In this document: positions 1-64,000 of the stretch, piece by piece
How positions within the stretch are numbered: position 1 is the stretch's first letter
Layout of the letters: the number at the start of each line of letters is the position of its first letter
Source of the DNA: Pontibacter virosus
GTDB taxonomy: Bacteria; Bacteroidota; Bacteroidia; Cytophagales; Hymenobacteraceae
Direction: 5' to 3'
NCBI RefSeq assembly: GCF_003096355.1
Contig: NZ_QEKI01000011.1
Coordinates: forward strand, 1-64,000
DNA: 64,000 nucleotides
Made by a program: the position numbers and the translations under genes
The notes under the pieces: model-generated
Database searches by the model: none
Told to the model about the DNA's origin: nothing
What the model saw: the letters and a program-made list of their open reading frames with translations, nothing else

Positions 1-188
1 CTGGATAAGGGTAGGCTCTTTTTTTTCATCTTAAATTAGAAGTTAAATGTGAATCCAAAAGATAGCCCTTATCCGCTGCTTTTTAAAACCAGCTATCGAA
101 GGTTTAGTGCAACAAGGTTTATACCTTATGCTTCGGCTGATAGCCTCGCACAATGTATACACGAGACGTTGGACCAAAATCAAACAGA

Positions 189-1445
189 ATGAAGAAATTT
201 TATGTACTCCCGTTGCTAGCGTTTATCACTATACCATCTTATGGGCAAAGTCAAATTAAGAAGTATGTTGAAAGCAACGCTATTTCAATCAACTCCATAC
301 AACCTGATTTTGCCGACTATACTGATCTGGAGCCGATAGGAAAAGCTATTGGGGACGCCAGAATAGTAATGCTTGGTGAGCAGGGGCACGGGGACGGTGC
401 AGCGTTCCTGGCTAAAACAAGGCTTGTTAAATACCTACATGAACAGAAAGGGTTCAATGTGATAGCCTTTGAGGGTGATTTCTTCGGATTGAACGCTGGT
501 TGGGACGAAATACGTAAGGAGCGGGAACAGATCAGTAAGTTTCTTTATGATAATGTCTACACGGTCTGGACTAGGAGCAAGCAGTGCAGCGACCTGCTAT
601 ACGATTACATCCCCGGATCCTACCAAACTAACATCCCTCTAAAAGTAACAGGATTCGACATACAACTTTATCTAGACCATTCTGCTAGGCATTTAAAGAT
701 TTATATCGACACATCACTGCGGCAAACAAATATCGCGTTCGTTAAAACTAAAGCCTATCAAGATGAATTTCTTCCTGCAGTAGAGGGGCTGACCAAAGGA
801 TGGTTGGTCGGTAAAGAGACAGAGCTGAAGGTGCTAGAAGATCATGTTGCTGTGATTCTAAACCAACTGGGAGATCGTAATAACGAGTACAACTGGCTCT
901 TGCTTAAGAACATCCAATCATTCGCAGCCGCTAATCTTGCAGCCAGAAATCACCATGAAGCCACTGAAATAAGAGACAGGCAAATGGCAGAAAATTTAGA
1001 ATGGCTTGTGCGGAAGAAGTTTCCAAATGAAAAGGTGATCGTGTGGGCCGCAAACGCCCATGTTTCCAAGAATGCAACCACAGCATTCAAGTTCAAAAAC
1101 TCAAGGAAAAACTGGATGGGAACTATCTTCACCAGCGACAGCCTAAACAACGCCTCCACTTATGTGCTTGGTATTGCTTCCAGAAGCGGCGTGCATCAGA
1201 ACGTGCTAGAGCCTACACCTACTAAAGTTAACGCCCCACAGAAGAAGGGCCTTGAGAATTAGGTCGACAAGAGCCAACAATATGCTTTTATAGATTTCAG
1301 GAGTTTTAGAAAGGAGAATCCTTCTTATAAAGACCATTTTATGATGAAAGGGCACGGCCACAGCAGCAATTATGCTGATTGGACAAAGGTTTTCGACGGT
1401 ATTTTCTTCATTAGAGAAATGTTTCCGAGTGAGAGAATAAAATAG
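189..1445 (+). pseudogene. Erythromycin esterase family protein, interrupted by an in-frame TAG
   Basis: Family members hydrolyse the macrolide lactone or act as succinoglycan-type esterases. The motif GEQGHG at residues 63-68 and the following FNVIAFEGDF stretch mark the family. The ATG at 189 is preferred over the one at 153 because it begins a signal peptide (MKKFYVLPLLAFITIPSYGQ), so the product would be exported. A TAG at 1260-1262 ends the frame, but the same frame continues without shift to a TAG at 1443-1445 and codes a plausible C-terminus (MKGHGHSSNYADWTKVFDGI). The whole would be about 418 codons, the usual family size. Either a nonsense mutation has inactivated the gene, the first 357 codons suffice, or the base is an error. 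The DNA is more AT-rich than that beyond 2.2 kb. Family call is firm; the specific substrate is not. Confidence 0.8.
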
Positions 1446-1538
1446 ATCTTAGTTCAACAAAACCTATAAGGTAGCTACGCCACCGCAAAGCCTAGTACGT
1501 TAATGGTGATTTTTACAGACAATAACTAAAACTTAAAT

Positions 1539-2171
1539 ATGCAAAAACAAATCACATCAATACTGAAAGTTCTTGAGCTGGCAGAGCGACTGAAATTTGA
1601 ACTTAGACACAGCTATACATCAAGTGGCAGACAAGAAAGTGTTGCTGAACATACCTGGAGGATGGCATTGATGGCTGTTTTAATTGAGCCATTGTTAAAG
1701 CAAAAAGTTGACACAGCCCGACTTTTGAAAATGATAATTATACACGACTTAGTTGAGGCAGAAGCCACAGATATTTCAGCGCTGGACGTATTAAGAAACC
1801 CCGAGATCAGGCTGAATAAAGTCGAAAGAGAAAGAAAGGCAATTGAGAACCTACGGTCAGCCTTACAGGATTCAAATGGAGACGAAATTTATGAATTGTT
1901 TTATGAATTTGAGGAAAAAGAAACTTACGAATCTAAAGTCGCAAATGCCTTAGACAAATTAGAAGTCCAGCTCCAGCACAACCACGCTGACTTCTTAACC
2001 TGGGAGGAATTAGAATACGATATGTGTTATATGATGGATAAACACGTTTTATTTGACACAACGCTATTTGAATTGAAGACCCAGATTGAAAATCAGGCAA
2101 CCGAAAAAATGCAATTGAATGGTATTAATACAGATGTCATAAAACAAAGAGTTTTAGGAGAGGTAAGATAA
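1539..2171 (+). CDS. HD-domain hydrolase (YfbR/HDDC2-like nucleotidase family)
   Basis: A 210-residue all-helical HD-superfamily metal-dependent phosphohydrolase. The metal ligands are visible as H38 (VAEHTWR), the H69-D70 pair (IIIHDLVEAEATD) and D139 (NALDKLEVQLQH), the arrangement of the HD_3 group that includes the 5'-deoxynucleotidase YfbR. A role in removing phosphate from deoxynucleoside monophosphates follows from the family and is not proven here. It stands alone in the AT-rich left segment, downstream of the broken esterase gene, with a 93-bp gap and codon use (AAA, GAA, TTT) unlike genes further right. It may have arrived with the esterase gene. Confidence 0.75.
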   Translation: MQKQITSILKVLELAERLKFELRHSYTSSGRQESVAEHTWRMALMAVLIEPLLKQKVDTARLLKMIIIHDLVEAEATDISALDVLRNPEIRLNKVERERKAIENLRSALQDSNGDEIYELFYEFEEKETYESKVANALDKLEVQLQHNHADFLTWEELEYDMCYMMDKHVLFDTTLFELKTQIENQATEKMQLNGINTDVIKQRVLGEVR

Positions 2172-2235
2172 ATCCACTAAAAACTTCGCACGGGCATTAG
2201 TGGGCTAATAGTTGTAAACTAACCTTTCAACAAAG

Positions 2236-2697
2236 TTACTCCTGTACCACCTCACTCAGCTTTTCAAACACGTTTCCCATTTTATCGAGCACGGTCTGCT
2301 GCTCACTTAGCTTAAAGTCTTGTTGCAGGTCAATGGGGTGGCGGTAGCTCAGGTATACCTGGCCCTCTTTGTCTTCCCACACTAGCAGGCGCAAAGGCAG
2401 GTCCAGGCCGGAGCGCTGGTCGGCTTGCATGAGGTTGGTGCCTACCAGGGGATTGCCGAAAATAAGCACATGCGTCGGCCGCAGCTCCAGGCCCTTGTCA
2501 GCGGCGGCTTTGGCGTGGTCCACTTCCGCTACCAGGTTAATGCCCATACCCTGTATGGCTGTTCGCAGCTTGTTCAGCGTTTCTTCCATACCATAGGCGC
2601 TGGGTTTTGTCACCAGTCTGTCAGATTGCGAAGGCTGTGCTATACCTGCACAAGCGGTGCAGAGCAACAGGAGAAAGGCAATTGCAAAGTACTTCAT
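2236..2697 (-). CDS. DUF302 domain protein, probable lipoprotein
   Basis: A 153-residue protein. The start at 2697 (MKYFAIAFLLLLCTACAG) is chosen because it begins a signal sequence with a possible lipobox ending at the second Cys (TAC). An upstream ATG would overlap the preceding gene. The body matches DUF302: an N-terminal half with MEETLNKLRTAIQGMG and a later HVLIFGNPLVGTNLMQAD stretch, then LPLRLLVWED. The biochemical function of DUF302 is unknown. It lies 4 bp downstream of the acyloxyacyl hydrolase gene and is very likely co-transcribed, so a periplasmic envelope role is a reasonable inference. Confidence 0.8.
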   Translation of the reverse strand: MKYFAIAFLLLLCTACAGIAQPSQSDRLVTKPSAYGMEETLNKLRTAIQGMGINLVAEVDHAKAAADKGLELRPTHVLIFGNPLVGTNLMQADQRSGLDLPLRLLVWEDKEGQVYLSYRHPIDLQQDFKLSEQQTVLDKMGNVFEKLSEVVQE

Positions 2698-2701
2698 CTT
2701 T

Positions 2702-3826
2702 TTAAAATCTAAACCCGACACGGGCATCCAAAAAATCAGCTACATGGCGATGGGCCTTCAGGTTGATGCCGTAGAACATACTTCCACCGGTATGGTATTC
2801 CAGGCCCCAGCGCTGGTACACGGGGTCACGTGCTTTATAAGGCGAGTATACGTATACCCCGAGTTGCTGATTGAAACGGAAGCGGCCGATGCGCAACTCG
2901 TGGCCAACCAGCAAAGCACCGCGCTGAAAACTACGCCCGTCTGCTTCGTCCTGCAAGTGCTTCCGCAAGGTATAGTCTGCTATCCACTCGGCCCCGCCGG
3001 TCAGGGCGCTGATGCGGCCAATGGGCTGGCTCACATATGCGGCTATACCGAGCAGCGGCAACTTGCGCGAAGGCTCGTCTCGGCGGTCTTTGCCCGTGCC
3101 AAACACAGCCACCAGAATATTCCGCTCCTGCTGCTCCCGCATACCTTCTGACAGCTGTCTTTCGGGAAAAACGGCAGGTTGCAGCGCATAGTTGAGTCCC
3201 AGTGTGGCCGACGGAAAATTGATGCCCTTATTTGGCTGTCGCAAGCCACCGTTGGATATGTGTTTGTACGTGCCGCCTGCCCGCAACATCCATCGTTCGT
3301 TCAGCCGGTAGTTGCCTAATAGGTTGACCTCAAGCGGAAAGCTAATGCGGGTACTGTAAAAGAGGTTATCCGGGTTTGTGTCAGGGTGGTAGACGTTATC
3401 CATGTAAGCCAGTCCGGCCCCGAAGCGGAAGGACAGGCTGAAGCGACGGTGCGCCGAAAGAAAAGGCTCTGCATACAGGAGCAAGGTATAGGCACTGCCC
3501 AGCACATCGGGGTTATCGAAATTATAGTAAGCCAGCGCGGCACCCAGCCTGGGGTAACCTTGCATGTACTGCCAGGCGCGTTCATTGGTAAAGTGCAGGC
3601 TCACATCCGCTTCTATACCCCAGGGGTTCGAGCCGGAAACATCCCGGATGTCACGCGAGTGGGGTATAATGAAGCCTGTGTGGCCAGAGAGGCCGATATT
3701 AAGCGATGATCGGGAGGAATCGCTTTGCCAGGCGGCGCTGGCCAATGCCGGTACCCACAACACAGGCATGACCAGAGCTATGGATGCTAATAGGCTGAAA
3801 TGAAAACGTCTTCCTTCATGCATCAT
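2702..3826 (-). CDS. Acyloxyacyl hydrolase / PagL-like lipid A deacylase, outer membrane
   Basis: 374 residues: a signal peptide (residues 1-31, ending ALASA) followed by a beta-barrel ending in VGFRF with a terminal aromatic residue. The PagL-family active-site stretch KHISNGGLRQPNKGIN is present, giving H189 and S191 as the catalytic pair. PagL enzymes remove a 3-O acyl chain from lipid A in the outer membrane. The protein is longer than Pseudomonas PagL (about 170 residues), as is usual for the Bacteroidota members, in which only part is homologous. First gene of a two-gene unit with the DUF302 lipoprotein. Substrate here is inferred from family. Confidence 0.78.
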   Translation of the reverse strand: MMHEGRRFHFSLLASIALVMPVLWVPALASAAWQSDSSRSSLNIGLSGHTGFIIPHSRDIRDVSGSNPWGIEADVSLHFTNERAWQYMQGYPRLGAALAYYNFDNPDVLGSAYTLLLYAEPFLSAHRRFSLSFRFGAGLAYMDNVYHPDTNPDNLFYSTRISFPLEVNLLGNYRLNERWMLRAGGTYKHISNGGLRQPNKGINFPSATLGLNYALQPAVFPERQLSEGMREQQERNILVAVFGTGKDRRDEPSRKLPLLGIAAYVSQPIGRISALTGGAEWIADYTLRKHLQDEADGRSFQRGALLVGHELRIGRFRFNQQLGVYVYSPYKARDPVYQRWGLEYHTGGSMFYGINLKAHRHVADFLDARVGFRF

Positions 3827-4205
3827 TTTGTATCACTTAGAGTTGCCTCATGTCACGGTTAAATCATCAATGTGGCATTACGCCAGGGGCAGAGGTTCAA
3901 ACGCGCCTGTATCAGGTAAAGGATGCTGTTTCATGGCTTCTCACAATTGCTCTTGTTTTATACCGGGCGCAGGCAGATTGGTTTTGGGTTTCTGTAGCCG
4001 CTCAGGTATAGCCGCAGCCATTTTTGGTGCCAAATGGTGCTTTTAAAAAACATTTGTGCAAGCTTTCCTCAAAAGGCATGACAAATTCACTTACAAAATT
4101 TATATTAGCAGTTGGGCATACTTACTGTAATTCCCGTATACCTGCGTCTGTCGGGGAGGCGTTGTTCTCCTTGCCGACACAAGGCTTCTTTTAACATCTG
4201 AAAAC
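3827..4205. promoter_or_regulatory. Divergent intergenic region with a leader hairpin before ppk1
   Basis: 379 bp between the divergent acyloxyacyl hydrolase and ppk1 genes. I see no coding sequence. A hairpin at 4149-4179 has arms TGTCGG/CCGACA with an inner GGAG/CTCC stem, 26 nt before the ppk1 ATG, so it would lie in the 5' leader. No clean TAnnTTTG promoter element is seen. Copies of GGTATA/TATACC occur here too. Confidence 0.4.
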
Positions 4206-6311
4206 ATGCTCATTAATAAGGTTTCTGACCAGATAAAGCGAAGCAAGTACATAAGCCGCGACCTAAGCTGGCTGCGCTTCAATTACCGTGTGCTCGACCA
4301 GGCCCGCGACACCAGCCGCAGTCTTTTTGACAGGCTTAAGTTTATGGCCATCACAGCTTCAAACCTAGATGAGTTCTTTATGATCCGGGTAGGCAGCTTG
4401 TACAATTACATCGACTACGGCAAAGAGCGTCTGGACTATTCCGGCCTGCGCGAAATGCCTTTCCGCAAAAAACTGCTCGACTACGCCCACCGCTTTGTCA
4501 ACGACCAGTACCTCACATTCAATAACGAACTGGCCGAACTGTTCGAGAAGAACGGGTTTGATATACTCAAAGTAGGCGACCTGACCGAGATCGAGCAGAA
4601 GAAGGTAGACAGCTACTTCAAGAACACGATCTACCCGCTGCTCACGCCCATGGTGTTCGACAATTACCATGGTTTTCCGCTGCTCATGAACCAACTGCTC
4701 ACCTTTGGCGTGGTTACCCGCACCACCGAGGAGCAGAAAGCCCAGGACCGCGTGACCTTTGTGCAGATACCGCAAAACCTGGCTCGTTTCTACGAGATCA
4801 ACCGCAAAGACAAGCTTATTTTTGTGCCAATTGAGGAGATCATTCGCTGGAAGATCAAAAAGCTGTTCCGCAACGTGGAAATCGTTTCGGTCAACCTCTT
4901 CCGCATCACCCGCAACGGCGACTTTACCCTGGAGGAGTCTGACGATATTGAGGCCGACTTTGTACAGGAGATCAAGTCGAAACTGAAGACGCGCAAGAAG
5001 GGCCGTGTGGTGCGTCTGGAAATTGAGCGCAATCCGTCTCAGTTTATGATGCGGGTGCTAAAGGAGCGCTGGACCATCGACAATGCCAATGTCTTTACCA
5101 TTTCGTCCATGATCGACCTGCGCGGTCTTTGGCAGATTATCAATAACCGGCAGTTCAAGGACAAAGGCTTTAAACAGCCCGCTCCCGTGATCCCGCTTAG
5201 TTTGCCTGCCGAGTCGGTGAATATGTTTGAGTACCTCAAAGAGCATGATGTGCTGCTGCACCACCCCTATAACAACATGGAGCCTGTGGTGCAACTTTTG
5301 GAGCGTGCCGCAGAGGACCCCTATGTGCTGGGCATCAAGCAGACGATCTACCGCCTGGCCGACCAGTCGCGTGTGACAGCTGCGCTTTTGAAGGCTGCTG
5401 AAAACGGCAAGCACGTGTCGGTGTTGTTTGAGGTGAAGGCGCGTTTTGATGAAGAGAAAAACCTGCGGGAAGGCGAACGCCTGGAAAAAGCAGGCTGCTT
5501 TGTGATCTACGGCATCAGCAAGTACAAGACGCACACCAAGATGCTCATGATCATCCGCAAAGAAGGGGAGAAGGTAACACGCTACGTACACATTGGCAGC
5601 GGCAACTACAACGAGCAGACGGCCCGCCTCTATACCGACATCAGCTTGCTGACCACGAATGATGTATATGCGCACGACGTGTCTGAGTTTTTCAATGTGA
5701 TCACCGGTCACTCCAGACCGAACGAGTATAAGTACCTGCTTACTTCGCCAAAGGCCATGCGCTCGCAACTGATCGAGCTGATCCGGAATGAAGCGCGCAA
5801 TGCGAAGAAGGGTTTAAAGAGCGGCATCGTGATCAAAATTAACTCGCTCGAGGACAAAGAAGTGATCGACGAGTTTTACAAAGCCTCGAAGGCAGGTGTG
5901 CCAATCAAACTGATCGTGCGCGGCATCTGCTGTCTGCGACCCGGTCGTGAAGACCTGAGTGAGAATATCTCGGTGAAGTCTATCGTAGGCGAATACCTGG
6001 AGCATAGCCGCATTTATTACTTTCACAATAATGGTGACTCCAAGGTATACGGCGGCAGTGCCGACATTATGGTGCGCAGCTTTGATCGCCGCGTCGAGGC
6101 ACTTTTCCTGATCGTAAATGAAGAGCTAAAGAAAGAAGCGATCAACATCCTTTACTACAACCTGCTCGACAACCAGAACTCCTACATCATGCGTGAGGAT
6201 GGCACCTATACCCGCAAAAAACCAGCCGCCAACGAAGAGATCGTAGACGTGCACAAACTGTTTTACAAGAAGGTTTTTGAGGATGCCGCCCAGGAAGTAG
6301 AGTTGGTATAA
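4206..6311 (+). CDS. ppk1: Polyphosphate kinase 1
   Basis: Reversibly polymerises the gamma phosphate of ATP into polyphosphate. 701 residues, full family length. The N domain begins YISRDLSWLRFNYRVLDQARD. The two histidines of the phospholipase-D-like catalytic domains are visible: H443 (KYKTHTKM), the residue phosphorylated in E. coli PPK1 by homology, and H600 (EYLEHSRIYYFHNNG). Other conserved stretches are HPYNNMEP, VKARFDEEKNL and HIGSGNYNEQTARLYTD. The ATG at 4206 leaves a normal short lead before the first conserved block. It converges with the Ppx/GppA gene, only 3 bp separating the stop codons, so synthesis and breakdown enzymes are tail to tail. Confidence 0.97.
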   Translation: MLINKVSDQIKRSKYISRDLSWLRFNYRVLDQARDTSRSLFDRLKFMAITASNLDEFFMIRVGSLYNYIDYGKERLDYSGLREMPFRKKLLDYAHRFVNDQYLTFNNELAELFEKNGFDILKVGDLTEIEQKKVDSYFKNTIYPLLTPMVFDNYHGFPLLMNQLLTFGVVTRTTEEQKAQDRVTFVQIPQNLARFYEINRKDKLIFVPIEEIIRWKIKKLFRNVEIVSVNLFRITRNGDFTLEESDDIEADFVQEIKSKLKTRKKGRVVRLEIERNPSQFMMRVLKERWTIDNANVFTISSMIDLRGLWQIINNRQFKDKGFKQPAPVIPLSLPAESVNMFEYLKEHDVLLHHPYNNMEPVVQLLERAAEDPYVLGIKQTIYRLADQSRVTAALLKAAENGKHVSVLFEVKARFDEEKNLREGERLEKAGCFVIYGISKYKTHTKMLMIIRKEGEKVTRYVHIGSGNYNEQTARLYTDISLLTTNDVYAHDVSEFFNVITGHSRPNEYKYLLTSPKAMRSQLIELIRNEARNAKKGLKSGIVIKINSLEDKEVIDEFYKASKAGVPIKLIVRGICCLRPGREDLSENISVKSIVGEYLEHSRIYYFHNNGDSKVYGGSADIMVRSFDRRVEALFLIVNEELKKEAINILYYNLLDNQNSYIMREDGTYTRKKPAANEEIVDVHKLFYKKVFEDAAQEVELV

Positions 6312-6314
6312 GTA

Positions 6315-7217
6315 CTACCGACTAATCTGGCTGATCACAAACCGCTCCTGATGGTGCTGCTCATACAAGGCATGGATCATCCCGTCTTTGAGACCGACGG
6401 CAGGCACCAGCATGCTCTCCAGCTTCGCCCACTTCATGGCAGACAGGTAGATCTCAGCGGCAGGGAGAATGACGTCGGCGCGATCGGGGTTGAGGAGGAG
6501 CTCGGTGATGCGTTGCTCCATGGTCATGGCTGCTATACCTTGGGTTATCTCCTCGATCTGTTTGCGGAAGATCGGCTTGCCAACCGCCTTGCCTGACATA
6601 TCGAAAATCTTGTTGATGTTGCCGCCGGTGCCGATGGCGCGGGTGAGGTGGTATTTCTTAGCGTTCTCTTCTATCCAGACCCGCATGCTGTTCCAAAGCT
6701 CCTGCGAGTCTACTCCGTGCATGTGGCGGATAGAGCCCTGCTCAAACGACTGCGAAGCCATCTTTTCCCGGTTCACATAGATGTTGAACTCCGTGCTGCC
6801 GCCACCCACGTCGATGTGCAGGTAGTTGCGTTCGTCCAGGAAGTTCACAATGACTTTGTTGATCAGGTCGGCCTCTGCTACTCCGTCGATTACCTGGATG
6901 CCCATGCCGATCGCCTGGTGCACGCGGTCCAGAATTTCAGGGGCATTCTCGGAGGTACGCATGGCGGAGGTGGCGCACACCATGTAATGGTCCACGTCGT
7001 GCACGTCGAGCAGTAGCTGAAAAGCGTGAAGAAGCTTGATGAATTTCTGAATTTTGTGCTCGCTGATAAAGCCGTTGCTGAACACATCTTCGCCGAATCG
7101 AATGGCGTAGCGGATGTATTCTACTCGTTTAAAGATGACGTTTCCATTCTGATTCAGAACGCTGGAGATCTGGCATCTCACGGCGTTAGAACCGATATCA
7201 ATAGCAGCTAACTTCAA
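6315..7217 (-). CDS. Ppx/GppA phosphatase family protein (exopolyphosphatase)
   Basis: Predicted to hydrolyse polyphosphate ends or pppGpp. The ASKHA nucleotide-binding signatures are present: AAIDIGSNAVRC at the N-terminus and HIDVGGGSTEFNIY in the middle. A TTG at 7217 is taken as start because it places MKLAAIDIGSNAV at the N-terminus as in family members and gives 300 residues. The only upstream ATG (7304) would add 29 residues (SIYTYIWLEKACYTLL) that do not belong to the family. The 3' end abuts ppk1 in convergent arrangement, which favours a polyphosphate role over pppGpp. Confidence 0.88.
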   Translation of the reverse strand: MKLAAIDIGSNAVRCQISSVLNQNGNVIFKRVEYIRYAIRFGEDVFSNGFISEHKIQKFIKLLHAFQLLLDVHDVDHYMVCATSAMRTSENAPEILDRVHQAIGMGIQVIDGVAEADLINKVIVNFLDERNYLHIDVGGGSTEFNIYVNREKMASQSFEQGSIRHMHGVDSQELWNSMRVWIEENAKKYHLTRAIGTGGNINKIFDMSGKAVGKPIFRKQIEEITQGIAAMTMEQRITELLLNPDRADVILPAAEIYLSAMKWAKLESMLVPAVGLKDGMIHALYEQHHQERFVISQISR

Positions 7218-7328
7218 ATAAGATCTGGTTAAGAGCGTATAACAAGCTTTTTCAAGCCAAATATAGGTATAAATGCTGTACGCAGAAAGTCCATAAGCCA
7301 CCAAAATAAGACCAGCGATCAGACAATT

Positions 7329-8681
7329 TTATTCGCCGGACTGTACCCATCCGAGTCTGCCGTCGGGCTGGCGAACCAGATCAAACTGTCCGTTAACAGC
7401 CACCACAGGTATAGCGGCTCCCACCGGCAGACTGTCCATTTGCCCGGCATCCGGGTGCGCAGCATCCAGCAGCGGACGCTCCTGATCTAGCTTCTTGACA
7501 GTGATCGGTTTGGCTATACCTTCCACAAGTGAACTGATAATATAAGCTTCTGACTGATCGGGCAGGCGCACACGGTACCAGTTGTTAGCAGCACCCACAA
7601 CCTGCAGTGGGGTGTTTTTGCTGAGAGAGGTATGCAGCCCGGCTTTGGCCGAAGGCTCTGTCCGAACATTAGCCATTTTGGACGAGACCCGCACCCAGTT
7701 GCCGATGTGGGCAGCATCCACTTTTACGGTAGGTACAGGTGCCGCGGATTGATGCACGTAAGGGTAGGGGTTGGTAGCACCGTGGCCGTAGCGGTATATG
7801 CCAAAGTGCAGGTGCGGGCCAGTTCCTCTGGCGTTGCCGGTATTGCCAACCAGCCCCAGTGTATCGCCTACGCTAACGCGCTGCCCGGCTGAAACCAATT
7901 GCTGATCCAGGTGCGCATAGTACAGGTTCTGGCCGCGGTTCGTATCCGAAAGCCAGATGACCTTGCCACCGCGAGGCGTTTCGCTTACCCGTGACACCAC
8001 CCCATTTACCGAAGCGATAACGGGGGTGCCACGCGGTGCGAAAATGTCGATGCCTTCGTGACTACGGGCTCCTGCGTCGCGCGGGTCACCCCAGATGCTG
8101 GCAATGTGCCGGCTCGACTTTCCAGGTATAGGAAAAGCCAGTGTAGGCTGCGCTTGTATGGTGATGGTATAAGTGCCACCCCGCAGCAACTCAGGCTGTA
8201 TTCGCAGCAGGTGGGCCATGTCTTCATCAACCACATAGGTCAGGGTGGTAGCGGCTGTATCGGCAGAGGCAATACGTATAGGTGCTGCTGTGGGGTCGGA
8301 GCTAGCCTCAAACAAATCCATAAACACCTGCATGGTCTGGCGGGCTTTCATCTCCAGGTTCACCACCAGCTTCTCGCCGCGCTTGGCCTCTACTCTGTAA
8401 CCAAGCGCCCGTGGTTTGTCGGCCGGGAAATAGCCAGTTTCCTTGAAAGGTAATGTAACAGGGGTGGGCGTTTGCAAGGCCGTCTGCCCCGCCGCCAGCC
8501 AGTCCTGTCCCACGGCGGTCTCATCGAGCTTAGCAGTTTTCAAAGAAGAGACATAGGCCTCATAGGGCGTCTCTTTTTTAAAAACCCCACGCAGAGTTTC
8601 CCGGCTTCCGCAACTGGAGAGGAAGACGATGATTAGGAAGAAGTATAAGAAGGGAGAATAGCTGATCGGCTTTCTGTTCAT
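7329..8681 (-). CDS. M23 family metallopeptidase lipoprotein with C-terminal SH3-like repeats
   Basis: A cell-wall hydrolase of the LytM/M23 type. The N-terminus has a lipoprotein signal with lipobox LSSC (C24). The peptidase domain (about residues 190-305) carries zinc ligands H208/D212 (SHEGID) and H290/H292 (HLHFG). Two bacterial SH3-like segments follow, about 330-390 (NVRTEPSAKAGLHTSL) and 395-450. It should act on peptide cross-links of peptidoglycan from a membrane anchor. The minus-strand Ppx gene follows after 111 bp; an L,D-transpeptidase gene lies divergently upstream, so this is a small cell-wall neighbourhood. Complete catalytic set, so probably active. Confidence 0.92.
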   Translation of the reverse strand: MNRKPISYSPFLYFFLIIVFLSSCGSRETLRGVFKKETPYEAYVSSLKTAKLDETAVGQDWLAAGQTALQTPTPVTLPFKETGYFPADKPRALGYRVEAKRGEKLVVNLEMKARQTMQVFMDLFEASSDPTAAPIRIASADTAATTLTYVVDEDMAHLLRIQPELLRGGTYTITIQAQPTLAFPIPGKSSRHIASIWGDPRDAGARSHEGIDIFAPRGTPVIASVNGVVSRVSETPRGGKVIWLSDTNRGQNLYYAHLDQQLVSAGQRVSVGDTLGLVGNTGNARGTGPHLHFGIYRYGHGATNPYPYVHQSAAPVPTVKVDAAHIGNWVRVSSKMANVRTEPSAKAGLHTSLSKNTPLQVVGAANNWYRVRLPDQSEAYIISSLVEGIAKPITVKKLDQERPLLDAAHPDAGQMDSLPVGAAIPVVAVNGQFDLVRQPDGRLGWVQSGE

Positions 8682-8857
8682 GCTTGTTTTTATTTCCGGA
8701 TTTCAGATGTGTATCCCTTTCTATACAAATATGATACCCGGTTTGATTCCTTTGGCTTGATATAGAATGATTTAAGCGCAATGTTGGACCTTTTGGCCAA
8801 TTCGGAACTGTGCATGGACAGGCACGTAGAAAACAGATGTACTAATGAGAATGGATT

Positions 8858-9712
8858 GTGAGAACGAACGTTAGAAAGAAAAGCATAAAGGAACGGTGGC
8901 GCAACCGCCGCAGAAAAATGGGCAAGCGTCTGTTGCCGCTTTTTGCGCCGCTTATATTGTCGCCCTCCATTTCCATGGCGGCCGGCAAATATGTGTCTGT
9001 AGATAAAAAGGTGAAAGCCAATGTAACCGCACTATCGGTCATGCGTTTTGAGCAGGTCTCTTTTGACCTCTACACTCAAATGAACCTGAGCGCGACAGAC
9101 CTGAGCTATGATGTGTTTAACAATGCGCTGATGGGCTACTACGGCATGTACAACGAGGGTCGTTTATCAGACAAAGGCATCCTGACCGTTGTGGATTTCA
9201 CGAAGCCCTCTAACGAGAAAAGGCTTTGGGTACTCGACCTCAACAACCGTGAAGTACTTTACAACACCTACGTTGCACACGGTCGTAATTCTGGTGAGGT
9301 GACGGCACAGACATTCTCCAACGAGCACAAGTCGTTTATGAGCAGCGTGGGTTTTTATGTAACGGATGACATATACCATGGCAAACACGGAAAGTCGCTG
9401 CGACTCGATGGTTTGGACGAAGGGTACAATACCAACGCCCGCGACCGCGCTGTGGTGATGCACGGAGCCGAATACGCCACCGAAGATTTTATGAACAAAT
9501 ACGGCAGACTGGGCCGCAGCCTGGGTTGCCCGGCTGTGCCACTGGGTGAGCACGAAAGCATCATTGATGCCGTGACAGGTAAAACGGCTTTGTACATTCA
9601 TTCGGGAGACGAGCAGTATACTTCCCATTACCTGGACAATGCCAATGCCGTAGCGGGCTACATGGCCAGCACGCAGCCTACCCCGCTTCCGCCAGCGGAG
9701 TTTTCCATTTAA
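8858..9712 (+). CDS. Murein L,D-transpeptidase family protein (YkuD_2)
   Basis: An exported protein with the YkuD_2 catalytic domain, related to L,D-transpeptidases that form 3-3 cross-links in peptidoglycan. H202 (VVMHGAEYA) and C224 (GRSLGCPAVPL) form the active-site motif. Start is uncertain: GTG at 8858 gives a basic N-terminus (KKSIKERWRNRRRK) before the hydrophobic signal, while ATG at 8918 starts MGKRLLPLFAPLILSPSISMA directly. An ATG at 8851 opens a seven-codon frame ending at a TAG, a possible leader. The 3' end overlaps the opposing thioredoxin-family gene by 35 bp. Confidence 0.88.
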   Translation: MRTNVRKKSIKERWRNRRRKMGKRLLPLFAPLILSPSISMAAGKYVSVDKKVKANVTALSVMRFEQVSFDLYTQMNLSATDLSYDVFNNALMGYYGMYNEGRLSDKGILTVVDFTKPSNEKRLWVLDLNNREVLYNTYVAHGRNSGEVTAQTFSNEHKSFMSSVGFYVTDDIYHGKHGKSLRLDGLDEGYNTNARDRAVVMHGAEYATEDFMNKYGRLGRSLGCPAVPLGEHESIIDAVTGKTALYIHSGDEQYTSHYLDNANAVAGYMASTQPTPLPPAEFSI

Positions 9713-10250
9713 TGCCACAGCCTATACCTGGCTTTTGGTCAGTACTTACCGACTGACCGGCCAGCAGGGCATCGAGTGCCTGGCGCAGGTCACGTCCTGT
9801 TACAGGCACTTCGCTTTTTGGGCGTGCGTCGTCAAACTGTCCGTGGTAAGCCAGGCGCATGTTCCGGTCAAACACGTAAAACTCAGGTGTGCAGACTGCC
9901 TGGTAAGTGCGCGCCACCTGCTGGGTCTGGTCATACAGGTAGGGGAAGGAGAAGCCCAGCTCTTTGGCCACTTCGCGCATCTGCTGCGGACCGTCCTGCG
10001 GATAATTTACGGCATCGTTGGAGCTGATGCCCACAAAGCTCACACCCTTTTGCTGATAATCTTTTGCTACCTGAACCAGTTCTTCCAGGATGTGCTGCAC
10101 ATAGGGGCAGTGGTTGCAGAGGAACATGATCACGGTGGCTTTGTTTGAAGCGACATCCTGCAGCGAGACAAGCTGATCAGATACCGTGTCGAGCAGGGCG
10201 AAGTTGGGTGCTACAGTGCCCAGTGGTAATGCTGTGGAAACTAATGGCAT
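9678..10250 (-). CDS. Thioredoxin-family (AhpC/TSA-like) protein
   Basis: 190 residues with a redoxin fold. The start region GTVAPNFALLDTVSDQLVSLQD is typical of peroxiredoxin-like proteins, followed by a CxxC pair C45/C48 in MFLCNHCPYV and the TPEFYVFDRN strand with a cis-Pro. The C-terminus carries a third conserved Cys (GIGCGIKW). These features define a widespread group of cytoplasmic thioredoxin-like proteins whose exact substrate is unknown. No signal peptide is seen. The last 35 bp overlap the end of the convergent L,D-transpeptidase gene, so the two transcripts would be complementary at their 3' ends. Confidence 0.88.
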   Translation of the reverse strand: MPLVSTALPLGTVAPNFALLDTVSDQLVSLQDVASNKATVIMFLCNHCPYVQHILEELVQVAKDYQQKGVSFVGISSNDAVNYPQDGPQQMREVAKELGFSFPYLYDQTQQVARTYQAVCTPEFYVFDRNMRLAYHGQFDDARPKSEVPVTGRDLRQALDALLAGQSVSTDQKPGIGCGIKWKTPLAEAG

Positions 10251-10523
10251 AATGCTGTAGATTAAGGTGAGAGACTCTTTTCAGGCTATACCCGAAAGCT
10301 GAATCAATGTAAGATTTTCGCGGGAATAAAAAAAGAAAAACAGCAGGTACCCGGCCGCTGTCGTTTTTCTCTACTCAAATAATAAAGCCAACAAGGTTAA
10401 TTTCGTTTACAACAGAATACACCTGCTTTCTCAAATCCTTAGGACTAACCAGATATTCCGCTGTTAAGAGAGAAACCGGGCAAAGAGGGTATGTGTGGGG
10501 TATAGGAATACAAGCCTCAGAAC

Positions 10524-10772
10524 CTAATCCTTTGAACTTCTGGTGATGGCATAGTAAATGACGTAGAACCAGCTGAGTATGCCGTGCAGTATCGCCCAGA
10601 GGATGGACTGATTGCGCGACCAGGACGCCACCACAGCAATAACGGAACCCAGCCCAACGCCTTTCTCGATGACAGTTGTCTGCGTAACTTCTGTGGCATC
10701 ACCGATCTGCGCCAGCATAGGAGTAATGCATACAAGAAGGAGCATGATGGTGAGGGAAAGTCTCTTCTTCAT
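10524..10772 (-). CDS. Small exported or membrane protein, function unknown
   Basis: 82 residues: a signal sequence (MKKRLSLTIMLLLVCITPMLAQ), a short polar part (IGDATEVTQTTVIEKG) and two hydrophobic stretches (LGSVIAVVASW and ILWAILHGILSWFYVIYYAI). The last segment resembles small proteins seen in Bacteroidota that are rich in Trp and Tyr near the membrane. I do not recognise a named family. It is a stand-alone minus-strand gene, 67 bp upstream of the end of malQ and in the same direction, so it could be independent of the glucan operon. Confidence 0.6.
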   Translation of the reverse strand: MKKRLSLTIMLLLVCITPMLAQIGDATEVTQTTVIEKGVGLGSVIAVVASWSRNQSILWAILHGILSWFYVIYYAITRSSKD

Positions 10773-10839
10773 CTTTCGTGTATATTGTTAGAGCGTTTTA
10801 TATTGCTCTAACAATATACATAAAAAAGATAATATTCAC

Positions 10840-12348
10840 CTATCTGCCATATAACTCGATTTCCTGCTTCAGCCGCTGGGCCGTCGTTTTGGTGAACATG
10901 CCCGGTTGCAGGCGCCATTGCCAGTTGCCTTTAGCCGTAGAGGGCTTGTTCATAATGGCTTCCTTGCCGAGGCCCAACACATCCTGTATCGGTAGTACCA
11001 CCAGTTGCGACACCGACATAAAAGCCAGTCTGGCCATCACACCGCTCACATTTTCCTTCGACAGGCGCTGGGCGCTGTAGTCACTCAGGCGCTTCTTGTC
11101 GTCGCGGCTGGCATCGTGCTCATACCAGGCCCGCACGGTGCTGTTGTCGTGGGTGCCCGTGTACACGATGGAGTTTTGTACGTGGTGGTGCGGCGCATAC
11201 AAACTGTGTGGCAGGTCTTCGCCAAAAGCGAAGAGCAGCACGCGCATACCTGGCAGATCAAATTGCGCCATCAGGTCGCGCACAGGCTGGTCGATCTCGC
11301 CCAGGTCTTCGGCGATGATGGGCATGGCCGGGAATTTCCGCTTTACCTCTGTTAGCAATTTGGCACCAGGTGTATTCACCCACTTTCCATTGATAGCAGT
11401 TTCTTCACCGGCTGGCACTTCCCAGTAAGCCGAAAAAGCGCGGAAATGGTCGAGCCGCAGCAGGCCGAAAAGCTCCAGGTTGTGGGCAATGCGTTGCAGC
11501 CACCAGTCGAAATTCTGTTTTTCCAGTTCTTCCCAATCAAAGACAGGCGTGCCCCAAAGCTGACCGGTCTCGCTGAAGTAGTCGGGTGGCACACCCGACA
11601 CAGCAGTCGGCATACCGGCCCGGTCGAGTTTAAAAATGTGCGGATGCGACCATACGTCCGCGCTGTCGTGGCTTACATAAAAAGGCATGTCGCCGATGAA
11701 GGTGATTTCTTTGGAGGTGCAGTAGGTTTTAAGGGCTTCCCACTGCCGGTAAAAGAGGAATTGCAGAAAAGCCTCACGCTCAATATCACTGGCCAACTCG
11801 GCCGATAGCGCTTCTATGGTGTGGTCCTGTCTTGTCTTTACTTTTTCAGGCCACTCGGTCCAGGGCATATGGTTATAGTAATGTTTAAGCGCCACAAAGC
11901 AGGTGAAGTCAGGCAACCACCCTTTGTGCGCCTCCTGAAAACGAACGAACTCGCCTTGCAGCTTGCTGGCTTTACCCTCTTTGTAGTTGTCGTAGGCCTG
12001 TTGCAGGAGCTTCACTTTATATTCCGCCACCCTCGGGTAGTTTACCTTGGCTTTGTCGAAACCACCCCCTGCCCGGATATCTTTTTTGTCTAACAGCCCA
12101 TCTTCGACCAAGCGCTCCGGACTGATGAGCAACGGATTGCCAGCAAAGGCCGAGTGGCTACTGTAAGGCGAATTGCCAGAGCCAATTTCGGTCGGGTTGA
12201 GGGGCAGAATCTGCCAATAGCGCTGGCCCGCCTCAGCCAGAAGGTCTGCGAACTTATAAGCTTCAGAGCCCAGATCGCCGATGCCGTAGGCCGATGGGAG
12301 GGAGGTGATGTGGAGCAGTATGCCACTGCTTCGCTTGGGTATGATCAT
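10840..12348 (-). CDS. malQ: 4-alpha-glucanotransferase (amylomaltase)
   Basis: GH77 enzyme that transfers maltosyl or longer segments between alpha-1,4-glucans and releases glucose. 502 residues. Conserved parts are the N-terminal RSSGILLHITSLPSAYGIGDLG, nucleophile D300 (LLRLDHFRAF), general acid E347 (IIAEDLGEI) and D401 (TGTHDNSTV), plus the GH77 stretch GDMPFYVSHDSADVW. Its ATG overlaps the treY stop by 4 bp (ATGA), so translation is probably coupled. It is the last gene of the minus-strand unit treZ, GH57, treY, malQ, where it can rework maltodextrins left by TreY/TreZ action. Confidence 0.97.
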   Translation of the reverse strand: MIIPKRSSGILLHITSLPSAYGIGDLGSEAYKFADLLAEAGQRYWQILPLNPTEIGSGNSPYSSHSAFAGNPLLISPERLVEDGLLDKKDIRAGGGFDKAKVNYPRVAEYKVKLLQQAYDNYKEGKASKLQGEFVRFQEAHKGWLPDFTCFVALKHYYNHMPWTEWPEKVKTRQDHTIEALSAELASDIEREAFLQFLFYRQWEALKTYCTSKEITFIGDMPFYVSHDSADVWSHPHIFKLDRAGMPTAVSGVPPDYFSETGQLWGTPVFDWEELEKQNFDWWLQRIAHNLELFGLLRLDHFRAFSAYWEVPAGEETAINGKWVNTPGAKLLTEVKRKFPAMPIIAEDLGEIDQPVRDLMAQFDLPGMRVLLFAFGEDLPHSLYAPHHHVQNSIVYTGTHDNSTVRAWYEHDASRDDKKRLSDYSAQRLSKENVSGVMARLAFMSVSQLVVLPIQDVLGLGKEAIMNKPSTAKGNWQWRLQPGMFTKTTAQRLKQEIELYGR

Positions 12349-15062
12349 AGGTTCGTAGAAGTTAAGAGTGCTACAGGAAAAGACTTAAATATTTCTGCCA
12401 GTGTTATAGCCTGCTTCGCCTGTAGCTGCTGTCCGCCAAACAACTGCTGCCATACCTGTGGTGATCCGGCCGGAAGCTCCACCGCAGTGTCGTCCCATAC
12501 CTGCTCACCCAGTGGCAGTTCTTTTTCGGAGATAATGTCGGTGAGCAGGCGCGGCACTACCACGATGCACCAGTTGTCTTCGTAGCGACGTGCAAAAGCC
12601 ATGGCACGTTTGCTGTGCTTGCCTTTTAGCCGCAACGGGATGTAGTCGCCCTGGTCAAAAAGTGGTTTTTGATCTTTACGGAGGTGTAGTACCTGGTGCA
12701 ACAGGTATAGCTTCACGCGCGCATCGGTGGGGGATGATAGCAGTTGCTCCAGCCAATCTTCAGATTGTTCACTGGTCTTTATTCCTTGTAGGAACTGCTG
12801 CCGTTGCTCGTAGTCCACAGGGCGGCGGTTGTCGGGGTCTACCAGGCTGAAGTCCCAGAGTTCGCAACCCTGGTAGACATCGGGTACGCCCGGGCAGGTA
12901 GTTTTGAGAAGCGTCTGGCAAAGTGAGTAGATCCAGCCGAAGTGGGCCGCTTTCCGGAAAAACGGACGGAAAGAAGACATGAATGCCTCGTCTTCCAGCA
13001 GCAGTTTTTTCACCAGGTCTTTGGTTGCTGTTTCATAGGCCTCGTTCGGCTCCGACCAATTGGTGTTGACCTTGGCCTCCCGGAAAGCTTTTACCAGGTA
13101 TTCCTGCACCCGCTCTACCAAGGTGTCATCCACCTTGCCATCAATTGGCATCACGCCCAGCAGAGTCTGCAGAATGAAGTAGAGGTCGTTCGCTGTCGGG
13201 CCCTTTTCCTTACTGTGCTGCTGCGCCAGTTGCATCCAGTCTTTCGCCTTTTTTTCCCATTCTTCCGGCAACTCGCTCAGTACCTGCAGGCGCGTGCGGG
13301 AGCCTTCGCCGCGTTTGGTGTCGTGCGTAGCCGTGGCATTGATGGAGTGCGGATAGGTCTGCATGCGGTATTCCATGCGCTCGTGAAAATCACGGCGGTC
13401 GAGGTTGAATACATCCGGACTGTTGCCCACTTCGTTGAGCGCCAGCAGGCGGTTGTAATTATAAAAGGTGGTGTCTTCCACGCCTTTGGCCGCCAACGGC
13501 CCTGTAAACTGCTGGCTGCGCATTACGAAGTAAAGCTTTTCCCGTCTCTTCTCTTCGCTGTCCTGATCGCCAGACTCAAACAAGGTACGCAGGTGCTCCA
13601 ACTCAGCTCTCACTTCGGGAGCTTTTTCGTGTGCAATGGCGAAGGCCTTCTCCACCACTTCCATGGCTTCTGGTGACAACGGAAAGGCATGGCCGTAGAT
13701 GCGGTATACCGGGAAAGAAGCCAGCAGGGTAGCCAGCGTATGATGCCAGTTTTTATCGTCAGCAGGTATAAGCGCACACTCGCGCAGCAGTCGCAACAGA
13801 TTCTGCAGTTCGCCCTGCATGTAGTTTTCAAGTATCAGCAGCTTCTTCTCGTACACCAGTCCCTCGTAGTCAAGGGGCGCTTCGGGCACAAGGCGGCGGT
13901 ATACCTGTGTCAGTTTGCGTTCGCCTTCGGCATCGGTATAGAGGTTGCTCACCCAAGCCAGAAAATCGTAGCCGCTGTTGCCCTGTATAGGCCAGTAGTC
14001 GGGCATGTTTTCTTCGCCCTCCAGGATTTTCTCCACCACCAGGTATACCTGCTCGCCAGCCAGTTCGCGAAGCTGCGTCAGGTACTTGTCCGGGTCAAAG
14101 AGTCCGTCGACGTGATCAACCCGCAGGCCCTGCACCAGTTGCCGCATGCAGAGCTCTTTGATGAATTGGTGATAATGGCTGAACACCTCCTCGCGTTCCA
14201 TGGCCGTGCAGATCAGATCATTGACGGTGAAAAAACGCCGGTAGTTGATCTGCTTTTCCGTTTCCTGCCAGTGGTTCAAAATGTAGTACTGCTGCTGCTG
14301 CAGTTCCCGCAAGGCTGACTCGTCATCGTTTATACCTTGCAGCACATTGGCTATACCTAGTTTTATATCCGGCTGGTCCTGTGCAGTTTGGTGGAGTGCC
14401 TTTTTCGCCTGCTCCCAGTCATTTGGCTCCAGTGTGTCATGCGCCATCAGCTGCTCCAGCTTTTGCACCTGTTCTGCCAGTTGCGCTTTGACATCACTTG
14501 GAGTGAGGTTTCCAGCAACGCGTTGCAGCAGGAAAGTATAGCTGTCGATGCTGATCGGGTATACATTGTCGAAGTAATTTAGCCGAAAGCCATGTTCATC
14601 AAATGTGACCTTGAGCTGCCCTTGTTTGATGACTTCATCCAAAGGCTCTCCGAGAAAAGGCACCATCAGCTGACCTTTAAAATCAGGATGGCTGAAGTTG
14701 ACGTCGAAGAAGGTGTAGTAGCGCGATTTCTGGCCTTTCTCCAGCACGTCCATCAACCAGGCATTGTTCGGATGGAAGGCCATGTGATTCGGCACAATAT
14801 CCTGCAGCCAGCCCATGCCATACGCTTTCAATTCTTCGGCTATTTCCTGCAGCTCTTCCATGTTGCCCACTTCGGGGTTGATCTGGTGCGGGTCTGTCAC
14901 ATCATAGCCGTGCTCACTGCCGGGACGGGCCGTGAAAAAAGGTGCGGCATAGATCGTGCTGATGCCCAGATCCCGCAGGTAGGGAAGTATGTTTTTCAGA
15001 TCTCGTAGCGTAAACTTTGGCGAGAGCTGTACTCTGTATGTGGAAGAAGGTATGTATACCAT
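12345..15062 (-). CDS. treY: Malto-oligosyltrehalose synthase
   Basis: GH13_26 enzyme that isomerises the reducing-end alpha-1,4 bond of maltodextrins to the alpha,alpha-1,1 bond, producing maltooligosyl trehalose. 905 residues, in the normal range. The N-terminus STYRVQLSPKFTLRD is diagnostic, as are the long insertions of the TreY catalytic domain. The nucleophile stretch is QGLRVDHVDGLFDP and the C-terminal GVPDVYQGCELWDFSLVDPDNRRPVDY is the family signature. It partners with treZ upstream in the same direction, though a GH57 gene lies between. No TreX debranching gene is seen in the window. Confidence 0.97.
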   Translation of the reverse strand: MVYIPSSTYRVQLSPKFTLRDLKNILPYLRDLGISTIYAAPFFTARPGSEHGYDVTDPHQINPEVGNMEELQEIAEELKAYGMGWLQDIVPNHMAFHPNNAWLMDVLEKGQKSRYYTFFDVNFSHPDFKGQLMVPFLGEPLDEVIKQGQLKVTFDEHGFRLNYFDNVYPISIDSYTFLLQRVAGNLTPSDVKAQLAEQVQKLEQLMAHDTLEPNDWEQAKKALHQTAQDQPDIKLGIANVLQGINDDESALRELQQQQYYILNHWQETEKQINYRRFFTVNDLICTAMEREEVFSHYHQFIKELCMRQLVQGLRVDHVDGLFDPDKYLTQLRELAGEQVYLVVEKILEGEENMPDYWPIQGNSGYDFLAWVSNLYTDAEGERKLTQVYRRLVPEAPLDYEGLVYEKKLLILENYMQGELQNLLRLLRECALIPADDKNWHHTLATLLASFPVYRIYGHAFPLSPEAMEVVEKAFAIAHEKAPEVRAELEHLRTLFESGDQDSEEKRREKLYFVMRSQQFTGPLAAKGVEDTTFYNYNRLLALNEVGNSPDVFNLDRRDFHERMEYRMQTYPHSINATATHDTKRGEGSRTRLQVLSELPEEWEKKAKDWMQLAQQHSKEKGPTANDLYFILQTLLGVMPIDGKVDDTLVERVQEYLVKAFREAKVNTNWSEPNEAYETATKDLVKKLLLEDEAFMSSFRPFFRKAAHFGWIYSLCQTLLKTTCPGVPDVYQGCELWDFSLVDPDNRRPVDYEQRQQFLQGIKTSEQSEDWLEQLLSSPTDARVKLYLLHQVLHLRKDQKPLFDQGDYIPLRLKGKHSKRAMAFARRYEDNWCIVVVPRLLTDIISEKELPLGEQVWDDTAVELPAGSPQVWQQLFGGQQLQAKQAITLAEIFKSFPVALLTSTNL

Positions 15063-15212
15063 GTTGTTTTCTTTTTAGCTGTTTAGGCAGAGGTTGTCTT
15101 AGTGGCATCCCGGCATCGTTGCACGAATTAGCATGAGCAAAATGTCTGTCACTGACTCAAATTCACAAAGTCTATTGCCCTTTGTCAAAACTATGAGTTA
15201 GAGAATCTAAGA

Positions 15213-17636
15213 TCATAGCTTCAGGTTTAGACTCTCATACAAGTCTTTGAACTGCCGGCACCAGGCCTCGGTTTTCTCATTTTTCTCATCCTGTTTTTTG
15301 CAGTTGGTCTCGTAAGTACTCTGCCGTATTCTGAAGGCAATGTTCTGCGACTGCCAGTACTCAGGTTGTAGCTTGGAGCCGTTGAGCACGGTGAGCAGCT
15401 CGGTCAGGTATAGCATGTGCTCCGTATCATCGGGGTTTTCCTCCAGGTAGTGCATCGCTTCTTCTACGTGGATGGTGGCTGCATAATTCACGGCGTCTTC
15501 GTCCAGTTTTACGCCCATGCGCTCTACCTCCTTTAGCAATTTGAGCACCGTGTCCACATCCACCCGCTCGGCCATCAGGGCTTCGAGCAGACGGCCTGTC
15601 ACGATGTAATCGACTGTGATTTGCAAGGGGCGCGGCAAGCTCATGTCCACGCTTTTGATGGCAGCCATGAGCGGGTAATTGTTGTCGTATACCTGCTGAA
15701 AGTCGTGCTCCAGCGCCCGCATGGTTTGCTCCAGCACCTGGTCCAGTATCTTCTTCTGGTCGTCGCGGAACAGGTGCCAGAAAGAGTAATTGTGCGACTC
15801 GAAGTGTTTGTCGAGCAGCATGATCACTTCGGTGATGTTGCCTTTGTCGAAAGCGGTGCTGAGTTCGTGGTGCAGGGTGGCGAAGGCGTCGGCGCTCACG
15901 TATTTGCGCACGCCCCCGAACAGCTGGTGATCACCGATGTGCAGCACGCCAAACGAAACGTCCACTTCCTCCCAGGTAATGGTCGAGCGGATATAGGCCT
16001 TGCCAATGGCCAGTCGCTGTCGTCCCGCTTCCAGCATTTCATAATACTCTGAGCTTGCCTTATAGCTGTAGAGTGGCAACTCATCCGGGGAGTCGGTAAA
16101 GAGTGACGACACAGCATAGTGGGCGCCCACCCGCAACAGGTCCAACTGGGTAGGCTGCACGATTTTGTAGTAGGCTTTGGAGGCGTCGCCATACTCTTTG
16201 TTGTTGCTCTTGGCCCGCTTCAGAAACTCCACAAACGTCGTTTCATAGTCTTCGCCGCTCAAGTCTTTGGCCAGTTGCAGGGCACGGGTCGCATACAAAA
16301 TGTCCTGCATGGTTTCGATACCGGTCACCTCGTCAAAAAACCAACCGCAACTGGTATACATCAGCATGGCGTGATACTGCATTTCGAGCAGTTTGAGAAA
16401 CTTGATCTGTTCGCCTTTGCTCAGGTCCCGGTCGGTATGAGTGTCAATGAATTCCCTGACCTGATTTTCATCCCGGTTCATGATCACCTGGATGTAGTTG
16501 TTGCGCGTCTGCCAGGGATCAGCGCTTAGCTTACGCATTTCCTGTTCGTAGAGCGGCTCCACCTGGTCACGTACCCAGTCAAAGGCTTCGCGCACCGGTG
16601 CCCGCCAGGCCTGGTTCCACTCGTCGTGGCCACCGGTGTGGCAGCCGCAGTCGCTGCGCCAGCGCTCCACGCCATGCATGCAGCTCCAGGAAGTGTTTTC
16701 GATGATCTCGGCCTCGTACTTAGGCGGGTATAGCTCCAGGTACTCCCCGTATATCGTGATCTTGGCCAGCTCTTCCTGCTCAATGTGGTGCAGGGCATAG
16801 GAGAGGGCCATTTCGCCGAAGCGATGGTGGTGGCCGTAGGTTTCGCCGTCGGTGGCGATGTGCATGAGCTGCGGGTCTTTGCTGTGCTCGTCGAAGGTAG
16901 TGGTGAGGCGATGTGCGAATTTCTCACCACTCTCCAGCAAACCTTCAAAGGCAATAGCCTGCGACACGGGTGCGTCGTAAAAGAACAACGAGATGGTGCG
17001 GCCCGAGGGCAGTGTACAGCGATAAGGCCGTTTCGGGTCAATCTTGGCGCCCGTCGCATCGTGCCATTCCTTTTCATCGATCCTGCGGTAGCGCCTGGCC
17101 TGATAGGGTGATAGGATCGTGAACTTGACGCCATGCTCGGCCAGCACTTCCAGCGTAGCGGTGTTGGCAGCCGTCTCCCCCAGCCACATGCCTTCGGGGT
17201 CTCGACCGAAGCGCTTCCGGAAATCATAAATGCCCCATATCACCTGCGTGTGCTGGTCGCGCTCGTTGGCCAGCGGCATGATCATGTGGTTGTATACCTG
17301 CCCCAGGGCGGCCCCGTGCCCCGAGAAGCGCTTCTGGCTTTCTTTGTCGGCATCGAGTATGGACTGGTAAATGTCGGGTGCTTTTTTCTCCATCCACTCC
17401 AGTAAGGTCGGCCCGAAGTTGAAGCTCATGCGGGCGTAGTTGTTCATAATGTCCACGATCTGCCCCTTTCCGTTTTGGATGCGGGAGGCGGAGTTGCGGG
17501 CATAGCATTCGGCGGTGATGCGCTCGTTCCAGTCGTGGTAAGGGTGCGCCGACTCCTGCAGCTCTACTTCGTTGAGCCATGGGTTCTCGCGGGGCGGCTG
17601 GTAAAAGTGACCGTGAATGCAGATGTACTTGTTCAT
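15213..17636 (-). CDS. GH57 family glycoside hydrolase with DUF3536 domain
   Basis: 807 residues. The GH57 catalytic domain (about 1-300) shows the first His block GHFYQPPRENPW, the nucleophile block EGMWLGETAAN with a Glu, and the HIATDGETYGHHHRFGEMAL block carrying the acid Asp. The remaining C-terminal 400 residues match DUF3536. GH57 members include alpha-amylases, 4-alpha-glucanotransferases, amylopullulanases and branching enzymes; the activity of this subgroup is not established. Placement between treZ and treY suggests it acts on the same glucan, possibly supplying debranched or shortened chains because no isoamylase-type gene is nearby. 150 bp separates it from treY and 109 bp from treZ. 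Confidence 0.88.
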   Translation of the reverse strand: MNKYICIHGHFYQPPRENPWLNEVELQESAHPYHDWNERITAECYARNSASRIQNGKGQIVDIMNNYARMSFNFGPTLLEWMEKKAPDIYQSILDADKESQKRFSGHGAALGQVYNHMIMPLANERDQHTQVIWGIYDFRKRFGRDPEGMWLGETAANTATLEVLAEHGVKFTILSPYQARRYRRIDEKEWHDATGAKIDPKRPYRCTLPSGRTISLFFYDAPVSQAIAFEGLLESGEKFAHRLTTTFDEHSKDPQLMHIATDGETYGHHHRFGEMALSYALHHIEQEELAKITIYGEYLELYPPKYEAEIIENTSWSCMHGVERWRSDCGCHTGGHDEWNQAWRAPVREAFDWVRDQVEPLYEQEMRKLSADPWQTRNNYIQVIMNRDENQVREFIDTHTDRDLSKGEQIKFLKLLEMQYHAMLMYTSCGWFFDEVTGIETMQDILYATRALQLAKDLSGEDYETTFVEFLKRAKSNNKEYGDASKAYYKIVQPTQLDLLRVGAHYAVSSLFTDSPDELPLYSYKASSEYYEMLEAGRQRLAIGKAYIRSTITWEEVDVSFGVLHIGDHQLFGGVRKYVSADAFATLHHELSTAFDKGNITEVIMLLDKHFESHNYSFWHLFRDDQKKILDQVLEQTMRALEHDFQQVYDNNYPLMAAIKSVDMSLPRPLQITVDYIVTGRLLEALMAERVDVDTVLKLLKEVERMGVKLDEDAVNYAATIHVEEAMHYLEENPDDTEHMLYLTELLTVLNGSKLQPEYWQSQNIAFRIRQSTYETNCKKQDEKNEKTEAWCRQFKDLYESLNLKL

Positions 17637-17745
17637 ATTTTAATGGGACAAAGGGTCATTAGACAAAGAACATGAAACGGGCAGGTATAGACCCTGAAGG
17701 CTCAGCCAAAAACAAGGACTCTACCAGGTGATGCTCGTGTCTCTT

Positions 17746-19596
17746 TTATAGGATGATATTGCTTTGGTATACGGTAACAGAAGCGGCCGGCAGTTCTACT
17801 TCCTGACCTGCGCTCAACTCCTGCGGCAACGCTATACCTGCCCCGCCATACCTGTTCTCATCTGAATGCAGCACCAGTTTCCATGCAGCACCCACCTCTT
17901 TCACTACTTTAATTTTTTGAGGTTGGTTACTTATGTTAAATAAGGCATAGAGATACGGACTCTCACCGGAGTGGATCAAATGCAACACCTGGGTATGGCT
18001 GTCCGCTGCAACATGCAGGCGGGCCTTGTCAGGTCTTGTCAGGGCAGGGGCTGACTTGCGGAGCCGGATAAGCGCCTTGTAGAAGTCACGCAGCTGGCGG
18101 TGTTTTTCACTGTGCTCGTACGTACGCTGCAGTTTCGATTGGTTAAACGTCTCCTCTGACTGCGGATCCGGTGCCTCACCCTGCCAGGCAAAAGCCGAGA
18201 ATTCTTCTTTGCGTCCATTTCGCACGGCCTCTACCAGGTCTTTGTCAGAGTGGCTCACAAAGTACAGGAACGGATTTTCCTCACCATATTCTTCGCCCAT
18301 GAACAGCATGGGTGTAAAAGGGGAGAGCAGCACCAAGCCGGCCGCCACTTTGAGCATGTCGTAAGAAACCAGTTGCGGCAATCGCTCGCCGAGCATGCGG
18401 TTGCCCACCTGGTCGTGGTTTTGGGAGCAGACCACAAACTGACGGGCGGGGTTGGCGGTGGCGTCGCTACCGAAGGTGCGCTTGCGGTGCTCGGAGTAAA
18501 GGCCGTCGTACACAAAGCCATGTTGCAGTGCTTTTTGCAGTTGCTCCAGTTTGCCAAAGTCGCTGTAGTAGCCGGAGTCCTCGCTCGTAAGCAGCGCGTG
18601 TACGGCATGATGGAAATCGTCGCTCCACTGCGCTGCCAGTCCAAAGCCGCCTTTCTCCACCGGATTGATGATGCGTACATCGTTCAGGTCGCTTTCTGCA
18701 ATCAGGATGAAGGGGCGGCCCAACTGCTGCTCCAGGTGCTCCACCTGCTCCTGCAACTCCAGCAAAAAGTGCTTGGCGCCTGTGTCGAGGATGGCGTGCA
18801 CGGCATCGAGGCGCAAAGCATCGATGTGGTAATCGCGCAACCATAGCAGGGCGTTCTGGATGAAAAAGTTGCGCACATGGTCGCTGTGGGCATCATCAAA
18901 ATTGAGTGCCTTGCCCCAGGGCGTATTATACTTATTAGTGAAGTAAGGACCGAAGTCATTGAGGTAATTGCCTTCCGGACCCAGGTGGTTGTACACCACA
19001 TCCAGCACCACGGCTATACCTGCAGCATGGCAGGCGTCCACCAGTTTTTTCAGTCCCTCAGGACCACCGTACGAATTCTGCACCGCCGAAGGGTATACGC
19101 CATCATAGCCCCAGTTACGACTGCCAGCAAAAGCAGCTACCGGCATCAGTTCGATGGCCGTTATACCTAAATCCACCAACTCCGGAAGTTTCTCGATGAT
19201 ACCCTGAAAAGTGCCCTCCTCGGAAAAGGTGCCCACGTGCAGTTCGTAGATGATGTACTGCTCCAGCGGCAGCGGTTTCCAATGTTTGTCGGTCCAGTTA
19301 AAGTCAGCGTGACTAACCACGGCTGAGGGTTCATGCACCCCATCGGGTTGAAAATGAGAGGCGGGGTCGGGCCGTTCCATGTCTTCGTCAAGCCGCAAGG
19401 TATAGCGGGCTCCCGGACCCGTTTCTTCGCTTAGGGCGGTCCAGTAATGGAAGGCTTCCTGCTGCAGTGGTATTATCTTATCGTTATCTTTTAACACCAC
19501 GTCCACCTGCGTGGCGGTCGGTGCCCAAACCGTGAACAAGGTGCCTTTGCCAGGGGTATAATGTGCTCCTATTTCTCGTGTTATGCTCATTTTCAA
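17746..19596 (-). CDS. treZ: Malto-oligosyltrehalose trehalohydrolase
   Basis: GH13_10 enzyme that releases trehalose from maltooligosyl trehalose made by TreY. 616 residues: an N-terminal CBM48-like domain (GAHYTPGKGTLFTVWAPTA), then the barrel with YELHVGTFSEEGTF, nucleophile D264 (IDALRLDAVHAI), acid E301 (LIAESDLND) and SQNHDQVGNR. ATG at 19596 is used; the ATG two codons later (MSITREIG) is equally possible. First gene of the minus-strand glucan-to-trehalose unit and divergent from glgE, with 204 bp between them that should hold both promoters. Confidence 0.97.
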   Translation of the reverse strand: MKMSITREIGAHYTPGKGTLFTVWAPTATQVDVVLKDNDKIIPLQQEAFHYWTALSEETGPGARYTLRLDEDMERPDPASHFQPDGVHEPSAVVSHADFNWTDKHWKPLPLEQYIIYELHVGTFSEEGTFQGIIEKLPELVDLGITAIELMPVAAFAGSRNWGYDGVYPSAVQNSYGGPEGLKKLVDACHAAGIAVVLDVVYNHLGPEGNYLNDFGPYFTNKYNTPWGKALNFDDAHSDHVRNFFIQNALLWLRDYHIDALRLDAVHAILDTGAKHFLLELQEQVEHLEQQLGRPFILIAESDLNDVRIINPVEKGGFGLAAQWSDDFHHAVHALLTSEDSGYYSDFGKLEQLQKALQHGFVYDGLYSEHRKRTFGSDATANPARQFVVCSQNHDQVGNRMLGERLPQLVSYDMLKVAAGLVLLSPFTPMLFMGEEYGEENPFLYFVSHSDKDLVEAVRNGRKEEFSAFAWQGEAPDPQSEETFNQSKLQRTYEHSEKHRQLRDFYKALIRLRKSAPALTRPDKARLHVAADSHTQVLHLIHSGESPYLYALFNISNQPQKIKVVKEVGAAWKLVLHSDENRYGGAGIALPQELSAGQEVELPAASVTVYQSNIIL

Positions 19597-19800
19597 TGTT
19601 TTTACGCCTGATTCTTAACTCGCTTATACGCGAATAGGTTGTTCTTTTTTAGCCAATCTGATCTTTTCTGATTCTAAAGTTTACCTGCAACCCACTTAAC
19701 ACAAGGCGTAGGCAGCGCAGCTGGTTCTACATCGAAACCTATTGCGCGCGCATGCAGTACCTATTAGCTATTCTTCATCAAATCAGGAAAAAAAGCATAC

Positions 19801-21822
<2,022 letters not shown>

Positions 21823-21837
21823 AACAGAAAAAACTAT

Positions 21838-24800
21838 ATGGCAGAGGACAACACCCTTCTCGACGACAACATTCACTGGTACAAAGACGCCATCATTTAC
21901 GAGTTGCACATCAAAGCCTTTATGGATGGCAACGGCGATGGCATCGGCGACTTTAAAGGCCTGATGCAGAAGCTCGACTACCTGGAAGAGCTCGGCGTAA
22001 CCGCTATCTGGCTCTTGCCTTTTTACCCGTCGCCGCTCAAAGACGACGGCTACGACATTGCCGACTACTACAGCATCAATCCGAGCTATGGTACCATGCA
22101 GGATTTCAAGCTGTTCGTGAAAGAGGCACACCGCCGCGGGCTGAAGGTGATCACTGAGTTGGTCATCAACCACAGCTCCGACCAGCACCCCTGGTTCCAG
22201 CGGGCACGTCGTGCAAAGAAGGGCTCCAAGTACCGCAACTACTACGTGTGGTCCGACGACCCGACGCAGTACAAGGACGTGCGCATTATTTTTACCGATT
22301 ATGAGCCTAGCAACTGGACCTGGGACCCGGTAGCAGGGCAATACTACTGGCACCGCTTCTTCCACCACCAGCCCGACCTGAATTTCGACAACCCGGACGT
22401 GCAGCAGGAGGTGTTCAAGATGCTCGATTACTGGTTCGACATGGGCGTAGATGGTTTCCGTCTGGATGCAGTACCCTACCTGTTTGAGCGCGAAGGTACC
22501 AATGGCGAGAACCTGCCTGAGACCCACGACTTCCTGAAAAAACTGCGTGCCCACGTCGACAAGAAATACGAGGGCAAGCTGCTACTGGCTGAGGCGAATA
22601 TGTGGCCTGAGGATTCGGCATCATACTTTGGTGATGGCGACGAGTGCCACATGAACTATCACTTCCCGATCATGCCGCGTTTGTTCATGTCGGTGAAGAT
22701 GGAAGACCGCTACCCGATCATCGATATCTTCGACCAGACGCCGGCCATACCGGAAACCTGCCAGTGGGCGATGTTCCTGCGCAACCACGATGAACTTACG
22801 CTCGAGATGGTGACCGACGAGGAGCGCGACTACATGTACAAAGTGTATACCCGCGATCCGCTGGCCAAAATCAACCTGGGTATACGTCACCGCCTGGCCC
22901 CGCTGCTGGGTAACGACCGCGCCAAGATTGAGCTGATGAACGTACTGCTCTTCTCCATGAAGGGTACACCGGTGGTGTACTATGGCGACGAGATCGGTAT
23001 GGGCGACAATTACTATCTGGGCGACCGCGACGGCGTGCGCACACCGATGCAATGGAACGACAACCGCAATGCCGGCTTCTCCACCGCCAATCCGCAGAAG
23101 CTATACCTGCCCGTGATCATCGACCCGGAGTACAAGTATGAATCTGTGAACGTGGATACACAGCAGCACAATGCCAACTCACTATTGTGGTGGATGCGCC
23201 GCGTCATCAACATGCGCAAACGCTACAAGGCCTTTGGTCGTGGCGAGATACGTTTCCTGAACCCGTCCAACGCCAAAGTGCTGGCTTTTGTGCGCTCTTA
23301 TCAGGACGAGAACATTCTGGTAATTGCCAACCTGTCGCGCTTCCCGGAGGCTGTGGAGCTCGACTTGCCGGAGTTCAGAGGCTACGTGCCGGTGGAGGTG
23401 TTCAGCAAAAACAAATTCCCGCAGATTAAAGAAGATAGCTATGTGCTCACGATGGGAGCGCATGGATACTACTGGTTTGAGCTGCAGCCGCAGGAAGTAA
23501 GCGGTCGCGAAGGACTCGACATGAAAAAGCCGGCCATGCAACTGCCACCGCTCAGCCAGCCTATACCTTCCCGTGCGCTCAAAACACTCGAGAGCAAGGT
23601 GCTGCCGCCATATATCCTGAACCGCCGTTGGTTTGGGGGCAAGGCCCGTACGATTCAGCGCATGCAGGTGATCAGCAACACACCGATGACGTTCGGCCGA
23701 TTTGCCGCTTCGCTGCTGTTTATTGAGGTGAACTACAACGAAGGGCTGCCGGAACTCTACCAGTTGCCAATTGCCTTTGCCAGTGGAGAACAGGAAGAGG
23801 AACTGATCGCTACCCAACCGAATAGCGTAATCGCCCGTGTCACCCTGGATGGAAAAGAAGGCATCCTGTACGATGCGGTCTATTCTGAGGATTTCCGCCA
23901 GCTGTTGCTCAATTTGATGGCCAAACGCAAAAGCATTAAAGTGGACGGCGCTGAACTGGTTGGTACCGGAAGTCGAAGTATTGCCAGCAAAATAAAGGAA
24001 ATTGGTCAACCGCTTTCTTCTAAAATACTGGGAGCCGAGCAGAGTAACACATCGGTGCTGTACGACAATCAGTTTTTCCTGAAGGTATACCGCAAGCTCG
24101 ACCGTACCCAAAACCCTGATGTAGAGATCGTGCAGGCACTCACGGATAGAGAATTTGCAAACGTGCCGATGTACCTGGGCTCGATAGAACATGAAGAGGA
24201 GGGCAAACCGCCGATGGTGCTCGTGATGCTGCAGGAACTGGTGCCTAACCAGGGCGATGCCTGGGTATACATGGAGGATTCACTTAAACGCTTTTTTGAG
24301 CGATTGCAGACCCATAAGGACCACGAGCCGCTGACTGATACCACTGGCACCCTGGCCAGTCCTGTGCCATTCTCGGAAGCGCCGGAGCACATGCAGCTGC
24401 AGTTAGGAGGCGCGTCTGTGGAGCGCATCGAGTTACTGGGGCAGCGCACGGCCGAAATGCACCTGGCGCTGGCTGATATAATTGAATCCAAAGACTTTAC
24501 ACCGGAGGCCTTCTCGCTGCACTACCAGCGCTCACTTTACTCGTCGCTGACCTCGCTGGTGCGCAGTAATTTCGACAGTCTGAAAAAGCACTTGCCTAAC
24601 CTGCCGGATGCCGTGCGGGCGGAGGCCGAAGAAGTACTGCAAATGCGACAAGAGATACTGGAGCGGTTTAAAATGATCTTCCGCCGCAAGATAGATACCC
24701 AGAAAATACGCACCCACGGCGATTACCACCTGGGCCAGGTGCTCTTTACGGGGCGTGACTTTGTGATCATTGACTTTGAGGGGGAGCCCGCCCGTTCATT

Positions 24801-25170
24801 CAGCGAACGCCGACTCAAACGCTCTCCGTTGCGCGACGTGGCCGGTATGATCCGCTCGTTCCATTATGCAGCCTACAATGCGCTGTTCCAGCAGGACAAT
24901 TTCCGAAAAGACGACAGCGCCTACCTGGAGCAATGGGCCGAGCAGTGGTACCACTACGCCAGCGGTTTCTTTATGCACACCTATCTGGACAAAACGCAGG
25001 GCGCGGGCATTGTACCCGGCAACGAAGAAGACATCCAGGTGCTGATGGAGACCTTCCTGCTCGAAAAGGCGATCTACGAGTTGGGCTATGAACTGAACAA
25101 CCGTCCGGATTGGGTGCTCATCCCGATCAGAGGCATAAAGTACATCATGAGGAAATATCAGAATGGCTAA
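21838..25170 (+). CDS. treS: Trehalose synthase fused to maltokinase (TreS-Pep2)
   Basis: A bifunctional protein of 1110 residues. The first 560 or so form GH13_16 trehalose synthase, which interconverts trehalose and maltose: WYKDAIIYELHIKAFMDGNG, nucleophile D210 (GVDGFRLDAVPYL), acid E252 (LLLAEANMWPED) and D318 (LRNHDELTLEM). The C-terminal half is a maltokinase with LPPYILNRRWFGGKART at its start and the kinase catalytic loop HGDYHLGQVLF followed by VIIDFEGEPARSFSERR. The kinase half makes maltose 1-phosphate for GlgE. Fusion of the two is known in several phyla. The final 8 bp overlap the start of glgB. Confidence 0.96.
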   Translation: MAEDNTLLDDNIHWYKDAIIYELHIKAFMDGNGDGIGDFKGLMQKLDYLEELGVTAIWLLPFYPSPLKDDGYDIADYYSINPSYGTMQDFKLFVKEAHRRGLKVITELVINHSSDQHPWFQRARRAKKGSKYRNYYVWSDDPTQYKDVRIIFTDYEPSNWTWDPVAGQYYWHRFFHHQPDLNFDNPDVQQEVFKMLDYWFDMGVDGFRLDAVPYLFEREGTNGENLPETHDFLKKLRAHVDKKYEGKLLLAEANMWPEDSASYFGDGDECHMNYHFPIMPRLFMSVKMEDRYPIIDIFDQTPAIPETCQWAMFLRNHDELTLEMVTDEERDYMYKVYTRDPLAKINLGIRHRLAPLLGNDRAKIELMNVLLFSMKGTPVVYYGDEIGMGDNYYLGDRDGVRTPMQWNDNRNAGFSTANPQKLYLPVIIDPEYKYESVNVDTQQHNANSLLWWMRRVINMRKRYKAFGRGEIRFLNPSNAKVLAFVRSYQDENILVIANLSRFPEAVELDLPEFRGYVPVEVFSKNKFPQIKEDSYVLTMGAHGYYWFELQPQEVSGREGLDMKKPAMQLPPLSQPIPSRALKTLESKVLPPYILNRRWFGGKARTIQRMQVISNTPMTFGRFAASLLFIEVNYNEGLPELYQLPIAFASGEQEEELIATQPNSVIARVTLDGKEGILYDAVYSEDFRQLLLNLMAKRKSIKVDGAELVGTGSRSIASKIKEIGQPLSSKILGAEQSNTSVLYDNQFFLKVYRKLDRTQNPDVEIVQALTDREFANVPMYLGSIEHEEEGKPPMVLVMLQELVPNQGDAWVYMEDSLKRFFERLQTHKDHEPLTDTTGTLASPVPFSEAPEHMQLQLGGASVERIELLGQRTAEMHLALADIIESKDFTPEAFSLHYQRSLYSSLTSLVRSNFDSLKKHLPNLPDAVRAEAEEVLQMRQEILERFKMIFRRKIDTQKIRTHGDYHLGQVLFTGRDFVIIDFEGEPARSFSERRLKRSPLRDVAGMIRSFHYAAYNALFQQDNFRKDDSAYLEQWAEQWYHYASGFFMHTYLDKTQGAGIVPGNEEDIQVLMETFLLEKAIYELGYELNNRPDWVLIPIRGIKYIMRKYQNG

Positions 25171-27508
25171 GAAAAAGGAACAGGAAAACACACAGCAGAA
25201 CCCACTGACAGGTATGGAAACCGGTACCGGCGCAGCCATGAACGAAGGCACCGAACCAAACAAAACAGGGGGAAGAAAGAAAAGCAAGAAGGATGAAGGT
25301 AAGGCCACTGTGGAAGTGCAGTCTGGTAGTGCAGCAGCCCAACCCAAAAGGGGCAGGCCACGCAAAACGGACAACTCCGCTAAGGAGAGTGCAGCTGAGG
25401 AAATGATGGTGAAGCCAAAGCGGGGTCGTGCAGCTACAGCTACTTCAGTTGGACCAACTGCTGGGCAAAGTGAAACCAAACCGAAGCGAGGCAGGTCGAA
25501 TAAACCCGTAGCGCTGCAACAGGAGGCCCAGGAGGCAGGTCTGTCGACCACGCCTGCACCGGTGCTGGAGCAGCCCCGGCAGGAGCAGACCGGACCGGTC
25601 TACTACGATGTTAGCCGGCTTTCTGAGTTTGATGTATACCTGTTCCGCGAAGGCCGCCACTTTAACCTGTACGAGAAACTGGGTTCGCACCTGATGGAAC
25701 GACAAGGCACCAAAGGGGCATACTTTGCGGTATGGGCCCCGAATGCCGAGCAGGTATCCGTGATGGGCGACTTTAACTCCTGGAACCGAGAAAGCCACCA
25801 ACTGCAGGCGCGTGCTGATAACTCCGGCATCTGGGAAGGCTTTATTCCGGATGTGCAGGCAGGCATGCTGTATAAGTACCACATCAAGTCGCGCTACCAC
25901 ATGTACCATGTCGAGAAGAGCGACCCTTTTGCGCTACGCCGCGAAAAGCCTCCGCAAACGGCTTCGGTAGTGCACGAGTTCCGCCATACTTGGCAGGACC
26001 AGAACTGGTTGGCACAGCGCAAGTCGCGCCATGGCCAGCCGCAGCCTTATTCTGTGTATGAAATGCATGTGGGCTCGTGGCGCCGCAAGCCCGAAGACAA
26101 CAACCGTCCACTGACTTACCGCGAACTGGCTGAGGAACTGCCCGCTTACGTCAAAGATCTGGGCTTTACGCACGTGGAGTTCATGCCGGTTATGTACCAT
26201 CCCTTCAGTGGCTCCTGGGGCTACCAGATCACGGGCTATTTTGCGGCAGCCAGTCTCTACGGTTCGCCCGAAGACCTGATGTTCCTGATCGATGCCCTGC
26301 ACCGCGAAGGCATCGGGGTGATCATGGACTGGGTGCCCTCGCACTTCCCGTCCGATGAGCACGGTTTGGCTTACTTCGACGGCACGCACCTGTTCGAGCA
26401 CGCCGATCCGCGCAAAGGCTACCACCCGGACTGGAACAGCTACATTTTCAACTACGGTCGCAACGAGGTGCGTTCTTTCCTGATCAGCAACGCACTGTTC
26501 TGGCTGGATAAGTATCATGTGGATGGCCTGCGGGTAGATGCCGTCGCCTCGATGCTATACCTGGACTACAGCCGCAAGCACGACGAGTGGATCCCGAACG
26601 AGTTTGGCGGACGCGAGAACCTGGAGGCGATTTCTTTGCTGAAAGATTTTAATGAAGCCGTGCACACGCAGTTCCCGGAAACGCTCACGATTGCGGAAGA
26701 ATCCACGGCCTGGCCTCAGGTGACGGGCAAGGTAGCAGACGGCGGTCTGGGCTTTGACATGAAATGGATGATGGGTTGGATGCACGACACGCTTACCTAT
26801 TTTTCCAAAGACCCGATCTACCGCAGGCACCACCAGGGTGATATCACCTTCAGTATTATCTACGCGTTCAGCGAGCACTTCATGCTACCGCTCTCGCATG
26901 ATGAAGTGGTGCACGGGAAAGGCTCCCTGATTCGCAAGATGCCGGGCGATGAGTGGCAGGCTTTTGCCAACCTGCGGGCGCTCTATACTTACATGTACGC
27001 GCACCCAGGCGCCAAACTCCTGTTTATGGGCGGCGAAATGGCACAAAGCACCGAGTGGAACCATGACAGCAGCCTGGACTGGCACTTGCTGCAGTATGGC
27101 AACCATGCAGGTATACAGGAGCTCATACGTGCTCTGAACCATACCTATCAGCAGGAGCCGGCCCTCTACGGGAAAGCGTTTGAACCAGCAGGCTTTGAGT
27201 GGATTGACTATAATGATGCCCATAACAGTGTGATCAGTTTCCTGCGCAAAGGAGAGCGGCCGGAAGAGCAACTGCTGGTGGTTTGTAATTTCACGCCGGG
27301 CGTGCACGACAACTACCGCCTGGGCGTACCGACCGGTGGCAATTGGGTAGAGGTGTTCAACAGCGATGATAGCCTTTTCGGTGGAAGCAACTTCCATAAC
27401 CACGGCACGCTGCAGGCTATACCTGATTCCTTCCATGGGCATGATTACTCCATTGTGCTGAAACTCCCACCTATGGCGGTGGTGTATTTTAAGTACCAGC
27501 CAGCGTAG
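25163..27508 (+). CDS. glgB: 1,4-alpha-glucan branching enzyme with AT-hook-like N-terminal tail
   Basis: GH13_9 enzyme that introduces alpha-1,6 branches into glycogen-like glucan. Residues 1-145 are low-complexity, rich in Lys, Gly, Glu and Ala, with three basic motifs: PKRGRPRK (61-68), KPKRGRA (84-90) and KPKRGRS (106-112). The enzyme proper follows: CBM48 (GAYFAVWAPNAEQVSVMGDFN), nucleophile D459 (GLRVDAVASM), acid E512 (TIAEESTAWP) and LSHDEVVHGKGS. The start overlaps treS by 8 bp (ATGGCTAA), implying coupled translation. A strong terminator follows at 27542, so this closes the glgE-treS-glgB operon. The tail is not needed for the known activity. Confidence 0.96.
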   Translation: MAKKKEQENTQQNPLTGMETGTGAAMNEGTEPNKTGGRKKSKKDEGKATVEVQSGSAAAQPKRGRPRKTDNSAKESAAEEMMVKPKRGRAATATSVGPTAGQSETKPKRGRSNKPVALQQEAQEAGLSTTPAPVLEQPRQEQTGPVYYDVSRLSEFDVYLFREGRHFNLYEKLGSHLMERQGTKGAYFAVWAPNAEQVSVMGDFNSWNRESHQLQARADNSGIWEGFIPDVQAGMLYKYHIKSRYHMYHVEKSDPFALRREKPPQTASVVHEFRHTWQDQNWLAQRKSRHGQPQPYSVYEMHVGSWRRKPEDNNRPLTYRELAEELPAYVKDLGFTHVEFMPVMYHPFSGSWGYQITGYFAAASLYGSPEDLMFLIDALHREGIGVIMDWVPSHFPSDEHGLAYFDGTHLFEHADPRKGYHPDWNSYIFNYGRNEVRSFLISNALFWLDKYHVDGLRVDAVASMLYLDYSRKHDEWIPNEFGGRENLEAISLLKDFNEAVHTQFPETLTIAEESTAWPQVTGKVADGGLGFDMKWMMGWMHDTLTYFSKDPIYRRHHQGDITFSIIYAFSEHFMLPLSHDEVVHGKGSLIRKMPGDEWQAFANLRALYTYMYAHPGAKLLFMGGEMAQSTEWNHDSSLDWHLLQYGNHAGIQELIRALNHTYQQEPALYGKAFEPAGFEWIDYNDAHNSVISFLRKGERPEEQLLVVCNFTPGVHDNYRLGVPTGGNWVEVFNSDDSLFGGSNFHNHGTLQAIPDSFHGHDYSIVLKLPPMAVVYFKYQPA

Positions 27509-27541
27509 TGGTTTTGGGTCAAAAGTATTGGTTGATAATAG

Positions 27542-27579
27542 AAAAGAGCGTCTGCCCAATACCGGGCAGACGCTCTTTT
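27542..27579 (+). terminator. Intrinsic terminator of the glgE-treS-glgB operon
   Basis: Perfect 16-bp stem (AAAAGAGCGTCTGCCC and its complement) with a 6-nt loop AATACC, followed on the plus strand by TCTTGTTTT-type sequence. It lies 33 bp past the glgB stop. The A-tract on the left arm makes it usable in both directions, but no minus-strand gene ends here. Confidence 0.9.
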
Positions 27580-27699
27580 CTTGTTTTAAATAGCCGTTTG
27601 TTGTGTTAGTTTGCAACTGGCGTAGTTATGGCTGTTGCAGTTATAGTAGCTTTCTTTGTTTCATGGCTTCGCCTATACCTATTTATTGACAGTACAGAA

Positions 27700-27770
27700 A
27701 AGTCCCCTTCGAAGTCGAAGATCCGGGACTTGTTTCGGGAGGGGAAGGGGGATGACAATTGTGCACGCGA
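27700..27770. repeat. Dispersed non-coding repeat, copy 1
   Basis: The block at about 27700-27770 contains TTCGAAGTCGAAGATCC, GGACTTGTTTCGGGAG and GATGACAATTGTGCACG. Closely similar blocks occur in the same order and orientation at about 34111-34182. Neither copy lies in a supported gene. It sits between the glgB terminator and the end of the convergent membrane protein gene. Confidence 0.65.
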
Positions 27771-27788
27771 ATACTCAAAACCCAGCTA

Positions 27789-28388
27789 CTACTTCCCCTT
27801 CCTGAGCGGCAAAAACTTGGTAAAACTTCGCTTGCGTTCGCCCTCCTCGCTGGGAAGACTTGTGTCCGAAACCGAGCGTACATCTTCGATGGAGTAAAAA
27901 GCGTTGGGGTTGTAGTCGCGGATAATGTCGATGACTTCTGTCATTTTCTTGCGCTTCACAATCATGAAAAGCAGATTGACTTTGCCACGCGAGCCTTTCG
28001 CGTCCAAAGCGGTGAGGCGGTAGCCTCTGTTGGTCAGGCGACTGATGAGCTCGTCGCCTGAATCTACCGTGATAACCCGCACCACGACCTGGCCCAAGGC
28101 CAGCATCTGCTCAATGCGCAGCCCCAAGAAATTGCCCGCGGCAAATCCGCCCGCCCAGGCAAGGTAGGACGCAAAGTTGCTCAGGTTCTGCATCACCTGC
28201 GTGATGGCTACGAGCCAAATGAGTACTTCCACGAAGCCTAGCAGCGGAGCAATGGTTTTGTCGCCTTTCGAGATGAAAACAATACGGAGGGTGCCCAGCG
28301 TAACGTCCATGATGCGGGCCAGAAAAATAAGAGCAGGTATAATGACCCAATTGACGATTTCCGGGTCAATTCCTTTAAAGTAATCCAT
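27789..28388 (-). CDS. DUF2179/UPF0316 family membrane protein
   Basis: 199 residues. Three hydrophobic segments in the N-terminal half (WVIIPALIFLARIMDVTLG, LLGFVEVLIWLVAITQVM, YLAWAGGFAAGNFLG) are followed by a cytosolic alpha/beta domain of the DUF2179 type (VVRVITVDSGDELISRLTNRGY, MIVKRKKMTEVIDIIRDYNPNAFYSIEDV). The ATG at 28388 (MDYFKGIDPEIV) is favoured over one 17 codons earlier because it leads directly into the first conserved segment. Function unknown in the family. Convergent with glgB and not obviously linked to it. Confidence 0.85.
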   Translation of the reverse strand: MDYFKGIDPEIVNWVIIPALIFLARIMDVTLGTLRIVFISKGDKTIAPLLGFVEVLIWLVAITQVMQNLSNFASYLAWAGGFAAGNFLGLRIEQMLALGQVVVRVITVDSGDELISRLTNRGYRLTALDAKGSRGKVNLLFMIVKRKKMTEVIDIIRDYNPNAFYSIEDVRSVSDTSLPSEEGERKRSFTKFLPLRKGK

Positions 28389-28792
28389 GGGGTGATTTGT
28401 TCTTTGGCTAATGTGTAAGCTGTTACTGACAACGACCAAAAATAGTTTTCTGATTTAAACAGGGTTGGTCTTGTGCAGTGCTTCCGGGCGAGGCCCTTTT
28501 ATAAAGGTACTAAGTTTTTTGCGTATATGGTACCTTATCTCCGGATATGGCTTATATGGCTAGGTATAAAGGGGATGACCTTGCAGATAGGTAGGTGTAG
28601 TGGCAGGCAGCGATTTTATTTCATATTAATTTTACTATATAGTCAAAACGTGCGCCCAATTATATCCGTATGTTATAAAGACTGCCTGTACCATAATTTG
28701 ACGAAGCATATTTTTTAAAATCCGGACCCTGAATGCAGCTGGCTCACACCCTGGGTCGGTTGCTGCAGATGCCAGACATAAGGTGTAATCAC
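28389..28792. other. Intergenic region before the otsA-otsB fusion, no gene seen
   Basis: 404 bp between divergent genes. The part from about 28610 to 28715 is AT-rich and probably holds the promoter for the trehalose phosphate synthase gene, but I find no exact TAnnTTTG element at a convincing spacing. Short open frames here have no recognisable content. Confidence 0.4.
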
Positions 28793-31000
28793 ATGGCGAA
28801 ATTGATTATTGTGTCAAACCGACTCCCTGTAAAGCTACAGGAACATGAGGGTCGGCTTGATTTTAAACCGAGTGAGGGCGGCCTCGCAACGGGATTAGGC
28901 TCTGTATATAAGAAAAAGAACAACCTTTGGATTGGCTGGCCGGGCATGGTGGTTGAGGATGAATCGCAGCAACAGCAGATCGTCGACAACCTGAATGGAC
29001 AGAACATGCACCCAGTCTTTCTTTCCGAAAAAGAAATAAAAGAGTTTTACGAGGGCTTCAGCAATGAAACGTTGTGGCCTACTTTCCACTATTTCAGTCA
29101 GTACGCTATTTACGAACAGCAGCTTTGGGAAACGTATGTTGAGGTAAACCAGAAGTATTGTGACGAGCTGGTAAAAGTGGCGGAGCCCGATGACACGATC
29201 TGGGTGCACGATTACCAGTTGCTGCTACTGCCGTCGATGCTGCGCGAGAAGTTACCGGAGAGTACTATTGGGTTCTTTCAGCATATACCGTTTCCATCCT
29301 ACGAAGTTTTCCGCCTCCTGCCCTGGCGCAAGGAGCTGCTGGAAGGTATGCTGGGCTCCGACCTGATCGGTTTCCATACCTACGACGACATGCGCCACTT
29401 CCTCAGCTCGGTCAACCGACTGGTGGGCCACGGCAGCACGCATGGCTGGATCAACACCGGTAACCGCTCGCTGCTCGTCGACTCCTTTCCGATGGGCATC
29501 GACTATGAGAAGTATGAGCAGACTGCTGAGAGTGAGGAGGTGAAAAAGCGTGAGAAGATCTACCGCAATAACCTGCACTCCAAAAAGATCGTGCTCTCCA
29601 TCGACCGACTCGACTACTCCAAAGGTATACCGCAACGACTGCAGGCCTTTGAGCTGTTTCTGGAGCGCTATCCGGAGTTTCACGAAAAGGTAACGTTGGT
29701 AATGCTCGTGGTGCCGTCGCGTGACGCGGTGGACAAATACAAGGAGCTGAAAGAGGAGGTGGACGAACTGGTGGGCCGCATCAACGGCAATTACAGCCAC
29801 ATGAACTGGAATCCGATCCAGTACTTCTACCGCTCGTACCCGCTCGAAACGCTTTCTGCCTTTTACCGCATGGCGGATGTGGCCCTGGTAACGCCGATGC
29901 GCGATGGTATGAACCTGGTCTGCAAAGAGTACGTGGCGAGCAAGCTCGACCAGACAGGCGTGCTAATCCTGAGTGAGATGGCGGGGGCTTCCAAAGAGCT
30001 TTCCGAGGCGCTTCTGATCAACCCGAATGACATCAACCAGATGGTGGAGACGCTGCACACAGCCCTTACCATGCCCGAAGAAATTCAGAAGCAGCACATG
30101 CAGCATATGCAGGAATCGCTGCGCAGGTATAACATCCACCACTGGGTGAGCATGTTCATGGACCGCCTCTCTTATGTCAAGATTAAACAGCTGTCCATGG
30201 CCACCACATACCTCGACGAGGCAACATATCAGGAACTCAGCAACTCGTATGAAGAGGCCAGTTCGCGTCTGTTCTTCCTGGAGTATGACGGGGCTCTGGT
30301 CGACTACCAGGGCCGTCCGCTGATGGCTGCGCCTGACGAAGACCTGCTGGAGCTTTTGCAGATGCTGAGCAGCAATTCCAAGAACCGGGTGGTGGTGATC
30401 AGCAGCCGCGAGAAAGACACCATGCAACGCTGGTTGGGACACATGAACATCGACCTGATAGCCGAGCATGGCGTGTGGATAAAGCAGCGCGGCACCGGCT
30501 GGCAGACCATGACCAGCCTGATCGACGACTGGAAGAGCGACATCCGCCTGATTCTGGATTTGTACGTGGACCGCACGCCGGGCTCTTTTATTGAGGAGAA
30601 AGAGTACTCACTGGTATGGCACTACCGCCGCGTAGAAACTGGTTTGGGTGAGTTGCGTGCACGTGAGCTCGTGAGCCACCTCAACTTCCTGGCCACCAAC
30701 AGCAACCTGCAGGTGCTCGACGGACAAATGGCCGTAGAGATCAAGGCGCAGGAAGTGAGCAAGGGAAAGGCAACCAGTTACTGGCTCAACATGTACCCGC
30801 ATGATTTTGTGCTGGCCATTGGCGATGACTGGGGCGACGAGGATATCTTCAAAGCCATGCCGCGCGAGGCTTATACCGTGAAGATCGGAAACACGCACTC
30901 CGTGGCAAAGTATCACCTTGATAGCTGTGAAGAAGCCCGGAAACTGCTCTCCAGATTGGTGGGGCTCAAGCAAAAAAAGCTACCGAAAGAATTGCTGTAA
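28793..31000 (+). CDS. otsA: Trehalose-6-phosphate synthase fused to a trehalose-phosphatase-like domain with altered catalytic Asp
   Basis: 735 residues from the ATG at 28793 (MAKLIIVSNRLPVKL); an earlier ATG at 28733 would add 20 unrelated residues. Residues 1-470 form GT20 trehalose-6-phosphate synthase (EGGLATGLGSV, HDYQLLLLPSML, LSIDRLDYSKGIPQRL, DGMNLVCKEYVA). Residues 490-735 are HAD trehalose-phosphatase-like. Motif IV (GDDWGDEDIF) and the Lys of motif III (VEIKAQEVSKGKAT) are present, but motif I reads FFLEYDGALV, where the family has LDYDGTL: the nucleophilic Asp is Glu (codon GAG at 30281-30283) and Thr is Ala. The synthase half should work; the phosphatase half may not. A terminator follows. 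Confidence 0.95.
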   Translation: MAKLIIVSNRLPVKLQEHEGRLDFKPSEGGLATGLGSVYKKKNNLWIGWPGMVVEDESQQQQIVDNLNGQNMHPVFLSEKEIKEFYEGFSNETLWPTFHYFSQYAIYEQQLWETYVEVNQKYCDELVKVAEPDDTIWVHDYQLLLLPSMLREKLPESTIGFFQHIPFPSYEVFRLLPWRKELLEGMLGSDLIGFHTYDDMRHFLSSVNRLVGHGSTHGWINTGNRSLLVDSFPMGIDYEKYEQTAESEEVKKREKIYRNNLHSKKIVLSIDRLDYSKGIPQRLQAFELFLERYPEFHEKVTLVMLVVPSRDAVDKYKELKEEVDELVGRINGNYSHMNWNPIQYFYRSYPLETLSAFYRMADVALVTPMRDGMNLVCKEYVASKLDQTGVLILSEMAGASKELSEALLINPNDINQMVETLHTALTMPEEIQKQHMQHMQESLRRYNIHHWVSMFMDRLSYVKIKQLSMATTYLDEATYQELSNSYEEASSRLFFLEYDGALVDYQGRPLMAAPDEDLLELLQMLSSNSKNRVVVISSREKDTMQRWLGHMNIDLIAEHGVWIKQRGTGWQTMTSLIDDWKSDIRLILDLYVDRTPGSFIEEKEYSLVWHYRRVETGLGELRARELVSHLNFLATNSNLQVLDGQMAVEIKAQEVSKGKATSYWLNMYPHDFVLAIGDDWGDEDIFKAMPREAYTVKIGNTHSVAKYHLDSCEEARKLLSRLVGLKQKKLPKELL

Positions 31001-31018
31001 ATAGGTTTTAGTGAAACA

Positions 31019-31060
31019 GAAAAGCCCCGGCTGTTGCATAACAGGTCGGGGCTTTTCGTT
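31019..31060 (+). terminator. Intrinsic terminator after the otsA-otsB fusion
   Basis: Eleven-bp outer stem GAAAAGCCCCG/CGGGGCTTTTC with an inner CTGTT/AACAG stem, 18 bp past the stop codon and followed by GTTT. It may also serve the minus-strand gene ending at 31080. Confidence 0.88.
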
Positions 31061-31079
31061 TAGGCGGTACCAGCTGAGC

Positions 31080-31280
31080 TTAGCGTCTTTCTTCCGTTCT
31101 CTTGCTATACCTGCGGTAACTGTATACGAGTGATAGAAGCACCAGCACGTTGGCTACCAAACGCATGTATACATGCTGGTTCGGTACAGAAGTCAGCGAG
31201 TCGGAGAAATCAATGTTGGTGATGTTATAGATGATCAAGACGATCAACAGGATGATCAGAACAAGGGCGAATTTCTTCAT
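31080..31280 (-). CDS. Small two-segment membrane protein, function unknown
   Basis: 66 residues from the ATG at 31280: MKKFALVLIILLIVLIIYNIT forms a first hydrophobic segment, a short polar linker (NIDFSDSLTSVPNQHV) follows, then a second segment (MRLVANVLVLLSLVYSY) and a basic tail (RRYSKRTEERR). No named family is recognised. It starts 18 bp downstream of the xseB stop in the same direction, so it may be co-transcribed with the exonuclease VII genes, though a link in function is not implied. Confidence 0.55.
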   Translation of the reverse strand: MKKFALVLIILLIVLIIYNITNIDFSDSLTSVPNQHVYMRLVANVLVLLSLVYSYRRYSKRTEERR

Positions 31281-31298
31281 GAGCAATTCGGCTATACA

Positions 31299-31565
31299 TT
31301 ACTGGAACAAAGTGCCACCGCTTGCGCCGCCTTTCTCAGACTTAGATACCGGCTCCTCGCAATTCTCCTCGTTGAACACCTGGTTGATGGCGTTCTCGGC
31401 ATGGCGCAGTTTGTCTTTGCAGAATTTGATCAGCAGGGAAGAACGCTGCACTTTCTGGGTCAGTTCGTCCACATCCACGGAGTCGCTTTCGATGGCCCGC
31501 AGGATTTCCTCAAGTTCCTGGGTGGCCTCGCGGTAGGTCATTTTGCTTATGTCTTTGTTATTCAT
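31299..31565 (-). CDS. xseB: Exodeoxyribonuclease VII small subunit
   Basis: 88 residues, helical, with the family core MTYREATQELEEILRAIESDSVDVDELTQKVQRSSLLIKFC split as expected into two helices. Binds the large subunit to form exonuclease VII, which degrades single-stranded DNA from both ends. The start overlaps the xseA stop by 8 bp (the GATGAATAAC junction), indicating coupled translation and matched subunit supply. The Gly/Ser/Ala-rich C-terminal tail (SKSEKGGASGGTLFQ) looks disordered. Confidence 0.93.
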   Translation of the reverse strand: MNNKDISKMTYREATQELEEILRAIESDSVDVDELTQKVQRSSLLIKFCKDKLRHAENAINQVFNEENCEEPVSKSEKGGASGGTLFQ

Positions 31566-33120
31566 CTTTGTCTGTGTTTACAACTAAACTGTGCACCCTG
31601 CCGTCCTGCAGGCGCGTTTCAATCACATCTCCCTCTTTTACCTGCCCCATGTGCTTGATGATCTTTCCGTTGATCAGCGTTAAGGTATAGCCGCGCAACA
31701 AAAGCTTTTCCGGGTCGTTGGCCTGGATGCGCATTTCGAGCATGTCAAGCTTGTGGCTGTCGGAGCTTAGTTTTTTCTGGGCACTGTACTGCAGGCGGTC
31801 ACTGCATTTCACAAAGCTCAACTGACTACGCTTGTGCTTGTCCTTGGCCTCTGTCTCGATGCAGTGCACGAGTTTGTTCAGGTCCTGCTCCTTCATGTGC
31901 AGCCAGCGCTGGCCTATTCCCTCCACACAAACGGTCAGCTCGCTTAGTTCCCTGCCGCGCAGGTGCAACAGGTCTTTGGTATAAGCCTGCAGCAACCTTT
32001 CTGAGTTCAGAAGTCGGTGTTTCTGGGTTTCGAGGAAGCTTTTGGGCTTAAGGAGCAGACTCTTAGAAAAATGCTCCAGCTGCTCCCGGTTTTCCTGCAG
32101 AAAACTATTGGTTAAGTTCGCTATTTTCAGGCTCTGTCGCTCCAACTTGTCGGCTGTGAGACGCAGCTGCTGACTGGCGAACATGTGAATACTGTCAAAC
32201 AGTCCCTCTACCCCTGTTTCAAAAGCAAGCGCTTTATCCACCAGATAATTTGCCACAGCCGTCGGCGTCTTCTGGCGGGTATGGGCTACGAGGTCAGAGA
32301 TACTTTCGTCGCGCTCATGGCCTATACCTGTTATAACGGGCAGCGGCGAATTGCCAATGGCAGCAGCTACCTTGTAATCGTCAAAGCAGCCCAGATCGGT
32401 CTGCGAACCGCCCCCACGAATGATCACAATGGCGTCGAACAAATGGCTATACCTAGCGATCAGGTCCATGGCTTTGGTAATGGAGGCGGGTGCCTCGTTC
32501 CCTTGAACAGTAGCTGGGAAAAGCCTCGTATCGAAAGTATAGCCGTAGCTATTGTTTTCGAGTTGGTGTATAAAATCCTGGTAGCCCGCCGCTGTCGCCG
32601 ACGATACAATGGCCAGCCGCTGTGGCACCAGTGGAATTTCCAGCTCTTTGTTGGCTGTGAGCAATCCCTCGGTTTCCAGTCGCTTCAGGGTTTCCTGTCG
32701 CTGTCTGGCCAGATCACCAATGGTATAGTTGGCGTCGATGTTGACAATGTCGAGGCTAAGGCCATAGAGTTCGTGAAAACGCACCTGCGCCTGAAAGAGA
32801 ATCTTGAGTCCGGCCTTGAGTGGCTGCCCTGTTTTCTCCTCAAAATACCGCCCCAGCATTTGAAAACGGCTGCTCCAGATCGTTGCTCGGGCCTGCGCTT
32901 GTATCGCGCCGCGCGGATTGTCGCCTTTATCGACCAGGTTGAGGTAGCAGTGCCCTTTGCGGCGATCCGGCGTCACCTGCGAGATCTCCGCCACCACCCA
33001 GTAGCTCTCCGGAAACGCCATTTCCAGCTCTTCGCGTATCTGCTGGTGCAGTTCGAAGAGCGAAAGCGGAGCATGAAACTCCTGGGTTACGGTAGTCTGG
33101 CTGAAATAAAACTGGGCCAT
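31558..33120 (-). CDS. xseA: Exodeoxyribonuclease VII large subunit
   Basis: 520 residues. N-terminal OB-fold (about 25-130) with WVVAEISQVTPDRRKGHCYLNLVD; catalytic core with LAIVSSATAAGYQDF, IVIIRGGGSQTDLGCFDDYKVA and PVITGIGHERDESISDLVAHTRQKTPTAVA segments typical of the family; helical C-terminal region (about 300-460) for small-subunit binding. Longer than E. coli XseA (456 residues) mainly in the helical region. Forms the catalytic subunit of exonuclease VII in the cytoplasm. Followed directly by xseB. Confidence 0.95.
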   Translation of the reverse strand: MAQFYFSQTTVTQEFHAPLSLFELHQQIREELEMAFPESYWVVAEISQVTPDRRKGHCYLNLVDKGDNPRGAIQAQARATIWSSRFQMLGRYFEEKTGQPLKAGLKILFQAQVRFHELYGLSLDIVNIDANYTIGDLARQRQETLKRLETEGLLTANKELEIPLVPQRLAIVSSATAAGYQDFIHQLENNSYGYTFDTRLFPATVQGNEAPASITKAMDLIARYSHLFDAIVIIRGGGSQTDLGCFDDYKVAAAIGNSPLPVITGIGHERDESISDLVAHTRQKTPTAVANYLVDKALAFETGVEGLFDSIHMFASQQLRLTADKLERQSLKIANLTNSFLQENREQLEHFSKSLLLKPKSFLETQKHRLLNSERLLQAYTKDLLHLRGRELSELTVCVEGIGQRWLHMKEQDLNKLVHCIETEAKDKHKRSQLSFVKCSDRLQYSAQKKLSSDSHKLDMLEMRIQANDPEKLLLRGYTLTLINGKIIKHMGQVKEGDVIETRLQDGRVHSLVVNTDKDE

Positions 33121-34213
33121 GGGTAGGGTGAAGGATCTAAACCCGAAGATAGGGGTTTTAGGGGAATTCTTTTTAAAGCGTTATGGGATTTTGTTCTTTA
33201 ACAGATATTGGTTTAGCGGCGCATGGGCTTTGTTTTTTAATAGCTGAATGGGTAGGTACTGGTCTTTCAAGTATAACTACTTGTTTTGTTTCATAGCTCG
33301 GCTTGGCCAGCCGGGCGACTTTTTCGCCTGTGCGGCGGGCACCTACTTTTTTCCTTGATGAAAAGAAAGAGGGCCTCTACCCCCAGTAGGCAAAAAAATC
33401 AAGACTATCCAAATCGAGGGCCCCTACCCCCACTCGCTGAACGCTCTTGACAGGGGGACCCCTTCACCCCCAACAGTAGAGCGCCGTTTTGTGCACTTGG
33501 CTAGAGCGATCTGCTTCGTAGCCCAAGGGGCAAGGATGCCTTGCTATAACTGATAGTGGTGTGTGGCAGAAAATATAGCACTTATACCTGTAGATTGAGA
33601 TTGGTAGATATTGCCTCGGTACGGGCAGGTTCGTTTCATTCCACCTCTTTTGTTATCCTGTAAGAATCTTGGTAAAGAGGGCCCCTACCCCCGCAACTAG
33701 GATCGACTTAACCTCCCGGGGGTAGGGGCCGTCTATTTCAACCAAGTCTCTTAACAAAATGACAGTAAGATTTTTGCCTGTCTTCGTAGAATGAAGCAGC
33801 CTGCTTAGAAGTGAGGGGTAGGGGTTGGTATAATCGTTTACAGGTATACAGAAGTAATGAGGCTTATACCTACCAACTGGCAGTGGCGAAAGCTCCCCTC
33901 CTTGGATAAGGAGGGGCAAGGGTGATTGGACCCGGTGTAGCAAAAGAATTGCTGCAGAGACAAAGCCTATACCTAAGGGTCGGGAAGTACCAGAAATTCC
34001 CCTCTGGAGGTAGAGGCCCTCTATTAAGAGAGGGACAGGGGTATATTATAGCAACCGCTTAACCTCCCTTCAACTAAGATCCCTTCAGGATGACAGATCG
34101 GAAAGCAGCAGCGGAAAAGTCCCGCTTCGAAGTTGAATATCCAGGACTTGTTTCGGGAGAGGCAGGAAGATGACAATCATGCACAAGAATCTTTAACAAC
34201 CCAAAATCCAACC
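33121..34213. repeat. 1.1-kb non-coding region built of degenerate repeats
   Basis: No gene is supported. Pyrimidine/purine-biased units of the type GAGGGCCCCTACCCCC recur at 33416-33431 and 33677-33692, a variant lies at about 33369-33384, and the reverse complement GGGGGTAGGGGCC is at 33718-33730. The units at 33669-33692 and 33718-33748 form an imperfect inverted repeat reaching out to CTTGG/CCAAG. A further unit (CCCCTCC ... GGAGGGG) lies near 33896-33915, and a copy of the dispersed repeat seen at 27.7 kb ends the region. Probably eroded miniature mobile elements or repeats that spread between genes. Confidence 0.6.
34111..34182. repeat. Dispersed non-coding repeat, copy 2
   Basis: The block contains GGACTTGTTTCGGGAG, preceded by CTTCGAAGTTGAATATCC and followed by GATGACAATCATGCAC, all matching the order in copy 1 near 27.7 kb with scattered differences. 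It lies just outside the 3' end of the regulator gene ending at 34214. Confidence 0.65.
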
Positions 34214-35695
34214 CTACCCCTTCAACTGATCCAGCGTCTGCATCACCTTCTCCTGCCATAGCTGCTTCTCTAAAATCACGGGGGGGGCGACGCGTTCGAG
34301 GCAGTCGAGGGCGGGACAGCGTTCGCAGGTTTCGTTGACGTAGCGGTGCACAATGGCCGGGTCGTCGAGGAAGCGGACTTTGCGGCGCAGGTTCTCATTG
34401 AGCAGCATGCCAATGCTGATCGTGCCGGTCAGGCTTTCAGTTGGCTGCGCCAGTGCCAGCACCAGGTACTCATTGGTTGAGTTGATATATGAGGAGCGCT
34501 GTATGCCTACCAGTGGCCGCTCAAGTTGACCCATCAGTTTCTGCCTCTCCATGTCCTCGAAGAGCGTGAGCGAGATCCAGCGGCGGCAATAGTGCTCGTT
34601 CAGGAAGGAGGCGTGTGGGTTGTGCAGTCCCGACAGGTGGAGCTCTTTGGTAAGAGAAAAGTGGTCTGAGGCCGCATCATGGTGGAAGCGCAGGAAAAAA
34701 AGCTGTTTGATGCTGAAGAAGCGGGGCAGCAACGAAGTCAGGCGGTGCAGCAACGTCTCGGGAGAGGTGTTGTAGCTCTCCATGAGCTGCAGCAGCAAAT
34801 TTGGCTGCCAGGTCGGTTGTGCGAAAAATGTCTGCATGTCCTGCACCAGTCGGTCGCGGTTGAGCAGGAGGGCACCAGCGAAGTAAGAGGCCTTGAAGTT
34901 GTTGAGAACCTCTTCAAACGACCCCACTTTCACCCAGGTGGAGGTATGGGGGCGTGGTTGCAACTGCAATACCTCAAAACCAATCTCGCGTGCTACTGCA
35001 AACGTACGCTGCTGCTCTGTCAGGTTAGGGTTGAGCAAAAGCAGAGGTGTCGCACCTGGTTTGTGAATGGAGCGAAGCGGAGCTAGCTCAGGGTACTGCT
35101 CAAAAGCCTCCGTTGCAATTTTTATGTTAAATGAGTTTTCCAGTATACCTGCCAATTGCTCAAAGCCAGGGGTAGCCTCCGCGCTGATGCCGTGAGTTTC
35201 CATAAATCGCTCTACTTCCAGTTCTAAATCCTCGAAGTAGTTGTCGTGCAGTTCCTGGTATGAGCGGAGGGCGGAGAAGTAAAACTGCTCTACCCGAAGG
35301 TCAAAGGCGCGCGAGATCTCAAGCAAAGTGTTCACAAAAGCACTTAGCTTGGCCGGGGCTGTGGCAAACAGGTCCAGTAACCGACTAACATCCAGCCCGA
35401 AATGCTCGAGCGGCAACTCCGACAGAATGTTCGATTGCAGGAGTTCGCCTACAGGCTGTAGGCGCTTGCTCAATTGCAACGACACCAGGTAATCGTATGT
35501 CACGCCCAGTTCATCGGCTATTATCGCAATTTTGCTGGGTTTGGGGTGCTTCTTTCCCTTTTCTATCTCGTTGAGGTACGACACCGATATCCCTGTGCTT
35601 ATAGCCAAGTCTGTCAGCGATATATTCTTTTCTGATCTTAACTGTTTGATTTTCAGACCGAGTATAAGCCTGATAACATCTTCTTGTAGCCTCAT
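34214..35695 (-). CDS. RamB/ScfR-like transcriptional regulator (XRE HTH plus IrrE-like and C-terminal domains)
   Basis: 493 residues. An XRE-type helix-turn-helix at about 11-66 ([37 protein letters not shown]), a middle ImmA/IrrE-like region where the usual HExxH metal site reads [10 protein letters not shown] and so lacks both His, and a C-terminal domain ending with a CERCPALDC cysteine cluster. The architecture is that of RamB/PrpC-type regulators and the short-chain fatty acyl-CoA regulator family, which control acetate and propionate genes in actinobacteria. It is divergent from aceB-aceA, so control of the glyoxylate shunt, perhaps sensing an acyl-CoA, is a strong inference. Confidence 0.85.
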
Positions 35696-35773
35696 TCAAA
35701 AATAATTTCACTGTGCTAATGCTAATAAACGGGCTTTTGCGATTATTTCCTAAAAACGTAAAAAATATTATTA

Positions 35774-35785
35774 GCGAAAATTCGC
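35774..35785. promoter_or_regulatory. Inverted repeat, candidate operator between the regulator and aceB
   Basis: GCGAA-AA-TTCGC, a perfect 5+2+5 palindrome in the 152-bp divergent region, 63 bp before the aceB ATG. Related half-sites TTTGCGA (about 35737) and TTCGCG (about 35799) lie on either side. RamB sites in Corynebacterium contain a TTTGC-type core, so a RamB-like protein is a plausible binder; this is inference. Confidence 0.45.
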
Positions 35786-35847
35786 CAAAAATTAAATGTT
35801 CGCGTATAGATGATAAAATTACAATCCGTCACCTCACGTTTATAGAT

Positions 35848-37440
35848 ATGTTAGTAGAGAGCACAGCCCAGGTAAAAGGAATGCCTGTGAAAGGTATAGA
35901 GCAAATATTAACACCGGAAGCCCTCGAGTTTTTGGAAACACTGCACGATCGTTTCGAAAAAAGAAGAGAAGAGCTTTTGAAAGCCAGATCAGAGCGACAG
36001 CAGCGCATTGATGCCGGCGAGCGCCCCGGTTTTCTGGAGGAGACCAAAGCAATCAGAGAGGGGAATTGGAAAGTGGGCGCTATGCCTGACGACCTGCAAA
36101 TGCGGCGCGTGGAAATCACAGGGCCGGTGGACCGCAAAATGGTGATCAACGCGCTCAACTCCGGGGCTGATGTGTTTATGGCTGACTTTGAGGACGCCAA
36201 CTCGCCTATCTGGGAGAACGTTGTGCAGGGGCAGATCAACCTATACGATGCCGTGCGTCGCACTATCACCTACCAAAATGGCAAGGTATACCAACTGAAA
36301 GAGGAGGTGGCTTTGCTGAAAGTGCGCCCACGCGGCTGGCACTTGACTGAAAAGCATTTGGTGATAGGAGGCAAGCCTGTCTCAGCTGCTTTGTTTGACT
36401 TCGGGCTTTACTTCTTCCATAACGCTAAAGAATTGATTGCCCGCGGTACAGGACCTTACTTCTACCTGCCTAAACTGGAGAGCCATCTGGAGGCCCGCTT
36501 GTGGAATGATGTGTTCGTAGCATCGCAGGAGGCTCTGGCTATACCTGTCGGCACCATCAAAGTGACGGTACTGATTGAAACCATTCTGGCTGCTTTTGAG
36601 ATGGACGAAATTCTGTATGAACTGCGCGAGCATATTGTGGGTCTCAACGCCGGCCGCTGGGATTACATCTTCAGCGCCATCAAGAAGTTCCGCAACCAGC
36701 CGGAAGTGATCTTTCCAGACCGCACCGCCATTACCATGCAGGTGCCTTTTATGAAAACTTATACCGATCTGCTCGTGCAAACCTGTCACAAACGCGGCGC
36801 CCATGCCATGGGCGGTATGGCGGCCTTCATCCCGAATCGACACGATCCAGCCGTAAACAAGACTGCCTTTGAGAAAGTGAAAGCCGACAAGGACTTTGAA
36901 GCGAAGAATGGTTTTGACGGTACCTGGGTGGCACACCCGGATCTTATACCTGTTGCCCGTGAAGCTTTCGATAAAGTACTGGGCGATAAACCGCACCAGA
37001 AGGAAGTGCTACGAGAAGAGGTGAACGTAAAAGCTTATGACCTGCTCAACTTCAACATAGAAGGAGGCAAGATCACAGAGGCCGGGCTGCGACTTAACAT
37101 CAACGTAGGCATCCTTTACATCGGCAACTGGCTCTGCGGTACCGGTGCGGCCGCCATCCACAACCTGATGGAGGACGCCGCCACCGCCGAAATCTCCCGG
37201 GCACAGGTATGGCAGTGGCTTCACCAAAAAGACACCCGCACTGCCGAAGGCGAGCCGATCACGGAGGAACGCGTGCTACAACTTATCAAAGAAGAGACCG
37301 ACCATATCAAAGAAGAAGTTGGGCTGGCTATGTTCAAAAACTGCCATTTCGAACGTGCCTCACAACTCTTCTCCGAGCTCGTGCTCTCTACCTGTTTCGT
37401 TGATTTCCTGACACTCCCGGCTTATAAGTACATAGTGTAG
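35848..37440 (+). CDS. aceB: Malate synthase A
   Basis: Condenses glyoxylate with acetyl-CoA to malate in the glyoxylate shunt. 530 residues from the ATG at 35848 ([16 protein letters not shown]), the usual length of malate synthase A; the frame is open upstream to 35713 but those 45 residues do not fit the family. Conserved stretches: [18 protein letters not shown] (Mg/glyoxylate site region), [29 protein letters not shown] and [13 protein letters not shown]. First gene of a pair with isocitrate lyase and divergent from the RamB-like regulator. Confidence 0.97.
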
Positions 37441-37600
37441 AGTTTAGGAGTTGGGGAGTTTAAGAGTTGAGGATGTAAGAGTTTATGGAATAAGAAAAAG
37501 TACGCAAAAACTGATTCTCTTTTCAACCCTAATTAACCCAGGACTTGTGACTTCTATACTTTCTAATTTCTACTTCTCAAACTCCCCAACTCCTAAACTC
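37440..37600. repeat. 22-bp perfect inverted repeat and ACTCC-rich tract between aceB and aceA
   Basis: Arms at 37440-37461 and 37579-37600 are perfect reverse complements, separated by 117 bp. The left arm begins at the last base of the aceB stop codon. Beyond the right arm, to about 37645, AACTCC-type units recur, giving a simple-repeat appearance. In RNA this would form a long stem between the two genes. Confidence 0.85.
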
Positions 37601-37648
37601 ATTTAACTCCCAAATTCAAACCTCTCAAACTCCAAAACTCCAATAATT

Positions 37649-38929
37649 ATGTCAAAGACCGAAAGAATTCAGGCTATCCAGCAGGACTGGCTGGTGAACC
37701 CACGTTGGACAGGTATAAAAAGACCGTATACCGCCGACGAAGTTGTAAAACTGCAGGGCTCCGTTAAAATTGAATATTCCCTGGCCCGCAACGGGGCGGA
37801 GAAACTGTGGAACAAGCTGCATACCGAAGAATATGTGGTCGGATTGGGCGCGATGACGGGTAATCAGGCGGTGCAGGAGGTGCAGGCGGGACTTAACGCC
37901 ATCTACCTAAGCGGCTGGCAGGTTGCCGCCGATGCCAACCTGGCCGGACACATGTACCCCGATCAAAGCCTGTACCCGGCAGACAGCGTGCCGAATGTGA
38001 TCAAGAAGATCAACAACGCCCTGCTGCGTGCCGACCAGATTCAAAGCGTGACCGGCGATGGTGAAATTGACTGGCTGGTGCCGATCGTGGCTGATGCAGA
38101 AGCTGGCTTCGGGGGCAACCTGAATGCTTTTGAATTGATGAAAATGATGATCGAAGCCGGTGCTGCCGGGGTGCATTTCGAGGACCAATTGTCGAGTGCC
38201 AAAAAGTGCGGGCACCTGGGTGGCAAGGTGCTGGTGCCAACGCAAGAGGCCATTAACAAGTTGGTCGCTGCGCGACTCGCAGCCGATGTGATGGGGGTGC
38301 CTACTTTGCTGGTGGCCCGCACCGACGCCGATGCCGCCAACCTGATCACGAGCGATATTGATCCGCGTGACCATGAATTCATCATACCTGGTGAGCGCAC
38401 CAGCGAGGGCTTTTACCGCGTGAATTGTGGGATCGAGCAAGGTATAGCCCGTGGCCTGGCCTATGCTCCTTATGCCGACCTGATCTGGATGGAAACGTCT
38501 ACCCCAGACCTGGAGCAGGCCCGTAGATTTGCAGAAGCCATTCATACAGAATTTCCGGGCAAGCTACTGGCTTATAACTGCTCGCCATCCTTTAACTGGG
38601 CTGCCAAATTAAGTGTGGAAGAAATGGAAACGTTCCGGGAAGAATTAGCGAAGATGGGCTACAAATTCCAGTTCATCACACTGGCCGGCTTCCATGCGCT
38701 CAACACGAGCATGTTCGAGTTAGCAAAGGCTTACAAAGCACGTGGCATGGCCGGTTACTCTGAGTTGCAGGAACGTGAGTTCGGCCTGGCGAAAGAAGGC
38801 TTCAAAGCGGTGAAGCACCAGTCTTTTGTCGGAACCGCTTATTTCGATGCCATCCAGAACACCGTTACATCCGGCACCGCCTCTACGGCTGCGCTGGTAG
38901 GCTCTACGGAAGAAGAACAGTTTCATTAA
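37649..38929 (+). CDS. aceA: Isocitrate lyase
   Basis: Cleaves isocitrate to glyoxylate and succinate. 426 residues, the size of the short bacterial type. The signature [17 protein letters not shown] holds catalytic C187; other blocks are [54 protein letters not shown] and YNCSPSFNW. Together with aceB it lets cells grow on acetate or fatty acids. Its own start is 208 bp past aceB, separated by the inverted repeat, so expression of the two may differ. A terminator follows at 38947. Confidence 0.98.
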
Positions 38930-38946
38930 GCATGACTGCATAAAAG

Positions 38947-38985
38947 GAAAGCTCCCCTCTGTCTTGGCGATGGCGGGGAGCTTTC
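38947..38985 (+). terminator. Intrinsic terminator after aceA
   Basis: Eleven-bp stem GAAAGCTCCCC/GGGGAGCTTTC with a 17-nt loop and a following TTTAT, 17 bp past the stop. The left-arm A residues could also end the convergent CNNM gene transcript. Confidence 0.85.
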
Positions 38986-39017
38986 TTTATGGTGTCTTAA
39001 ATGATTTAAACAATTGC

Positions 39018-40067
39018 CTATTCTGTTTTGAACCCGATGCCTTTGGCTCTTTTTGCCCAGTTGTCACGCGCCCATTTCTGCATATCCTCCACGTTGTCCA
39101 TCTCGTCCATAATCTCCATGCCCAGCAGCGTTTCAATGATGTCCTCCATGGTCACGATTCCGGCCGTGCCACCGTACTCGTCCACTACCAGCGCGATGTG
39201 GTTTTGGTCTTTGAGCAGTCGACTGAAGAGCTCAGGTATAGGCATGTATTCGGTTACTACCTCAATATCACGCTTAATGCTTTTCAAGGGTAGGTTCCCC
39301 TGGTTGTCAATCAGTTTGGAAAGCACTTCGTCTTTCAGCACATAGCCATGTATATCGTCCAGACTGTTCTGGTAAACCGGGATGCGGGAAAAGCGAAGGG
39401 TCTTGGCTTGCTTGAAAAAATCGACAATCAGCATGTCTTCCTGCGCACCGTAAATAACCGTTCTAGGTGTCATCACGTGGCGCACCAGAATCTGATTAAA
39501 GCGCAGTACGTTGCGCAGTATCTGGGACTCGCTTCTCTTAAAAATGCCCTCTTTTATACCTATTTCCGCCATGGCCGTGAAGTCGGCACGGCTCAGCACA
39601 CTTTTGTCTTTGTCACGCTTCAGGCGCTTGGTAATGAACTGAGACAGTATGATGAGCGGATACAAAGGAGAGTAGATCATGATGCGCAGCGTCCTCACTG
39701 TGAAGGGCGTCAATTGCCTCCAGTAGTTGGCACCCAGTGTTTTAGGTATAATCTCGGAGAGGATCAGGATGATGATCGTGAGGATGGCAGAGATAAGGGA
39801 GAGGTACTCTTCGCCCCAAATGATCTGGGCCTGAGCACCCACACCAGCCGCCCCGATGGTGTGCGCAAAGGTGTTCACCGTCAGGATGGCAGCCAACGGA
39901 CGGTCTATATTGTCTTTAAATTCCTCAAGGTGCTTGCCTACGGTAGGGTTTTCCTGTGAGGTGATGCTTACGTGCGAGGGCGTTATGCTAAGCAAAGCTG
40001 CTTCGAGCAGAGAGCATAAAAATGAAAATACAAGTGAAATAGTAAGGTATAGGAATAGTAAACCCAT
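39018..40067 (-). CDS. CNNM/HlyC-CorC family transporter (DUF21 plus CBS pair)
   Basis: 349 residues. The N-terminal DUF21 transmembrane domain (about 1-150) shows LYLTISLVFSFLCSLLEAALLS and AILTIIILILSEIIPKTLGANY, the conserved SEIIPK motif. A CBS pair follows (about 195-320: VRHVMTPRTVIYG and LVVDEYGGTAGIVTMEDIIETLLG). Unlike many relatives it ends soon after the CBS pair and lacks a clear C-terminal CorC_HlyC domain. The family is linked to Mg or Co efflux and resistance. Stand-alone gene in the inner membrane. Confidence 0.92.
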   Translation of the reverse strand: MGLLFLYLTISLVFSFLCSLLEAALLSITPSHVSITSQENPTVGKHLEEFKDNIDRPLAAILTVNTFAHTIGAAGVGAQAQIIWGEEYLSLISAILTIIILILSEIIPKTLGANYWRQLTPFTVRTLRIMIYSPLYPLIILSQFITKRLKRDKDKSVLSRADFTAMAEIGIKEGIFKRSESQILRNVLRFNQILVRHVMTPRTVIYGAQEDMLIVDFFKQAKTLRFSRIPVYQNSLDDIHGYVLKDEVLSKLIDNQGNLPLKSIKRDIEVVTEYMPIPELFSRLLKDQNHIALVVDEYGGTAGIVTMEDIIETLLGMEIMDEMDNVEDMQKWARDNWAKRAKGIGFKTE

Positions 40068-40147
40068 GTAGGTAGATACGGTTATGGTTAGTCTATGACA
40101 ATCCTAATCCAGAGACGTCAAAGATTAAGGGATCAAAGATACTGAAA

Positions 40148-40540
40148 TTAATGCACCACGCGCAGCACCGGCTCTTCTAGCGGCGTACGCGTCTCTGGGT
40201 CCACTGTAAAATAGCCCACCATACTTGGCCCATACCCCAGATTAAGCTCCACAAATTTATCTTGTTCAGGCAGCATACCAATCACCTCTTGCTGCAGGTT
40301 TTTATACTTTTCCAGCAAATCTTTCAGCTTCTGCTCTTTATCGTTCAGCGTGTTCTGCGGTTGTCCGTCAGTCAGTTGCTGTTCAGTAGTTTGCTCCGGA
40401 TCGAAGTCAGATCGCATACTTTGCAACGACAGCAGTTCTACCTCCAGCAGCCGGATGTCACGTTCCACATGCAGGTATTCTTTCACTTTTTCTTCTAGCG
40501 GAACGAGTGATTCGTCCAGGTATTCAATCAGGTTTTCCAT
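40148..40540 (-). CDS. Hypothetical coiled-coil protein
   Basis: 130 residues, no signal peptide or membrane segment. Heptad-like helices at about 5-45 (LVPLEEKVKEYLHVERDIRLLEVELLSLQ) and 65-90 (DKEQKLKDLLEKYKNLQQEV), separated by a Gln/Thr-rich linker, and a C-terminal beta-like part (ELNLGYGPSMVGYFTVDPETRTPL). I do not recognise the family. Isolated between the CNNM gene and the aldehyde dehydrogenase gene on the same strand. Coding is supported by its length, helical pattern and codon use like its neighbours. Confidence 0.6.
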   Translation of the reverse strand: MENLIEYLDESLVPLEEKVKEYLHVERDIRLLEVELLSLQSMRSDFDPEQTTEQQLTDGQPQNTLNDKEQKLKDLLEKYKNLQQEVIGMLPEQDKFVELNLGYGPSMVGYFTVDPETRTPLEEPVLRVVH

Positions 40541-40658
40541 TTCTTATCAGGTATAGCAGGGTATACAGCTCCTATACGGAAAATTCCCCTGTTTATTTTC
40601 ATACGTGAAGAGCTATGGTACGGCTACATGCCTGCTGAAGGTATACCTATACCTGGAC

Positions 40659-42089
40659 TTACAGCCATTTGAAAACCTTTCTGATAAAGGCCAGCCGGTT
40701 GCCGTAAGGCGGATAGCGCAACGGGAGGTCGATCCAGGTGCCGCGGTGCACCACGCTCTTCTGATTCGAGAAAAGCTCAAAACTGGCCTGCCCGTGGTAG
40801 CTGCCCACACCACTCTCGCCTACACCGCCGAAAGGCAGCTTGGGATTAATGAGATGTGAGATGGTATCGTTGATGCAACCGCCTCCAAAGTGCGCTTGCT
40901 CGAGCACTTGCTGCTGCTGCCATTTGTCAGAAGAGAAAAAGTAAAGCGCCAGGGGCTTTTCTCTTGTGTTGACCTGCCGGATGGCTTCATCCAAATAGGT
41001 ATAGGTAAGCACAGGCAGGATAGGACCGAAAATTTCGTCCTGCATGACGGGGTGCTGCCAGCTCACCTGATCCAGCACAGTAGGAGCGATAAAGCGGCTT
41101 TCGGGATCGTGCTGTCCGCCGATGCGAATCACGCCATGCTGCAGGTAGCTGCTCAGACGCTGGTAATGCCGGTCGCTGATAATGCGGGCGAAGTCCGGGC
41201 TGTGTCGTGGCGAGTCGCCATAAAACTCCTGAATGGCGATGCGAAGCCTTTCGATCAGCTCGTCTTTCACCTGCTCATGCACCAGCAGGTAGTCAGGGGC
41301 CACACAAGTCTGACCGGCGTTCATAAATTTCCCCCAGGCAATGCGCCTTGCTGCCAGCCCAAGGTCGGCATCTTCTGCTACGATCACCGGACTTTTACCG
41401 CCCAGCTCCAGCGTAACCGGAGTCAGGTGTTCGGAGGCCGCTTTCATGACGACCCGGCCCACCTGGGTGCTGCCTGTGAAAAAGATATAGTCGAACCGCT
41501 GAGCCAGTAGGTGCTGCGTAGTAGTCACACCACCTTCCACCACAGCGACCAGGCGCCGATCAAACGTGTCGGAGATGAGCCGCGAAATAACAGCCGAAGT
41601 GGCAGGAGTGAGTTCAGACGGCTTGATGATGGCGCAGTTGCCCGCTGCCAGGGCACCGATCAGCGGATTGAGCACCAGTTGCAATGGGTAGTTCCAGGGG
41701 CCGATGATGAGGGCAACGCCATAAGGCTGTGAGTAAATGTAACTGCGGGCCGGGAAGTTTAGCAGCGTTTCGCTTACGGGTTGTGGCTTGGCCCAGCGCA
41801 CGATATTTTTGAGTACAAGCTGAAGTTCTTTTTCAACGAAGCCTATCTCGGTGGTAAAAGTTTCAAAAGCCGGCTTCCGGAAGTCGGCATACATGGCATC
41901 GATCAGCTCCTGCTCGTGGCTGCGCACGGCCTCCAGTAAGTGACGGAGCTGCTCCTTGCGAAAGCTGACGCTTAAGGTGTGGCCTCCGGCAAAAAAGGCG
42001 CGTTGCTGCTGCAGCAGGTCGAGCACGGCCTGCGGGTCTGCTTCCCTGGCGGGGCTGACCTTGGTTACAAAGGTGTTTGTAGCGTTCAT
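40659..42089 (-). CDS. Aldehyde dehydrogenase, ALDH3-like
   Basis: 476 residues from the ATG at 42089 (MNATNTFVTKV); an earlier ATG at 42161 would overlap the upstream SDR gene. Class 3 features: IGPWNYPLQLVLNPLIGALAAGNC, FFTGSTQVGRVV for the nucleotide, LELGGKSPVIV with the general base Glu, and catalytic C262 (NAGQTCVAPDYLL). The C-terminal part has PFGGVGESGVGSYHG. Oxidises medium or long-chain aldehydes to acids with NAD(P). It follows the SDR gene by 13 bp, so alcohol or ketone to aldehyde to acid chemistry may be combined. Confidence 0.93.
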   Translation of the reverse strand: MNATNTFVTKVSPAREADPQAVLDLLQQQRAFFAGGHTLSVSFRKEQLRHLLEAVRSHEQELIDAMYADFRKPAFETFTTEIGFVEKELQLVLKNIVRWAKPQPVSETLLNFPARSYIYSQPYGVALIIGPWNYPLQLVLNPLIGALAAGNCAIIKPSELTPATSAVISRLISDTFDRRLVAVVEGGVTTTQHLLAQRFDYIFFTGSTQVGRVVMKAASEHLTPVTLELGGKSPVIVAEDADLGLAARRIAWGKFMNAGQTCVAPDYLLVHEQVKDELIERLRIAIQEFYGDSPRHSPDFARIISDRHYQRLSSYLQHGVIRIGGQHDPESRFIAPTVLDQVSWQHPVMQDEIFGPILPVLTYTYLDEAIRQVNTREKPLALYFFSSDKWQQQQVLEQAHFGGGCINDTISHLINPKLPFGGVGESGVGSYHGQASFELFSNQKSVVHRGTWIDLPLRYPPYGNRLAFIRKVFKWL

Positions 42090-42102
42090 AGCGGGTGAAT
42101 GG

Positions 42103-42951
42103 TTAGGGTTTGGTTGCGTAAGCCGGTTTTGGGTCAGCAGCCGGTCGGCCGGTAAAATCATTCATAGAGGTATAGACCCCAAACCAGCGGCCTGCCACCG
42201 TATCGAAGACACGGGTGGGTAAAATGCCACGAAGGAAGGGGAGGAGGTTCACGATAAAAGGTTTGCGCAGCAGGATCCTGTTACGCTCCACGGCCTGCAG
42301 TATGGCTTCTGTGATCACTTCAGGCTGCAGGATCGGGGTTAGGAGCGGCGCTCTTACACCGGCAAACATACCGGTGTCGATGTAGCTGGGCGTGACGGTT
42401 GTAACTTTCAGGTTGGGTCCGGTCTGCTCGAGTTCCAGCCGCAGGCTTTCAGACCAGCCGAGCACCGCCCACTTGCTGGCCGCATACACACTCATGCGCG
42501 GATTGGGAAGCAGGCTGGCAGCCGAGGCAATGTTCACAATGTGCCCAGATCCGCGCGCGACCATGGCAGGCAAAAAGGCCTGGGTCACCAGCATGGCGCC
42601 CAGCACATTTACCTGCAGCGTCCGCTCAATTTCGGCCATGCTGTGTTCTACAAAAGGCTTGCCCACCACAATGCCGGCATTGTTGATCAGGATCTCCGGT
42701 GCGCCAAACCGGCTTTGTACATCTTCAGCCGCCTGTTGCACCTGTGCCGCATCGCCTATGTTCACTTGCCAGGTATGCACTTCGTGGTCGGCTTTACTGA
42801 ATTCCTGATAAGTCTGCTGCAGCCCAGTGGGGTTAATGTCCCACACCAGTACACGGATAGCACCGCGCTGCAGGCATTTGCTGCCCATCAGTTTGCCTAT
42901 GCCGGAGGCTCCTCCAGTGATGAGCACTGTACTTTTCCTGATGTGGGTCAT
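42103..42951 (-). CDS. SDR family oxidoreductase
   Basis: 282 residues from the ATG at 42951 (MTHIRKSTVLITG), chosen because it sits directly before the Rossmann motif TGGASGIGK. NNAG, the catalytic Ser region (VNIASAAS) and YAASK are all present, so the enzyme should be active with NAD(P). The C-terminal stretch (LLPFLRGILPTRVFDTVAGRWFGV) is hydrophobic and resembles membrane-associated SDRs acting on lipids. Forms a two-gene unit with the ALDH3-like gene. Substrate unknown; fatty alcohol or aldehyde metabolism is a guess from the pairing. Confidence 0.9.
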   Translation of the reverse strand: MTHIRKSTVLITGGASGIGKLMGSKCLQRGAIRVLVWDINPTGLQQTYQEFSKADHEVHTWQVNIGDAAQVQQAAEDVQSRFGAPEILINNAGIVVGKPFVEHSMAEIERTLQVNVLGAMLVTQAFLPAMVARGSGHIVNIASAASLLPNPRMSVYAASKWAVLGWSESLRLELEQTGPNLKVTTVTPSYIDTGMFAGVRAPLLTPILQPEVITEAILQAVERNRILLRKPFIVNLLPFLRGILPTRVFDTVAGRWFGVYTSMNDFTGRPAADPKPAYATKP

Positions 42952-43174
42952 GTGGCTTTTTTTGAAATTATCTGTATTTCGCAAGCATAATATAGGAGAA
43001 TAAGGTCATATACAAAAATTATTATGTATTTATCCTCAGTATGATGCGCAAATAAAGTCATGCAATACCTGGCCGCGTATTGTGTGGCTGCTTAGGTGTT
43101 ATACCATTAAACCTGCTGGTTGGGTCAGGTATAAATTCTCCCGGTATTTCCCAACTCAGACTTACGCTTCTTTG

Positions 43175-43182
43175 TATCTTTG
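43175..43182 (+). promoter_or_regulatory. Candidate -7 element for the HMG-CoA lyase gene
   Basis: TATCTTTG matches the Bacteroidota TAnnTTTG -7 consensus, 25 bp before the ATG at 43208. A matching TTG at the -33 spacing is not clear. Confidence 0.45.
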
Positions 43183-43207
43183 GCAAAACGACCAAAATCG
43201 CTTTTCT

Positions 43208-44068
43208 ATGATAAACGATACCATCAAAATAATCGAGTGCCCCCGCGATGCCATGCAGGGCCTGCACGATTTTATACCTACGCAGACCAAGATCGACTAC
43301 ATCAACAAGCTGCTGAAGGTGGGCTTCGACACGATTGACTTTGGTAGTTTTGTATCGCCCAAAGCCATCCCGCAGCTAGCTGACACTACCGAGGTGTTGG
43401 CTGGGCTGGACCTGAGCAGCACCCGCTCTAAACTGCTGGCCATCATTGCCAATGTGCGGGGCGCAGAGGAGGCGGCTTCCCACAAAGCAATCGATTACCT
43501 GGGCTTTCCCCTTTCGGTATCAGAGACATTTCAGCAGCGCAACACCAACAAGAGCATCGCCGAGGCCATGACCCAACTGGCGCAGATACAGGACATTTGC
43601 CAGCACCAGGACAAAACGCTCGTGACCTACATTTCCATGGGTTTCGGCAATCCGTACAACGACCCCTGGGATGCAGCCACCGTGATTCGTTTTGTAGAGG
43701 AACTGGATAAGATGGGCGTACAGATCATCTCGCTTTCAGATACCATTGGCGTTTCCAATCCGGAGAACATTACCTACCTGTTCAGCGAACTGGTGCCCGC
43801 TTTTCCGCACATCGAGTTTGGCGCGCACCTGCATACCACTCCGACTACCTGGCAAGAGAAAGTGGAGGCCGCGTACGGGGCCGGTTGTCGTCGGTTTGAC
43901 GGGGCCATGCGCGGGTATGGCGGTTGCCCGATGGCCAAAGATGAACTGGTGGGCAATATGGCGACTGAAAATTTGGTCGGCTACTTCGAAAATAATGCCT
44001 TAAATTTGAAGCTCGACAAAGAGGCTTTCGCTGCTGTGCTGGCAGCTTCAGGCTCTGTTTTCTCCTGA
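43208..44068 (+). CDS. Hydroxymethylglutaryl-CoA lyase family protein
   Basis: 286 residues from the ATG at 43208 (MINDTIKIIECPRDAMQGL); the frame is open further upstream but the promoter element at 43175 and the family N-terminus support this start. DRE-TIM metallolyase barrel: the opening ECPRDAMQG replaces the usual VEVGPRDGLQ, SLSDTIGVSNP and FGAHLHTTP carry metal ligands, and GYGGCPMAKDELVGNMATE holds the catalytic Cys loop. Cleaves HMG-CoA to acetoacetate and acetyl-CoA in leucine breakdown. Two bp before the next gene, lutA-like. Confidence 0.88.
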   Translation: MINDTIKIIECPRDAMQGLHDFIPTQTKIDYINKLLKVGFDTIDFGSFVSPKAIPQLADTTEVLAGLDLSSTRSKLLAIIANVRGAEEAASHKAIDYLGFPLSVSETFQQRNTNKSIAEAMTQLAQIQDICQHQDKTLVTYISMGFGNPYNDPWDAATVIRFVEELDKMGVQIISLSDTIGVSNPENITYLFSELVPAFPHIEFGAHLHTTPTTWQEKVEAAYGAGCRRFDGAMRGYGGCPMAKDELVGNMATENLVGYFENNALNLKLDKEAFAAVLAASGSVFS

Positions 44069-44070
44069 TT

Positions 44071-44811
44071 ATGGCAAGAAGAACAATTGTAGATATTTTT
44101 ATCCCCTGCTTCGTGGACCAGCTACACCCCGAGACAGGTATGAGCATGGTGAAAGTACTAGAGGGCCTGGGCTGCGAGGTAAACTATAACCCCAACCAGA
44201 CCTGCTGCGGACAGCCTGCTTTTAATGCCGGTTTTTTTGACGAAGCCCGCGAAGTAGCCAACAAGTTTCTCGACGATTTCTCAAACGAAACGTCGCACTA
44301 CATTGTGGCGCCCTCGGCAAGCTGCGTTGGGATGGTGCGCAATGCCTACCAGGATATTTTCGTGAAGTCATCGAAACTGGTGAAGTACCGCGCCATGCAG
44401 AAGAAGGTGTTCGAACTGACCGAATTTCTGACTGACGTGCTGAAAGTATCGCAGGTGCCCGGCGCCCGCCTCGACGGCAAAGCCACCTACCACGATTCCT
44501 GCAGCGCCCTGCGCGAGTGCCACATCAAGGAAGGGCCGCGTGTGCTGCTGCAAGGCGTGCACGGGCTGGAAATGATCGAAATGGAAGACACTGAAACCTG
44601 CTGCGGCTTTGGCGGCACCTTTGCCGTGAAGTTCGAATCCATATCAGTAGCGATGGCAGAGCAAAAAGTAGAAAATGCGCTGGCAACCGGTGCCGACTAC
44701 ATCATCTCCACGGACAGCAGTTGTCTCATGCACCTCAACGGTTACATACAGAAAAACAAGAAGCCGATCAAAACCATGCACATTGCCGACGTGTTGGCCA
44801 GTGGCTGGTAA
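44071..44811 (+). CDS. LutA/YkgE-like (Fe-S) oxidoreductase subunit
   Basis: 246 residues with the two cysteine-rich CCG-type domains of the LutA/GlpC family: NQTCCGQPAFNAGFFDEAR in the first half and ETCCGFGGTFAVKFE in the second, plus FIPCFVDQLHPE and YHDSCSALRE. In Bacillus, LutA works with LutB and LutC in L-lactate oxidation; no lutB or lutC gene is in the window, so they may be elsewhere. It is almost contiguous with the HMG-CoA lyase gene. A terminator flanked by GGTATA copies follows. Confidence 0.9.
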   Translation: MARRTIVDIFIPCFVDQLHPETGMSMVKVLEGLGCEVNYNPNQTCCGQPAFNAGFFDEAREVANKFLDDFSNETSHYIVAPSASCVGMVRNAYQDIFVKSSKLVKYRAMQKKVFELTEFLTDVLKVSQVPGARLDGKATYHDSCSALRECHIKEGPRVLLQGVHGLEMIEMEDTETCCGFGGTFAVKFESISVAMAEQKVENALATGADYIISTDSSCLMHLNGYIQKNKKPIKTMHIADVLASGW

Positions 44812-44840
44812 GTTATAAACGACAGGTATAGGTATAAAGT

Positions 44841-44872
44841 AGCGGCCTCACTCTGGAAAGGGTGAGGCCGCT
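44841..44872. terminator. Bidirectional terminator between lutA-like gene and barrel protein gene
   Basis: Perfect 11-bp stem AGCGGCCTCAC/GTGAGGCCGCT with a 10-nt loop, between two convergent genes. Copies of GGTATA lie on both sides (44825-44830, 44831-44836 and 44884-44889). Confidence 0.75.
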
Positions 44873-44895
44873 GTTCGTTTACAGGTATAGGGAGT

Positions 44896-45615
44896 CTATT
44901 TTCCGAGAAAATAAGAGATTCCAAAGTTCAGGTGCAGACTTGAGAAATCAAACAGGAGCACATTTCTTTTAAGGGTATACTCCCTTCTTTCAAATTCATC
45001 AGGTGAGTAATAATAATCTGAGTGTTCTCTTGCTGCATCAGTAGTGACGCGGTTGTATGTAAGCGCACCCAGGCTTGCTGTAAACCCTATTTTATTGGAA
45101 GCAAAAAAAGTAAGGCCGGGAGAAAAGGATCCATTTAGCGTGGTAGCATCAAACTCATATAAGAAATGATATGAATAAGGTGCATCCGAATTGCTGCTGA
45201 TGTCGTGATACTCCTGATTGCTGACGCCAACTGAAAGCGTGCCGTGCAAGGCGAGTTTTTCAGTCAGGTACTTGTATTGCCTGGCGTACACGCTCGCGCC
45301 CGTTGTTTTTTGACTCAGCTTCCAGGTACTTTTGAAACCTTCCATATACCTTATATTCTCGTTGGCAGACTTATACCTGTGTGCAGTCGCCCCGATTTCC
45401 AGGTTATCCTTTATCAGAAATCCTATGGATGGCGATACAAAATAGTTGTAATGCTCATACTCATATAGTGGGCTGTTTTTCTCTTTGTCGGTCTCGGATT
45501 TTGATTGTGTATAGCCCAATTCTCCCGTCAGCACCAGAGTGCCTTTTGTGGTTTGTGCCTGCACGCTGTAAGCCAGCAAACCCGTAATCGCTAGTATAGT
45601 CAGTTTCTTCACCAT
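44896..45615 (-). CDS. Outer membrane beta-barrel protein, paralog A
   Basis: 239 residues with a signal peptide (MVKKLTILAITGLLAYSVQAQ) and alternating beta-strand pattern: TKGTLVLTGELGYTQ, YFVSPSIGFLIKDNLEIGATAHRY, LSFDFSSLHLNFGISYFLGK-type end. It shares layout with the next gene: TKGTLVLTG/TQGSLVVSG openings, a FLIKDNLEIG/YFIKDGLEVG block, an LALHGTLSVG/LQLHGTAYAS block and GISYFLGK/GFSYFISR ends. Probably small outer-membrane barrels of unknown function, seven bp apart in one operon. Confidence 0.75.
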   Translation of the reverse strand: MVKKLTILAITGLLAYSVQAQTTKGTLVLTGELGYTQSKSETDKEKNSPLYEYEHYNYFVSPSIGFLIKDNLEIGATAHRYKSANENIRYMEGFKSTWKLSQKTTGASVYARQYKYLTEKLALHGTLSVGVSNQEYHDISSNSDAPYSYHFLYEFDATTLNGSFSPGLTFFASNKIGFTASLGALTYNRVTTDAAREHSDYYYSPDEFERREYTLKRNVLLFDFSSLHLNFGISYFLGK

Positions 45616-45622
45616 GATCGGA

Positions 45623-46285
45623 CTAGCGGGAAATGAAATAACTGAAACCTACACCGATGCTGCTAGGAGAAAAATTGGCATTAAAAGAGTTGCTTCCTCT
45701 GCTCCAATCATAGGGTTGATTTTCCTTCGACTTTTCCCTGCTGCGATCATAAGAGATATTGCCAAACACAGCCGTGAATCCTAGCCGTGGCGTGGCAAAA
45801 TAAGTAAGGCCGGGGTAAACGCCTATACCTAAACTGTTATGAGTACTCACAACCTCAGATGATGCGCCCTGGTTGTTTTTGGCCGTTTGGTTGCCGATGC
45901 CAAAAGAAGCATAGGCTGTGCCATGCAACTGAAGCTGTTCAAAAAGTGGAATATATTTCCGGACATAGGGATTGAGACTGATCGTTTTAGTTCTGTTGGT
46001 ATGTTTTGCTCCCTCCGTTTTACTTATACTGGTCTGATGCCTCAAACCCAAACCTGTACCTACTTCAAGACCGTCCTTTATAAAATAACCTACAGTGGGA
46101 TTTAGGTTGATACTGCGTGAGATGCCTTTGCTTTCGGAAGTGTTGTCCGTGTTTTCGGAGACTTCATTATTGAAATACACCGACCCTGATACGACCAAGG
46201 AGCCCTGGGTCGTTTGCGGAATAGTTTGAGCATAAGCCCCGGCACCCAGTAATGCCAGCATGGCAGTTGTAAAGATTTTCTTCAT
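45623..46285 (-). CDS. Outer membrane beta-barrel protein, paralog B
   Basis: 220 residues; signal peptide MKKIFTTAMLALLGAGAYAQ, then a barrel with QGSLVVSGSVYFNNE, NPTVGYFIKDGLEVGTGLGL and a C-terminal VGFSYFISR. Tandem paralog of the following gene, the block order being the same while the strands differ in sequence, so the duplication is not recent. First gene of the pair. No partner gene hints at substrate. The 660 bp upstream contain no gene. Confidence 0.75.
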   Translation of the reverse strand: MKKIFTTAMLALLGAGAYAQTIPQTTQGSLVVSGSVYFNNEVSENTDNTSESKGISRSINLNPTVGYFIKDGLEVGTGLGLRHQTSISKTEGAKHTNRTKTISLNPYVRKYIPLFEQLQLHGTAYASFGIGNQTAKNNQGASSEVVSTHNSLGIGVYPGLTYFATPRLGFTAVFGNISYDRSREKSKENQPYDWSRGSNSFNANFSPSSIGVGFSYFISR

Positions 46286-46947
46286 GTTTGTTTTTTAAGG
46301 TTAGGACACATGAAAGGCAACAAATGTGCCAGTATTGTAATATCGGAATATTCTAATGTGATAAACTCGTGGAGGCTAGCCACTGCAGGGTATCGGTTTT
46401 ATAGTTATGCGTAGAAACACGTAGGTTAAGAGCTGATAATACTGAAAATGCCTGAACGACAACTAATTAGTGCCTTTTGAGATGACCTCTCCAAATCGTT
46501 ATCGTATAAGAATACAAAACACGGATGAGGCGTTTATGAAGCCTGGTTTTAGGTTGGTTAAACCAGGTATTTTACGCTAGACGAGCGTGCTGCCGAAACG
46601 AACGTTGTTTTTAATATGATCATGGACTTGCCGCTATCTGGGGTGCGTTTAGCGGTTTGTGCATGTTTATAGGGGAGTCGGTATCTGTTATTTTATAATG
46701 CAGGCGGTTGGAACCGGCTCCCTTTTTTTCTCCTCTGTCATACGAATCCCCTTTCGGTTTTAACCCATCATCTGCCAGGCCATTCATAGTCCTCTTCCAG
46801 GGGTTTCACGGAAAAAGTGCCTCTGACCATACTTTGCGGTATTATACGGCCTAACTACGTGCAAAACGGTATTTGTGCCCCGCCTAGCCTACCAGCCGTA
46901 TACTTCAGCGTATAAAGCGCAACGAATGCACGGACACGCTCAAGGCT
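46286..46947. other. Gene-free region with a plus-strand terminator-like hairpin
   Basis: 662 bp without a supported coding sequence between the divergent barrel gene and the transporter-like gene. At 46673-46682 and 46713-46722 the arms GGGAGTCGGT/ACCGGCTCCC pair (one G-U) and are followed by seven T residues on the plus strand (46723-46729). As no plus-strand gene precedes it, this could be the end of a small RNA or of a leader transcript. Confidence 0.45.
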
Positions 46948-47721
46948 ATGACATTTACAAAAACGCTAGTGCCAGGACTGCTGAGTTTTTTCCTCAGTGT
47001 ACTTATGCTTCCGGCGCAGGCGCAGGAAGAGCGGGAGGAGCTTAATACTGACAGGCCTGATAATTCACAGGGTCCCAGTGTTATTTCTCGTGGCTACGTG
47101 CAGTTGGAGGCTGGCTATAATTATCAAAAGTTAAACACCAATATCAGAACATATGCCTATCCTACAGCGCTTGTGCGCATTGGCTTGCTACAGGGTGTGG
47201 AGCTGCGCCTGCAGGGTGCCGTAAAAGATTCTGTTATCGAGAACGGATCAACTCGACATATCAAAGGATGGGGGCCACTGAGTGTCGGAACCAAAATACG
47301 ACTGTGGGAAGAAAGCGGCTGGCGTCCGGAGGCTGGCATCAGCGCTATGCTGGCGCTGCCCATTGCCAGCGAAGTGTTCAAACCCGATCATCCGGAGCCT
47401 CAGTTCGGTGTGGCTTTTAGCAATGCGCTCTCTGATAAGATGGACCTCACTTACACGGTGGGCTATGGCTGGACCAAGGGCAGCCCTGTGCGAACCTATG
47501 GTGCCAACATTACCCGGCAGTTCTTCGATAAGCTAACGCTATACCTGGAGGTGTTTGGCAGCAAAGAAAAAAACGAAACGGCAGGGCACCAGGCTGATGT
47601 GGGATTACTATACCTGTTGCTGCCCAATTTGCAGGTTGATGTGGCGGCCGGAAGGCGGCTCAACAAAGAGGCCCCGCAGCATTTTATCACAACAGGTCTG
47701 GCATTTCGGTTACCCCGTTAA
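46948..47721 (+). CDS. Transporter-like outer membrane protein (phenol MetA-type barrel)
   Basis: 257 residues. Signal peptide to about residue 26 (LMLPAQAQEER), then LNTDRPDNSQGPSVISRGYVQLEAGYNY, the typical opening of the MetA-pathway phenol degradation/transporter barrel family (PF13557), and a C-terminal TTGLAFRLPR. Strand pattern is that of an outer-membrane barrel. It sits 12 bp before the TIGR02587 gene and likely heads the operon leading to cyanophycinase. Substrate unknown. Confidence 0.78.
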   Translation: MTFTKTLVPGLLSFFLSVLMLPAQAQEEREELNTDRPDNSQGPSVISRGYVQLEAGYNYQKLNTNIRTYAYPTALVRIGLLQGVELRLQGAVKDSVIENGSTRHIKGWGPLSVGTKIRLWEESGWRPEAGISAMLALPIASEVFKPDHPEPQFGVAFSNALSDKMDLTYTVGYGWTKGSPVRTYGANITRQFFDKLTLYLEVFGSKEKNETAGHQADVGLLYLLLPNLQVDVAAGRRLNKEAPQHFITTGLAFRLPR

Positions 47722-47733
47722 TAGGTAGCAGGT

Positions 47734-48609
47734 ATGGAAAAAAACAAGAAGATAAGACCTGTCCGGAAATCGCTGCAGGAATATGCCCGGGGTATAGCCG
47801 GAGGACTCCTGTTCAGCTTTCCTCTTTTATACACCATGGAGGTATGGTGGGCGGGCTTTATCGCATCTCCCACGCAGTTGCTGATCATGGTCGTCGTGAC
47901 CTATCTGCTGCTGCTAGGCTATAACCGCTACGCAGGTATGCGGCCGGGGGCATCGTGGCGCAGCGTCTTCATCGACTCAGTGGAGGAAATGGGCCTGGGT
48001 ATTGTGCTGGCTTTTGGGGTTCTGTTTGTGCTCAACCGCATCCAGTTCGGCGAGATGTCCATCGATGAGATCATGGGAAAGATCATCGTGGAGGCCATGG
48101 CCGTATCCATTGGCGTTTCGATCGGGACGGCGCAGCTGGGTGGCGCAGATGATGAGCCGGAAGAAGAAGACGAAGTACAGGCAGAAGCAAAGGAAGCGGG
48201 CTGGCGCACCGGGCTACGGAGCAAGGTCAGTTTAGTGGTGCTGGCACTTTGCGGCAGCATCATAGTGGGCGGCAACGTGGCCCCCACCGAGGAAGTCGTT
48301 GTGCTGGCAGTCGGCGCCAAGCCGTTTCATATTCTACTCATGGCTGTGCTTTCACTCGCTATGAGCATGATCGTGGTTTATTTCAGTGATTTTAAAGGTA
48401 CAGGGCATCTCAAACAACAGAACCTGGTTTTCGCCATCACACTCGATACCTGTCTGAGTTACCTCACGGCGCTGATGGCTTCGGCCTTTCTGCTTTGGTT
48501 TTTCGGGCGTTTTGAAGGGGTGAATTTTGAGGTAGCCTTTGCGCAATGCATTGTGCTGGGTGTACTGGCCAGTTTGGGCGCTTCGGCAGGCCGACTGCTT
48601 ATTAAGTAA
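47734..48609 (+). CDS. TIGR02587/DUF2391 family integral membrane protein
   Basis: 291 residues with about seven membrane segments (GIAGGLLFSFPLLYTMEVWW, LLIMVVVTYLLLLGYN, GLGIVLAFGVLFVLN, VVVLAVGAKPFHILLMAVLSLAMSMIVVYFS, LALMASAFLLWFFG and others) and an acidic loop around 145-160 (DDEPEEEDEVQAEAKE). It matches the putative integral membrane family that is usually found beside TIGR02588 genes, as here (8 bp downstream). Function is unknown. Confidence 0.85.
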   Translation: MEKNKKIRPVRKSLQEYARGIAGGLLFSFPLLYTMEVWWAGFIASPTQLLIMVVVTYLLLLGYNRYAGMRPGASWRSVFIDSVEEMGLGIVLAFGVLFVLNRIQFGEMSIDEIMGKIIVEAMAVSIGVSIGTAQLGGADDEPEEEDEVQAEAKEAGWRTGLRSKVSLVVLALCGSIIVGGNVAPTEEVVVLAVGAKPFHILLMAVLSLAMSMIVVYFSDFKGTGHLKQQNLVFAITLDTCLSYLTALMASAFLLWFFGRFEGVNFEVAFAQCIVLGVLASLGASAGRLLIK

Positions 48610-48617
48610 CCGGATAA

Positions 48618-49052
48618 ATGAGAGAACAAAACGATACAAAAAAGGAGCAACAGGGGAATAGGGCAGGAGATGATGATGATAAAAATGCGTTGGAGTGGGC
48701 GGTTTTTGGCGTCAGCCTGGTGCTGGTGCTGGCGATACTGGTATACCTGAGTTACATGGCCTATACGCACAAACCATCCACGCCCGATCTGGCAGTAGCG
48801 TATTTTCACGACCCTTCTGCTAACGCACCGCACCGCTATCGGGTGGTGGTAGAAAACAAAGGAGGTGAAACCGCAGAGGAAGTGCAGGTGGAGCTCATTG
48901 TTGAAAGCGGAGGAGCGGAAGTGGAAAGTGCTGAACTGAATATCGCCTTTTCCCCGAAGGAATCGAAACGGGAAGGTTGGGTGAATTTTAAAGAAGATCC
49001 GGCCAAAGCCGATACGCTGGTGGCACGTGTGGTGAGTTATAAGAGACCCTGA
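48618..49052 (+). CDS. TIGR02588 family protein, single-pass membrane
   Basis: 144 residues: an acidic/basic N-terminus (KKEQQGNRAGDDDDKN), one membrane segment (WAVFGVSLVLVLAILVYLSYMAY) and an exported Ig-like beta domain (HRYRVVVENKGGETAEEVQVELIVESGG). This is the usual companion of the TIGR02587 protein. The two are likely to form a complex in the inner membrane. Function unknown; the association with cyanophycinase 26 bp downstream is worth noting. Confidence 0.83.
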   Translation: MREQNDTKKEQQGNRAGDDDDKNALEWAVFGVSLVLVLAILVYLSYMAYTHKPSTPDLAVAYFHDPSANAPHRYRVVVENKGGETAEEVQVELIVESGGAEVESAELNIAFSPKESKREGWVNFKEDPAKADTLVARVVSYKRP

Positions 49053-49078
49053 TAATTGAGTTAACTAATGGAGATATA

Positions 49079-49975
49079 ATGGCGAAGAAAAAAGTATCTA
49101 ACCGGCACGAGCATCACAAAGAGGCTCCTGTACCCAAAGGTTGCCTGCTGGCCATAGGAGGCCGTGAGGACAAAGGAGACAAGGAGCTATCAGAAGAGCA
49201 GAGCAAGAATGCAGACTTCGAGAGCGAGGAGATCATGAAATACTTTGTGAGCACACTCAAAGGAAATGAGCCGATGGTGGCTGTGGTGCCGACAGCTTCT
49301 ACCGAGCCCGATGAATTAGCAAAAGACTACATCAAGGAGTTTAACAAACTGGGGGTAAAGAATGTAGAGGTATTGGACATCCGCAACCGTCTGGATGCAC
49401 GCAAGACTGAATTTCTGGAGATGGTCGAACGGGCGGCTGGCATCATGTTCACAGGGGGCGATCAGCTGCGCCTCACCTCCATACTGGGCGGATCGCCGGT
49501 GCTGCAGCTTATGAAAGAGCGCTATACCTACGACGAAGATTTTATCATAGCCGGCACCAGCGCTGGAGCCGCAGCCATGTCCACGCCTATGATCTACGAG
49601 GGCGAAACGCAGGGAGGCTACATCAAAGGTGATGTGCGCATTACTACCGGACTGGAGTTTCTCAAGAACGTTGCCATTGACACACACTTTATCCAGCGCG
49701 GACGTATCATTCGGGTGTCGCAGTGCATTGCCACTAACCCGGGTTGTATTGGCATTGGGCTGGAAGAGGACACTGCTATTTGCGTCACCAAAGGATCCGA
49801 AGTGAAAGTGCTTGGCTCCGGCCTGGTCACCATTGTTGATGGGCTGGGCATCACAGAAACGAATATATACGAGATCAAAACAGGTGAACCCTTCTCGGTT
49901 CGGGATATGAGAGTGCACTTGTTGGCAGCAGGCGATACCTATACCTTGCCTACCTACGATCAATTACATATTTAG
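49079..49975 (+). CDS. cphB: Cyanophycinase
   Basis: Peptidase S51 family enzyme that cleaves cyanophycin (multi-L-arginyl-poly-L-aspartate) into beta-Asp-Arg dipeptides. 298 residues. KGCLLAIGGREDKGD at the start, MFTGGDQLRLTSILGG, the nucleophile elbow AGTSAGAAAMS with S161, and IDTHFIQRGRIIRV are all hallmarks. No signal peptide, so cytoplasmic. The synthetase and an isoaspartyl peptidase that would finish the breakdown are at 61-64 kb in the same window. Last gene of the plus-strand unit starting at 46948. Confidence 0.93.
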   Translation: MAKKKVSNRHEHHKEAPVPKGCLLAIGGREDKGDKELSEEQSKNADFESEEIMKYFVSTLKGNEPMVAVVPTASTEPDELAKDYIKEFNKLGVKNVEVLDIRNRLDARKTEFLEMVERAAGIMFTGGDQLRLTSILGGSPVLQLMKERYTYDEDFIIAGTSAGAAAMSTPMIYEGETQGGYIKGDVRITTGLEFLKNVAIDTHFIQRGRIIRVSQCIATNPGCIGIGLEEDTAICVTKGSEVKVLGSGLVTIVDGLGITETNIYEIKTGEPFSVRDMRVHLLAAGDTYTLPTYDQLHI

Positions 49976-50000
49976 GCAGTTAGCAGGATTAAACGCTAAG

Positions 50001-50561
50001 CTACTCCCTGAAATACACCGCATAGGTTTGCAAGGTATCCTGCGTCAAGGCTTGCGCTTTCACACGGTCTGCTTCTGCTTCCTTCTCCTGGCCGAGCTTA
50101 TACCTGGCGGCGCCACGGCCATAAAGCGCATCGTAAAAAAAGCTTTCACTACCGGCAGCAGGTATAACAGCGTTGTAATCTTCCAGCGCCTCTTCATACT
50201 TGCCTAATTCTAAACGCATTTCGGCACGGTGGTACCGAAAACCGATGTCATCCGGATAGGCTTCGAGTGCCTCGTTCAGGGCTTCTTCGGCCTGTATAAA
50301 GTTCTTGTCGTAGCGGTAGCTCCAGTAAAGGAGGTCGTGGGTTTGGCGGTCGCCGTGGCCCTGAGTGATGAGTGAATTGAAGAAATAGCTCGCCTCTTTG
50401 AACGCGTTGGGGTTGCCCATGATGCCTTCCTCCAGTTTCGCCTCCGCATTCTTTCGCATTTTTTTTGTACTCGCGAAAAAGTAAGGATCCGAGAGGATCA
50501 GGACCACAAACACGATTGCGCCTATGGTCAGGACGATGGTGATGATGCGGGAGATGTTCAT
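50001..50561 (-). CDS. Tetratricopeptide repeat protein, membrane anchored
   Basis: 186 residues. An N-terminal membrane segment (IITIVLTIGAIVFVVLILSD) followed by TPR-like helical pairs: FIQAEEALNEALEAYPDDIGFRYHRAEMRLELGKYEEALEDYNAVIP and FYDALYGRGAARYKLGQEKEAEADRVKA (written in shorter parts: YDALYGRGAARYKLGQEKEA). It should be a scaffold exposed on one side of the inner membrane. Partner unknown. It is convergent with cyanophycinase, with 25 bp between stop codons. Confidence 0.78.
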   Translation of the reverse strand: MNISRIITIVLTIGAIVFVVLILSDPYFFASTKKMRKNAEAKLEEGIMGNPNAFKEASYFFNSLITQGHGDRQTHDLLYWSYRYDKNFIQAEEALNEALEAYPDDIGFRYHRAEMRLELGKYEEALEDYNAVIPAAGSESFFYDALYGRGAARYKLGQEKEAEADRVKAQALTQDTLQTYAVYFRE

Positions 50562-50626
50562 AAGGTGGCGTCTGGTCTATGCGAATATAACAAAAAGCAA
50601 AGCAGGTTGAGTTGCAGCCAAAGTGC

Positions 50627-51010
50627 CTATAACACCAACTCGCGGTGCAGCTTCTCCAGGGTTTCGGCAGGGTCGAGGCAAAGGCCGGGATGCACAGCCG
50701 AGGTCTGCACAATGGTGCTGCGGTTAGCTGTGAGCCAGCGGAAACGGGAGGCTGTTCCCAGCTGACCAATCGGTCCGCCTTCTCGACGTCCGGCGCACAC
50801 TTTCTCAAAAGCCTGCAGGCGTGCCCGCAGCTCCTCCATGTCCAGCTCGCCGAATGCAGCTTGCAGGCGCGCCTCGTTTAGGATATAGCGGATCTGCAAA
50901 AAGCCCCGTGAATTGCAAAGCAGGATAACGCCCACATTCAGAAACTCCTCCCGCTCCACCCGCGGCACCACCCGAATGACGGCGTACTCAAATAAGTGTC
51001 TTTCTTGCAT
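50627..51010 (-). CDS. DUF3037 domain protein
   Basis: 127 residues. The opening LFEYAVIRVVPRVEREEFLNVGVILL is the DUF3037 signature; the remainder is helical and ends HPGLCLDPAETLEKLHRELVL. Function is not established. It overlaps the upstream HipA-like gene by 23 bp in a different frame, and the two occur together in other genomes, which suggests a functional pair. No signal peptide. Confidence 0.85.
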   Translation of the reverse strand: MQERHLFEYAVIRVVPRVEREEFLNVGVILLCNSRGFLQIRYILNEARLQAAFGELDMEELRARLQAFEKVCAGRREGGPIGQLGTASRFRWLTANRSTIVQTSAVHPGLCLDPAETLEKLHRELVL

Positions 51011-51788
51011 CTTGGGCGGCTTTCACAAATATGTCTGATTGGGCTAATCTGATCTCGAAGAAGCGGGCGTATGCCTGGCGGTGTTCCCCGGCTGTTTCGA
51101 ACGGTGACTCCACGCCGGTCAGCCACTCGTCCGGTATAAGCGCTAGGATCTCCTGTATGCGTTCAAGTGTAAGCGTTGACCGGCCAACCTCGTTCGCTGC
51201 TTCCAGCTCACTGGCCTGCGGCAGGAGCACGTGGTCCTTGATCATGGCAAACGGGCGATTGGCCTGCTCTTCCCAGTTATCCCAGGAGTGATGGAAAAAC
51301 AGCGAAGCGCCGTGATCGATCAGCCAGAGTTCTTTCTTCCACATGAGCATGTTGGTGTTGCGGGCCGTGCGGTCTACGTTGGTCACCAGGGCATCGAGCC
51401 ACACAATGCGGGAAGCCAGGTCGGCGTCAATGGTTGTGACCACAGGGTCGAAGGTAATGGCGCCCTGCAGGTAGTGTGAGCCCAGGTTAAGGCCTTCGCT
51501 GGCGTGCAGCAGATCTTGTATCTCTTCGTCGGGCTCGGTGCGACCAAAGGCTTCGTCGAGGTGCATGAACACGATCTCGGGAATCTGGAAGCCCAATGCG
51601 CGGGCAATCTCTCCCACAATCAGTTCGGCGATCAGCACTTTGATGCCCTGGCCCGCGCCCCTGAATTTAAGGACGTACAGAAAATCATCATCGGCCTCCA
51701 CGATGGCGGGCAGCGAGCCTCCCTCGCGCAAAGGCGTGATGTAGCGGACAACGTTGACGGTCCGGATCTCTGGTGATCTGTGATTCAT
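50988..51788 (-). CDS. HipA-like kinase family protein
   Basis: 266 residues resembling the short HipA-type kinases: an N-lobe with LPAIVEADDDFLYVLKFRGAGQGIKVLIAELI, a central IVWLDALVTNVDRTARNTNMLMW segment with the catalytic Asp/Asn (NVDRTARNTN) and the metal-binding ELWLIDHGASLFFH (DHG instead of DFG). HipA proper is a Ser/Thr kinase toxin paired with the HipB antitoxin; here there is no HTH antitoxin gene but a DUF3037 gene overlapping at the 3' end. Whether it phosphorylates protein, sugar or tRNA-synthetase is unknown. Confidence 0.8.
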   Translation of the reverse strand: MNHRSPEIRTVNVVRYITPLREGGSLPAIVEADDDFLYVLKFRGAGQGIKVLIAELIVGEIARALGFQIPEIVFMHLDEAFGRTEPDEEIQDLLHASEGLNLGSHYLQGAITFDPVVTTIDADLASRIVWLDALVTNVDRTARNTNMLMWKKELWLIDHGASLFFHHSWDNWEEQANRPFAMIKDHVLLPQASELEAANEVGRSTLTLERIQEILALIPDEWLTGVESPFETAGEHRQAYARFFEIRLAQSDIFVKAAQDARKTLI

Positions 51789-51826
51789 AGGTGCAACTTA
51801 CGAAAAATGTGTTGAGCGCGATTGGC

Positions 51827-52654
51827 CTATGCTGAAAATATACAGTAGGGAGGGCCGCTATTCCGGCTTTTGTCCAGGGCTATACCTTGTAGCATATGGG
51901 CCAGAATGGGTTTGCACTTCTCGTGGCAGGCGGGGTAGAAGTGGCCGTGTTTCCAAGTTGTCGACTTGGGTGACTGTCCCCACCAGAATTCTGCCATTGC
52001 AAGTGGTTTCATGTTGTGCTGAAAGGCATATTGCAAAAGCTTTGGCGCGGCGCATTCCCCGGCGCCGGCTGGTGGATTACCGTTGGCTCTCTTCTGGAAA
52101 ATATCACGCAGGCCCTTCACTTCACCTTTCTGGTTCAGGAAATGATACTGGTCAAAGAGCTTCGCCTGCAGCGCAACAGAGTTAGTTCTGCGCAGCTTTT
52201 GCAGCTCATCAATCCGAGTAGCGTTTTCGGTTTTTCCTTGATCCTGAAGTGTGTTTATTTCCTGGTTGATGCGGGTAAGTTCGCGCATGCCCGTGTTCAG
52301 AAAGCTGCCTTCCATGAGCGCATCAAATATGGGCGGCACGAAGGCAGGGTGGTGATAACTGCCAGCCAGTTTTCCCGAAAATGCCGCCAGAAAGCCCAGT
52401 TCATCCTGTGCCGTCTTCACAACCAGCACACCAAACATTTTCCCGATGATCGTTCCTGCCTGGCCCGCTTCTAAGCCAAAATTGTGCACCCACTCTTGCT
52501 GCTGTGCGAGTTGCTGCTGTAGCTTTTCAGCTGCCAGTAGGGCAAGGGCATGGGGTGTATACCCGAAAGGGTAAGTGAATTTTTCGGGCAGGGTATAGGC
52601 CGCTGCACGCTCGCCAAAAGGTATGAGCAGTGGCTTGGTAAGGGTATCTGACAA
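51827..52654 (-). pseudogene. N-terminal part of an RluA-type pseudouridine synthase, catalytic domain missing
   Basis: 275 residues that correspond to the long N-terminal extension of Bacteroidota RluA-family enzymes: KFTYPFGYTPHALALLAAEKLQ, VHNFGL, GKMFGVLVVKTAQDELGFLAAFSGKLAG, then GECAAPKLLQYAFQHNMKPLAMAEFWWGQSPKS and HFYPACHEKCKPILAHMLQG (split here from a longer run). In full-length relatives the catalytic RluA domain (with its VVNKPAG-like and RLD motifs) follows at once. Here the frame stops at 51827 (FSA then TAG) and the next gene starts at 51788, so that domain is absent. Probably a deletion or replacement; a free-standing domain is the alternative. Confidence 0.72.
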
Positions 52655-52806
52655 AAGAACTGGAAAAAGCTATTGGGGCGACAAAGGTAGTCATATATAA
52701 AGTGTTGACAAGAGTAATAGTGTCAACCAGAAACAGTAACCCTGAAGTTCCTGCTCCACAAAACCTCCCCGAAAGCTATTCTAATGCACATAGCAAACAG
52801 GGTTGG

Positions 52807-53157
52807 CTAGACTACTTCGGCATCTTCCTTCTCAATCAGCGTATGCGTTGTTATACTAAATGCCATGCCAAGCACACTCCCCAGCGAGAAGCCACCGCCC
52901 ATGCCGGGTGCCGCATCTAGCAGCATCTGGGAGTATTCGTAATATTGGTTCTGCTCTTCCGACAGGTAAAATTCATATCCTTCCACCTCGCCGAACAGCA
53001 CATCGCTGGAGCCCGTTTTATACTCGCCTTTCTCGTAGCACATGGGCTGGGAACCTTCGCAACAGCCGCCACTCATGTAAAACATCAGCTCGCCGTAGCG
53101 CTCTTTCAACTGGCTGATTACTTCTTTTGCTTTTTCGGTTACTAGTATCTTTTCCAT
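52807..53157 (-). CDS. DUF779 protein, aldehyde dehydrogenase companion
   Basis: 116 residues. The motif MSGGCCEGSQPMCY defines DUF779; the rest has GEVEGYEFYLSEEQNQYYEYSQM and a Gly-rich end (GMGGGFSLGSVLGMAF). The cysteines may bind metal. DUF779 genes commonly sit beside acetaldehyde/ethanol-type aldehyde dehydrogenase genes, as here. It lies 78 bp downstream of the aldehyde dehydrogenase gene, with a terminator-like hairpin in between, so its expression may be lower than that of the enzyme. Confidence 0.87.
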   Translation of the reverse strand: MEKILVTEKAKEVISQLKERYGELMFYMSGGCCEGSQPMCYEKGEYKTGSSDVLFGEVEGYEFYLSEEQNQYYEYSQMLLDAAPGMGGGFSLGSVLGMAFSITTHTLIEKEDAEVV

Positions 53158-53182
53158 ATCCTACATATTAAATGATTAAAAA

Positions 53183-53211
53183 AAATCACCTGAGGAAGCC
53201 CCAGGTGATTT
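53183..53211 (-). terminator. Terminator or attenuator between aldehyde dehydrogenase and DUF779 genes
   Basis: Stem AAATCACCTG/CAGGTGATTT with a 9-nt loop. On the minus strand it is followed by a run of eight T (plus-strand A at 53178-53185), 25 bp past the dehydrogenase stop. Read-through would be needed to express DUF779 from the same promoter. Confidence 0.8.
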
Positions 53212-53235
53212 CAGGTTAATGACAAACTTTAGCTC

Positions 53236-54795
53236 TTAAAAGAAACCTTGCTTTTTCTTATCATAAGATATCAGCATGTTCTTGGTCTGGCGATAATGGT
53301 CGAGCATCATCTTGTGGTTCTCTCTACCGTAGCCCGACTGCTTGTAGCCACCAAACGGAGCGTGCGCCGGATAGGTGTGGTACTGGTTCACCCAGACACG
53401 GCCGGCCTGTATGGCTCTCGGCACCTGGTACATCTCGTGTGCGTCACGGGTCCAGACGCCGGCGCCCAGTCCGTAAATAGTATCGTTGGCGATCTCAATG
53501 GCTTCCTCGGTTGTTTTAAAAGTGGTCAGCGCCACGACCGGACCAAAGATCTCTTCCTGGAACACACGCATCTTGTTGTGGCCCTTCAGAATGGTTGGCT
53601 GGATGTAGTAGCCATCGGCCAATTCACCCTCGAGTTTCTGCGGTTCGCCACCTACCAGTACTTCAGCTCCCTCTTCTTTACCAATCTTGATGTAGTTCAG
53701 GATCTTGTCGTACTGTGGCTTCGATACCTGAGCCCCGATCATGGTCTCGCCGTCCAGCGGGTTACCGGCTTTTATGGCTTTTACACGTTCTATCACGCGG
53801 GCTGTGAATGCGTCGGCTATACTTTCGTGCACCAGTAATCGGGTTGGGGCAGAACAAATCTCCCCTTGGTTCAGGGCAAAGAAGGCGGCTCCTTCCAGGG
53901 CTTTATCGAAGAATTCATCGTCGGCATCCATCACGGTAGGGAAGAAGATGTTCGGTGATTTACCGCCCAACTCCATCGTGGAAGGAATGATGTTTTCAGA
54001 GGCGTACTGCATGATCAGTTTTCCTGTTGCCGTGGATCCGGTAAACGCAAGCTTGCTGATTCGTGGGGAAGTACCCAGCGCTTTACCAACCTCGGCTCCA
54101 AAACCGTTCACCACGTTCAGTACACCGGCTGGTAGTACATCAGTGAGCAACTCCACCAAGGCCAGAATACTCGTTGGGGTCTGCTCAGCCGGCTTCAGGA
54201 CAATCGTGTTGCCTGCAGCAAGTGCCGGGGCAATTTTCCAGGCGGCCATCAGCAGCGGGAAGTTCCACGGAATAATCTGTCCTACCACCCCGATCGGCTC
54301 GTGCAATACGATACTCACCGTGTTTTCGTCGTGCTCTGAAACACCACCCTCCTCAGAACGGATCACACCGGCAAAATAGCGGAAGTGATCGACTACAAGC
54401 GGAAGGTCTGCCGCACGCGTTTCACGGATTGGCTTACCGTTGTCAATGGTGTCGACTGTGGCCAGGTACTCCAGGTTGTCTTCGATGGTCTGGGCTACCC
54501 GAAGCAATGTATTACTACGGTCCTTGGCAGATGTCTTGCTCCATGTTTTAAACGCCTCGTGCGCTGCGTCCAGCGCCAGCTCCACGTCCTCTTTGGTAGA
54601 ACGGGCTGCCTGCGCAAAGACCTTTCCATTGATGGGTGAAATGTTGTCGAAATACTCTCCCTTTATTGGTGGGACAAATTGCCCACCAATAAAGTTATCG
54701 CGTGGTAGTTCTTTGCCTTTGAGCTGTGGGAATTTATACTGTTTCTTGTCAGCTTTTCCATTCTTTAATATAGGTTCTAATACTGTCGTGCTCAT
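53236..54795 (-). CDS. NAD-dependent aldehyde dehydrogenase (AldB/ExaC type)
   Basis: 519 residues. Blocks: [18 protein letters not shown] at the start, [47 protein letters not shown] with the general base, and catalytic C314 ([15 protein letters not shown]). The C-terminus has [18 protein letters not shown]. Similar enzymes oxidise acetaldehyde, chloroacetaldehyde or other short aldehydes in ethanol use. The divergent AraC-type gene and downstream DUF779 gene fit that role. A TAAATTTG promoter element lies 67 bp upstream. Confidence 0.95.
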
Positions 54796-54862
54796 AATTT
54801 TATATCTTTAAATGTGTTTTAATGTATTTAGAAGCAGCATGCTACTGTAATTGCAACTGTTA

Positions 54863-54870
54863 CAAATTTA
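54863..54870 (-). promoter_or_regulatory. Candidate -7 element for the aldehyde dehydrogenase gene
   Basis: Minus strand TAAATTTG fits TAnnTTTG, 68-75 bp upstream of the ATG. Adjacent is a TGTAA/TTACA inverted pair (about 54846-54864) that could be a regulator contact. No well-spaced -33 TTG was found. Confidence 0.4.
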
Positions 54871-55020
54871 CAACATAACTTAGCGCGAGGGGTAGTACAG
54901 ACTTCCCATAAGGTAGGACAAAAGGGAAATTGCCTGGAAATATCAAGGTGTAACTTAGGAGCACACCCGAGAGTAAGTGCTCGTAGATTCCGCACAGACT
55001 TTACATTTTACTAGAAGCCT

Positions 55021-55854
55021 ATGAATCCTGAAATGGACCTGTTTTTTATAAGCCCGCTTGACGCCCCGCTGCAGGAATATTTTGAAAGCCCTGACCGGGA
55101 AGATTACTTTGAAATTGCCTGGCTGAAGGATGAGGAACCCATTCATTTTATAAAAGAGGGTACATCCCGCATCAAGGGAGACTGGCTATACCTGATCCCG
55201 GCCAACCGCTCTCCCCGTCCCAGAAAATCAGGCAAAAAAGGGACGCTGCTCGCCTTCCACAAGTCGGTGCTGGATTATGAGGTAAAAGAGTTTACTTTGG
55301 ATGTGATCAGGCTTTTTTTGGGCAAAGGGGCTGGTAGTTTCTCTACTATCCTGCTGGAAGAGGAGATGGCCGTAACTTTGGAGAGCATCCTTTGGATCAT
55401 TAAAGACGAGTATGAGCAGCAGCAAGAGAATTTCCTGGTGCTTAAAGCGCTGCTGAAGGCATTTTTATTGAAGCTAATGCAGTATAAGGTACAGACCTTA
55501 ACCAGACAGGGGCTTAATGAGAAACGGGTGTACCATTTCCTGCTGCTGCTGGAGCACCACTTCAGGGAAGAGAAAGCGGTGGCGTTCTATGCCGATAAAC
55601 TGAACATTACCCCCAAACGTCTGAACCAGATCCTGAAGCAAAAGACCGGAAAAACAATCACGCAGTTGCTGCAGGAGCGCCTGGTAGTGGAGGCCAGGCA
55701 GCAGCTTATCGCCAGCGCAAAGACGATACAGGAAGTGGGCTATAGCCTTGGTTTTGATGACAGATCCTACTTCAGCAGGTTCTTCAAAAAAATGACCGGA
55801 CAGACGCCGGAGCAGTTCCAGAAACAAGCCAAGGAGCGTATTTTTCCTGTCTAA
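55021..55854 (+). CDS. AraC family transcriptional regulator
   Basis: 277 residues. N-terminal sensor part (1-150) of cupin-like strands (DWLYLIPANRSPRPRK) and C-terminal double helix-turn-helix at about 180-270: FYADKLNITPKRLNQILKQKTG then IQEVGYSLGFDDRSYFSRFFKKMTGQTPEQF (each part of the AraC signature). It is divergent from the aldehyde dehydrogenase gene with 225 bp between, so that gene is its likely target, with the aldehyde or an alcohol as a possible signal. ATG at 55021 is followed by a second at codon 5. Confidence 0.92.
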   Translation: MNPEMDLFFISPLDAPLQEYFESPDREDYFEIAWLKDEEPIHFIKEGTSRIKGDWLYLIPANRSPRPRKSGKKGTLLAFHKSVLDYEVKEFTLDVIRLFLGKGAGSFSTILLEEEMAVTLESILWIIKDEYEQQQENFLVLKALLKAFLLKLMQYKVQTLTRQGLNEKRVYHFLLLLEHHFREEKAVAFYADKLNITPKRLNQILKQKTGKTITQLLQERLVVEARQQLIASAKTIQEVGYSLGFDDRSYFSRFFKKMTGQTPEQFQKQAKERIFPV

Positions 55855-55905
55855 TGTATAGCAAGCAATATCATGCTGAAGGGGCTTCAGGTATAGCGCA
55901 AACAA

Positions 55906-55935
55906 AAAGCCATACCCTTTTACAGGTATGGCTTT
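55906..55935. terminator. Terminator between the AraC gene and the ferredoxin gene
   Basis: Stem AAAGCCATACC/GGTATGGCTTT with an 8-nt loop. It is flanked by GGTATA at 55890-55895, 55947-55952 and 55954-55959. Located between convergent genes and usable on both strands. Confidence 0.7.
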
Positions 55936-55963
55936 CCGGATTTTCAGGTATAAGGTATAGCGC

Positions 55964-56287
55964 TTAGGCTTCCGGCATCAGGCGCACCACCAGGCCATCG
56001 AGTTCGGGGTTGACGCGCAGCTGGCAGGAAAGCCGGCTGGTTGCGGTGGCGTGTGGCAGAGTTTCGAGCATGTAGGCTTCGTCGTCTCCGGGCTCGGGTA
56101 GTTCACCGCTTTCGAGCACCTCCACGTGGCAGGTGGCGCAGATGGCCATGCCGCCACAGATAGCCGGTACGTCCAGCTCGTTGGCCTTCATCACTTCCAT
56201 TACCGAAAGGCCCATGTCGGTAGGGGCTTCCAGGGTTACGCGGCTACCGTCGGGCAGCTCCACGTGTATGTCGATCAGCTCCTCCAT
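55964..56287 (-). CDS. [2Fe-2S] ferredoxin, adrenodoxin type
   Basis: 107 residues. Cluster ligands C44, C50, C53 and C88 have the C-x5-C-x2-C-x34-C spacing of vertebrate/Isc-type ferredoxins (PAICGGMAICATCHVEV and RLSCQLRV). Acidic surface as expected for an electron carrier. Starts within the TAATG that ends the reductase gene (1-bp overlap), so the two are translated together and the upstream enzyme is its probable reductase. Final electron acceptor is unknown. Confidence 0.94.
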   Translation of the reverse strand: MEELIDIHVELPDGSRVTLEAPTDMGLSVMEVMKANELDVPAICGGMAICATCHVEVLESGELPEPGDDEAYMLETLPHATATSRLSCQLRVNPELDGLVVRLMPEA

Positions 56288-57300
56288 TAGCTTAGCTCCT
56301 GTATGCCGTTCACGGTGGTGTACTTGAGCACAAACTTCTTGTCCGGATAGATAATGTTATAGGCGCTCTGTGCCATTAAGGCCGACTCGTGGAAACCGCA
56401 CAGGATCAGCTTCAACTTGCCCGGGTAGGTGTTGATGTCGCCGATGGCGTACACGCCCGGAATGTTGGTAGAGTAGTCCACGGTGTTCACCACGATGGCG
56501 CCCTTCTCCAGCTCCAGTCCCCAGTTCTCGAGCGGCCCCAGTTTTGGCACCAGACCGAAAAGCGGGATGAAGTAATCGGTCTTGATCTGGTACTCGGTCT
56601 GGTTGTCGATCAAGACGGTTACACCATCGAGTTTACCGTTGCCCTGCACTTCCGTCACGTTCGACTTAAGCAGAAGTTTTATCTGTCCTTCCTCGGCCAA
56701 CGTAAGCACTTTTTCCGCCGATTCCGGCGCACCCCGGAAAGTAGAGCCGCGGTGTACGAGTGTCAGTTCTTCCGCTACACCGGCCAGGTAGATGGCCCAA
56801 TCCAGGGCGGAGTCACCACCGCCAGCCAGTACCACTTTCTTGCTGCGGAACAGCTCCGGGTCGCGCACCATGTAGGTCACGCCTTTTCCTTCAAAGTTCT
56901 CGAGGCTCTCGATGGCGGGTTTGCGGGGCTCAAAAGAACCCAGTCCGCCCGCAATGGCCACTACCTTACAGGCAATTTCGGTGCCTTCGGAAGTACGCAC
57001 AATGAACGAGCCGTCTTCCTGCTTGTCGAGTTCTTCTACGCGCTCTCCCAGGGTGAAAGTAGGGTGGAAAGGCTCGATCTGCTTCATTAGATTGTCAACC
57101 AGCTCACCAGCCAGTATCGACGGGAAACCAGGTATGTCGTAGATCGGTTTTTTAGGGTATATCTCAGCTAGCTGTCCGCCCACTACAGGCAGAGCGTCCA
57201 CCACGTGGCAGCGCATCTTGAGCAGACCAGCCTCAAACACGGCGAACAAGCCCACAGGGCCTGCGCCTACAATGCATATATCGGTTGTTATTCTGTCCAT
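56287..57300 (-). CDS. Ferredoxin--NAD(P)+ reductase, thioredoxin-reductase-like FAD enzyme
   Basis: 337 residues. FAD site GAGPVGLFAVFEAG near the N-terminus, second nucleotide site VVLAGGGDSALDWAIYLA, and C-terminal GVYAIGDINTYPGKLKLI. The family CxxC of thioredoxin reductase is absent, as in the ferredoxin/flavodoxin reductases of the YumC type. Transfers electrons between NADPH and a ferredoxin; the gene directly downstream encodes one. Cytoplasmic. An upstream terminator separates it from the membrane-protein operon. Confidence 0.95.
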   Translation of the reverse strand: MDRITTDICIVGAGPVGLFAVFEAGLLKMRCHVVDALPVVGGQLAEIYPKKPIYDIPGFPSILAGELVDNLMKQIEPFHPTFTLGERVEELDKQEDGSFIVRTSEGTEIACKVVAIAGGLGSFEPRKPAIESLENFEGKGVTYMVRDPELFRSKKVVLAGGGDSALDWAIYLAGVAEELTLVHRGSTFRGAPESAEKVLTLAEEGQIKLLLKSNVTEVQGNGKLDGVTVLIDNQTEYQIKTDYFIPLFGLVPKLGPLENWGLELEKGAIVVNTVDYSTNIPGVYAIGDINTYPGKLKLILCGFHESALMAQSAYNIIYPDKKFVLKYTTVNGIQELS

Positions 57301-57379
57301 TTAAAATTGTCTTTTGATCAATCAATTTTCTACCGTAAAGATACGGCCATGTGTTAAGCATCCATAGCAATTTCTGTTA

Positions 57380-57421
57380 TAAAATGGGGCGGCTCACAGC
57401 ACCTGCCGTAAACCGCCCCAT
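57380..57421 (-). terminator. Terminator of the membrane-protein operon
   Basis: Perfect 11-bp stem AAATGGGGCGG/CCGCCCCATTT with a 20-nt loop, 21 bp past the stop of the gene at 57442 on the minus strand, followed there by TTATAAC. Separates it from the reductase gene 80 bp on. Confidence 0.85.
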
Positions 57422-57441
57422 TTCAGTTGTGCTGTATATAA

Positions 57442-57720
57442 TTATTTCAGTGCTTTATCCAGCATATCGCCCAGGTCGCTCACACCTAAGGTGAACATAA
57501 ACAGCACAATGGCCAGTATGATCTTAACCACCACAGGTATAGCGAAGCCGAGGTGGCGCTTCAGATAGGTGTTGGCCGGTGGGAGATAGACGAGCGAGAG
57601 CAACAGGTATACGAGCCCGGGCACAGGATGTACCAGTACCAGGTTCAGGACTCCAACGGCTGCTACTACCAGGCCGAAAAACCAGCCGAGCAGGGGATAG
57701 GTCAAGGTATGGGCTTTCAT
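57442..57720 (-). CDS. Small membrane protein, 92 aa
   Basis: Three hydrophobic segments (LLGWFFGLVVAAVGVLNLVLV, GLVYLLLSLVYLP, GFAIPVVVKIILAIVLFMFTLGV) and a short acidic C-terminus (DLGDMLDKALK). Not recognised as a named family. Last gene of a same-strand run of small membrane proteins with 11 bp to the preceding gene, so it is part of the operon headed by the winged-helix regulated genes at 59-60 kb. Confidence 0.62.
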   Translation of the reverse strand: MKAHTLTYPLLGWFFGLVVAAVGVLNLVLVHPVPGLVYLLLSLVYLPPANTYLKRHLGFAIPVVVKIILAIVLFMFTLGVSDLGDMLDKALK

Positions 57721-57731
57721 AGTGCTGCTGT

Positions 57732-58022
57732 TTAACTGCCTGCAAATGGAGTTCCGAAAATACCGACAGCCAACTCTGCCCAGATAAGAAAGAGGACCAG
57801 CAGAATAATGCCGATAATAACGAGTCGGGATTCGGTATTTCTAACTTTCCGGATCACCAGCTCAGCCAAGAGTCCGGTGCTGAGCAGCAGAATGCCCATG
57901 ATGACAAAATCTGCCAGATCCCAGTCTACTTCGTTGGTGAATTGCATGGCAATGAGCGGGATGAGCAGCAGAAAAGCTACTGTGAACACAATGCCGATAA
58001 GTCTTTTGTTTTGCGTTACCAT
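57732..58022 (-). CDS. Small three-segment membrane protein, 96 aa
   Basis: Hydrophobic segments LIGIVFTVAFLLLIPLIAM, FVIMGILLLSTGLLAELVI and LVIIGIILLVLFLIWAELAVGIFG, separated by a charged loop (RKVRNTES). It resembles small membrane proteins found beside DUF4153-like genes in Bacteroidota. Function unknown. 40 bp downstream of the 413-residue membrane protein gene. Confidence 0.66.
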   Translation of the reverse strand: MVTQNKRLIGIVFTVAFLLLIPLIAMQFTNEVDWDLADFVIMGILLLSTGLLAELVIRKVRNTESRLVIIGIILLVLFLIWAELAVGIFGTPFAGS

Positions 58023-58062
58023 ATCTGTTTTTGATTTATGATGAAGTGAATGTTGCTACTGC

Positions 58063-59304
58063 TTATTTAAATCCGAACATGATCGGGAAGAGGAAAACGA
58101 CCACTACTGTCCAGAAAAAGTACACCGGAATGTAGAGCACAATGGACCGCCCTACCTCAGTGATGGCCGCCTTTCGGGTGGCTGCTTTAAAGAGCATGAC
58201 CGTGACTATGAGCAGGTGCACCAGCATGAGCACATTTCCCCCCATTACAGCCACCCTGTTGGGTGTGATGCCCCACTCCGAGATGCGGAACGAAATAGCC
58301 GACAGCGCAATGCCATTCACGACCACCGTTACTACAGAGAGCAGGAGCAGCACCCACACGCCCGAAGCAGCGCCTGATTTGTTAGAACTCTCTGCCACCG
58401 AGAAAAAGATTAGCGCCATCACCCCAATCAGGAGCACGTTGAAGAGCAGCAGAAACTCACGGTCGTTGTAAGGGTCCTTGCCGGAGTAGATGATAGCCCC
58501 CAGGTAAATGACCAGCATCACCAGCACGAGCGGACTGAAGATTTTGGCAATAACCGGCGACACTTTGTTCACCAATTGCGGGTTGTTCTGGGTCAGGTAG
58601 GCGGCTACGATGGGAACTGCCGGCAATCCAAAGGCGACGATGTATTCAAAGTAAAACTCCTCTATCCGGAGCCCGATCAGCGCAAACAGGCCGATCGTTA
58701 TACCTGTCAGCATCCCAGCGGCTATTACCAAAAGTGCCGACATCACGGCAAGGTCGCCGTTGAAGCGCAGGAAGCTGAGTCGCTTGTCGGCCAGGTGCAG
58801 TTCCCGACCCGTGTAAGATACCCCTAGCAGCACCCACAGCAGCAAAGGCAGGTGGATGCAGGCCAGCACCAGCGTGTCGCTCTGGTTGTCGGGCAGCAGG
58901 TTGATGTAGAGGGCGCAAACAACCGTGATGGCAGCGATAAAAGCGATCCGGTTTGCCGGCAGTTTGTTCCGCCAGGCAAAGTAGGCCATCAATGGCGGAA
59001 GCACAAAAAAGCTGAGGTTGCGCGGGTAGTAGAATTCCTCGCTGATGGGGAAGATGGCCGGTAGTTTGACGAGTATACCTGCGACCAGCGCGGCGATGAT
59101 CACGAACAGGAACTCCCGGTTAAAGCGCCAGAAAACGTCTTCCGTTTCGTAATTTAGTCGCTCGTACCAGAAGCCGGCCAGCGCCTTGTCCTGTAACTGG
59201 GGGTAAATGCCGCTGAACTCCTGTTTGAAGCCAGACTTGTTGGCGCGGTACAGCTTCTCGAGCTGTCCGGGGTTGTCGAGGTGCGATAGTATTTGCTCTT
59301 TCAT
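58063..59304 (-). CDS. Polytopic membrane protein, possibly DUF4153-like
   Basis: 413 residues. A soluble N-terminal part of about 65 residues (LDNPGQLEKLYRANKSGFKQEFSGIYPQLQ) precedes about eleven membrane segments (for example FLFVIIAALVAGILVKLPAIF, LVLACIHLPLLLWVLLGVSYTG, VVFLFPIMFGFK). The layout resembles DUF4153/DUF4401-type proteins of Bacteroidota, but I am not certain. Part of the operon controlled from the 59750 operator. Transport or signalling role is unknown. Confidence 0.6.
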   Translation of the reverse strand: MKEQILSHLDNPGQLEKLYRANKSGFKQEFSGIYPQLQDKALAGFWYERLNYETEDVFWRFNREFLFVIIAALVAGILVKLPAIFPISEEFYYPRNLSFFVLPPLMAYFAWRNKLPANRIAFIAAITVVCALYINLLPDNQSDTLVLACIHLPLLLWVLLGVSYTGRELHLADKRLSFLRFNGDLAVMSALLVIAAGMLTGITIGLFALIGLRIEEFYFEYIVAFGLPAVPIVAAYLTQNNPQLVNKVSPVIAKIFSPLVLVMLVIYLGAIIYSGKDPYNDREFLLLFNVLLIGVMALIFFSVAESSNKSGAASGVWVLLLLSVVTVVVNGIALSAISFRISEWGITPNRVAVMGGNVLMLVHLLIVTVMLFKAATRKAAITEVGRSIVLYIPVYFFWTVVVVFLFPIMFGFK

Positions 59305-59361
59305 GGGAATATACCTTTAAGGTTATTTTTGAAGATCATTTTGCCAGACAACTGCTGCGCC

Positions 59362-59700
59362 CTAGTCCCACAGCGTACCGACCAGACCCAGCACAGAACC
59401 CAGCCAAAGGCCTACCAGGTAGATCAGCGCGCTCAGCACCACCGCGACGGCCTTGTGTATGCCGAGCCTGCGGTGATAGTGGAGCAGCATGTAGTTGATC
59501 AGGCCACCGAGCGCACCGGCCATCGGCACAATGAGGAGCGGCCTTATCATCCACAGTTTGCCCCAGGCTGGATCAGGATGCTGTACACCCGCCAGAAAAA
59601 GCGCGATCAGGGCTAATCCGAATGCGGCACCCGTGAGGGCGCGTCTACCTGCCGCAGCGACTTGCACAGGTTGGTTTTGATAATTGTTTTGCTGTACCAT
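59362..59700 (-). CDS. Membrane protein, 112 aa, three segments
   Basis: Soluble Gln/Asn-rich start (MVQQNNYQNQPVQVAAAGRR) then segments LTGAAFGLALIALFLAGV, PLLIVPMAGALGGLINYMLL and AVAVVLSALIYLVGLWLGSVLGLV. Family not recognised. First gene after the operator at 59750-59766, 50 bp upstream of its ATG, so it is probably the first target of the winged-helix regulator encoded just before. Confidence 0.65.
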   Translation of the reverse strand: MVQQNNYQNQPVQVAAAGRRALTGAAFGLALIALFLAGVQHPDPAWGKLWMIRPLLIVPMAGALGGLINYMLLHYHRRLGIHKAVAVVLSALIYLVGLWLGSVLGLVGTLWD

Positions 59701-59749
59701 GTTTCTTGTGCGTTAAGGATTATACATTGTTTTTGTAAGTAAATAAAGT

Positions 59750-59766
59750 ACTTTGAACTTCAAAGT
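59750..59766. promoter_or_regulatory. Operator 1 of the winged-helix regulator
   Basis: ACTTTGAACTTCAAAGT, a perfect 8+1+8 inverted repeat between the regulator stop (59784) and the start of the next gene (59700). Preceded by TAAAGT as in operator 2. On the minus strand a TACACTTTG overlaps it. Confidence 0.75.
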
Positions 59767-59783
59767 GTAGCAATAAAAAAATA

Positions 59784-60092
59784 TTAGTCGCTCTGTCGGT
59801 TGTTTAAAATCAGCTGTTCCAGGGCATCCAAGTGGCTTTTGAAGGCCTCACGACCGGCATCTGTTGCCTGGTAGGTAGTGTTGGGTTTGCGGCCGACAAA
59901 CTGTTTCTCCACTTGCAGGTACTTAGCCTCCTCCAACGCCCGCAGGTGACTGGCCAGGTTGCCGTCGGTCAGTTGCAGGGTTTCTTTCAGGGTATTGAAG
60001 TCCACCCTGTCGTCCACCAGCAGCACCGACATAATGCCTAGCCGCGCCTTGCTTTCGAAGGCCTTGTTTATATTTTCCAGGTATTCTTTCAC
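59784..60092 (-). CDS. Winged-helix transcriptional regulator (HTH_34 type)
   Basis: 102 residues using the GTG at 60092 (MKEYLENINKAFESKARLG), 7 bp past the preceding stop. No in-frame ATG precedes MSVLL except one that would overlap the upstream gene by 56 bp. The core LGIMSVLLVDDRVDFNTLKETLQLTDGNLASHLRALEEAKYLQVEK and GRKPNTTYQATDAGREAF (given in parts) is a MarR/ArsR-like winged helix of the HTH_34 family. No cysteine sensor is visible. Two matching palindromes flank the two-gene unit it belongs to. Confidence 0.82.
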   Translation of the reverse strand: MKEYLENINKAFESKARLGIMSVLLVDDRVDFNTLKETLQLTDGNLASHLRALEEAKYLQVEKQFVGRKPNTTYQATDAGREAFKSHLDALEQLILNNRQSD

Positions 60093-60099
60093 CGGTTTG

Positions 60100-60723
60100 C
60101 TAGCGTTCGTATTTAAAGTACACCAGCGCGCCATACACAATGTGCAGTATGCCAAAGCCCAACGTCCAAAGCATCAGACCATAGCTGACAAACACACTGG
60201 CAACCAGGCCAAGGATGATTTGGATGATGCCCAGATAACGAATATCACCCAAGGTATACTTGCTGCCGTTGAGTAAAGCCAGGCCATAAAAAACGAGCAT
60301 GGCTGGCGCTACCAGGTATAGAATGCCATGGTAGAGCAGAACGGCACAAAAAACACCACCTGCAGCCAAAGGTATAGCCAGGTTCACCAGCAGTCGCTTC
60401 GATTGGTTGTCCCAGGTGCGCTGGTTCTTCTTGCGGGCATTGCGCGCCGTGAAATAGGTGGCCGTTCCGAAAGCCAGCACCAATACACCGACAGCTATCG
60501 CCAATACAAACAGTACGTTCTCACGGCTGAAGTTACTGGCCATATCATTGTAATAATTGATGTTGTGCTGGCTAAAGTACCACTTCACCACCGCCGCACC
60601 TATCAGTGCCGACAAGCCTGCAAAAACGCCGGACAATCCGCTCAGGGAGATAAAGCGGGAAGAGCGATCCATGATGTTGCGGATCTCGTGCAGGGCTTCT
60701 AGCTGGTCTTGCTGCTGATTCAT
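60100..60723 (-). CDS. Membrane protein co-transcribed with the winged-helix regulator
   Basis: 207 residues. Soluble start (QDQLEALHEIRNIMDRSSRF) and about six membrane segments (LSGLSGVFAGLSALIGAAVVKWYF, VLFVLAIAVGVLVLAFGTAT, LAIPLAAGGVFCAVLLYHGI, YLVAPAMLVFYGLALL, YLGIIQIILGLVASVFVSYG, WTLGFGILHIVYGALVY). The pairing with a winged-helix protein is common in Bacteroidota, but function is unknown. ATG is 9 bp from operator 2, and the promoter gives a very short leader. Confidence 0.72.
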   Translation of the reverse strand: MNQQQDQLEALHEIRNIMDRSSRFISLSGLSGVFAGLSALIGAAVVKWYFSQHNINYYNDMASNFSRENVLFVLAIAVGVLVLAFGTATYFTARNARKKNQRTWDNQSKRLLVNLAIPLAAGGVFCAVLLYHGILYLVAPAMLVFYGLALLNGSKYTLGDIRYLGIIQIILGLVASVFVSYGLMLWTLGFGILHIVYGALVYFKYER

Positions 60724-60731
60724 TATAAAGT

Positions 60732-60748
60732 ACTTTGAGTTTCAAAGT
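60732..60748. promoter_or_regulatory. Operator 2 of the winged-helix regulator
   Basis: ACTTTGAGTTTCAAAGT, 15 of 17 bases identical to operator 1, with the arms ACTTTGA/TCAAAGT intact. It covers the -7 element and the expected transcription start of the gene starting at 60723, as expected for a repressor site. Confidence 0.78.
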
Positions 60749-60772
60749 TAATACAGGTTTACGAAAAGTCAA
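60743..60772 (-). promoter_or_regulatory. Bacteroidota-type promoter of the regulator operon
   Basis: Minus strand: -33 TTG (60770-60772), 19-bp spacer, -7 TAACTTTG (60743-60750), matching TTG-N19-TAnnTTTG. Transcription would start about 10-15 bp before the ATG at 60723. Confidence 0.72.
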
Positions 60773-60902
60773 GCACCGAGGCTAAATAAATTTTAATAAT
60801 TTAAAGAGGGTATAGTTTAGCTCTTAGCGATGCCTAGCGCTTTTAGGGTTCAGAAAACAAACTGCTAAAGCGAGCTTGCAGCCTAAACTGTTACTTAATG
60901 CT

Positions 60903-61025
60903 CTTCGGGAAATTCATGTCCCGAAGGAAACTGTTGGGGATTGCCTAATCCCCGTGTGCCACTTAGCGGCTCGCGCGGGTCCGGAGACCCGCAGAAGTTT
61001 AGATTCGGATTGATAAATCCTAATC
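60903..61025. repeat. Array of four consecutive hairpins
   Basis: H1 60903-60926: CTTCGGGA/TCCCGAAG. H2 60936-60953: GGGGATT-GCCT-AATCCCC. H3 60975-60992: GCGGGTC-CGGA-GACCCGC. H4 61002-61025: GATTCGGATT-GATA-AATCCTAATC (one mismatch). The last three have four-base loops. No protein is coded. Lies in the 466-bp gap between divergent-free ends at 60724-61189. Could be a structured RNA or a REP/BIME-like palindrome group. Confidence 0.7.
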
Positions 61026-61121
61026 AGCTATACTTGCGAGAATCGAGTATACCTGAATTATTATATACCTACCTTAAGCAGCTGGACCTAACCGAATCAA
61101 CTATACCTGTCCCGAAACTAA

Positions 61122-61161
61122 AAGGCATTGGCCATACACCCAGGTATACAGCCAATGCCTT
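61122..61161 (-). terminator. Terminator of the cphA-iaaA unit
   Basis: Perfect 11-bp stem AAGGCATTGGC/GCCAATGCCTT with an 18-nt loop, 28 bp past the iaaA stop on the minus strand and followed there by TTAGTTT. GGTATA lies in the loop (61143-61148) and next to the stem (61165-61170). Confidence 0.85.
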
Positions 61162-61189
61162 ACAGGTATAGCAGATGCTTCGATTCAGG

Positions 61190-62155
61190 CTATTTCTCCA
61201 TCTCCTTCAGTTTAGCAGGCTTCTTCAACTTCTCAGACTCCCACAGGGCTACAAACGGTTCTTCATCGGCTGCCTGGTAGCCGCGCTTCATAAAACCGGT
61301 ATTGAACCCGAAAGCCGCCTTACCAGTAGTGTCCATCGATAGGATGCCGCGGTCGCCTTTCAATTTATCGGCATGCAACTGAATGGCTTTTTCAGTGGCT
61401 GACTGCAGGGAGTTATCGGCATACTTCATCATGGCGTATACCTCGTGCGCGAGCACACCGCGCATAATTGCCTCGCCCTCGCCGGTGCAACTCACAGCGC
61501 ATACCTCGTTGTTGGCAAAGGTGCCCCCGCCGATAATGGGTGTATCGCCGACGCGTCCTTTCATCTGGTTAGTCAGTCCGCCGGTGGAGGTGGCCGCTGC
61601 CAGGTTGCCGTTGATGTCCAGGGCAACAGCACCCACCGTGTCGGTCATGGAACCGGGCATGGCTTTCTTCCCTGCCTTTTCCTGCTGCTTGTCAAGCCAG
61701 GCCTCTCTTTTCTCAGGTGTCACGAAGTACTCCGGCCCTTTGAGTGGCAGGTTGTTGGCAAGGGCAAATTCCTCGGCACCGGTACCCACCAGCAGGCAGT
61801 GTTTGCATTTCTGCAGAATTACCTTAGCCAGACTAATGGGGTGCTGCACATACCGCACACCACCTACTGCCCCAACCCGAAGGGTATTGCCGTCCATAAT
61901 GGCGGCATCGAACTCAGTCTCTCCCCGCTGTGTCAGACTGGCGCCACGTCCGGCATTGAACATGGGGTTGCGCTCCATGCTGTTGACGGCAGCCTCTACT
62001 GCATCCAGGGCGCTGCCGCCTTTTCCCAATACATCATACCCTTCTTTCAGAGCATCGGCCAGGCCCTGTCTGTACGCTTCTTCTTTTTTCTTATCAAGTT
62101 CGCCGGGCTTTAGGGTTTCTGCGCCGGCGTGTATCGCAATTGCATATTTCTTCAT
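61190..62155 (-). CDS. iaaA: Isoaspartyl peptidase / L-asparaginase (Ntn hydrolase)
   Basis: Hydrolyses beta-aspartyl dipeptides, including beta-Asp-Arg released by cyanophycinase. 321 residues from the ATG at 62155 (MKKYAIAIHAGAETL), which matches the family N-terminus; a frame upstream to 62248 adds a doubtful Ala-rich stretch. NPMFNAGRGASLTQRGE, and the self-cleavage/nucleophile motif MTDTVGAVALD with T173, then TSTGGLTNQMKGRVGDTPIIG. No signal peptide, so the mature enzyme is likely cytoplasmic. It lies downstream of cyanophycin synthetase on the same strand, 125 bp apart. Confidence 0.93.
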   Translation of the reverse strand: MKKYAIAIHAGAETLKPGELDKKKEEAYRQGLADALKEGYDVLGKGGSALDAVEAAVNSMERNPMFNAGRGASLTQRGETEFDAAIMDGNTLRVGAVGGVRYVQHPISLAKVILQKCKHCLLVGTGAEEFALANNLPLKGPEYFVTPEKREAWLDKQQEKAGKKAMPGSMTDTVGAVALDINGNLAAATSTGGLTNQMKGRVGDTPIIGGGTFANNEVCAVSCTGEGEAIMRGVLAHEVYAMMKYADNSLQSATEKAIQLHADKLKGDRGILSMDTTGKAAFGFNTGFMKRGYQAADEEPFVALWESEKLKKPAKLKEMEK

Positions 62156-62280
62156 ATTCGTTTTTTCGTTTGGTGTAGCCTCCGGAATTGCGAGGCGAGC
62201 TATACCTGGTTTTAACAGGGCATAACCCAGCGCTGCAGCGGCTGCCACCTGGTTTTAGCGGCCGCCGGAGAAACGTTGCT

Positions 62281-64000
62281 TTAGAATGAATCCTGCTCGA
62301 GTGAGGAGATGTGCCGGTGCTCAATGATGCGGAAACTCTCCACCATTTTTACAGACTCCGGTATGTCTTCCGAAAACAGGGCGATGAAGGCACCCTCCGG
62401 GGCATACTCCATGGCATGGGCCAGGGCGCGACTTTCCTGGTTGATCTCAGTGATTTTCATATCAGGCTTCACCGATATGATGCCTTGCTTGAGCAGACTG
62501 TTGATCTCGTGTCCGGGTTTGCCGCGCAGGTCCTTGTCCTGCCGGATGATAATCTCGTCAAAGGTCTCGGCTGCAATGCGGCCGATCTCGATGGTATCTT
62601 CTTCCTGCCGGTCGCCTACACCCGCCACGATGCCAATTTTGTAGGTAGCATGCACATTGTCGATAAAGTCGGTGATGGCCTCCATGCTGGCAATGTTGTG
62701 GGCATAGTCGATGAGCACTTCATAGCGGGGCAGCTTGAAGAGATTCATGCGGCCCGGCGTGGTTTCGGCGGAAGGTATAAAGGTGCGCAAGGCGGTTCTG
62801 ATCTCGGGTATCTCGAAGTGGTTGATATACCCGGCCAGGGTGGCAGCCAGCACGTTCTGAATGTTAAAGCGGGCACGTCCACCAAAGGTCAGCGGAATAT
62901 CCGCCACCCGGTCAACCCGGATCTTGTAGGTGTTCTTAAAGATGGAAATATACCCATTCTCCAACACGGCAGCCAGTCCACCTTTGCTGATGTGCTGCAG
63001 AATGCGCGGGTTGTTTTCATCCAGACTGAAGAAGGCCACCTTACAGGAAAGGCCGGTCGCCATTTCAAACACCAGGTCATCGTCCGCATTGAGCACAGCA
63101 TAGCCGCTCGGGCACACCGTGCGCGGGATCACCGCCTTCACCTCGGCCATTTCCTCTACCGTGTTGATGTCGCCGAGTCCCAGGTGGTCTGCCGACACGT
63201 TGGTTACGATGCCGATATCGCATTGCCGGAAGGCCAGGCCGGAGCGCAGCAAGCCACCCCGGGCGCACTCCAGTACCGCGTAGTTCACCGTAGGGTCCTT
63301 GAGTACGAACTCGCTGCTATAGGACCCGGTGGTATCGCCTTTGATGATCTTCTTGTCCTGGATGTAAATGCCGTCGGTGGTGGTATAGCCTACCTGATAA
63401 CCCTTGAACTTGAGCATGTGTGCCACCAGGCGGGTGGTGGTCGTTTTGCCGTTGGTACCGGTAATGGCCACAATAGGTATACGGGTCGGGCTGCTGTGCG
63501 GAAAAAGCATGTTGATGATCGGCTCCGCTACGTTTCTGGGCAAACCGTCTGTCGGGGAGATGTGCATGCGCAGGCCGGGAGCAGCGTTCACCTCGATCAC
63601 GGAACCTCTTGTTTCGGGTAGCGGGATGGCAATGTCGGTCGTCATTACATCAATACCGCATACGTCCAGCCCGATGATGCCGGCGATGCGCTCGGCCATG
63701 AGCACATTGTAAGGATGCACCAGATCCGTTACGTCGGTGGCTGTGCCGCCTGTGCTGAGGTTGGCCGTACTCTTCAGGTATAGCACTTCGCCCGCAGGCA
63801 ACACCGACTGCAGCGTCAGGCCTTTTTCCTTGATCAGGTTGCGGGTATGCTTGTCGACTTTGATGTGGGTGAGCGCCTTTTCATGCCCTATACCTCTTCT
63901 GGGGTCTTTGTTCACCTCCTTCACTAGTTGCTGTATGGTCGAGATACCGTTGCCGGTGACCATGGCGGGTGTACGTTTGGCAGCGGCAGTGAATTTGCCA
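62281..64000 (-). CDS. cphA: Cyanophycin synthetase, C-terminal part (runs off the window)
   Basis: ATP-dependent synthesis of multi-L-arginyl-poly-L-aspartate. The frame is open to the window edge at 64000 (GKFTAAAKRTPAMVTGNG precedes the internal Met at 63963), so the start lies outside. Seen are the end of the ATP-grasp domain (DVCGIDVMTTDIAIPLPE, VIEVNAAPGLRMHISP) and the Mur-ligase-like domain with P-loop AITGTNGKTTTTRL, ECARGGLLRSGLAF and VLIDYAHN. About 572 residues visible of the usual 870-880. The first ATP-grasp half cannot be judged from this window. Confidence 0.95.
   Translation of the reverse strand, partial: GKFTAAAKRTPAMVTGNGISTIQQLVKEVNKDPRRGIGHEKALTHIKVDKHTRNLIKEKGLTLQSVLPAGEVLYLKSTANLSTGGTATDVTDLVHPYNVLMAERIAGIIGLDVCGIDVMTTDIAIPLPETRGSVIEVNAAPGLRMHISPTDGLPRNVAEPIINMLFPHSSPTRIPIVAITGTNGKTTTTRLVAHMLKFKGYQVGYTTTDGIYIQDKKIIKGDTTGSYSSEFVLKDPTVNYAVLECARGGLLRSGLAFRQCDIGIVTNVSADHLGLGDINTVEEMAEVKAVIPRTVCPSGYAVLNADDDLVFEMATGLSCKVAFFSLDENNPRILQHISKGGLAAVLENGYISIFKNTYKIRVDRVADIPLTFGGRARFNIQNVLAATLAGYINHFEIPEIRTALRTFIPSAETTPGRMNLFKLPRYEVLIDYAHNIASMEAITDFIDNVHATYKIGIVAGVGDRQEEDTIEIGRIAAETFDEIIIRQDKDLRGKPGHEINSLLKQGIISVKPDMKITEINQESRALAHAMEYAPEGAFIALFSEDIPESVKMVESFRIIEHRHISSLEQDSF

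What the first reader, a model, noticed from the sequence alone, without database searches (positions are those of the whole stretch)
1..64000. Hexamer GGTATA/TATACC strongly over-represented on both strands
GGTATA or its complement appears again and again, often as CAGGTATAG or GTATACCTG. It is read in different frames inside genes (for example as LYL, IP, GI or VY) and in gaps, on both strands. Examples: 2352-2357 inside the DUF302 gene, 40638-40655 (two copies), 44825-44836 (two in tandem). For a 64-kb window with random composition about 30 copies would be expected over both orientations; the sequence visibly exceeds this several-fold. The AT-rich first 2.2 kb has few. No obvious strand bias, which argues against a KOPS-like polarity signal; an uptake-sequence-like, methylation or structural role are open options.
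Basis: partly seen in the sequence, partly recalled or inferred. Interest (0 to 1): 0.78.

Follow-up and report, generated by a model that had tools for sequence, protein, structure and literature searches.

The report
Genome-wide signature word with species dialects
A bacterial genome carries thousands of copies of one short DNA word, related species carry thousands of copies of slightly different words, and this looks like a self-recognition tag whose reader is still unknown.

Summary
The window is Pontibacter-type DNA. GGTATA/TATACC occurs 161 times (80+81); order-2 and order-3 Markov models expect 38 and 76, and synonymous shuffling of the coding part expects 30 against 122 seen. The unit is a roughly 10-bp element, cAGGTATAGc. 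In the whole genome CAGGTATAG occurs 2,028 times against 22 for the reversed control. It is read in every frame and both orientations and is densest between genes. It is kept at 73% of orthologous sites (same-composition 7-mers about 30%), while its flanks are no better conserved than average.

Relatives speak dialects: AGGTATA (12 of 50 genus genomes, one clade), AAGTATA (20), AACTATA (5), both of the last two (2), two other words (1 each), no clear word (9). Many sites switch dialect in place. Sister genera have other words, e.g. ACCTAGG, 5,096-8,746 copies in 8 of 150 genomes.

This works like a DNA uptake sequence or other self-recognition word. A DUS-like role is my best guess (0.4); a Chi-like role is the main rival.

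The parts
1..64000 (.). 109 AGGTATA/TATACCT heptamers (51 +, 58 -), 161 GGTATA/TATACC hexamers, scattered over the whole window
2640..2648 (-). CAGGTATAG full 9-mer (one of 31)
4003..4011 (+). CAGGTATAG full 9-mer
7406..7414 (+). CAGGTATAG full 9-mer
8123..8131 (+). CAGGTATAG full 9-mer
9722..9730 (-). CAGGTATAG full 9-mer
12702..12710 (+). CAGGTATAG full 9-mer
15405..15413 (+). CAGGTATAG full 9-mer
17682..17690 (+). CAGGTATAG full 9-mer
17832..17840 (-). CAGGTATAG full 9-mer
19014..19022 (-). CAGGTATAG full 9-mer
23101..23109 (-). CAGGTATAG full 9-mer
26555..26563 (-). CAGGTATAG full 9-mer
27417..27425 (-). CAGGTATAG full 9-mer
31105..31113 (-). CAGGTATAG full 9-mer
32322..32330 (-). CAGGTATAG full 9-mer
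36539..36547 (-). CAGGTATAG full 9-mer
39233..39241 (+). CAGGTATAG full 9-mer
40548..40556 (+). CAGGTATAG full 9-mer
40647..40655 (-). CAGGTATAG full 9-mer
44823..44831 (+). CAGGTATAG full 9-mer
44882..44890 (+). CAGGTATAG full 9-mer
47539..47547 (-). CAGGTATAG full 9-mer
47608..47616 (-). CAGGTATAG full 9-mer
55186..55194 (-). CAGGTATAG full 9-mer
55888..55896 (+). CAGGTATAG full 9-mer
57534..57542 (+). CAGGTATAG full 9-mer
60313..60321 (+). CAGGTATAG full 9-mer
61101..61109 (-). CAGGTATAG full 9-mer
61163..61171 (+). CAGGTATAG full 9-mer
62200..62208 (-). CAGGTATAG full 9-mer
63775..63783 (+). CAGGTATAG full 9-mer
40639..40654 (.). palindromic AGGTATACCT (40639-40648) overlapping a tandem AGGTATAGGTATA on the minus strand (40642-40654): three overlapping sites
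44824..44836 (+). AGGTATAGGTATA, two overlapping direct copies
2351..2360 (.). AGGTATACCT palindrome (a site on each strand) inside the DUF302 gene
14041..14050 (.). AGGTATACCT palindrome (a site on each strand)
1..2226 (.). AT-rich block (GC 0.41) not aligned to the loci held of four other dialect-A genomes, only one AGGTATA: probable recent import that has not acquired the word

Best explanation
The word is a self-recognition sequence. A sequence-specific DNA-binding protein of the cell reads a roughly 10-bp site (cAGGTATAGc in this species), and a directional force has spread that site to thousands of places and keeps it there. Shown: the word, its extent, its excess conservation, the dialects, in-place switching between the A and B words, and lineages without it. 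Inferred: that a single protein reads it, and that it acts in DNA uptake or transformation.
For: Non-palindromic word in both orientations and all frames, 7- to 24-fold over an order-2 expectation as a heptamer in the genomes that carry one of the three main words and about 30-fold as an octamer in this genome; not codon-driven. Dialects follow a PPK1 tree: 9 Fitch changes against a mean of 26.6 and a minimum of 21 in 1,000 shuffles. Orthologous conservation 354/483 = 73%: first of 140 7-mers of the same A+T content with at least 60 aligned occurrences (median about 30%) and fourth of all 1,487 such 7-mers. Identity is 0.88-0.94 at offsets -1 to +8 and about 0.80 on either side (control 0.83; single flanking positions reach 0.88), the pattern Treangen et al. 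report for neisserial DUS (PMC2397512, passages). In-place switching: A-word sites align to the B word in 19.4% of comparisons with B genomes against 3.8% with 11 genomes that have no word or another one. Two bilingual genomes mix both words at random. Second replicons of three B genomes are poorer in the word: 0.15-0.42 per kb against 0.88-1.8. Genomes with little of the word are larger: 5.71 against 4.59 Mb, PIC r=-0.57, p=1.3e-5. A shared TA core across dialects and genera, noticed afterwards and not tested, recalls the invariant CTG core of DUS dialects (PMC3630211, passages).
Against: No convincing pilus ATPase: PF00437 matches cover at most 66 of 370 positions, 3 of 50 genomes just over the cut-off; other pilus genes were not searched. 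ComEC is in 50 of 50 genomes, with or without the word, and does not evolve faster in the nine no-word genomes. The ComEC frame carries a stop in two genomes that have the word, G021 and G041. No receptor gene was found; the Riemerella lead DUF5689 does not track the word. No transformation data exist in what I read. No prominent class of hairpin-spaced inverted pairs as at neisserial terminators. Flanks inside genes are 1.7 points less conserved than controls (p=0.01) but non-coding flanks are not. Switching is weaker in other directions: B sites read as the A word in 18.9% of comparisons with A genomes but also in 9.7% with no-word/other-word genomes; C sites read as the B word in 4.5% against 0.8%. 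The G001 second replicon is itself 3-fold enriched (17 against 5.2).
Confidence: 0.4

Rival explanations
1. Chi-like recombination signal: the word is read by the N-terminal part of the AddB-like subunit of a helicase-nuclease, switching it from degrading to repairing DNA; self DNA is rich in it, foreign DNA is not.
For: A PDDEXK_1 protein of about 970-1,020 aa with an open frame is in 50 of 50 genomes; the two I scanned match addB models weakly, far below their cut-offs. Chi is read by the AddB N-terminus (PMC4027173, passages), and strand skew is not significant in B. subtilis, S. aureus and H. influenzae (PMC5959072, passages), so missing polarity does not exclude it. In 20 genomes (12 B, 4 A, 1 A2, 3 no-word) residues 57, 73, 74 and 80 (G000 numbering) near the N-terminus are T, Y/H, A/S, R in all 12 B genomes and N, S, G, T in all 4 A genomes; A2 differs from B at three of them and two no-word genomes at all four, while the third no-word genome (G048) is B-like.
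Against: Those differences follow one split of the AddB tree, so they are confounded with descent; the excess divergence of A is spread over the whole protein, and the longest internal branch (0.178) lies after the split of G032, which already has dialect A. AddB persists where the word is absent. Known Chi words are stable (one word for L. lactis and three Streptococcus species) and four- to eightfold enriched in E. coli (PMC5959072, passages), not 30-fold.
Confidence: 0.25
2. HIP-like by-product or function of DNA methylation: an orphan methyltransferase acts on the word and biased mismatch repair creates and keeps the sites, as proposed for cyanobacterial HIP1.
For: Comparable density and replacement by other words in relatives (PMC4390886, abstract and two sections). 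A PF01555 match lies 10-12.4 kb upstream of PPK1 in 7 dialect-A genomes.
Against: The word is not palindromic. PF01555 is absent from 2 of 12 A and 4 of 5 C genomes; PF02086 is in 13 of 50; PF07669 hits over 100 bits are in 23 of 50, four of them no-word genomes. In dialect A one-mismatch neighbours at positions 4 and 5 are depleted for transitions and transversions alike, unlike a single mutational step; B and C do not show this consistently.
Confidence: 0.13
3. Binding sites of an abundant nucleoid or architectural protein whose specificity drifts between species.
For: Near-random spacing in A (gap CV 1.07; B 1.22, C 1.46), both strands, TATA/TA core.
Against: From general knowledge, such proteins rarely impose a 10-bp word at this excess, and loss in some lineages would be odd for an essential chromosome protein. 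No direct test was made.
Confidence: 0.14
4. Artefact of codon usage, amino-acid content or local mutation bias.
For: GGTATA is enriched only 1.3-fold over a maximal-order model that already contains its own pentamers.
Against: Synonymous shuffles, all-frame enrichment, higher density in non-coding DNA (3.60 against 1.53 per kb), orthologous conservation and dialects.
Confidence: 0.02

Closest known systems
DNA uptake sequence (DUS) dialects of Neisseriaceae
   Same: Non-palindromic ~10-mer in both orientations, dialects that follow phylogeny and share a short core, high conservation at orthologous sites with ordinary flanks, poorer in second replicons
   Different: No convincing pilus ATPase found; no prominent terminator hairpin pairs; up to about 7 per kb between genes (dialect C); transformation not shown; words vary more between genera
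Uptake signal sequence (USS) of Pasteurellaceae
   Same: Iterated, accumulated self-tag in coding and non-coding DNA (USS side recalled)
   Different: Different phylum; no pilus ATPase found; several dialects inside one genus
HIP1 and alternate HIPs of cyanobacteria
   Same: Thousands of copies, sporadic loss, replacement by other words in relatives
   Different: HIPs are GC-rich palindromes tied to methyltransferases; here the word is asymmetric and none of three methyltransferase families searched tracks it
Chi sites of RecBCD/AddAB
   Same: Short asymmetric word, over-represented in the chromosome, possible reader present in all 50 genomes
   Different: Known Chi words are less enriched and more stable; here dialects and loss occur inside one genus

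Membership tests
DNA uptake sequence (DUS/USS) | Genome-wide over-representation of an asymmetric 9-12-mer in both orientations | tested here: met
   CAGGTATAG 978+1050 against 9+13 for the reversed control in G000; element about 10 bp
DNA uptake sequence (DUS/USS) | Dialects congruent with phylogeny | tested here: met
   one marker gene (PPK1) and 14-124 kb per genome
DNA uptake sequence (DUS/USS) | A short core shared by all dialects | tested here: inconclusive
   TA at a fixed place in most words, noticed afterwards, not tested against chance
DNA uptake sequence (DUS/USS) | Type IV pilus machinery with a DUS-binding minor pilin | tested here: not met
   PF00437: matches of at most 66 of 370 positions in 50 genomes, 3 of 50 just over the cut-off; pilins not searched
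DNA uptake sequence (DUS/USS) | Core transformation protein ComEC present where the word is present, lost or decaying where it is absent | tested here: inconclusive
   ComEC in 50 of 50; no faster evolution in 9 no-word genomes among 40 of 50 examined
DNA uptake sequence (DUS/USS) | Depleted from recently acquired DNA and accessory replicons | tested here: met
   Second replicons of G001, G002, G020 (20-40 kb each; G001's still 3-fold enriched); window 1-2226. Few samples
DNA uptake sequence (DUS/USS) | The word raises DNA uptake or transformation | not testable with these tools
   Needs an experiment
HIP (highly iterated palindrome) | Palindromic word | tested here: not met
   AGGTATAG is asymmetric; the window has 109 AGGTATA and only 3 AGGTATACCT palindromes
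HIP (highly iterated palindrome) | A methyltransferase specific for the word is present when the word is frequent | tested here: inconclusive
   PF01555, PF07669 and PF02086 do not track the word; other families not searched, specificities unknown
Chi (AddAB/RecBCD) | AddAB or RecBCD type enzyme present | tested here: inconclusive
   AddB-like PDDEXK_1 protein in 50 of 50, but below the AddB model cut-offs in the two scanned; AddA not searched
Chi (AddAB/RecBCD) | Orientation bias with replication | tested here: inconclusive
   A 397/395, C 225/216, B 311/235 by local GC skew; not a universal Chi feature
Chi (AddAB/RecBCD) | The word attenuates the nuclease | not testable with these tools
   Needs purified enzyme
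KOPS/FtsK polarity motif | Strong leading-strand polarity | tested here: not met

The most novel reading that the evidence does not exclude
The family to which Pontibacter and Hymenobacter belong has a pilus-independent self-recognition system for DNA exchange. Its fast-evolving reader, with a TA core, has written a private dialect into each lineage's genome, setting barriers to gene flow; lineages that lost the tag have genomes about 1 Mb larger.
Probability: 0.35. Interest if true: 0.93.

Novelty: new variant of a known kind. Interest (0 to 1): 0.82.

Why it matters
Uptake sequences are known from Neisseriaceae (with dialects) and Pasteurellaceae, and iterated HIP words from cyanobacteria. 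In the listings of ten full-text searches (open-licence papers only) I saw no report of such a word in Bacteroidota. If it is an uptake or self-recognition tag, it would show that such tags evolved again without type IV pili, would give a handle on how Bacteroidota bring DNA across the outer membrane, and would offer a natural series of dialect switches, including two bilingual genomes, in which reader and genome co-evolution can be traced. The link between loss of the word and larger genomes makes the self-tag-as-barrier idea directly testable. In practice, adding the right dialect to plasmids or cassettes may help transform these environmental bacteria.

Tried and rejected
Codon or frame artefact: rejected by synonymous shuffles. 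Markov artefact: rejected for orders 0-3; against the maximal-order model the hexamer is only 1.3-fold up, because its own pentamers are inflated. Terminator hairpin pairs: the largest non-overlapping inverted class is 7 pairs (B, 54 bp). Replication polarity: none in A and C, mild in B. Vsr-like single-step repair bias: the G-to-A neighbours are not depleted. Gain by recombination rather than point mutation: among changed sites 27 of 109 have three or more mismatches against about 15% of control 7-mers; too few and not independent, inconclusive.

Of its 22 hits, 12 are ~413-450-aa proteins, all in word-bearing genomes but missing from 27 of the 39 word-rich ones; the three I opened (L215, L218, L221) have a neighbour that looks SusD-like by eye (no family search); 10 are ~1,100-1,300-aa proteins in genomes with and without the word, not opened. 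PF01555/PF07669/PF02086 methyltransferases. AddB presence and rate. No solved AddB structure matched by sequence. My placing of residues 73-80 near the B. subtilis Chi pocket is a hand comparison from recall and comes from no call.

Limits: genes are greedy longest ORFs, not an annotation; one-gene PPK1 tree with several weak nodes; dialect calls rest on 14-124 kb per genome; the tool's genus includes a genome (G034) whose contig matches Botryobacter ruber by length; rows share orthologous sites and are not independent; genome sizes are rounded by the tool; calling g4/g5 Hymenobacter-type is inference from named loci with the same words.

Full report
Observation. The 64-kb window has 161 GGTATA/TATACC (80+81). 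Expectations are 28.8, 15.0, 38.2, 75.5 and 124.6 under Markov orders 0 to 4, and the hexamer ranks first of 2,079 classes by order-2 z. The context logo is flat except for A at -1 (0.62 bits), C at -2 and G at +6 relative to GGTATA. The effective unit is therefore AGGTATA (109 copies, 51 + and 58 -) within CAGGTATAG (31 copies). In 124 kb of this genome AGGTATA is seen 213 times against 18.8 expected and AGGTATAG 107 times against 3.6.

Genome and relatives. The genome (G000, 4.88 Mb, 42 contigs) has CAGGTATAG 978+1050 times; the same word read backwards occurs 9+13 times. The nearest named relatives of the window's PPK1 gene are Pontibacter species. In 50 genomes of the genus the count is bimodal: 12 genomes have 1,073-2,518 copies, the other 38 have 56-411.

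Not codon usage. Shuffling synonymous codons within genes gives 30.5 +/- 5.5 GGTATA in the window's CDS against 122 observed, and 9.1 AGGTATA against 78; all six frame/orientation classes are raised. The same holds for the B word (four genomes, 106 against 11.5) and the C word (five genomes, 259 against 44). Four no-word genomes give 19 against 10.8 for AGGTATA, a small residue. In the dialect-A sample (626 kb) density is 1.53 per kb in ORFs and 3.60 per kb outside; in nine no-word genomes 0.24 and 0.18. Gaps between sites are near random in A (CV 1.07) and more clustered in B (1.22) and C (1.46). Spacer density differs less than about two-fold between tandem, convergent and divergent spacers, and no prominent class of hairpin-spaced inverted pairs is seen; there are 10-bp palindromes (34, 25, 52 in A, B, C) and 6-bp-spaced direct overlaps (17 in A, 12 in B).

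Dialects. De novo 7-mer statistics on all 50 genus genomes (14-124 kb each), set on a PPK1 codon tree, give: A, AGGTATA, 12 genomes in one clade, 9.7- to 15.8-fold; B, AAGTATA, 20 genomes over several branches, 7.0- to 21.9-fold; C, AACTATA, 5 genomes, 15- to 24-fold (G015, counted as C, also has B at 4.3-fold); B and C together in G013 and G046; TATATAR in G036 and a weak GGTATA/GGGTATG in G042; no clear word in 9 (G008, G014, G017, G028, G030, G034, G037, G038, G048). Fitch parsimony needs 9 changes (shuffles: mean 26.6, minimum 21 of 1,000). Whole-genome counts of ARSTATAR agree: 4.5 to 15.8 times the reversed control in 39 genomes and 1.0 to 3.6 in 11, several of which (G017, G042, G038) look decayed rather than word-free. 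In 150 genomes of five other genera of the family I read no ratio above about 1.4.

Other genera. ACCTAGG is explosive in 8 of those 150 genomes (5,096 to 8,746 copies; controls 5 to 203) and intermediate in others. Samples show further words: CCCTAGG (G094, 47 against 3.1), GGGTAGG (G090, 28 against 3.8), TGGCCTAG (G172, and Hymenobacter fodinae L037). Most of these words can be written N-NN-TA-NN, an observation made afterwards. Of 17 loci analysed several show no convincing word, and the sample of G184, rich by whole-genome count, happened to show none.

Evolution of the sites. Between the window and 11 other A genomes (78-86% identity) the word is intact at 354 of 483 aligned sites (73%), first of 140 7-mers with the same A+T content (median about 30%) and fourth of 1,487 7-mers with at least 60 aligned occurrences. 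Identity is 0.88-0.94 at offsets -1 to +8 and averages 0.80 on both sides, with single flanking positions up to 0.88; random positions give 0.83. Matched in genes, flanks are 1.7 points less conserved than controls (p=0.01, 65 positions); non-coding flanks are 2.7 points more conserved (p=0.16, 18 positions). In dialect A, one-mismatch neighbours at positions 4 and 5 are depleted for all substitutions (observed/expected 0.42-0.78), at position 6 the picture is mixed (0.53-1.73), and B and C show no consistent depletion; G is tolerated at position 7 in all three (2.3- to 4.3-fold).

Switching. A-word sites correspond to the B word in 19.4% of 2,459 comparisons with B genomes and to the A word in 10.3%; against 11 genomes without a word or with another word the figures are 3.8% and 15.8% of 1,311. 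B-word sites correspond to the A word in 18.9% of 2,517 comparisons with A genomes, but also in 9.7% of 2,145 with the no-word/other-word genomes, so the excess in this direction is two-fold. Switching that involves C is weaker: C sites read as the B word in 4.5% of 775 against 0.8% of 383, and A sites read as the C word in 4.8% of 336. These comparisons share sites and ancestors and are not independent. In the bilingual genomes neighbouring sites are mixed as expected at random (109 against 109.3; 45 against 45.1); in G015 slightly less (52 against 61.9).

Where the word is missing. Second replicons are poorer in the B word: G001:C2 0.42, G002:C2 0.15, G020:C2 0.30 per kb against 0.88, 1.2 and 1.8 on the chromosome samples; that of G001 is still 3-fold over expectation. 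The AT-rich first 2.2 kb of the window, not aligned to the loci of four other A genomes, has one AGGTATA; other unaligned blocks are not poor in it, but most of that length simply lacked comparison sequence. Genomes with little of the word are larger: 5.71 against 4.59 Mb (11 and 39 genomes); independent contrasts r=-0.57, p=1.3e-5.

No convincing type II/IV secretion ATPase: PF00437 matches exist in 50 of 50 but cover at most 66 of 370 positions, and only 3 genomes pass the cut-off, by about a bit. ComEC is in 50 of 50; in 40 genomes examined its frame is 702-736 aa and it is not accelerated in the 9 no-word genomes (mean residual -0.007), but is faster in the three C genomes sampled; two word-bearing genomes not among those 40, G021 and G041, have a stop in the frame. 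Riemerella anatipestifer, a Bacteroidota member, transforms with ComEC, DprA and new surface proteins (PMC8459023, passages and one section), so pilus-free uptake in the phylum is plausible; but the DUF5689 family named there (22 of 50 genomes) does not track the word. Methyltransferases: PF01555 in 31 of 50, missing from 2 of 12 A and 4 of 5 C genomes; PF02086 in 13 of 50; PF07669 over 100 bits in 23 of 50, four of them without the word. An AddB-like protein is in 50 of 50, matching AddB models weakly in the two scanned. Its residues 57, 73, 74 and 80 separate A from B. But the excess is spread over the protein and falls mainly after the A dialect arose, and all B genomes sampled lie on one side of the AddB tree.

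Interpretation. Asymmetry, dialects, sharp conservation with ordinary flanks and poverty in second replicons are the pattern described for neisserial DUS (PMC3630211 passages; PMC2397512 passages). HIPs differ in being palindromic and tied to methyltransferases (PMC4390886, abstract and two sections). Chi is the strongest rival: its reader is the AddB N-terminus (PMC4027173 abstract and passages) and it need not show strand skew (PMC5959072 passages), but known Chi words are less enriched and more stable. I therefore place DUS-like self-recognition at 0.4, Chi-like at 0.25, methylation-linked at 0.13, nucleoid binding at 0.14. It does not qualify as a member of the DUS family: the pilus feature was tested and not met, and uptake was not testable.

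Noticed in passing
window 1-2226: AT-rich block (GC 0.41) with an erythromycin-esterase-family gene and an HD-domain gene, not aligned to the loci held of four other dialect-A genomes, which reach about 4 kb upstream of PPK1: probable recent import.
   Followed up: partly
window 10843-31000: Glycogen/trehalose block: glycoside hydrolase 77, alpha-amylase, GH57/DUF3536, GlgE, amylase-maltokinase fusion, branching enzyme, and a trehalose-phosphate synthase/phosphatase fusion.
   Followed up: no
G003, G012, G019, G024, G031, G040, G041, upstream of PPK1: A PF01555 methyltransferase match (frames of 505-696 aa) lies 10-12.4 kb upstream of PPK1 in seven dialect-A genomes.
   Followed up: partly
   Followed up: partly
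L077 (uncultured Chitinophaga): GGTATA 54 against 23.7 expected and ACTATA 35 against 10.2 in 22 kb: a weaker excess of similar words in another group.
   Followed up: no
G021:C1:2771217-2771876 and G041:C76:160505-161305: ComEC frame interrupted by a stop codon in two genomes that carry the word; could be assembly errors.
   Followed up: no
L290, L301, L302: The AddB-like protein has a long internal branch (0.178) shared by G000, G012 and G019 after the split of G032, out of proportion to PPK1.
   Followed up: partly
L029 (Adhaeribacter aerolatus): AATATT 55 against 18.8 expected in 22 kb, a palindromic excess in another genus.
   Followed up: no
L276, L280, L281 (ComEC of G009, G015, G029): ComEC is more divergent than PPK1 predicts in the three C-dialect genomes sampled (+0.10 to +0.12).
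   Followed up: no

Follow-up and report, generated by a model that had tools for sequence, protein, structure and literature searches.

In the genus Pontibacter, the phosphatase half of the OtsA-OtsB fusion protein (TPSP) carries Glu in place of the catalytic nucleophile Asp, together with further changes in the catalytic core, in every one of 50 genomes, all of which also encode a separate trehalose-phosphatase, OtsB. From the sequences, we consider it fairly likely that the fused half is a pseudo-phosphatase, kept as a stabilising or regulatory module that probably binds trehalose 6-phosphate (T6P), and that the hydrolysis of T6P has moved to the separate OtsB. A pseudo-phosphatase had been proposed from the DNA of one strain in an earlier sequence-only reading, and the proposal was strongly supported at the sequence level by the genus-wide fixation, the joint changes in the core, the conservation of the domain, and the constant presence of OtsB.

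The fusion gene and its catalytic motifs

The window, which is the whole stretch of 64,000 nucleotides of Pontibacter virosus DNA that was analysed, holds a compact trehalose/alpha-glucan hub at 10840-31000, with the genes for MalQ, TreY, a GH57-DUF3536 protein, and TreZ on one strand and those for GlgE, TreS-maltokinase, GlgB, and the TPSP on the other. The genes and domains that concern us are as follows.

12345..15062, minus strand: TreY (TIGR02401, 890 bits)
17746..19596, minus strand: TreZ (TIGR02402, 744 bits)
21838..25170, plus strand: TreS-maltokinase fusion (TIGR02456 and TIGR02457, above cut-off)
28733..31000, plus strand: OtsA-OtsB fusion (TPSP), 755 aa as listed (NF011071, 1010 bits against a cut-off of 634; PF00982, 531 bits; PF02358, 159 bits)
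28793..30193, plus strand: T6P synthase (GT20) half, aa 21-487 (TIGR02400 above cut-off; catalytic residues kept)
30245..30961, plus strand: trehalose-phosphatase half (HAD, C2B cap), aa 505-743, a predicted pseudo-phosphatase (motif alignment, AF2 model, and fold match)

The true start of the fusion is likely Met21 (28793), where its homologs begin. A Pfam search placed PF00982 at aa 23-480 and PF02358 at aa 515-726, that is, a GT20 synthase followed by a HAD trehalose-phosphatase on a single chain, as is characteristic of a TPSP. In the alignment of the synthase half, for which the nearest PDB entry was 5huv, the Arg, Asp, His, Lys, and Glu catalytic columns were invariant. Upstream, GlgB (25163-27508, plus strand) is extended at its N-terminus by some 150 residues, in which Lys, Pro, Gly, and Arg abound and (K)PKRGR is repeated, before the conserved branching enzyme begins at about aa 151-157, and a DUF5698/DUF2179 protein (27789-28439, minus strand) is encoded between GlgB and the fusion gene.

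The catalytic motifs of the phosphatase half were altered at the following positions.

30281..30283, plus strand: codon GAG, E517 replacing the nucleophilic Asp (50/50 in the genus versus 0/19 in sister genera)
30293..30295, plus strand: codon GCT, A521 replacing the Thr of DxDx(T/V) (A 43, G 6, V 1 in the genus versus T in 19/19)
30401..30409, plus strand: motif II, S557-S558-R559 (SGR to SSR; S558 in 50/50 versus G in 19/19)
30824..30838, plus strand: motif IV, D698-D699-W700-G701-D702 (DDRTD to DDWGD; alignment)

The two substitutions in motif I that had been read from the single sequence, Glu for the catalytic Asp and Ala for the usual Thr, were both borne out in frame. Motif I is LEYDG[A/G/V] in all 50 Pontibacter genomes and LDYDGT in all 19 aligned fusions of five further genera in the family, and the alignment of fusions across the order, which had been proposed as a check, showed Glu fixed in Pontibacter and Asp in the sister-genus fusions aligned. 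The fused half has ExDx(A/G/V) where a catalytic TPP has DxDx(T/V). The statement that the other motifs are intact held only in part: Ser557, Lys677, Asp698, Asp699, and Asp702 are kept, but G558S and R700W are found in 50/50 and T701G in 49/50 Pontibacter sequences, whereas all 19 sister-genus sequences have the ancestral residue, so that the GDDRTDED of sister genera has become GDDWGDED. Motifs II-IV thus retain their Ser, Lys, and Asp residues, with Gly changed to Ser and Thr to Gly. In a tree of the synthase half, the Pontibacter rows formed one clade (support 99), so that the change arose once there.

Taking as conserved any position that is the same in at least 18 of the 19 sister-genus sequences, 5 of 20 conserved positions in the catalytic motifs were changed in Pontibacter, compared with none of the 10 ligand-contact positions of the cap and 4 of 54 positions in the domain outside the motifs and cap contacts (p = 0.03 for the excess of change in the core motifs over the remainder of the domain). 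The synthase half, for which a slightly looser conservation cut was used, had changed at 4 of 223 such positions.

Sugar site, fold, and constraint of the phosphatase half

Three segments of the phosphatase half bear on its putative sugar site.

30593..30601, plus strand: cap E621 and K623, aligned to the T6P-binding E131 and K133 of C. albicans Tps2; kept (50/50)
30620..30628, plus strand: cap H630-Y631-R632 (H140/R142 of Tps2); kept (50/50)
30725..30733, plus strand: Q665-M666-A667 replacing N/D-K-V in the loop before E669 (50/50 versus N13 D6 / K16 M2 R1 / V14 I5)

Among the residues listed as T6P contacts of C. albicans Tps2 (PMC9079074), R67, E131, K133, H140, R142, and E180 align to R559, E621, K623, H630, R632, and E669 of the fusion, all of which are kept in 50/50 genomes. 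The loop aligned to Tps2 K176-N178 reads N/D-K-V in sister genera and Q-M-A in Pontibacter. Judged by this alignment, the sugar site is preserved for the most part, not wholly. With the cap contacts preserved, T6P binding is still predicted to be probable; the altered loop 665-667 in the sugar site may weigh against it, and the Glu, placed where phosphate would sit, could keep phosphate out. In the Cryptococcus Tps2 domain crystal 5dx9, Asn aligns to the nucleophilic Asp, and we take this structure to hold T6P, in which case it would show that a nucleophile-dead TPP is able to bind its substrate.

The AF2 model of the phosphatase half (mean pLDDT 90) has the C2B-cap HAD fold. It matched C. albicans TPP (5dxi) with a Z of 30.5 and an rmsd of 1.6 A over 239 aligned residues, and the domain of a regulatory protein (5hus) with a Z of 23.0 and an rmsd of 2.5 A over 229, these VIA-align/Foldseek matches denoting a shared fold, not activity. 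The full-length model had a pTM of 0.68, and the packing of the domains is not settled by it.

In the synthase half, the mean pairwise dN/dS within a close Pontibacter group was 0.024, and in the phosphatase half it was 0.019; synonymous changes approach saturation beyond this group and are numerous even inside it, so that only the direction of these values is reliable. At a synthase identity of 0.80-0.85, the phosphatase half was 79% identical in Pontibacter pairs versus 73% in active-type pairs. The inactive-looking half is under strong purifying selection, its conservation being no lower than that of active-type halves.

The separate OtsB and its co-occurrence with broken motifs

It had been argued that free T6P would need another enzyme, and the suggested genome search for a stand-alone OtsB found exactly one further trehalose-phosphatase, on C6, between a betaPGM-like gene and a GH65 gene. 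The gene row there (L082:5431-10435) is betaPGM-OtsB-GH65-PfkB, with the OtsB frame overlapping the GH65 frame; at some Pontibacter loci betaPGM and OtsB lie within one frame, or two betaPGM genes are consecutive, and at a few a GH65 gene is missing within reach. The enzyme scored 189 bits with TIGR00685, above cut-off, and was found in 50/50 Pontibacter genomes. In 30/30 sampled Pontibacter sequences it has LDYDGC, SGRD, HKGKA, and GDD[IL]TDED, with the Asp, Ser, and Lys residues and motif IV intact and Cys in motif I where DxDx(T/V) has Thr or Val. A separate OtsB was not found in genomes of the family outside Pontibacter, where the second matches, among those listed, were also fusions. M. 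tuberculosis OtsB1 (Rv2006) is, judging by its size, presumably a betaPGM-OtsB-GH65 protein, apparently of the same arrangement as the stand-alone OtsB locus of Pontibacter, except that the Pontibacter genes are separate or partly joined.

In the survey of the order no more than two candidates were scored in any genome, so the genomes of interest were re-searched with PF02358. Outside Pontibacter, only two of the order fusions examined break motif I, namely that of G217 (L199), with IGYDGT, and the second fusion of G247 (L190), with LDYDGA and GDNWTDEE; a separate OtsB is encoded in both genomes, and G247 retains a canonical fusion too. Weighing against a link between OtsB and the loss, three genera have a separate OtsB and retain a canonical fusion (genomes G572, G393, G239, and G226, the last two being imperfect bins). 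Counted by genus, a broken fused motif I accompanied a separate OtsB in 3/6 cases and the absence of one in 0/46 (Fisher p = 0.0009); the counts were 2/5 versus 0/46 (p ~0.008) when the index case, Pontibacter, was left out, the genera not being fully independent in either count. Seven genomes from other lineages, whose fusions are canonical, yielded no second phosphatase. Single changes also occur in otherwise ordinary fusions, in motif IV of L161 (GGDW) and motif II of L293 (SER).

In Atribacterota, all seven fusions (L155, L159, L163, L165, L166, L167, and L176) lack the Tps2-type E131, which is replaced by Gln, and R142, which is replaced by Ile, Phe, Val, or Thr; the nucleophile is changed from Asp to Asn in two of them, and the Lys of motif III is lost in one. 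A second phosphatase is present in 6/7 of these genomes, and betaPGM-OtsB with GH65 adjoining was found in all five examined. Here it is the sugar-binding residues, rather than mainly the nucleophile, that were lost, a second and different route to what is probably a pseudo-phosphatase.

The presence of TreY, TreZ, TreS-maltokinase, and related genes in the window indicates that trehalose can form without T6P, and a GH37 trehalase is likewise present. We found TreY in 34/34 Pontibacter genomes and in 25 genomes of the sister genera g2, g3, and g6, whereas it was below cut-off in g4 and g5. Every sampled fusion of g2, g3, and g6 has LDYDGT, so that TreYZ does not explain the loss of the phosphatase motifs, for which the separate OtsB accounts better.

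Proposed role of the phosphatase half and comparison with known systems

We propose that, in the ancestor of Pontibacter, the fused phosphatase half lost its nucleophile through the change of Asp to Glu, along with further residues of the core, either once a separate OtsB, encoded beside betaPGM and a GH65 enzyme, had been gained or at the same time. The half would have been retained in folded form, as a pseudo-phosphatase whose task is to stabilise or regulate the T6P synthase half and which probably still binds T6P. With the fusion making T6P and the separate OtsB hydrolysing it, the level of T6P could be set independently of the trehalose that comes from TreYZ/TreS. In every Pontibacter species checked, the retired half is preserved and a separate phosphatase is present, which suggests that the half now has a structural or sensing part, and the analogy of eukaryotic TPS proteins and of Thermoproteus tenax makes it plausible that the half controls the synthase half.

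A role that is purely structural, in which the half is needed for folding or oligomerisation of the synthase and binds no ligand, is doubtful yet deserves serious weight. The strong constraint on the whole domain and the altered loop of the sugar site agree with it, as does the requirement for the fused TPP domain when GT activates the T. tenax synthase (PMC3634074), but a scaffold would not need the 10 ligand-contact positions conserved in sister genera, all of which are kept, and the Atribacterota halves lost just such residues. It is rather unlikely, on the other side, that the pseudo-phosphatase half would be a T6P-sensing allosteric domain, with T6P as a carbon-status signal and trehalose from TreYZ/TreS, in an independently evolved counterpart of the plant TPS1-T6P system. 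Between T6P sensing and a plain scaffold, the data favour neither strongly.

The separate OtsB might have a role other than the dephosphorylation of T6P, with trehalose supplied by TreYZ/TreS and T6P serving only as a metabolite or signal, and we regard this as rather unlikely. The TreYZ and TreS genes in the window would allow it; the Cys in motif I and the lack of TPP activity in M. tuberculosis OtsB1 (PMC11046441) are caveats to the view that OtsB is the replacement. However, both Asp residues of motif I, the Ser, the Lys, and the GDDxTDED are kept in 30/30, and the predicted loss of fused activity tracks the separate OtsB across lineages, TreY without OtsB going with canonical motifs.

We think it very improbable that the fused half has kept phosphatase activity, at a low rate or with altered specificity, and uses Glu as the nucleophile: the second Asp, the Ser, the Lys, and the Mg-binding Asp are all retained in a conserved domain, but the Thr of motif I and the Thr of motif IV are gone as well, and to our knowledge no HAD phosphatase with a Glu nucleophile has been described. 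Activity was undetectable in the nucleophile mutant D213A of B. malayi TPP (PMC4081830), which likewise speaks against a Glu nucleophile and leads us to predict that the fused half is inactive. A decaying relic heading for loss might be expected where a replacement enzyme is present and catalysis appears lost, but it is highly improbable and is contradicted by the sequence constraint, given a half that is full length in 50 species, with genus-specific residues fixed and a dN/dS of about 0.02 in the close group, beyond which synonymous sites approach saturation. The base-call or assembly error at 30281-30283 that might have explained the Glu is refuted, with practically no likelihood left to it, since 50 independent Pontibacter genomes, and named GTDB records too, share the residue, which is thus no product of faulty sequencing and no peculiarity of one strain.

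Fused T6P synthases whose phosphatase half is inactive are textbook knowledge in plants and fungi, where trehalose metabolism is linked through them to signalling. Such TPP halves have been described in fungal regulators and in plant class I TPS (PMC9079074, PMC3634074), while our search of the literature available without subscription found no report of a bacterial TPS whose TPP domain is inactive and nothing relevant on Pontibacter with trehalose and otsB. Pontibacter offers a genus-wide bacterial case, with close sister genera whose motifs are still canonical and with parallels in other lineages, in which the role of the retired half is testable by domain swaps among near relatives. Automatic annotation (NF011071, TIGR00685) will label such fusions bifunctional despite the missing nucleophile.

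A close likeness within the phylum is the bifunctional TPSP of Cytophaga hutchinsonii, a two-domain fusion of the same NF011071 family that is cited in PMC3634074 as complementing both yeast tps1 and tps2; the Pontibacter fusion differs in that the nucleophile of its TPP half and further residues of the core are missing. The TPSP-GT complex of T. tenax likewise contains a prokaryotic TPSP whose synthase is activated via the fused TPP domain, but its TPP half is active with conserved motifs, unlike that of Pontibacter. Fungal Tps3/Tsl1, to which the C-terminal domain of the C. albicans regulatory protein (5hus) belongs, are also regulatory proteins with a TPP-like domain; they are separate subunits of a complex, whereas the candidate regulator of Pontibacter is fused to its synthase. 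Like plant class I TPS of the AtTPS1 type, the Pontibacter fusion combines a synthase half with its catalytic residues kept and a TPP half without the nucleophile; in sugarcane class I TPS that half carries D25G and D27N (PMC9079074). Plant class I proteins have also lost sugar-binding residues (K133R, H140N, and R142K), whereas Pontibacter keeps D27, E131, K133, H140, R142, and E180, and its nucleophile change arose on its own branch, separately from that of plant class I.
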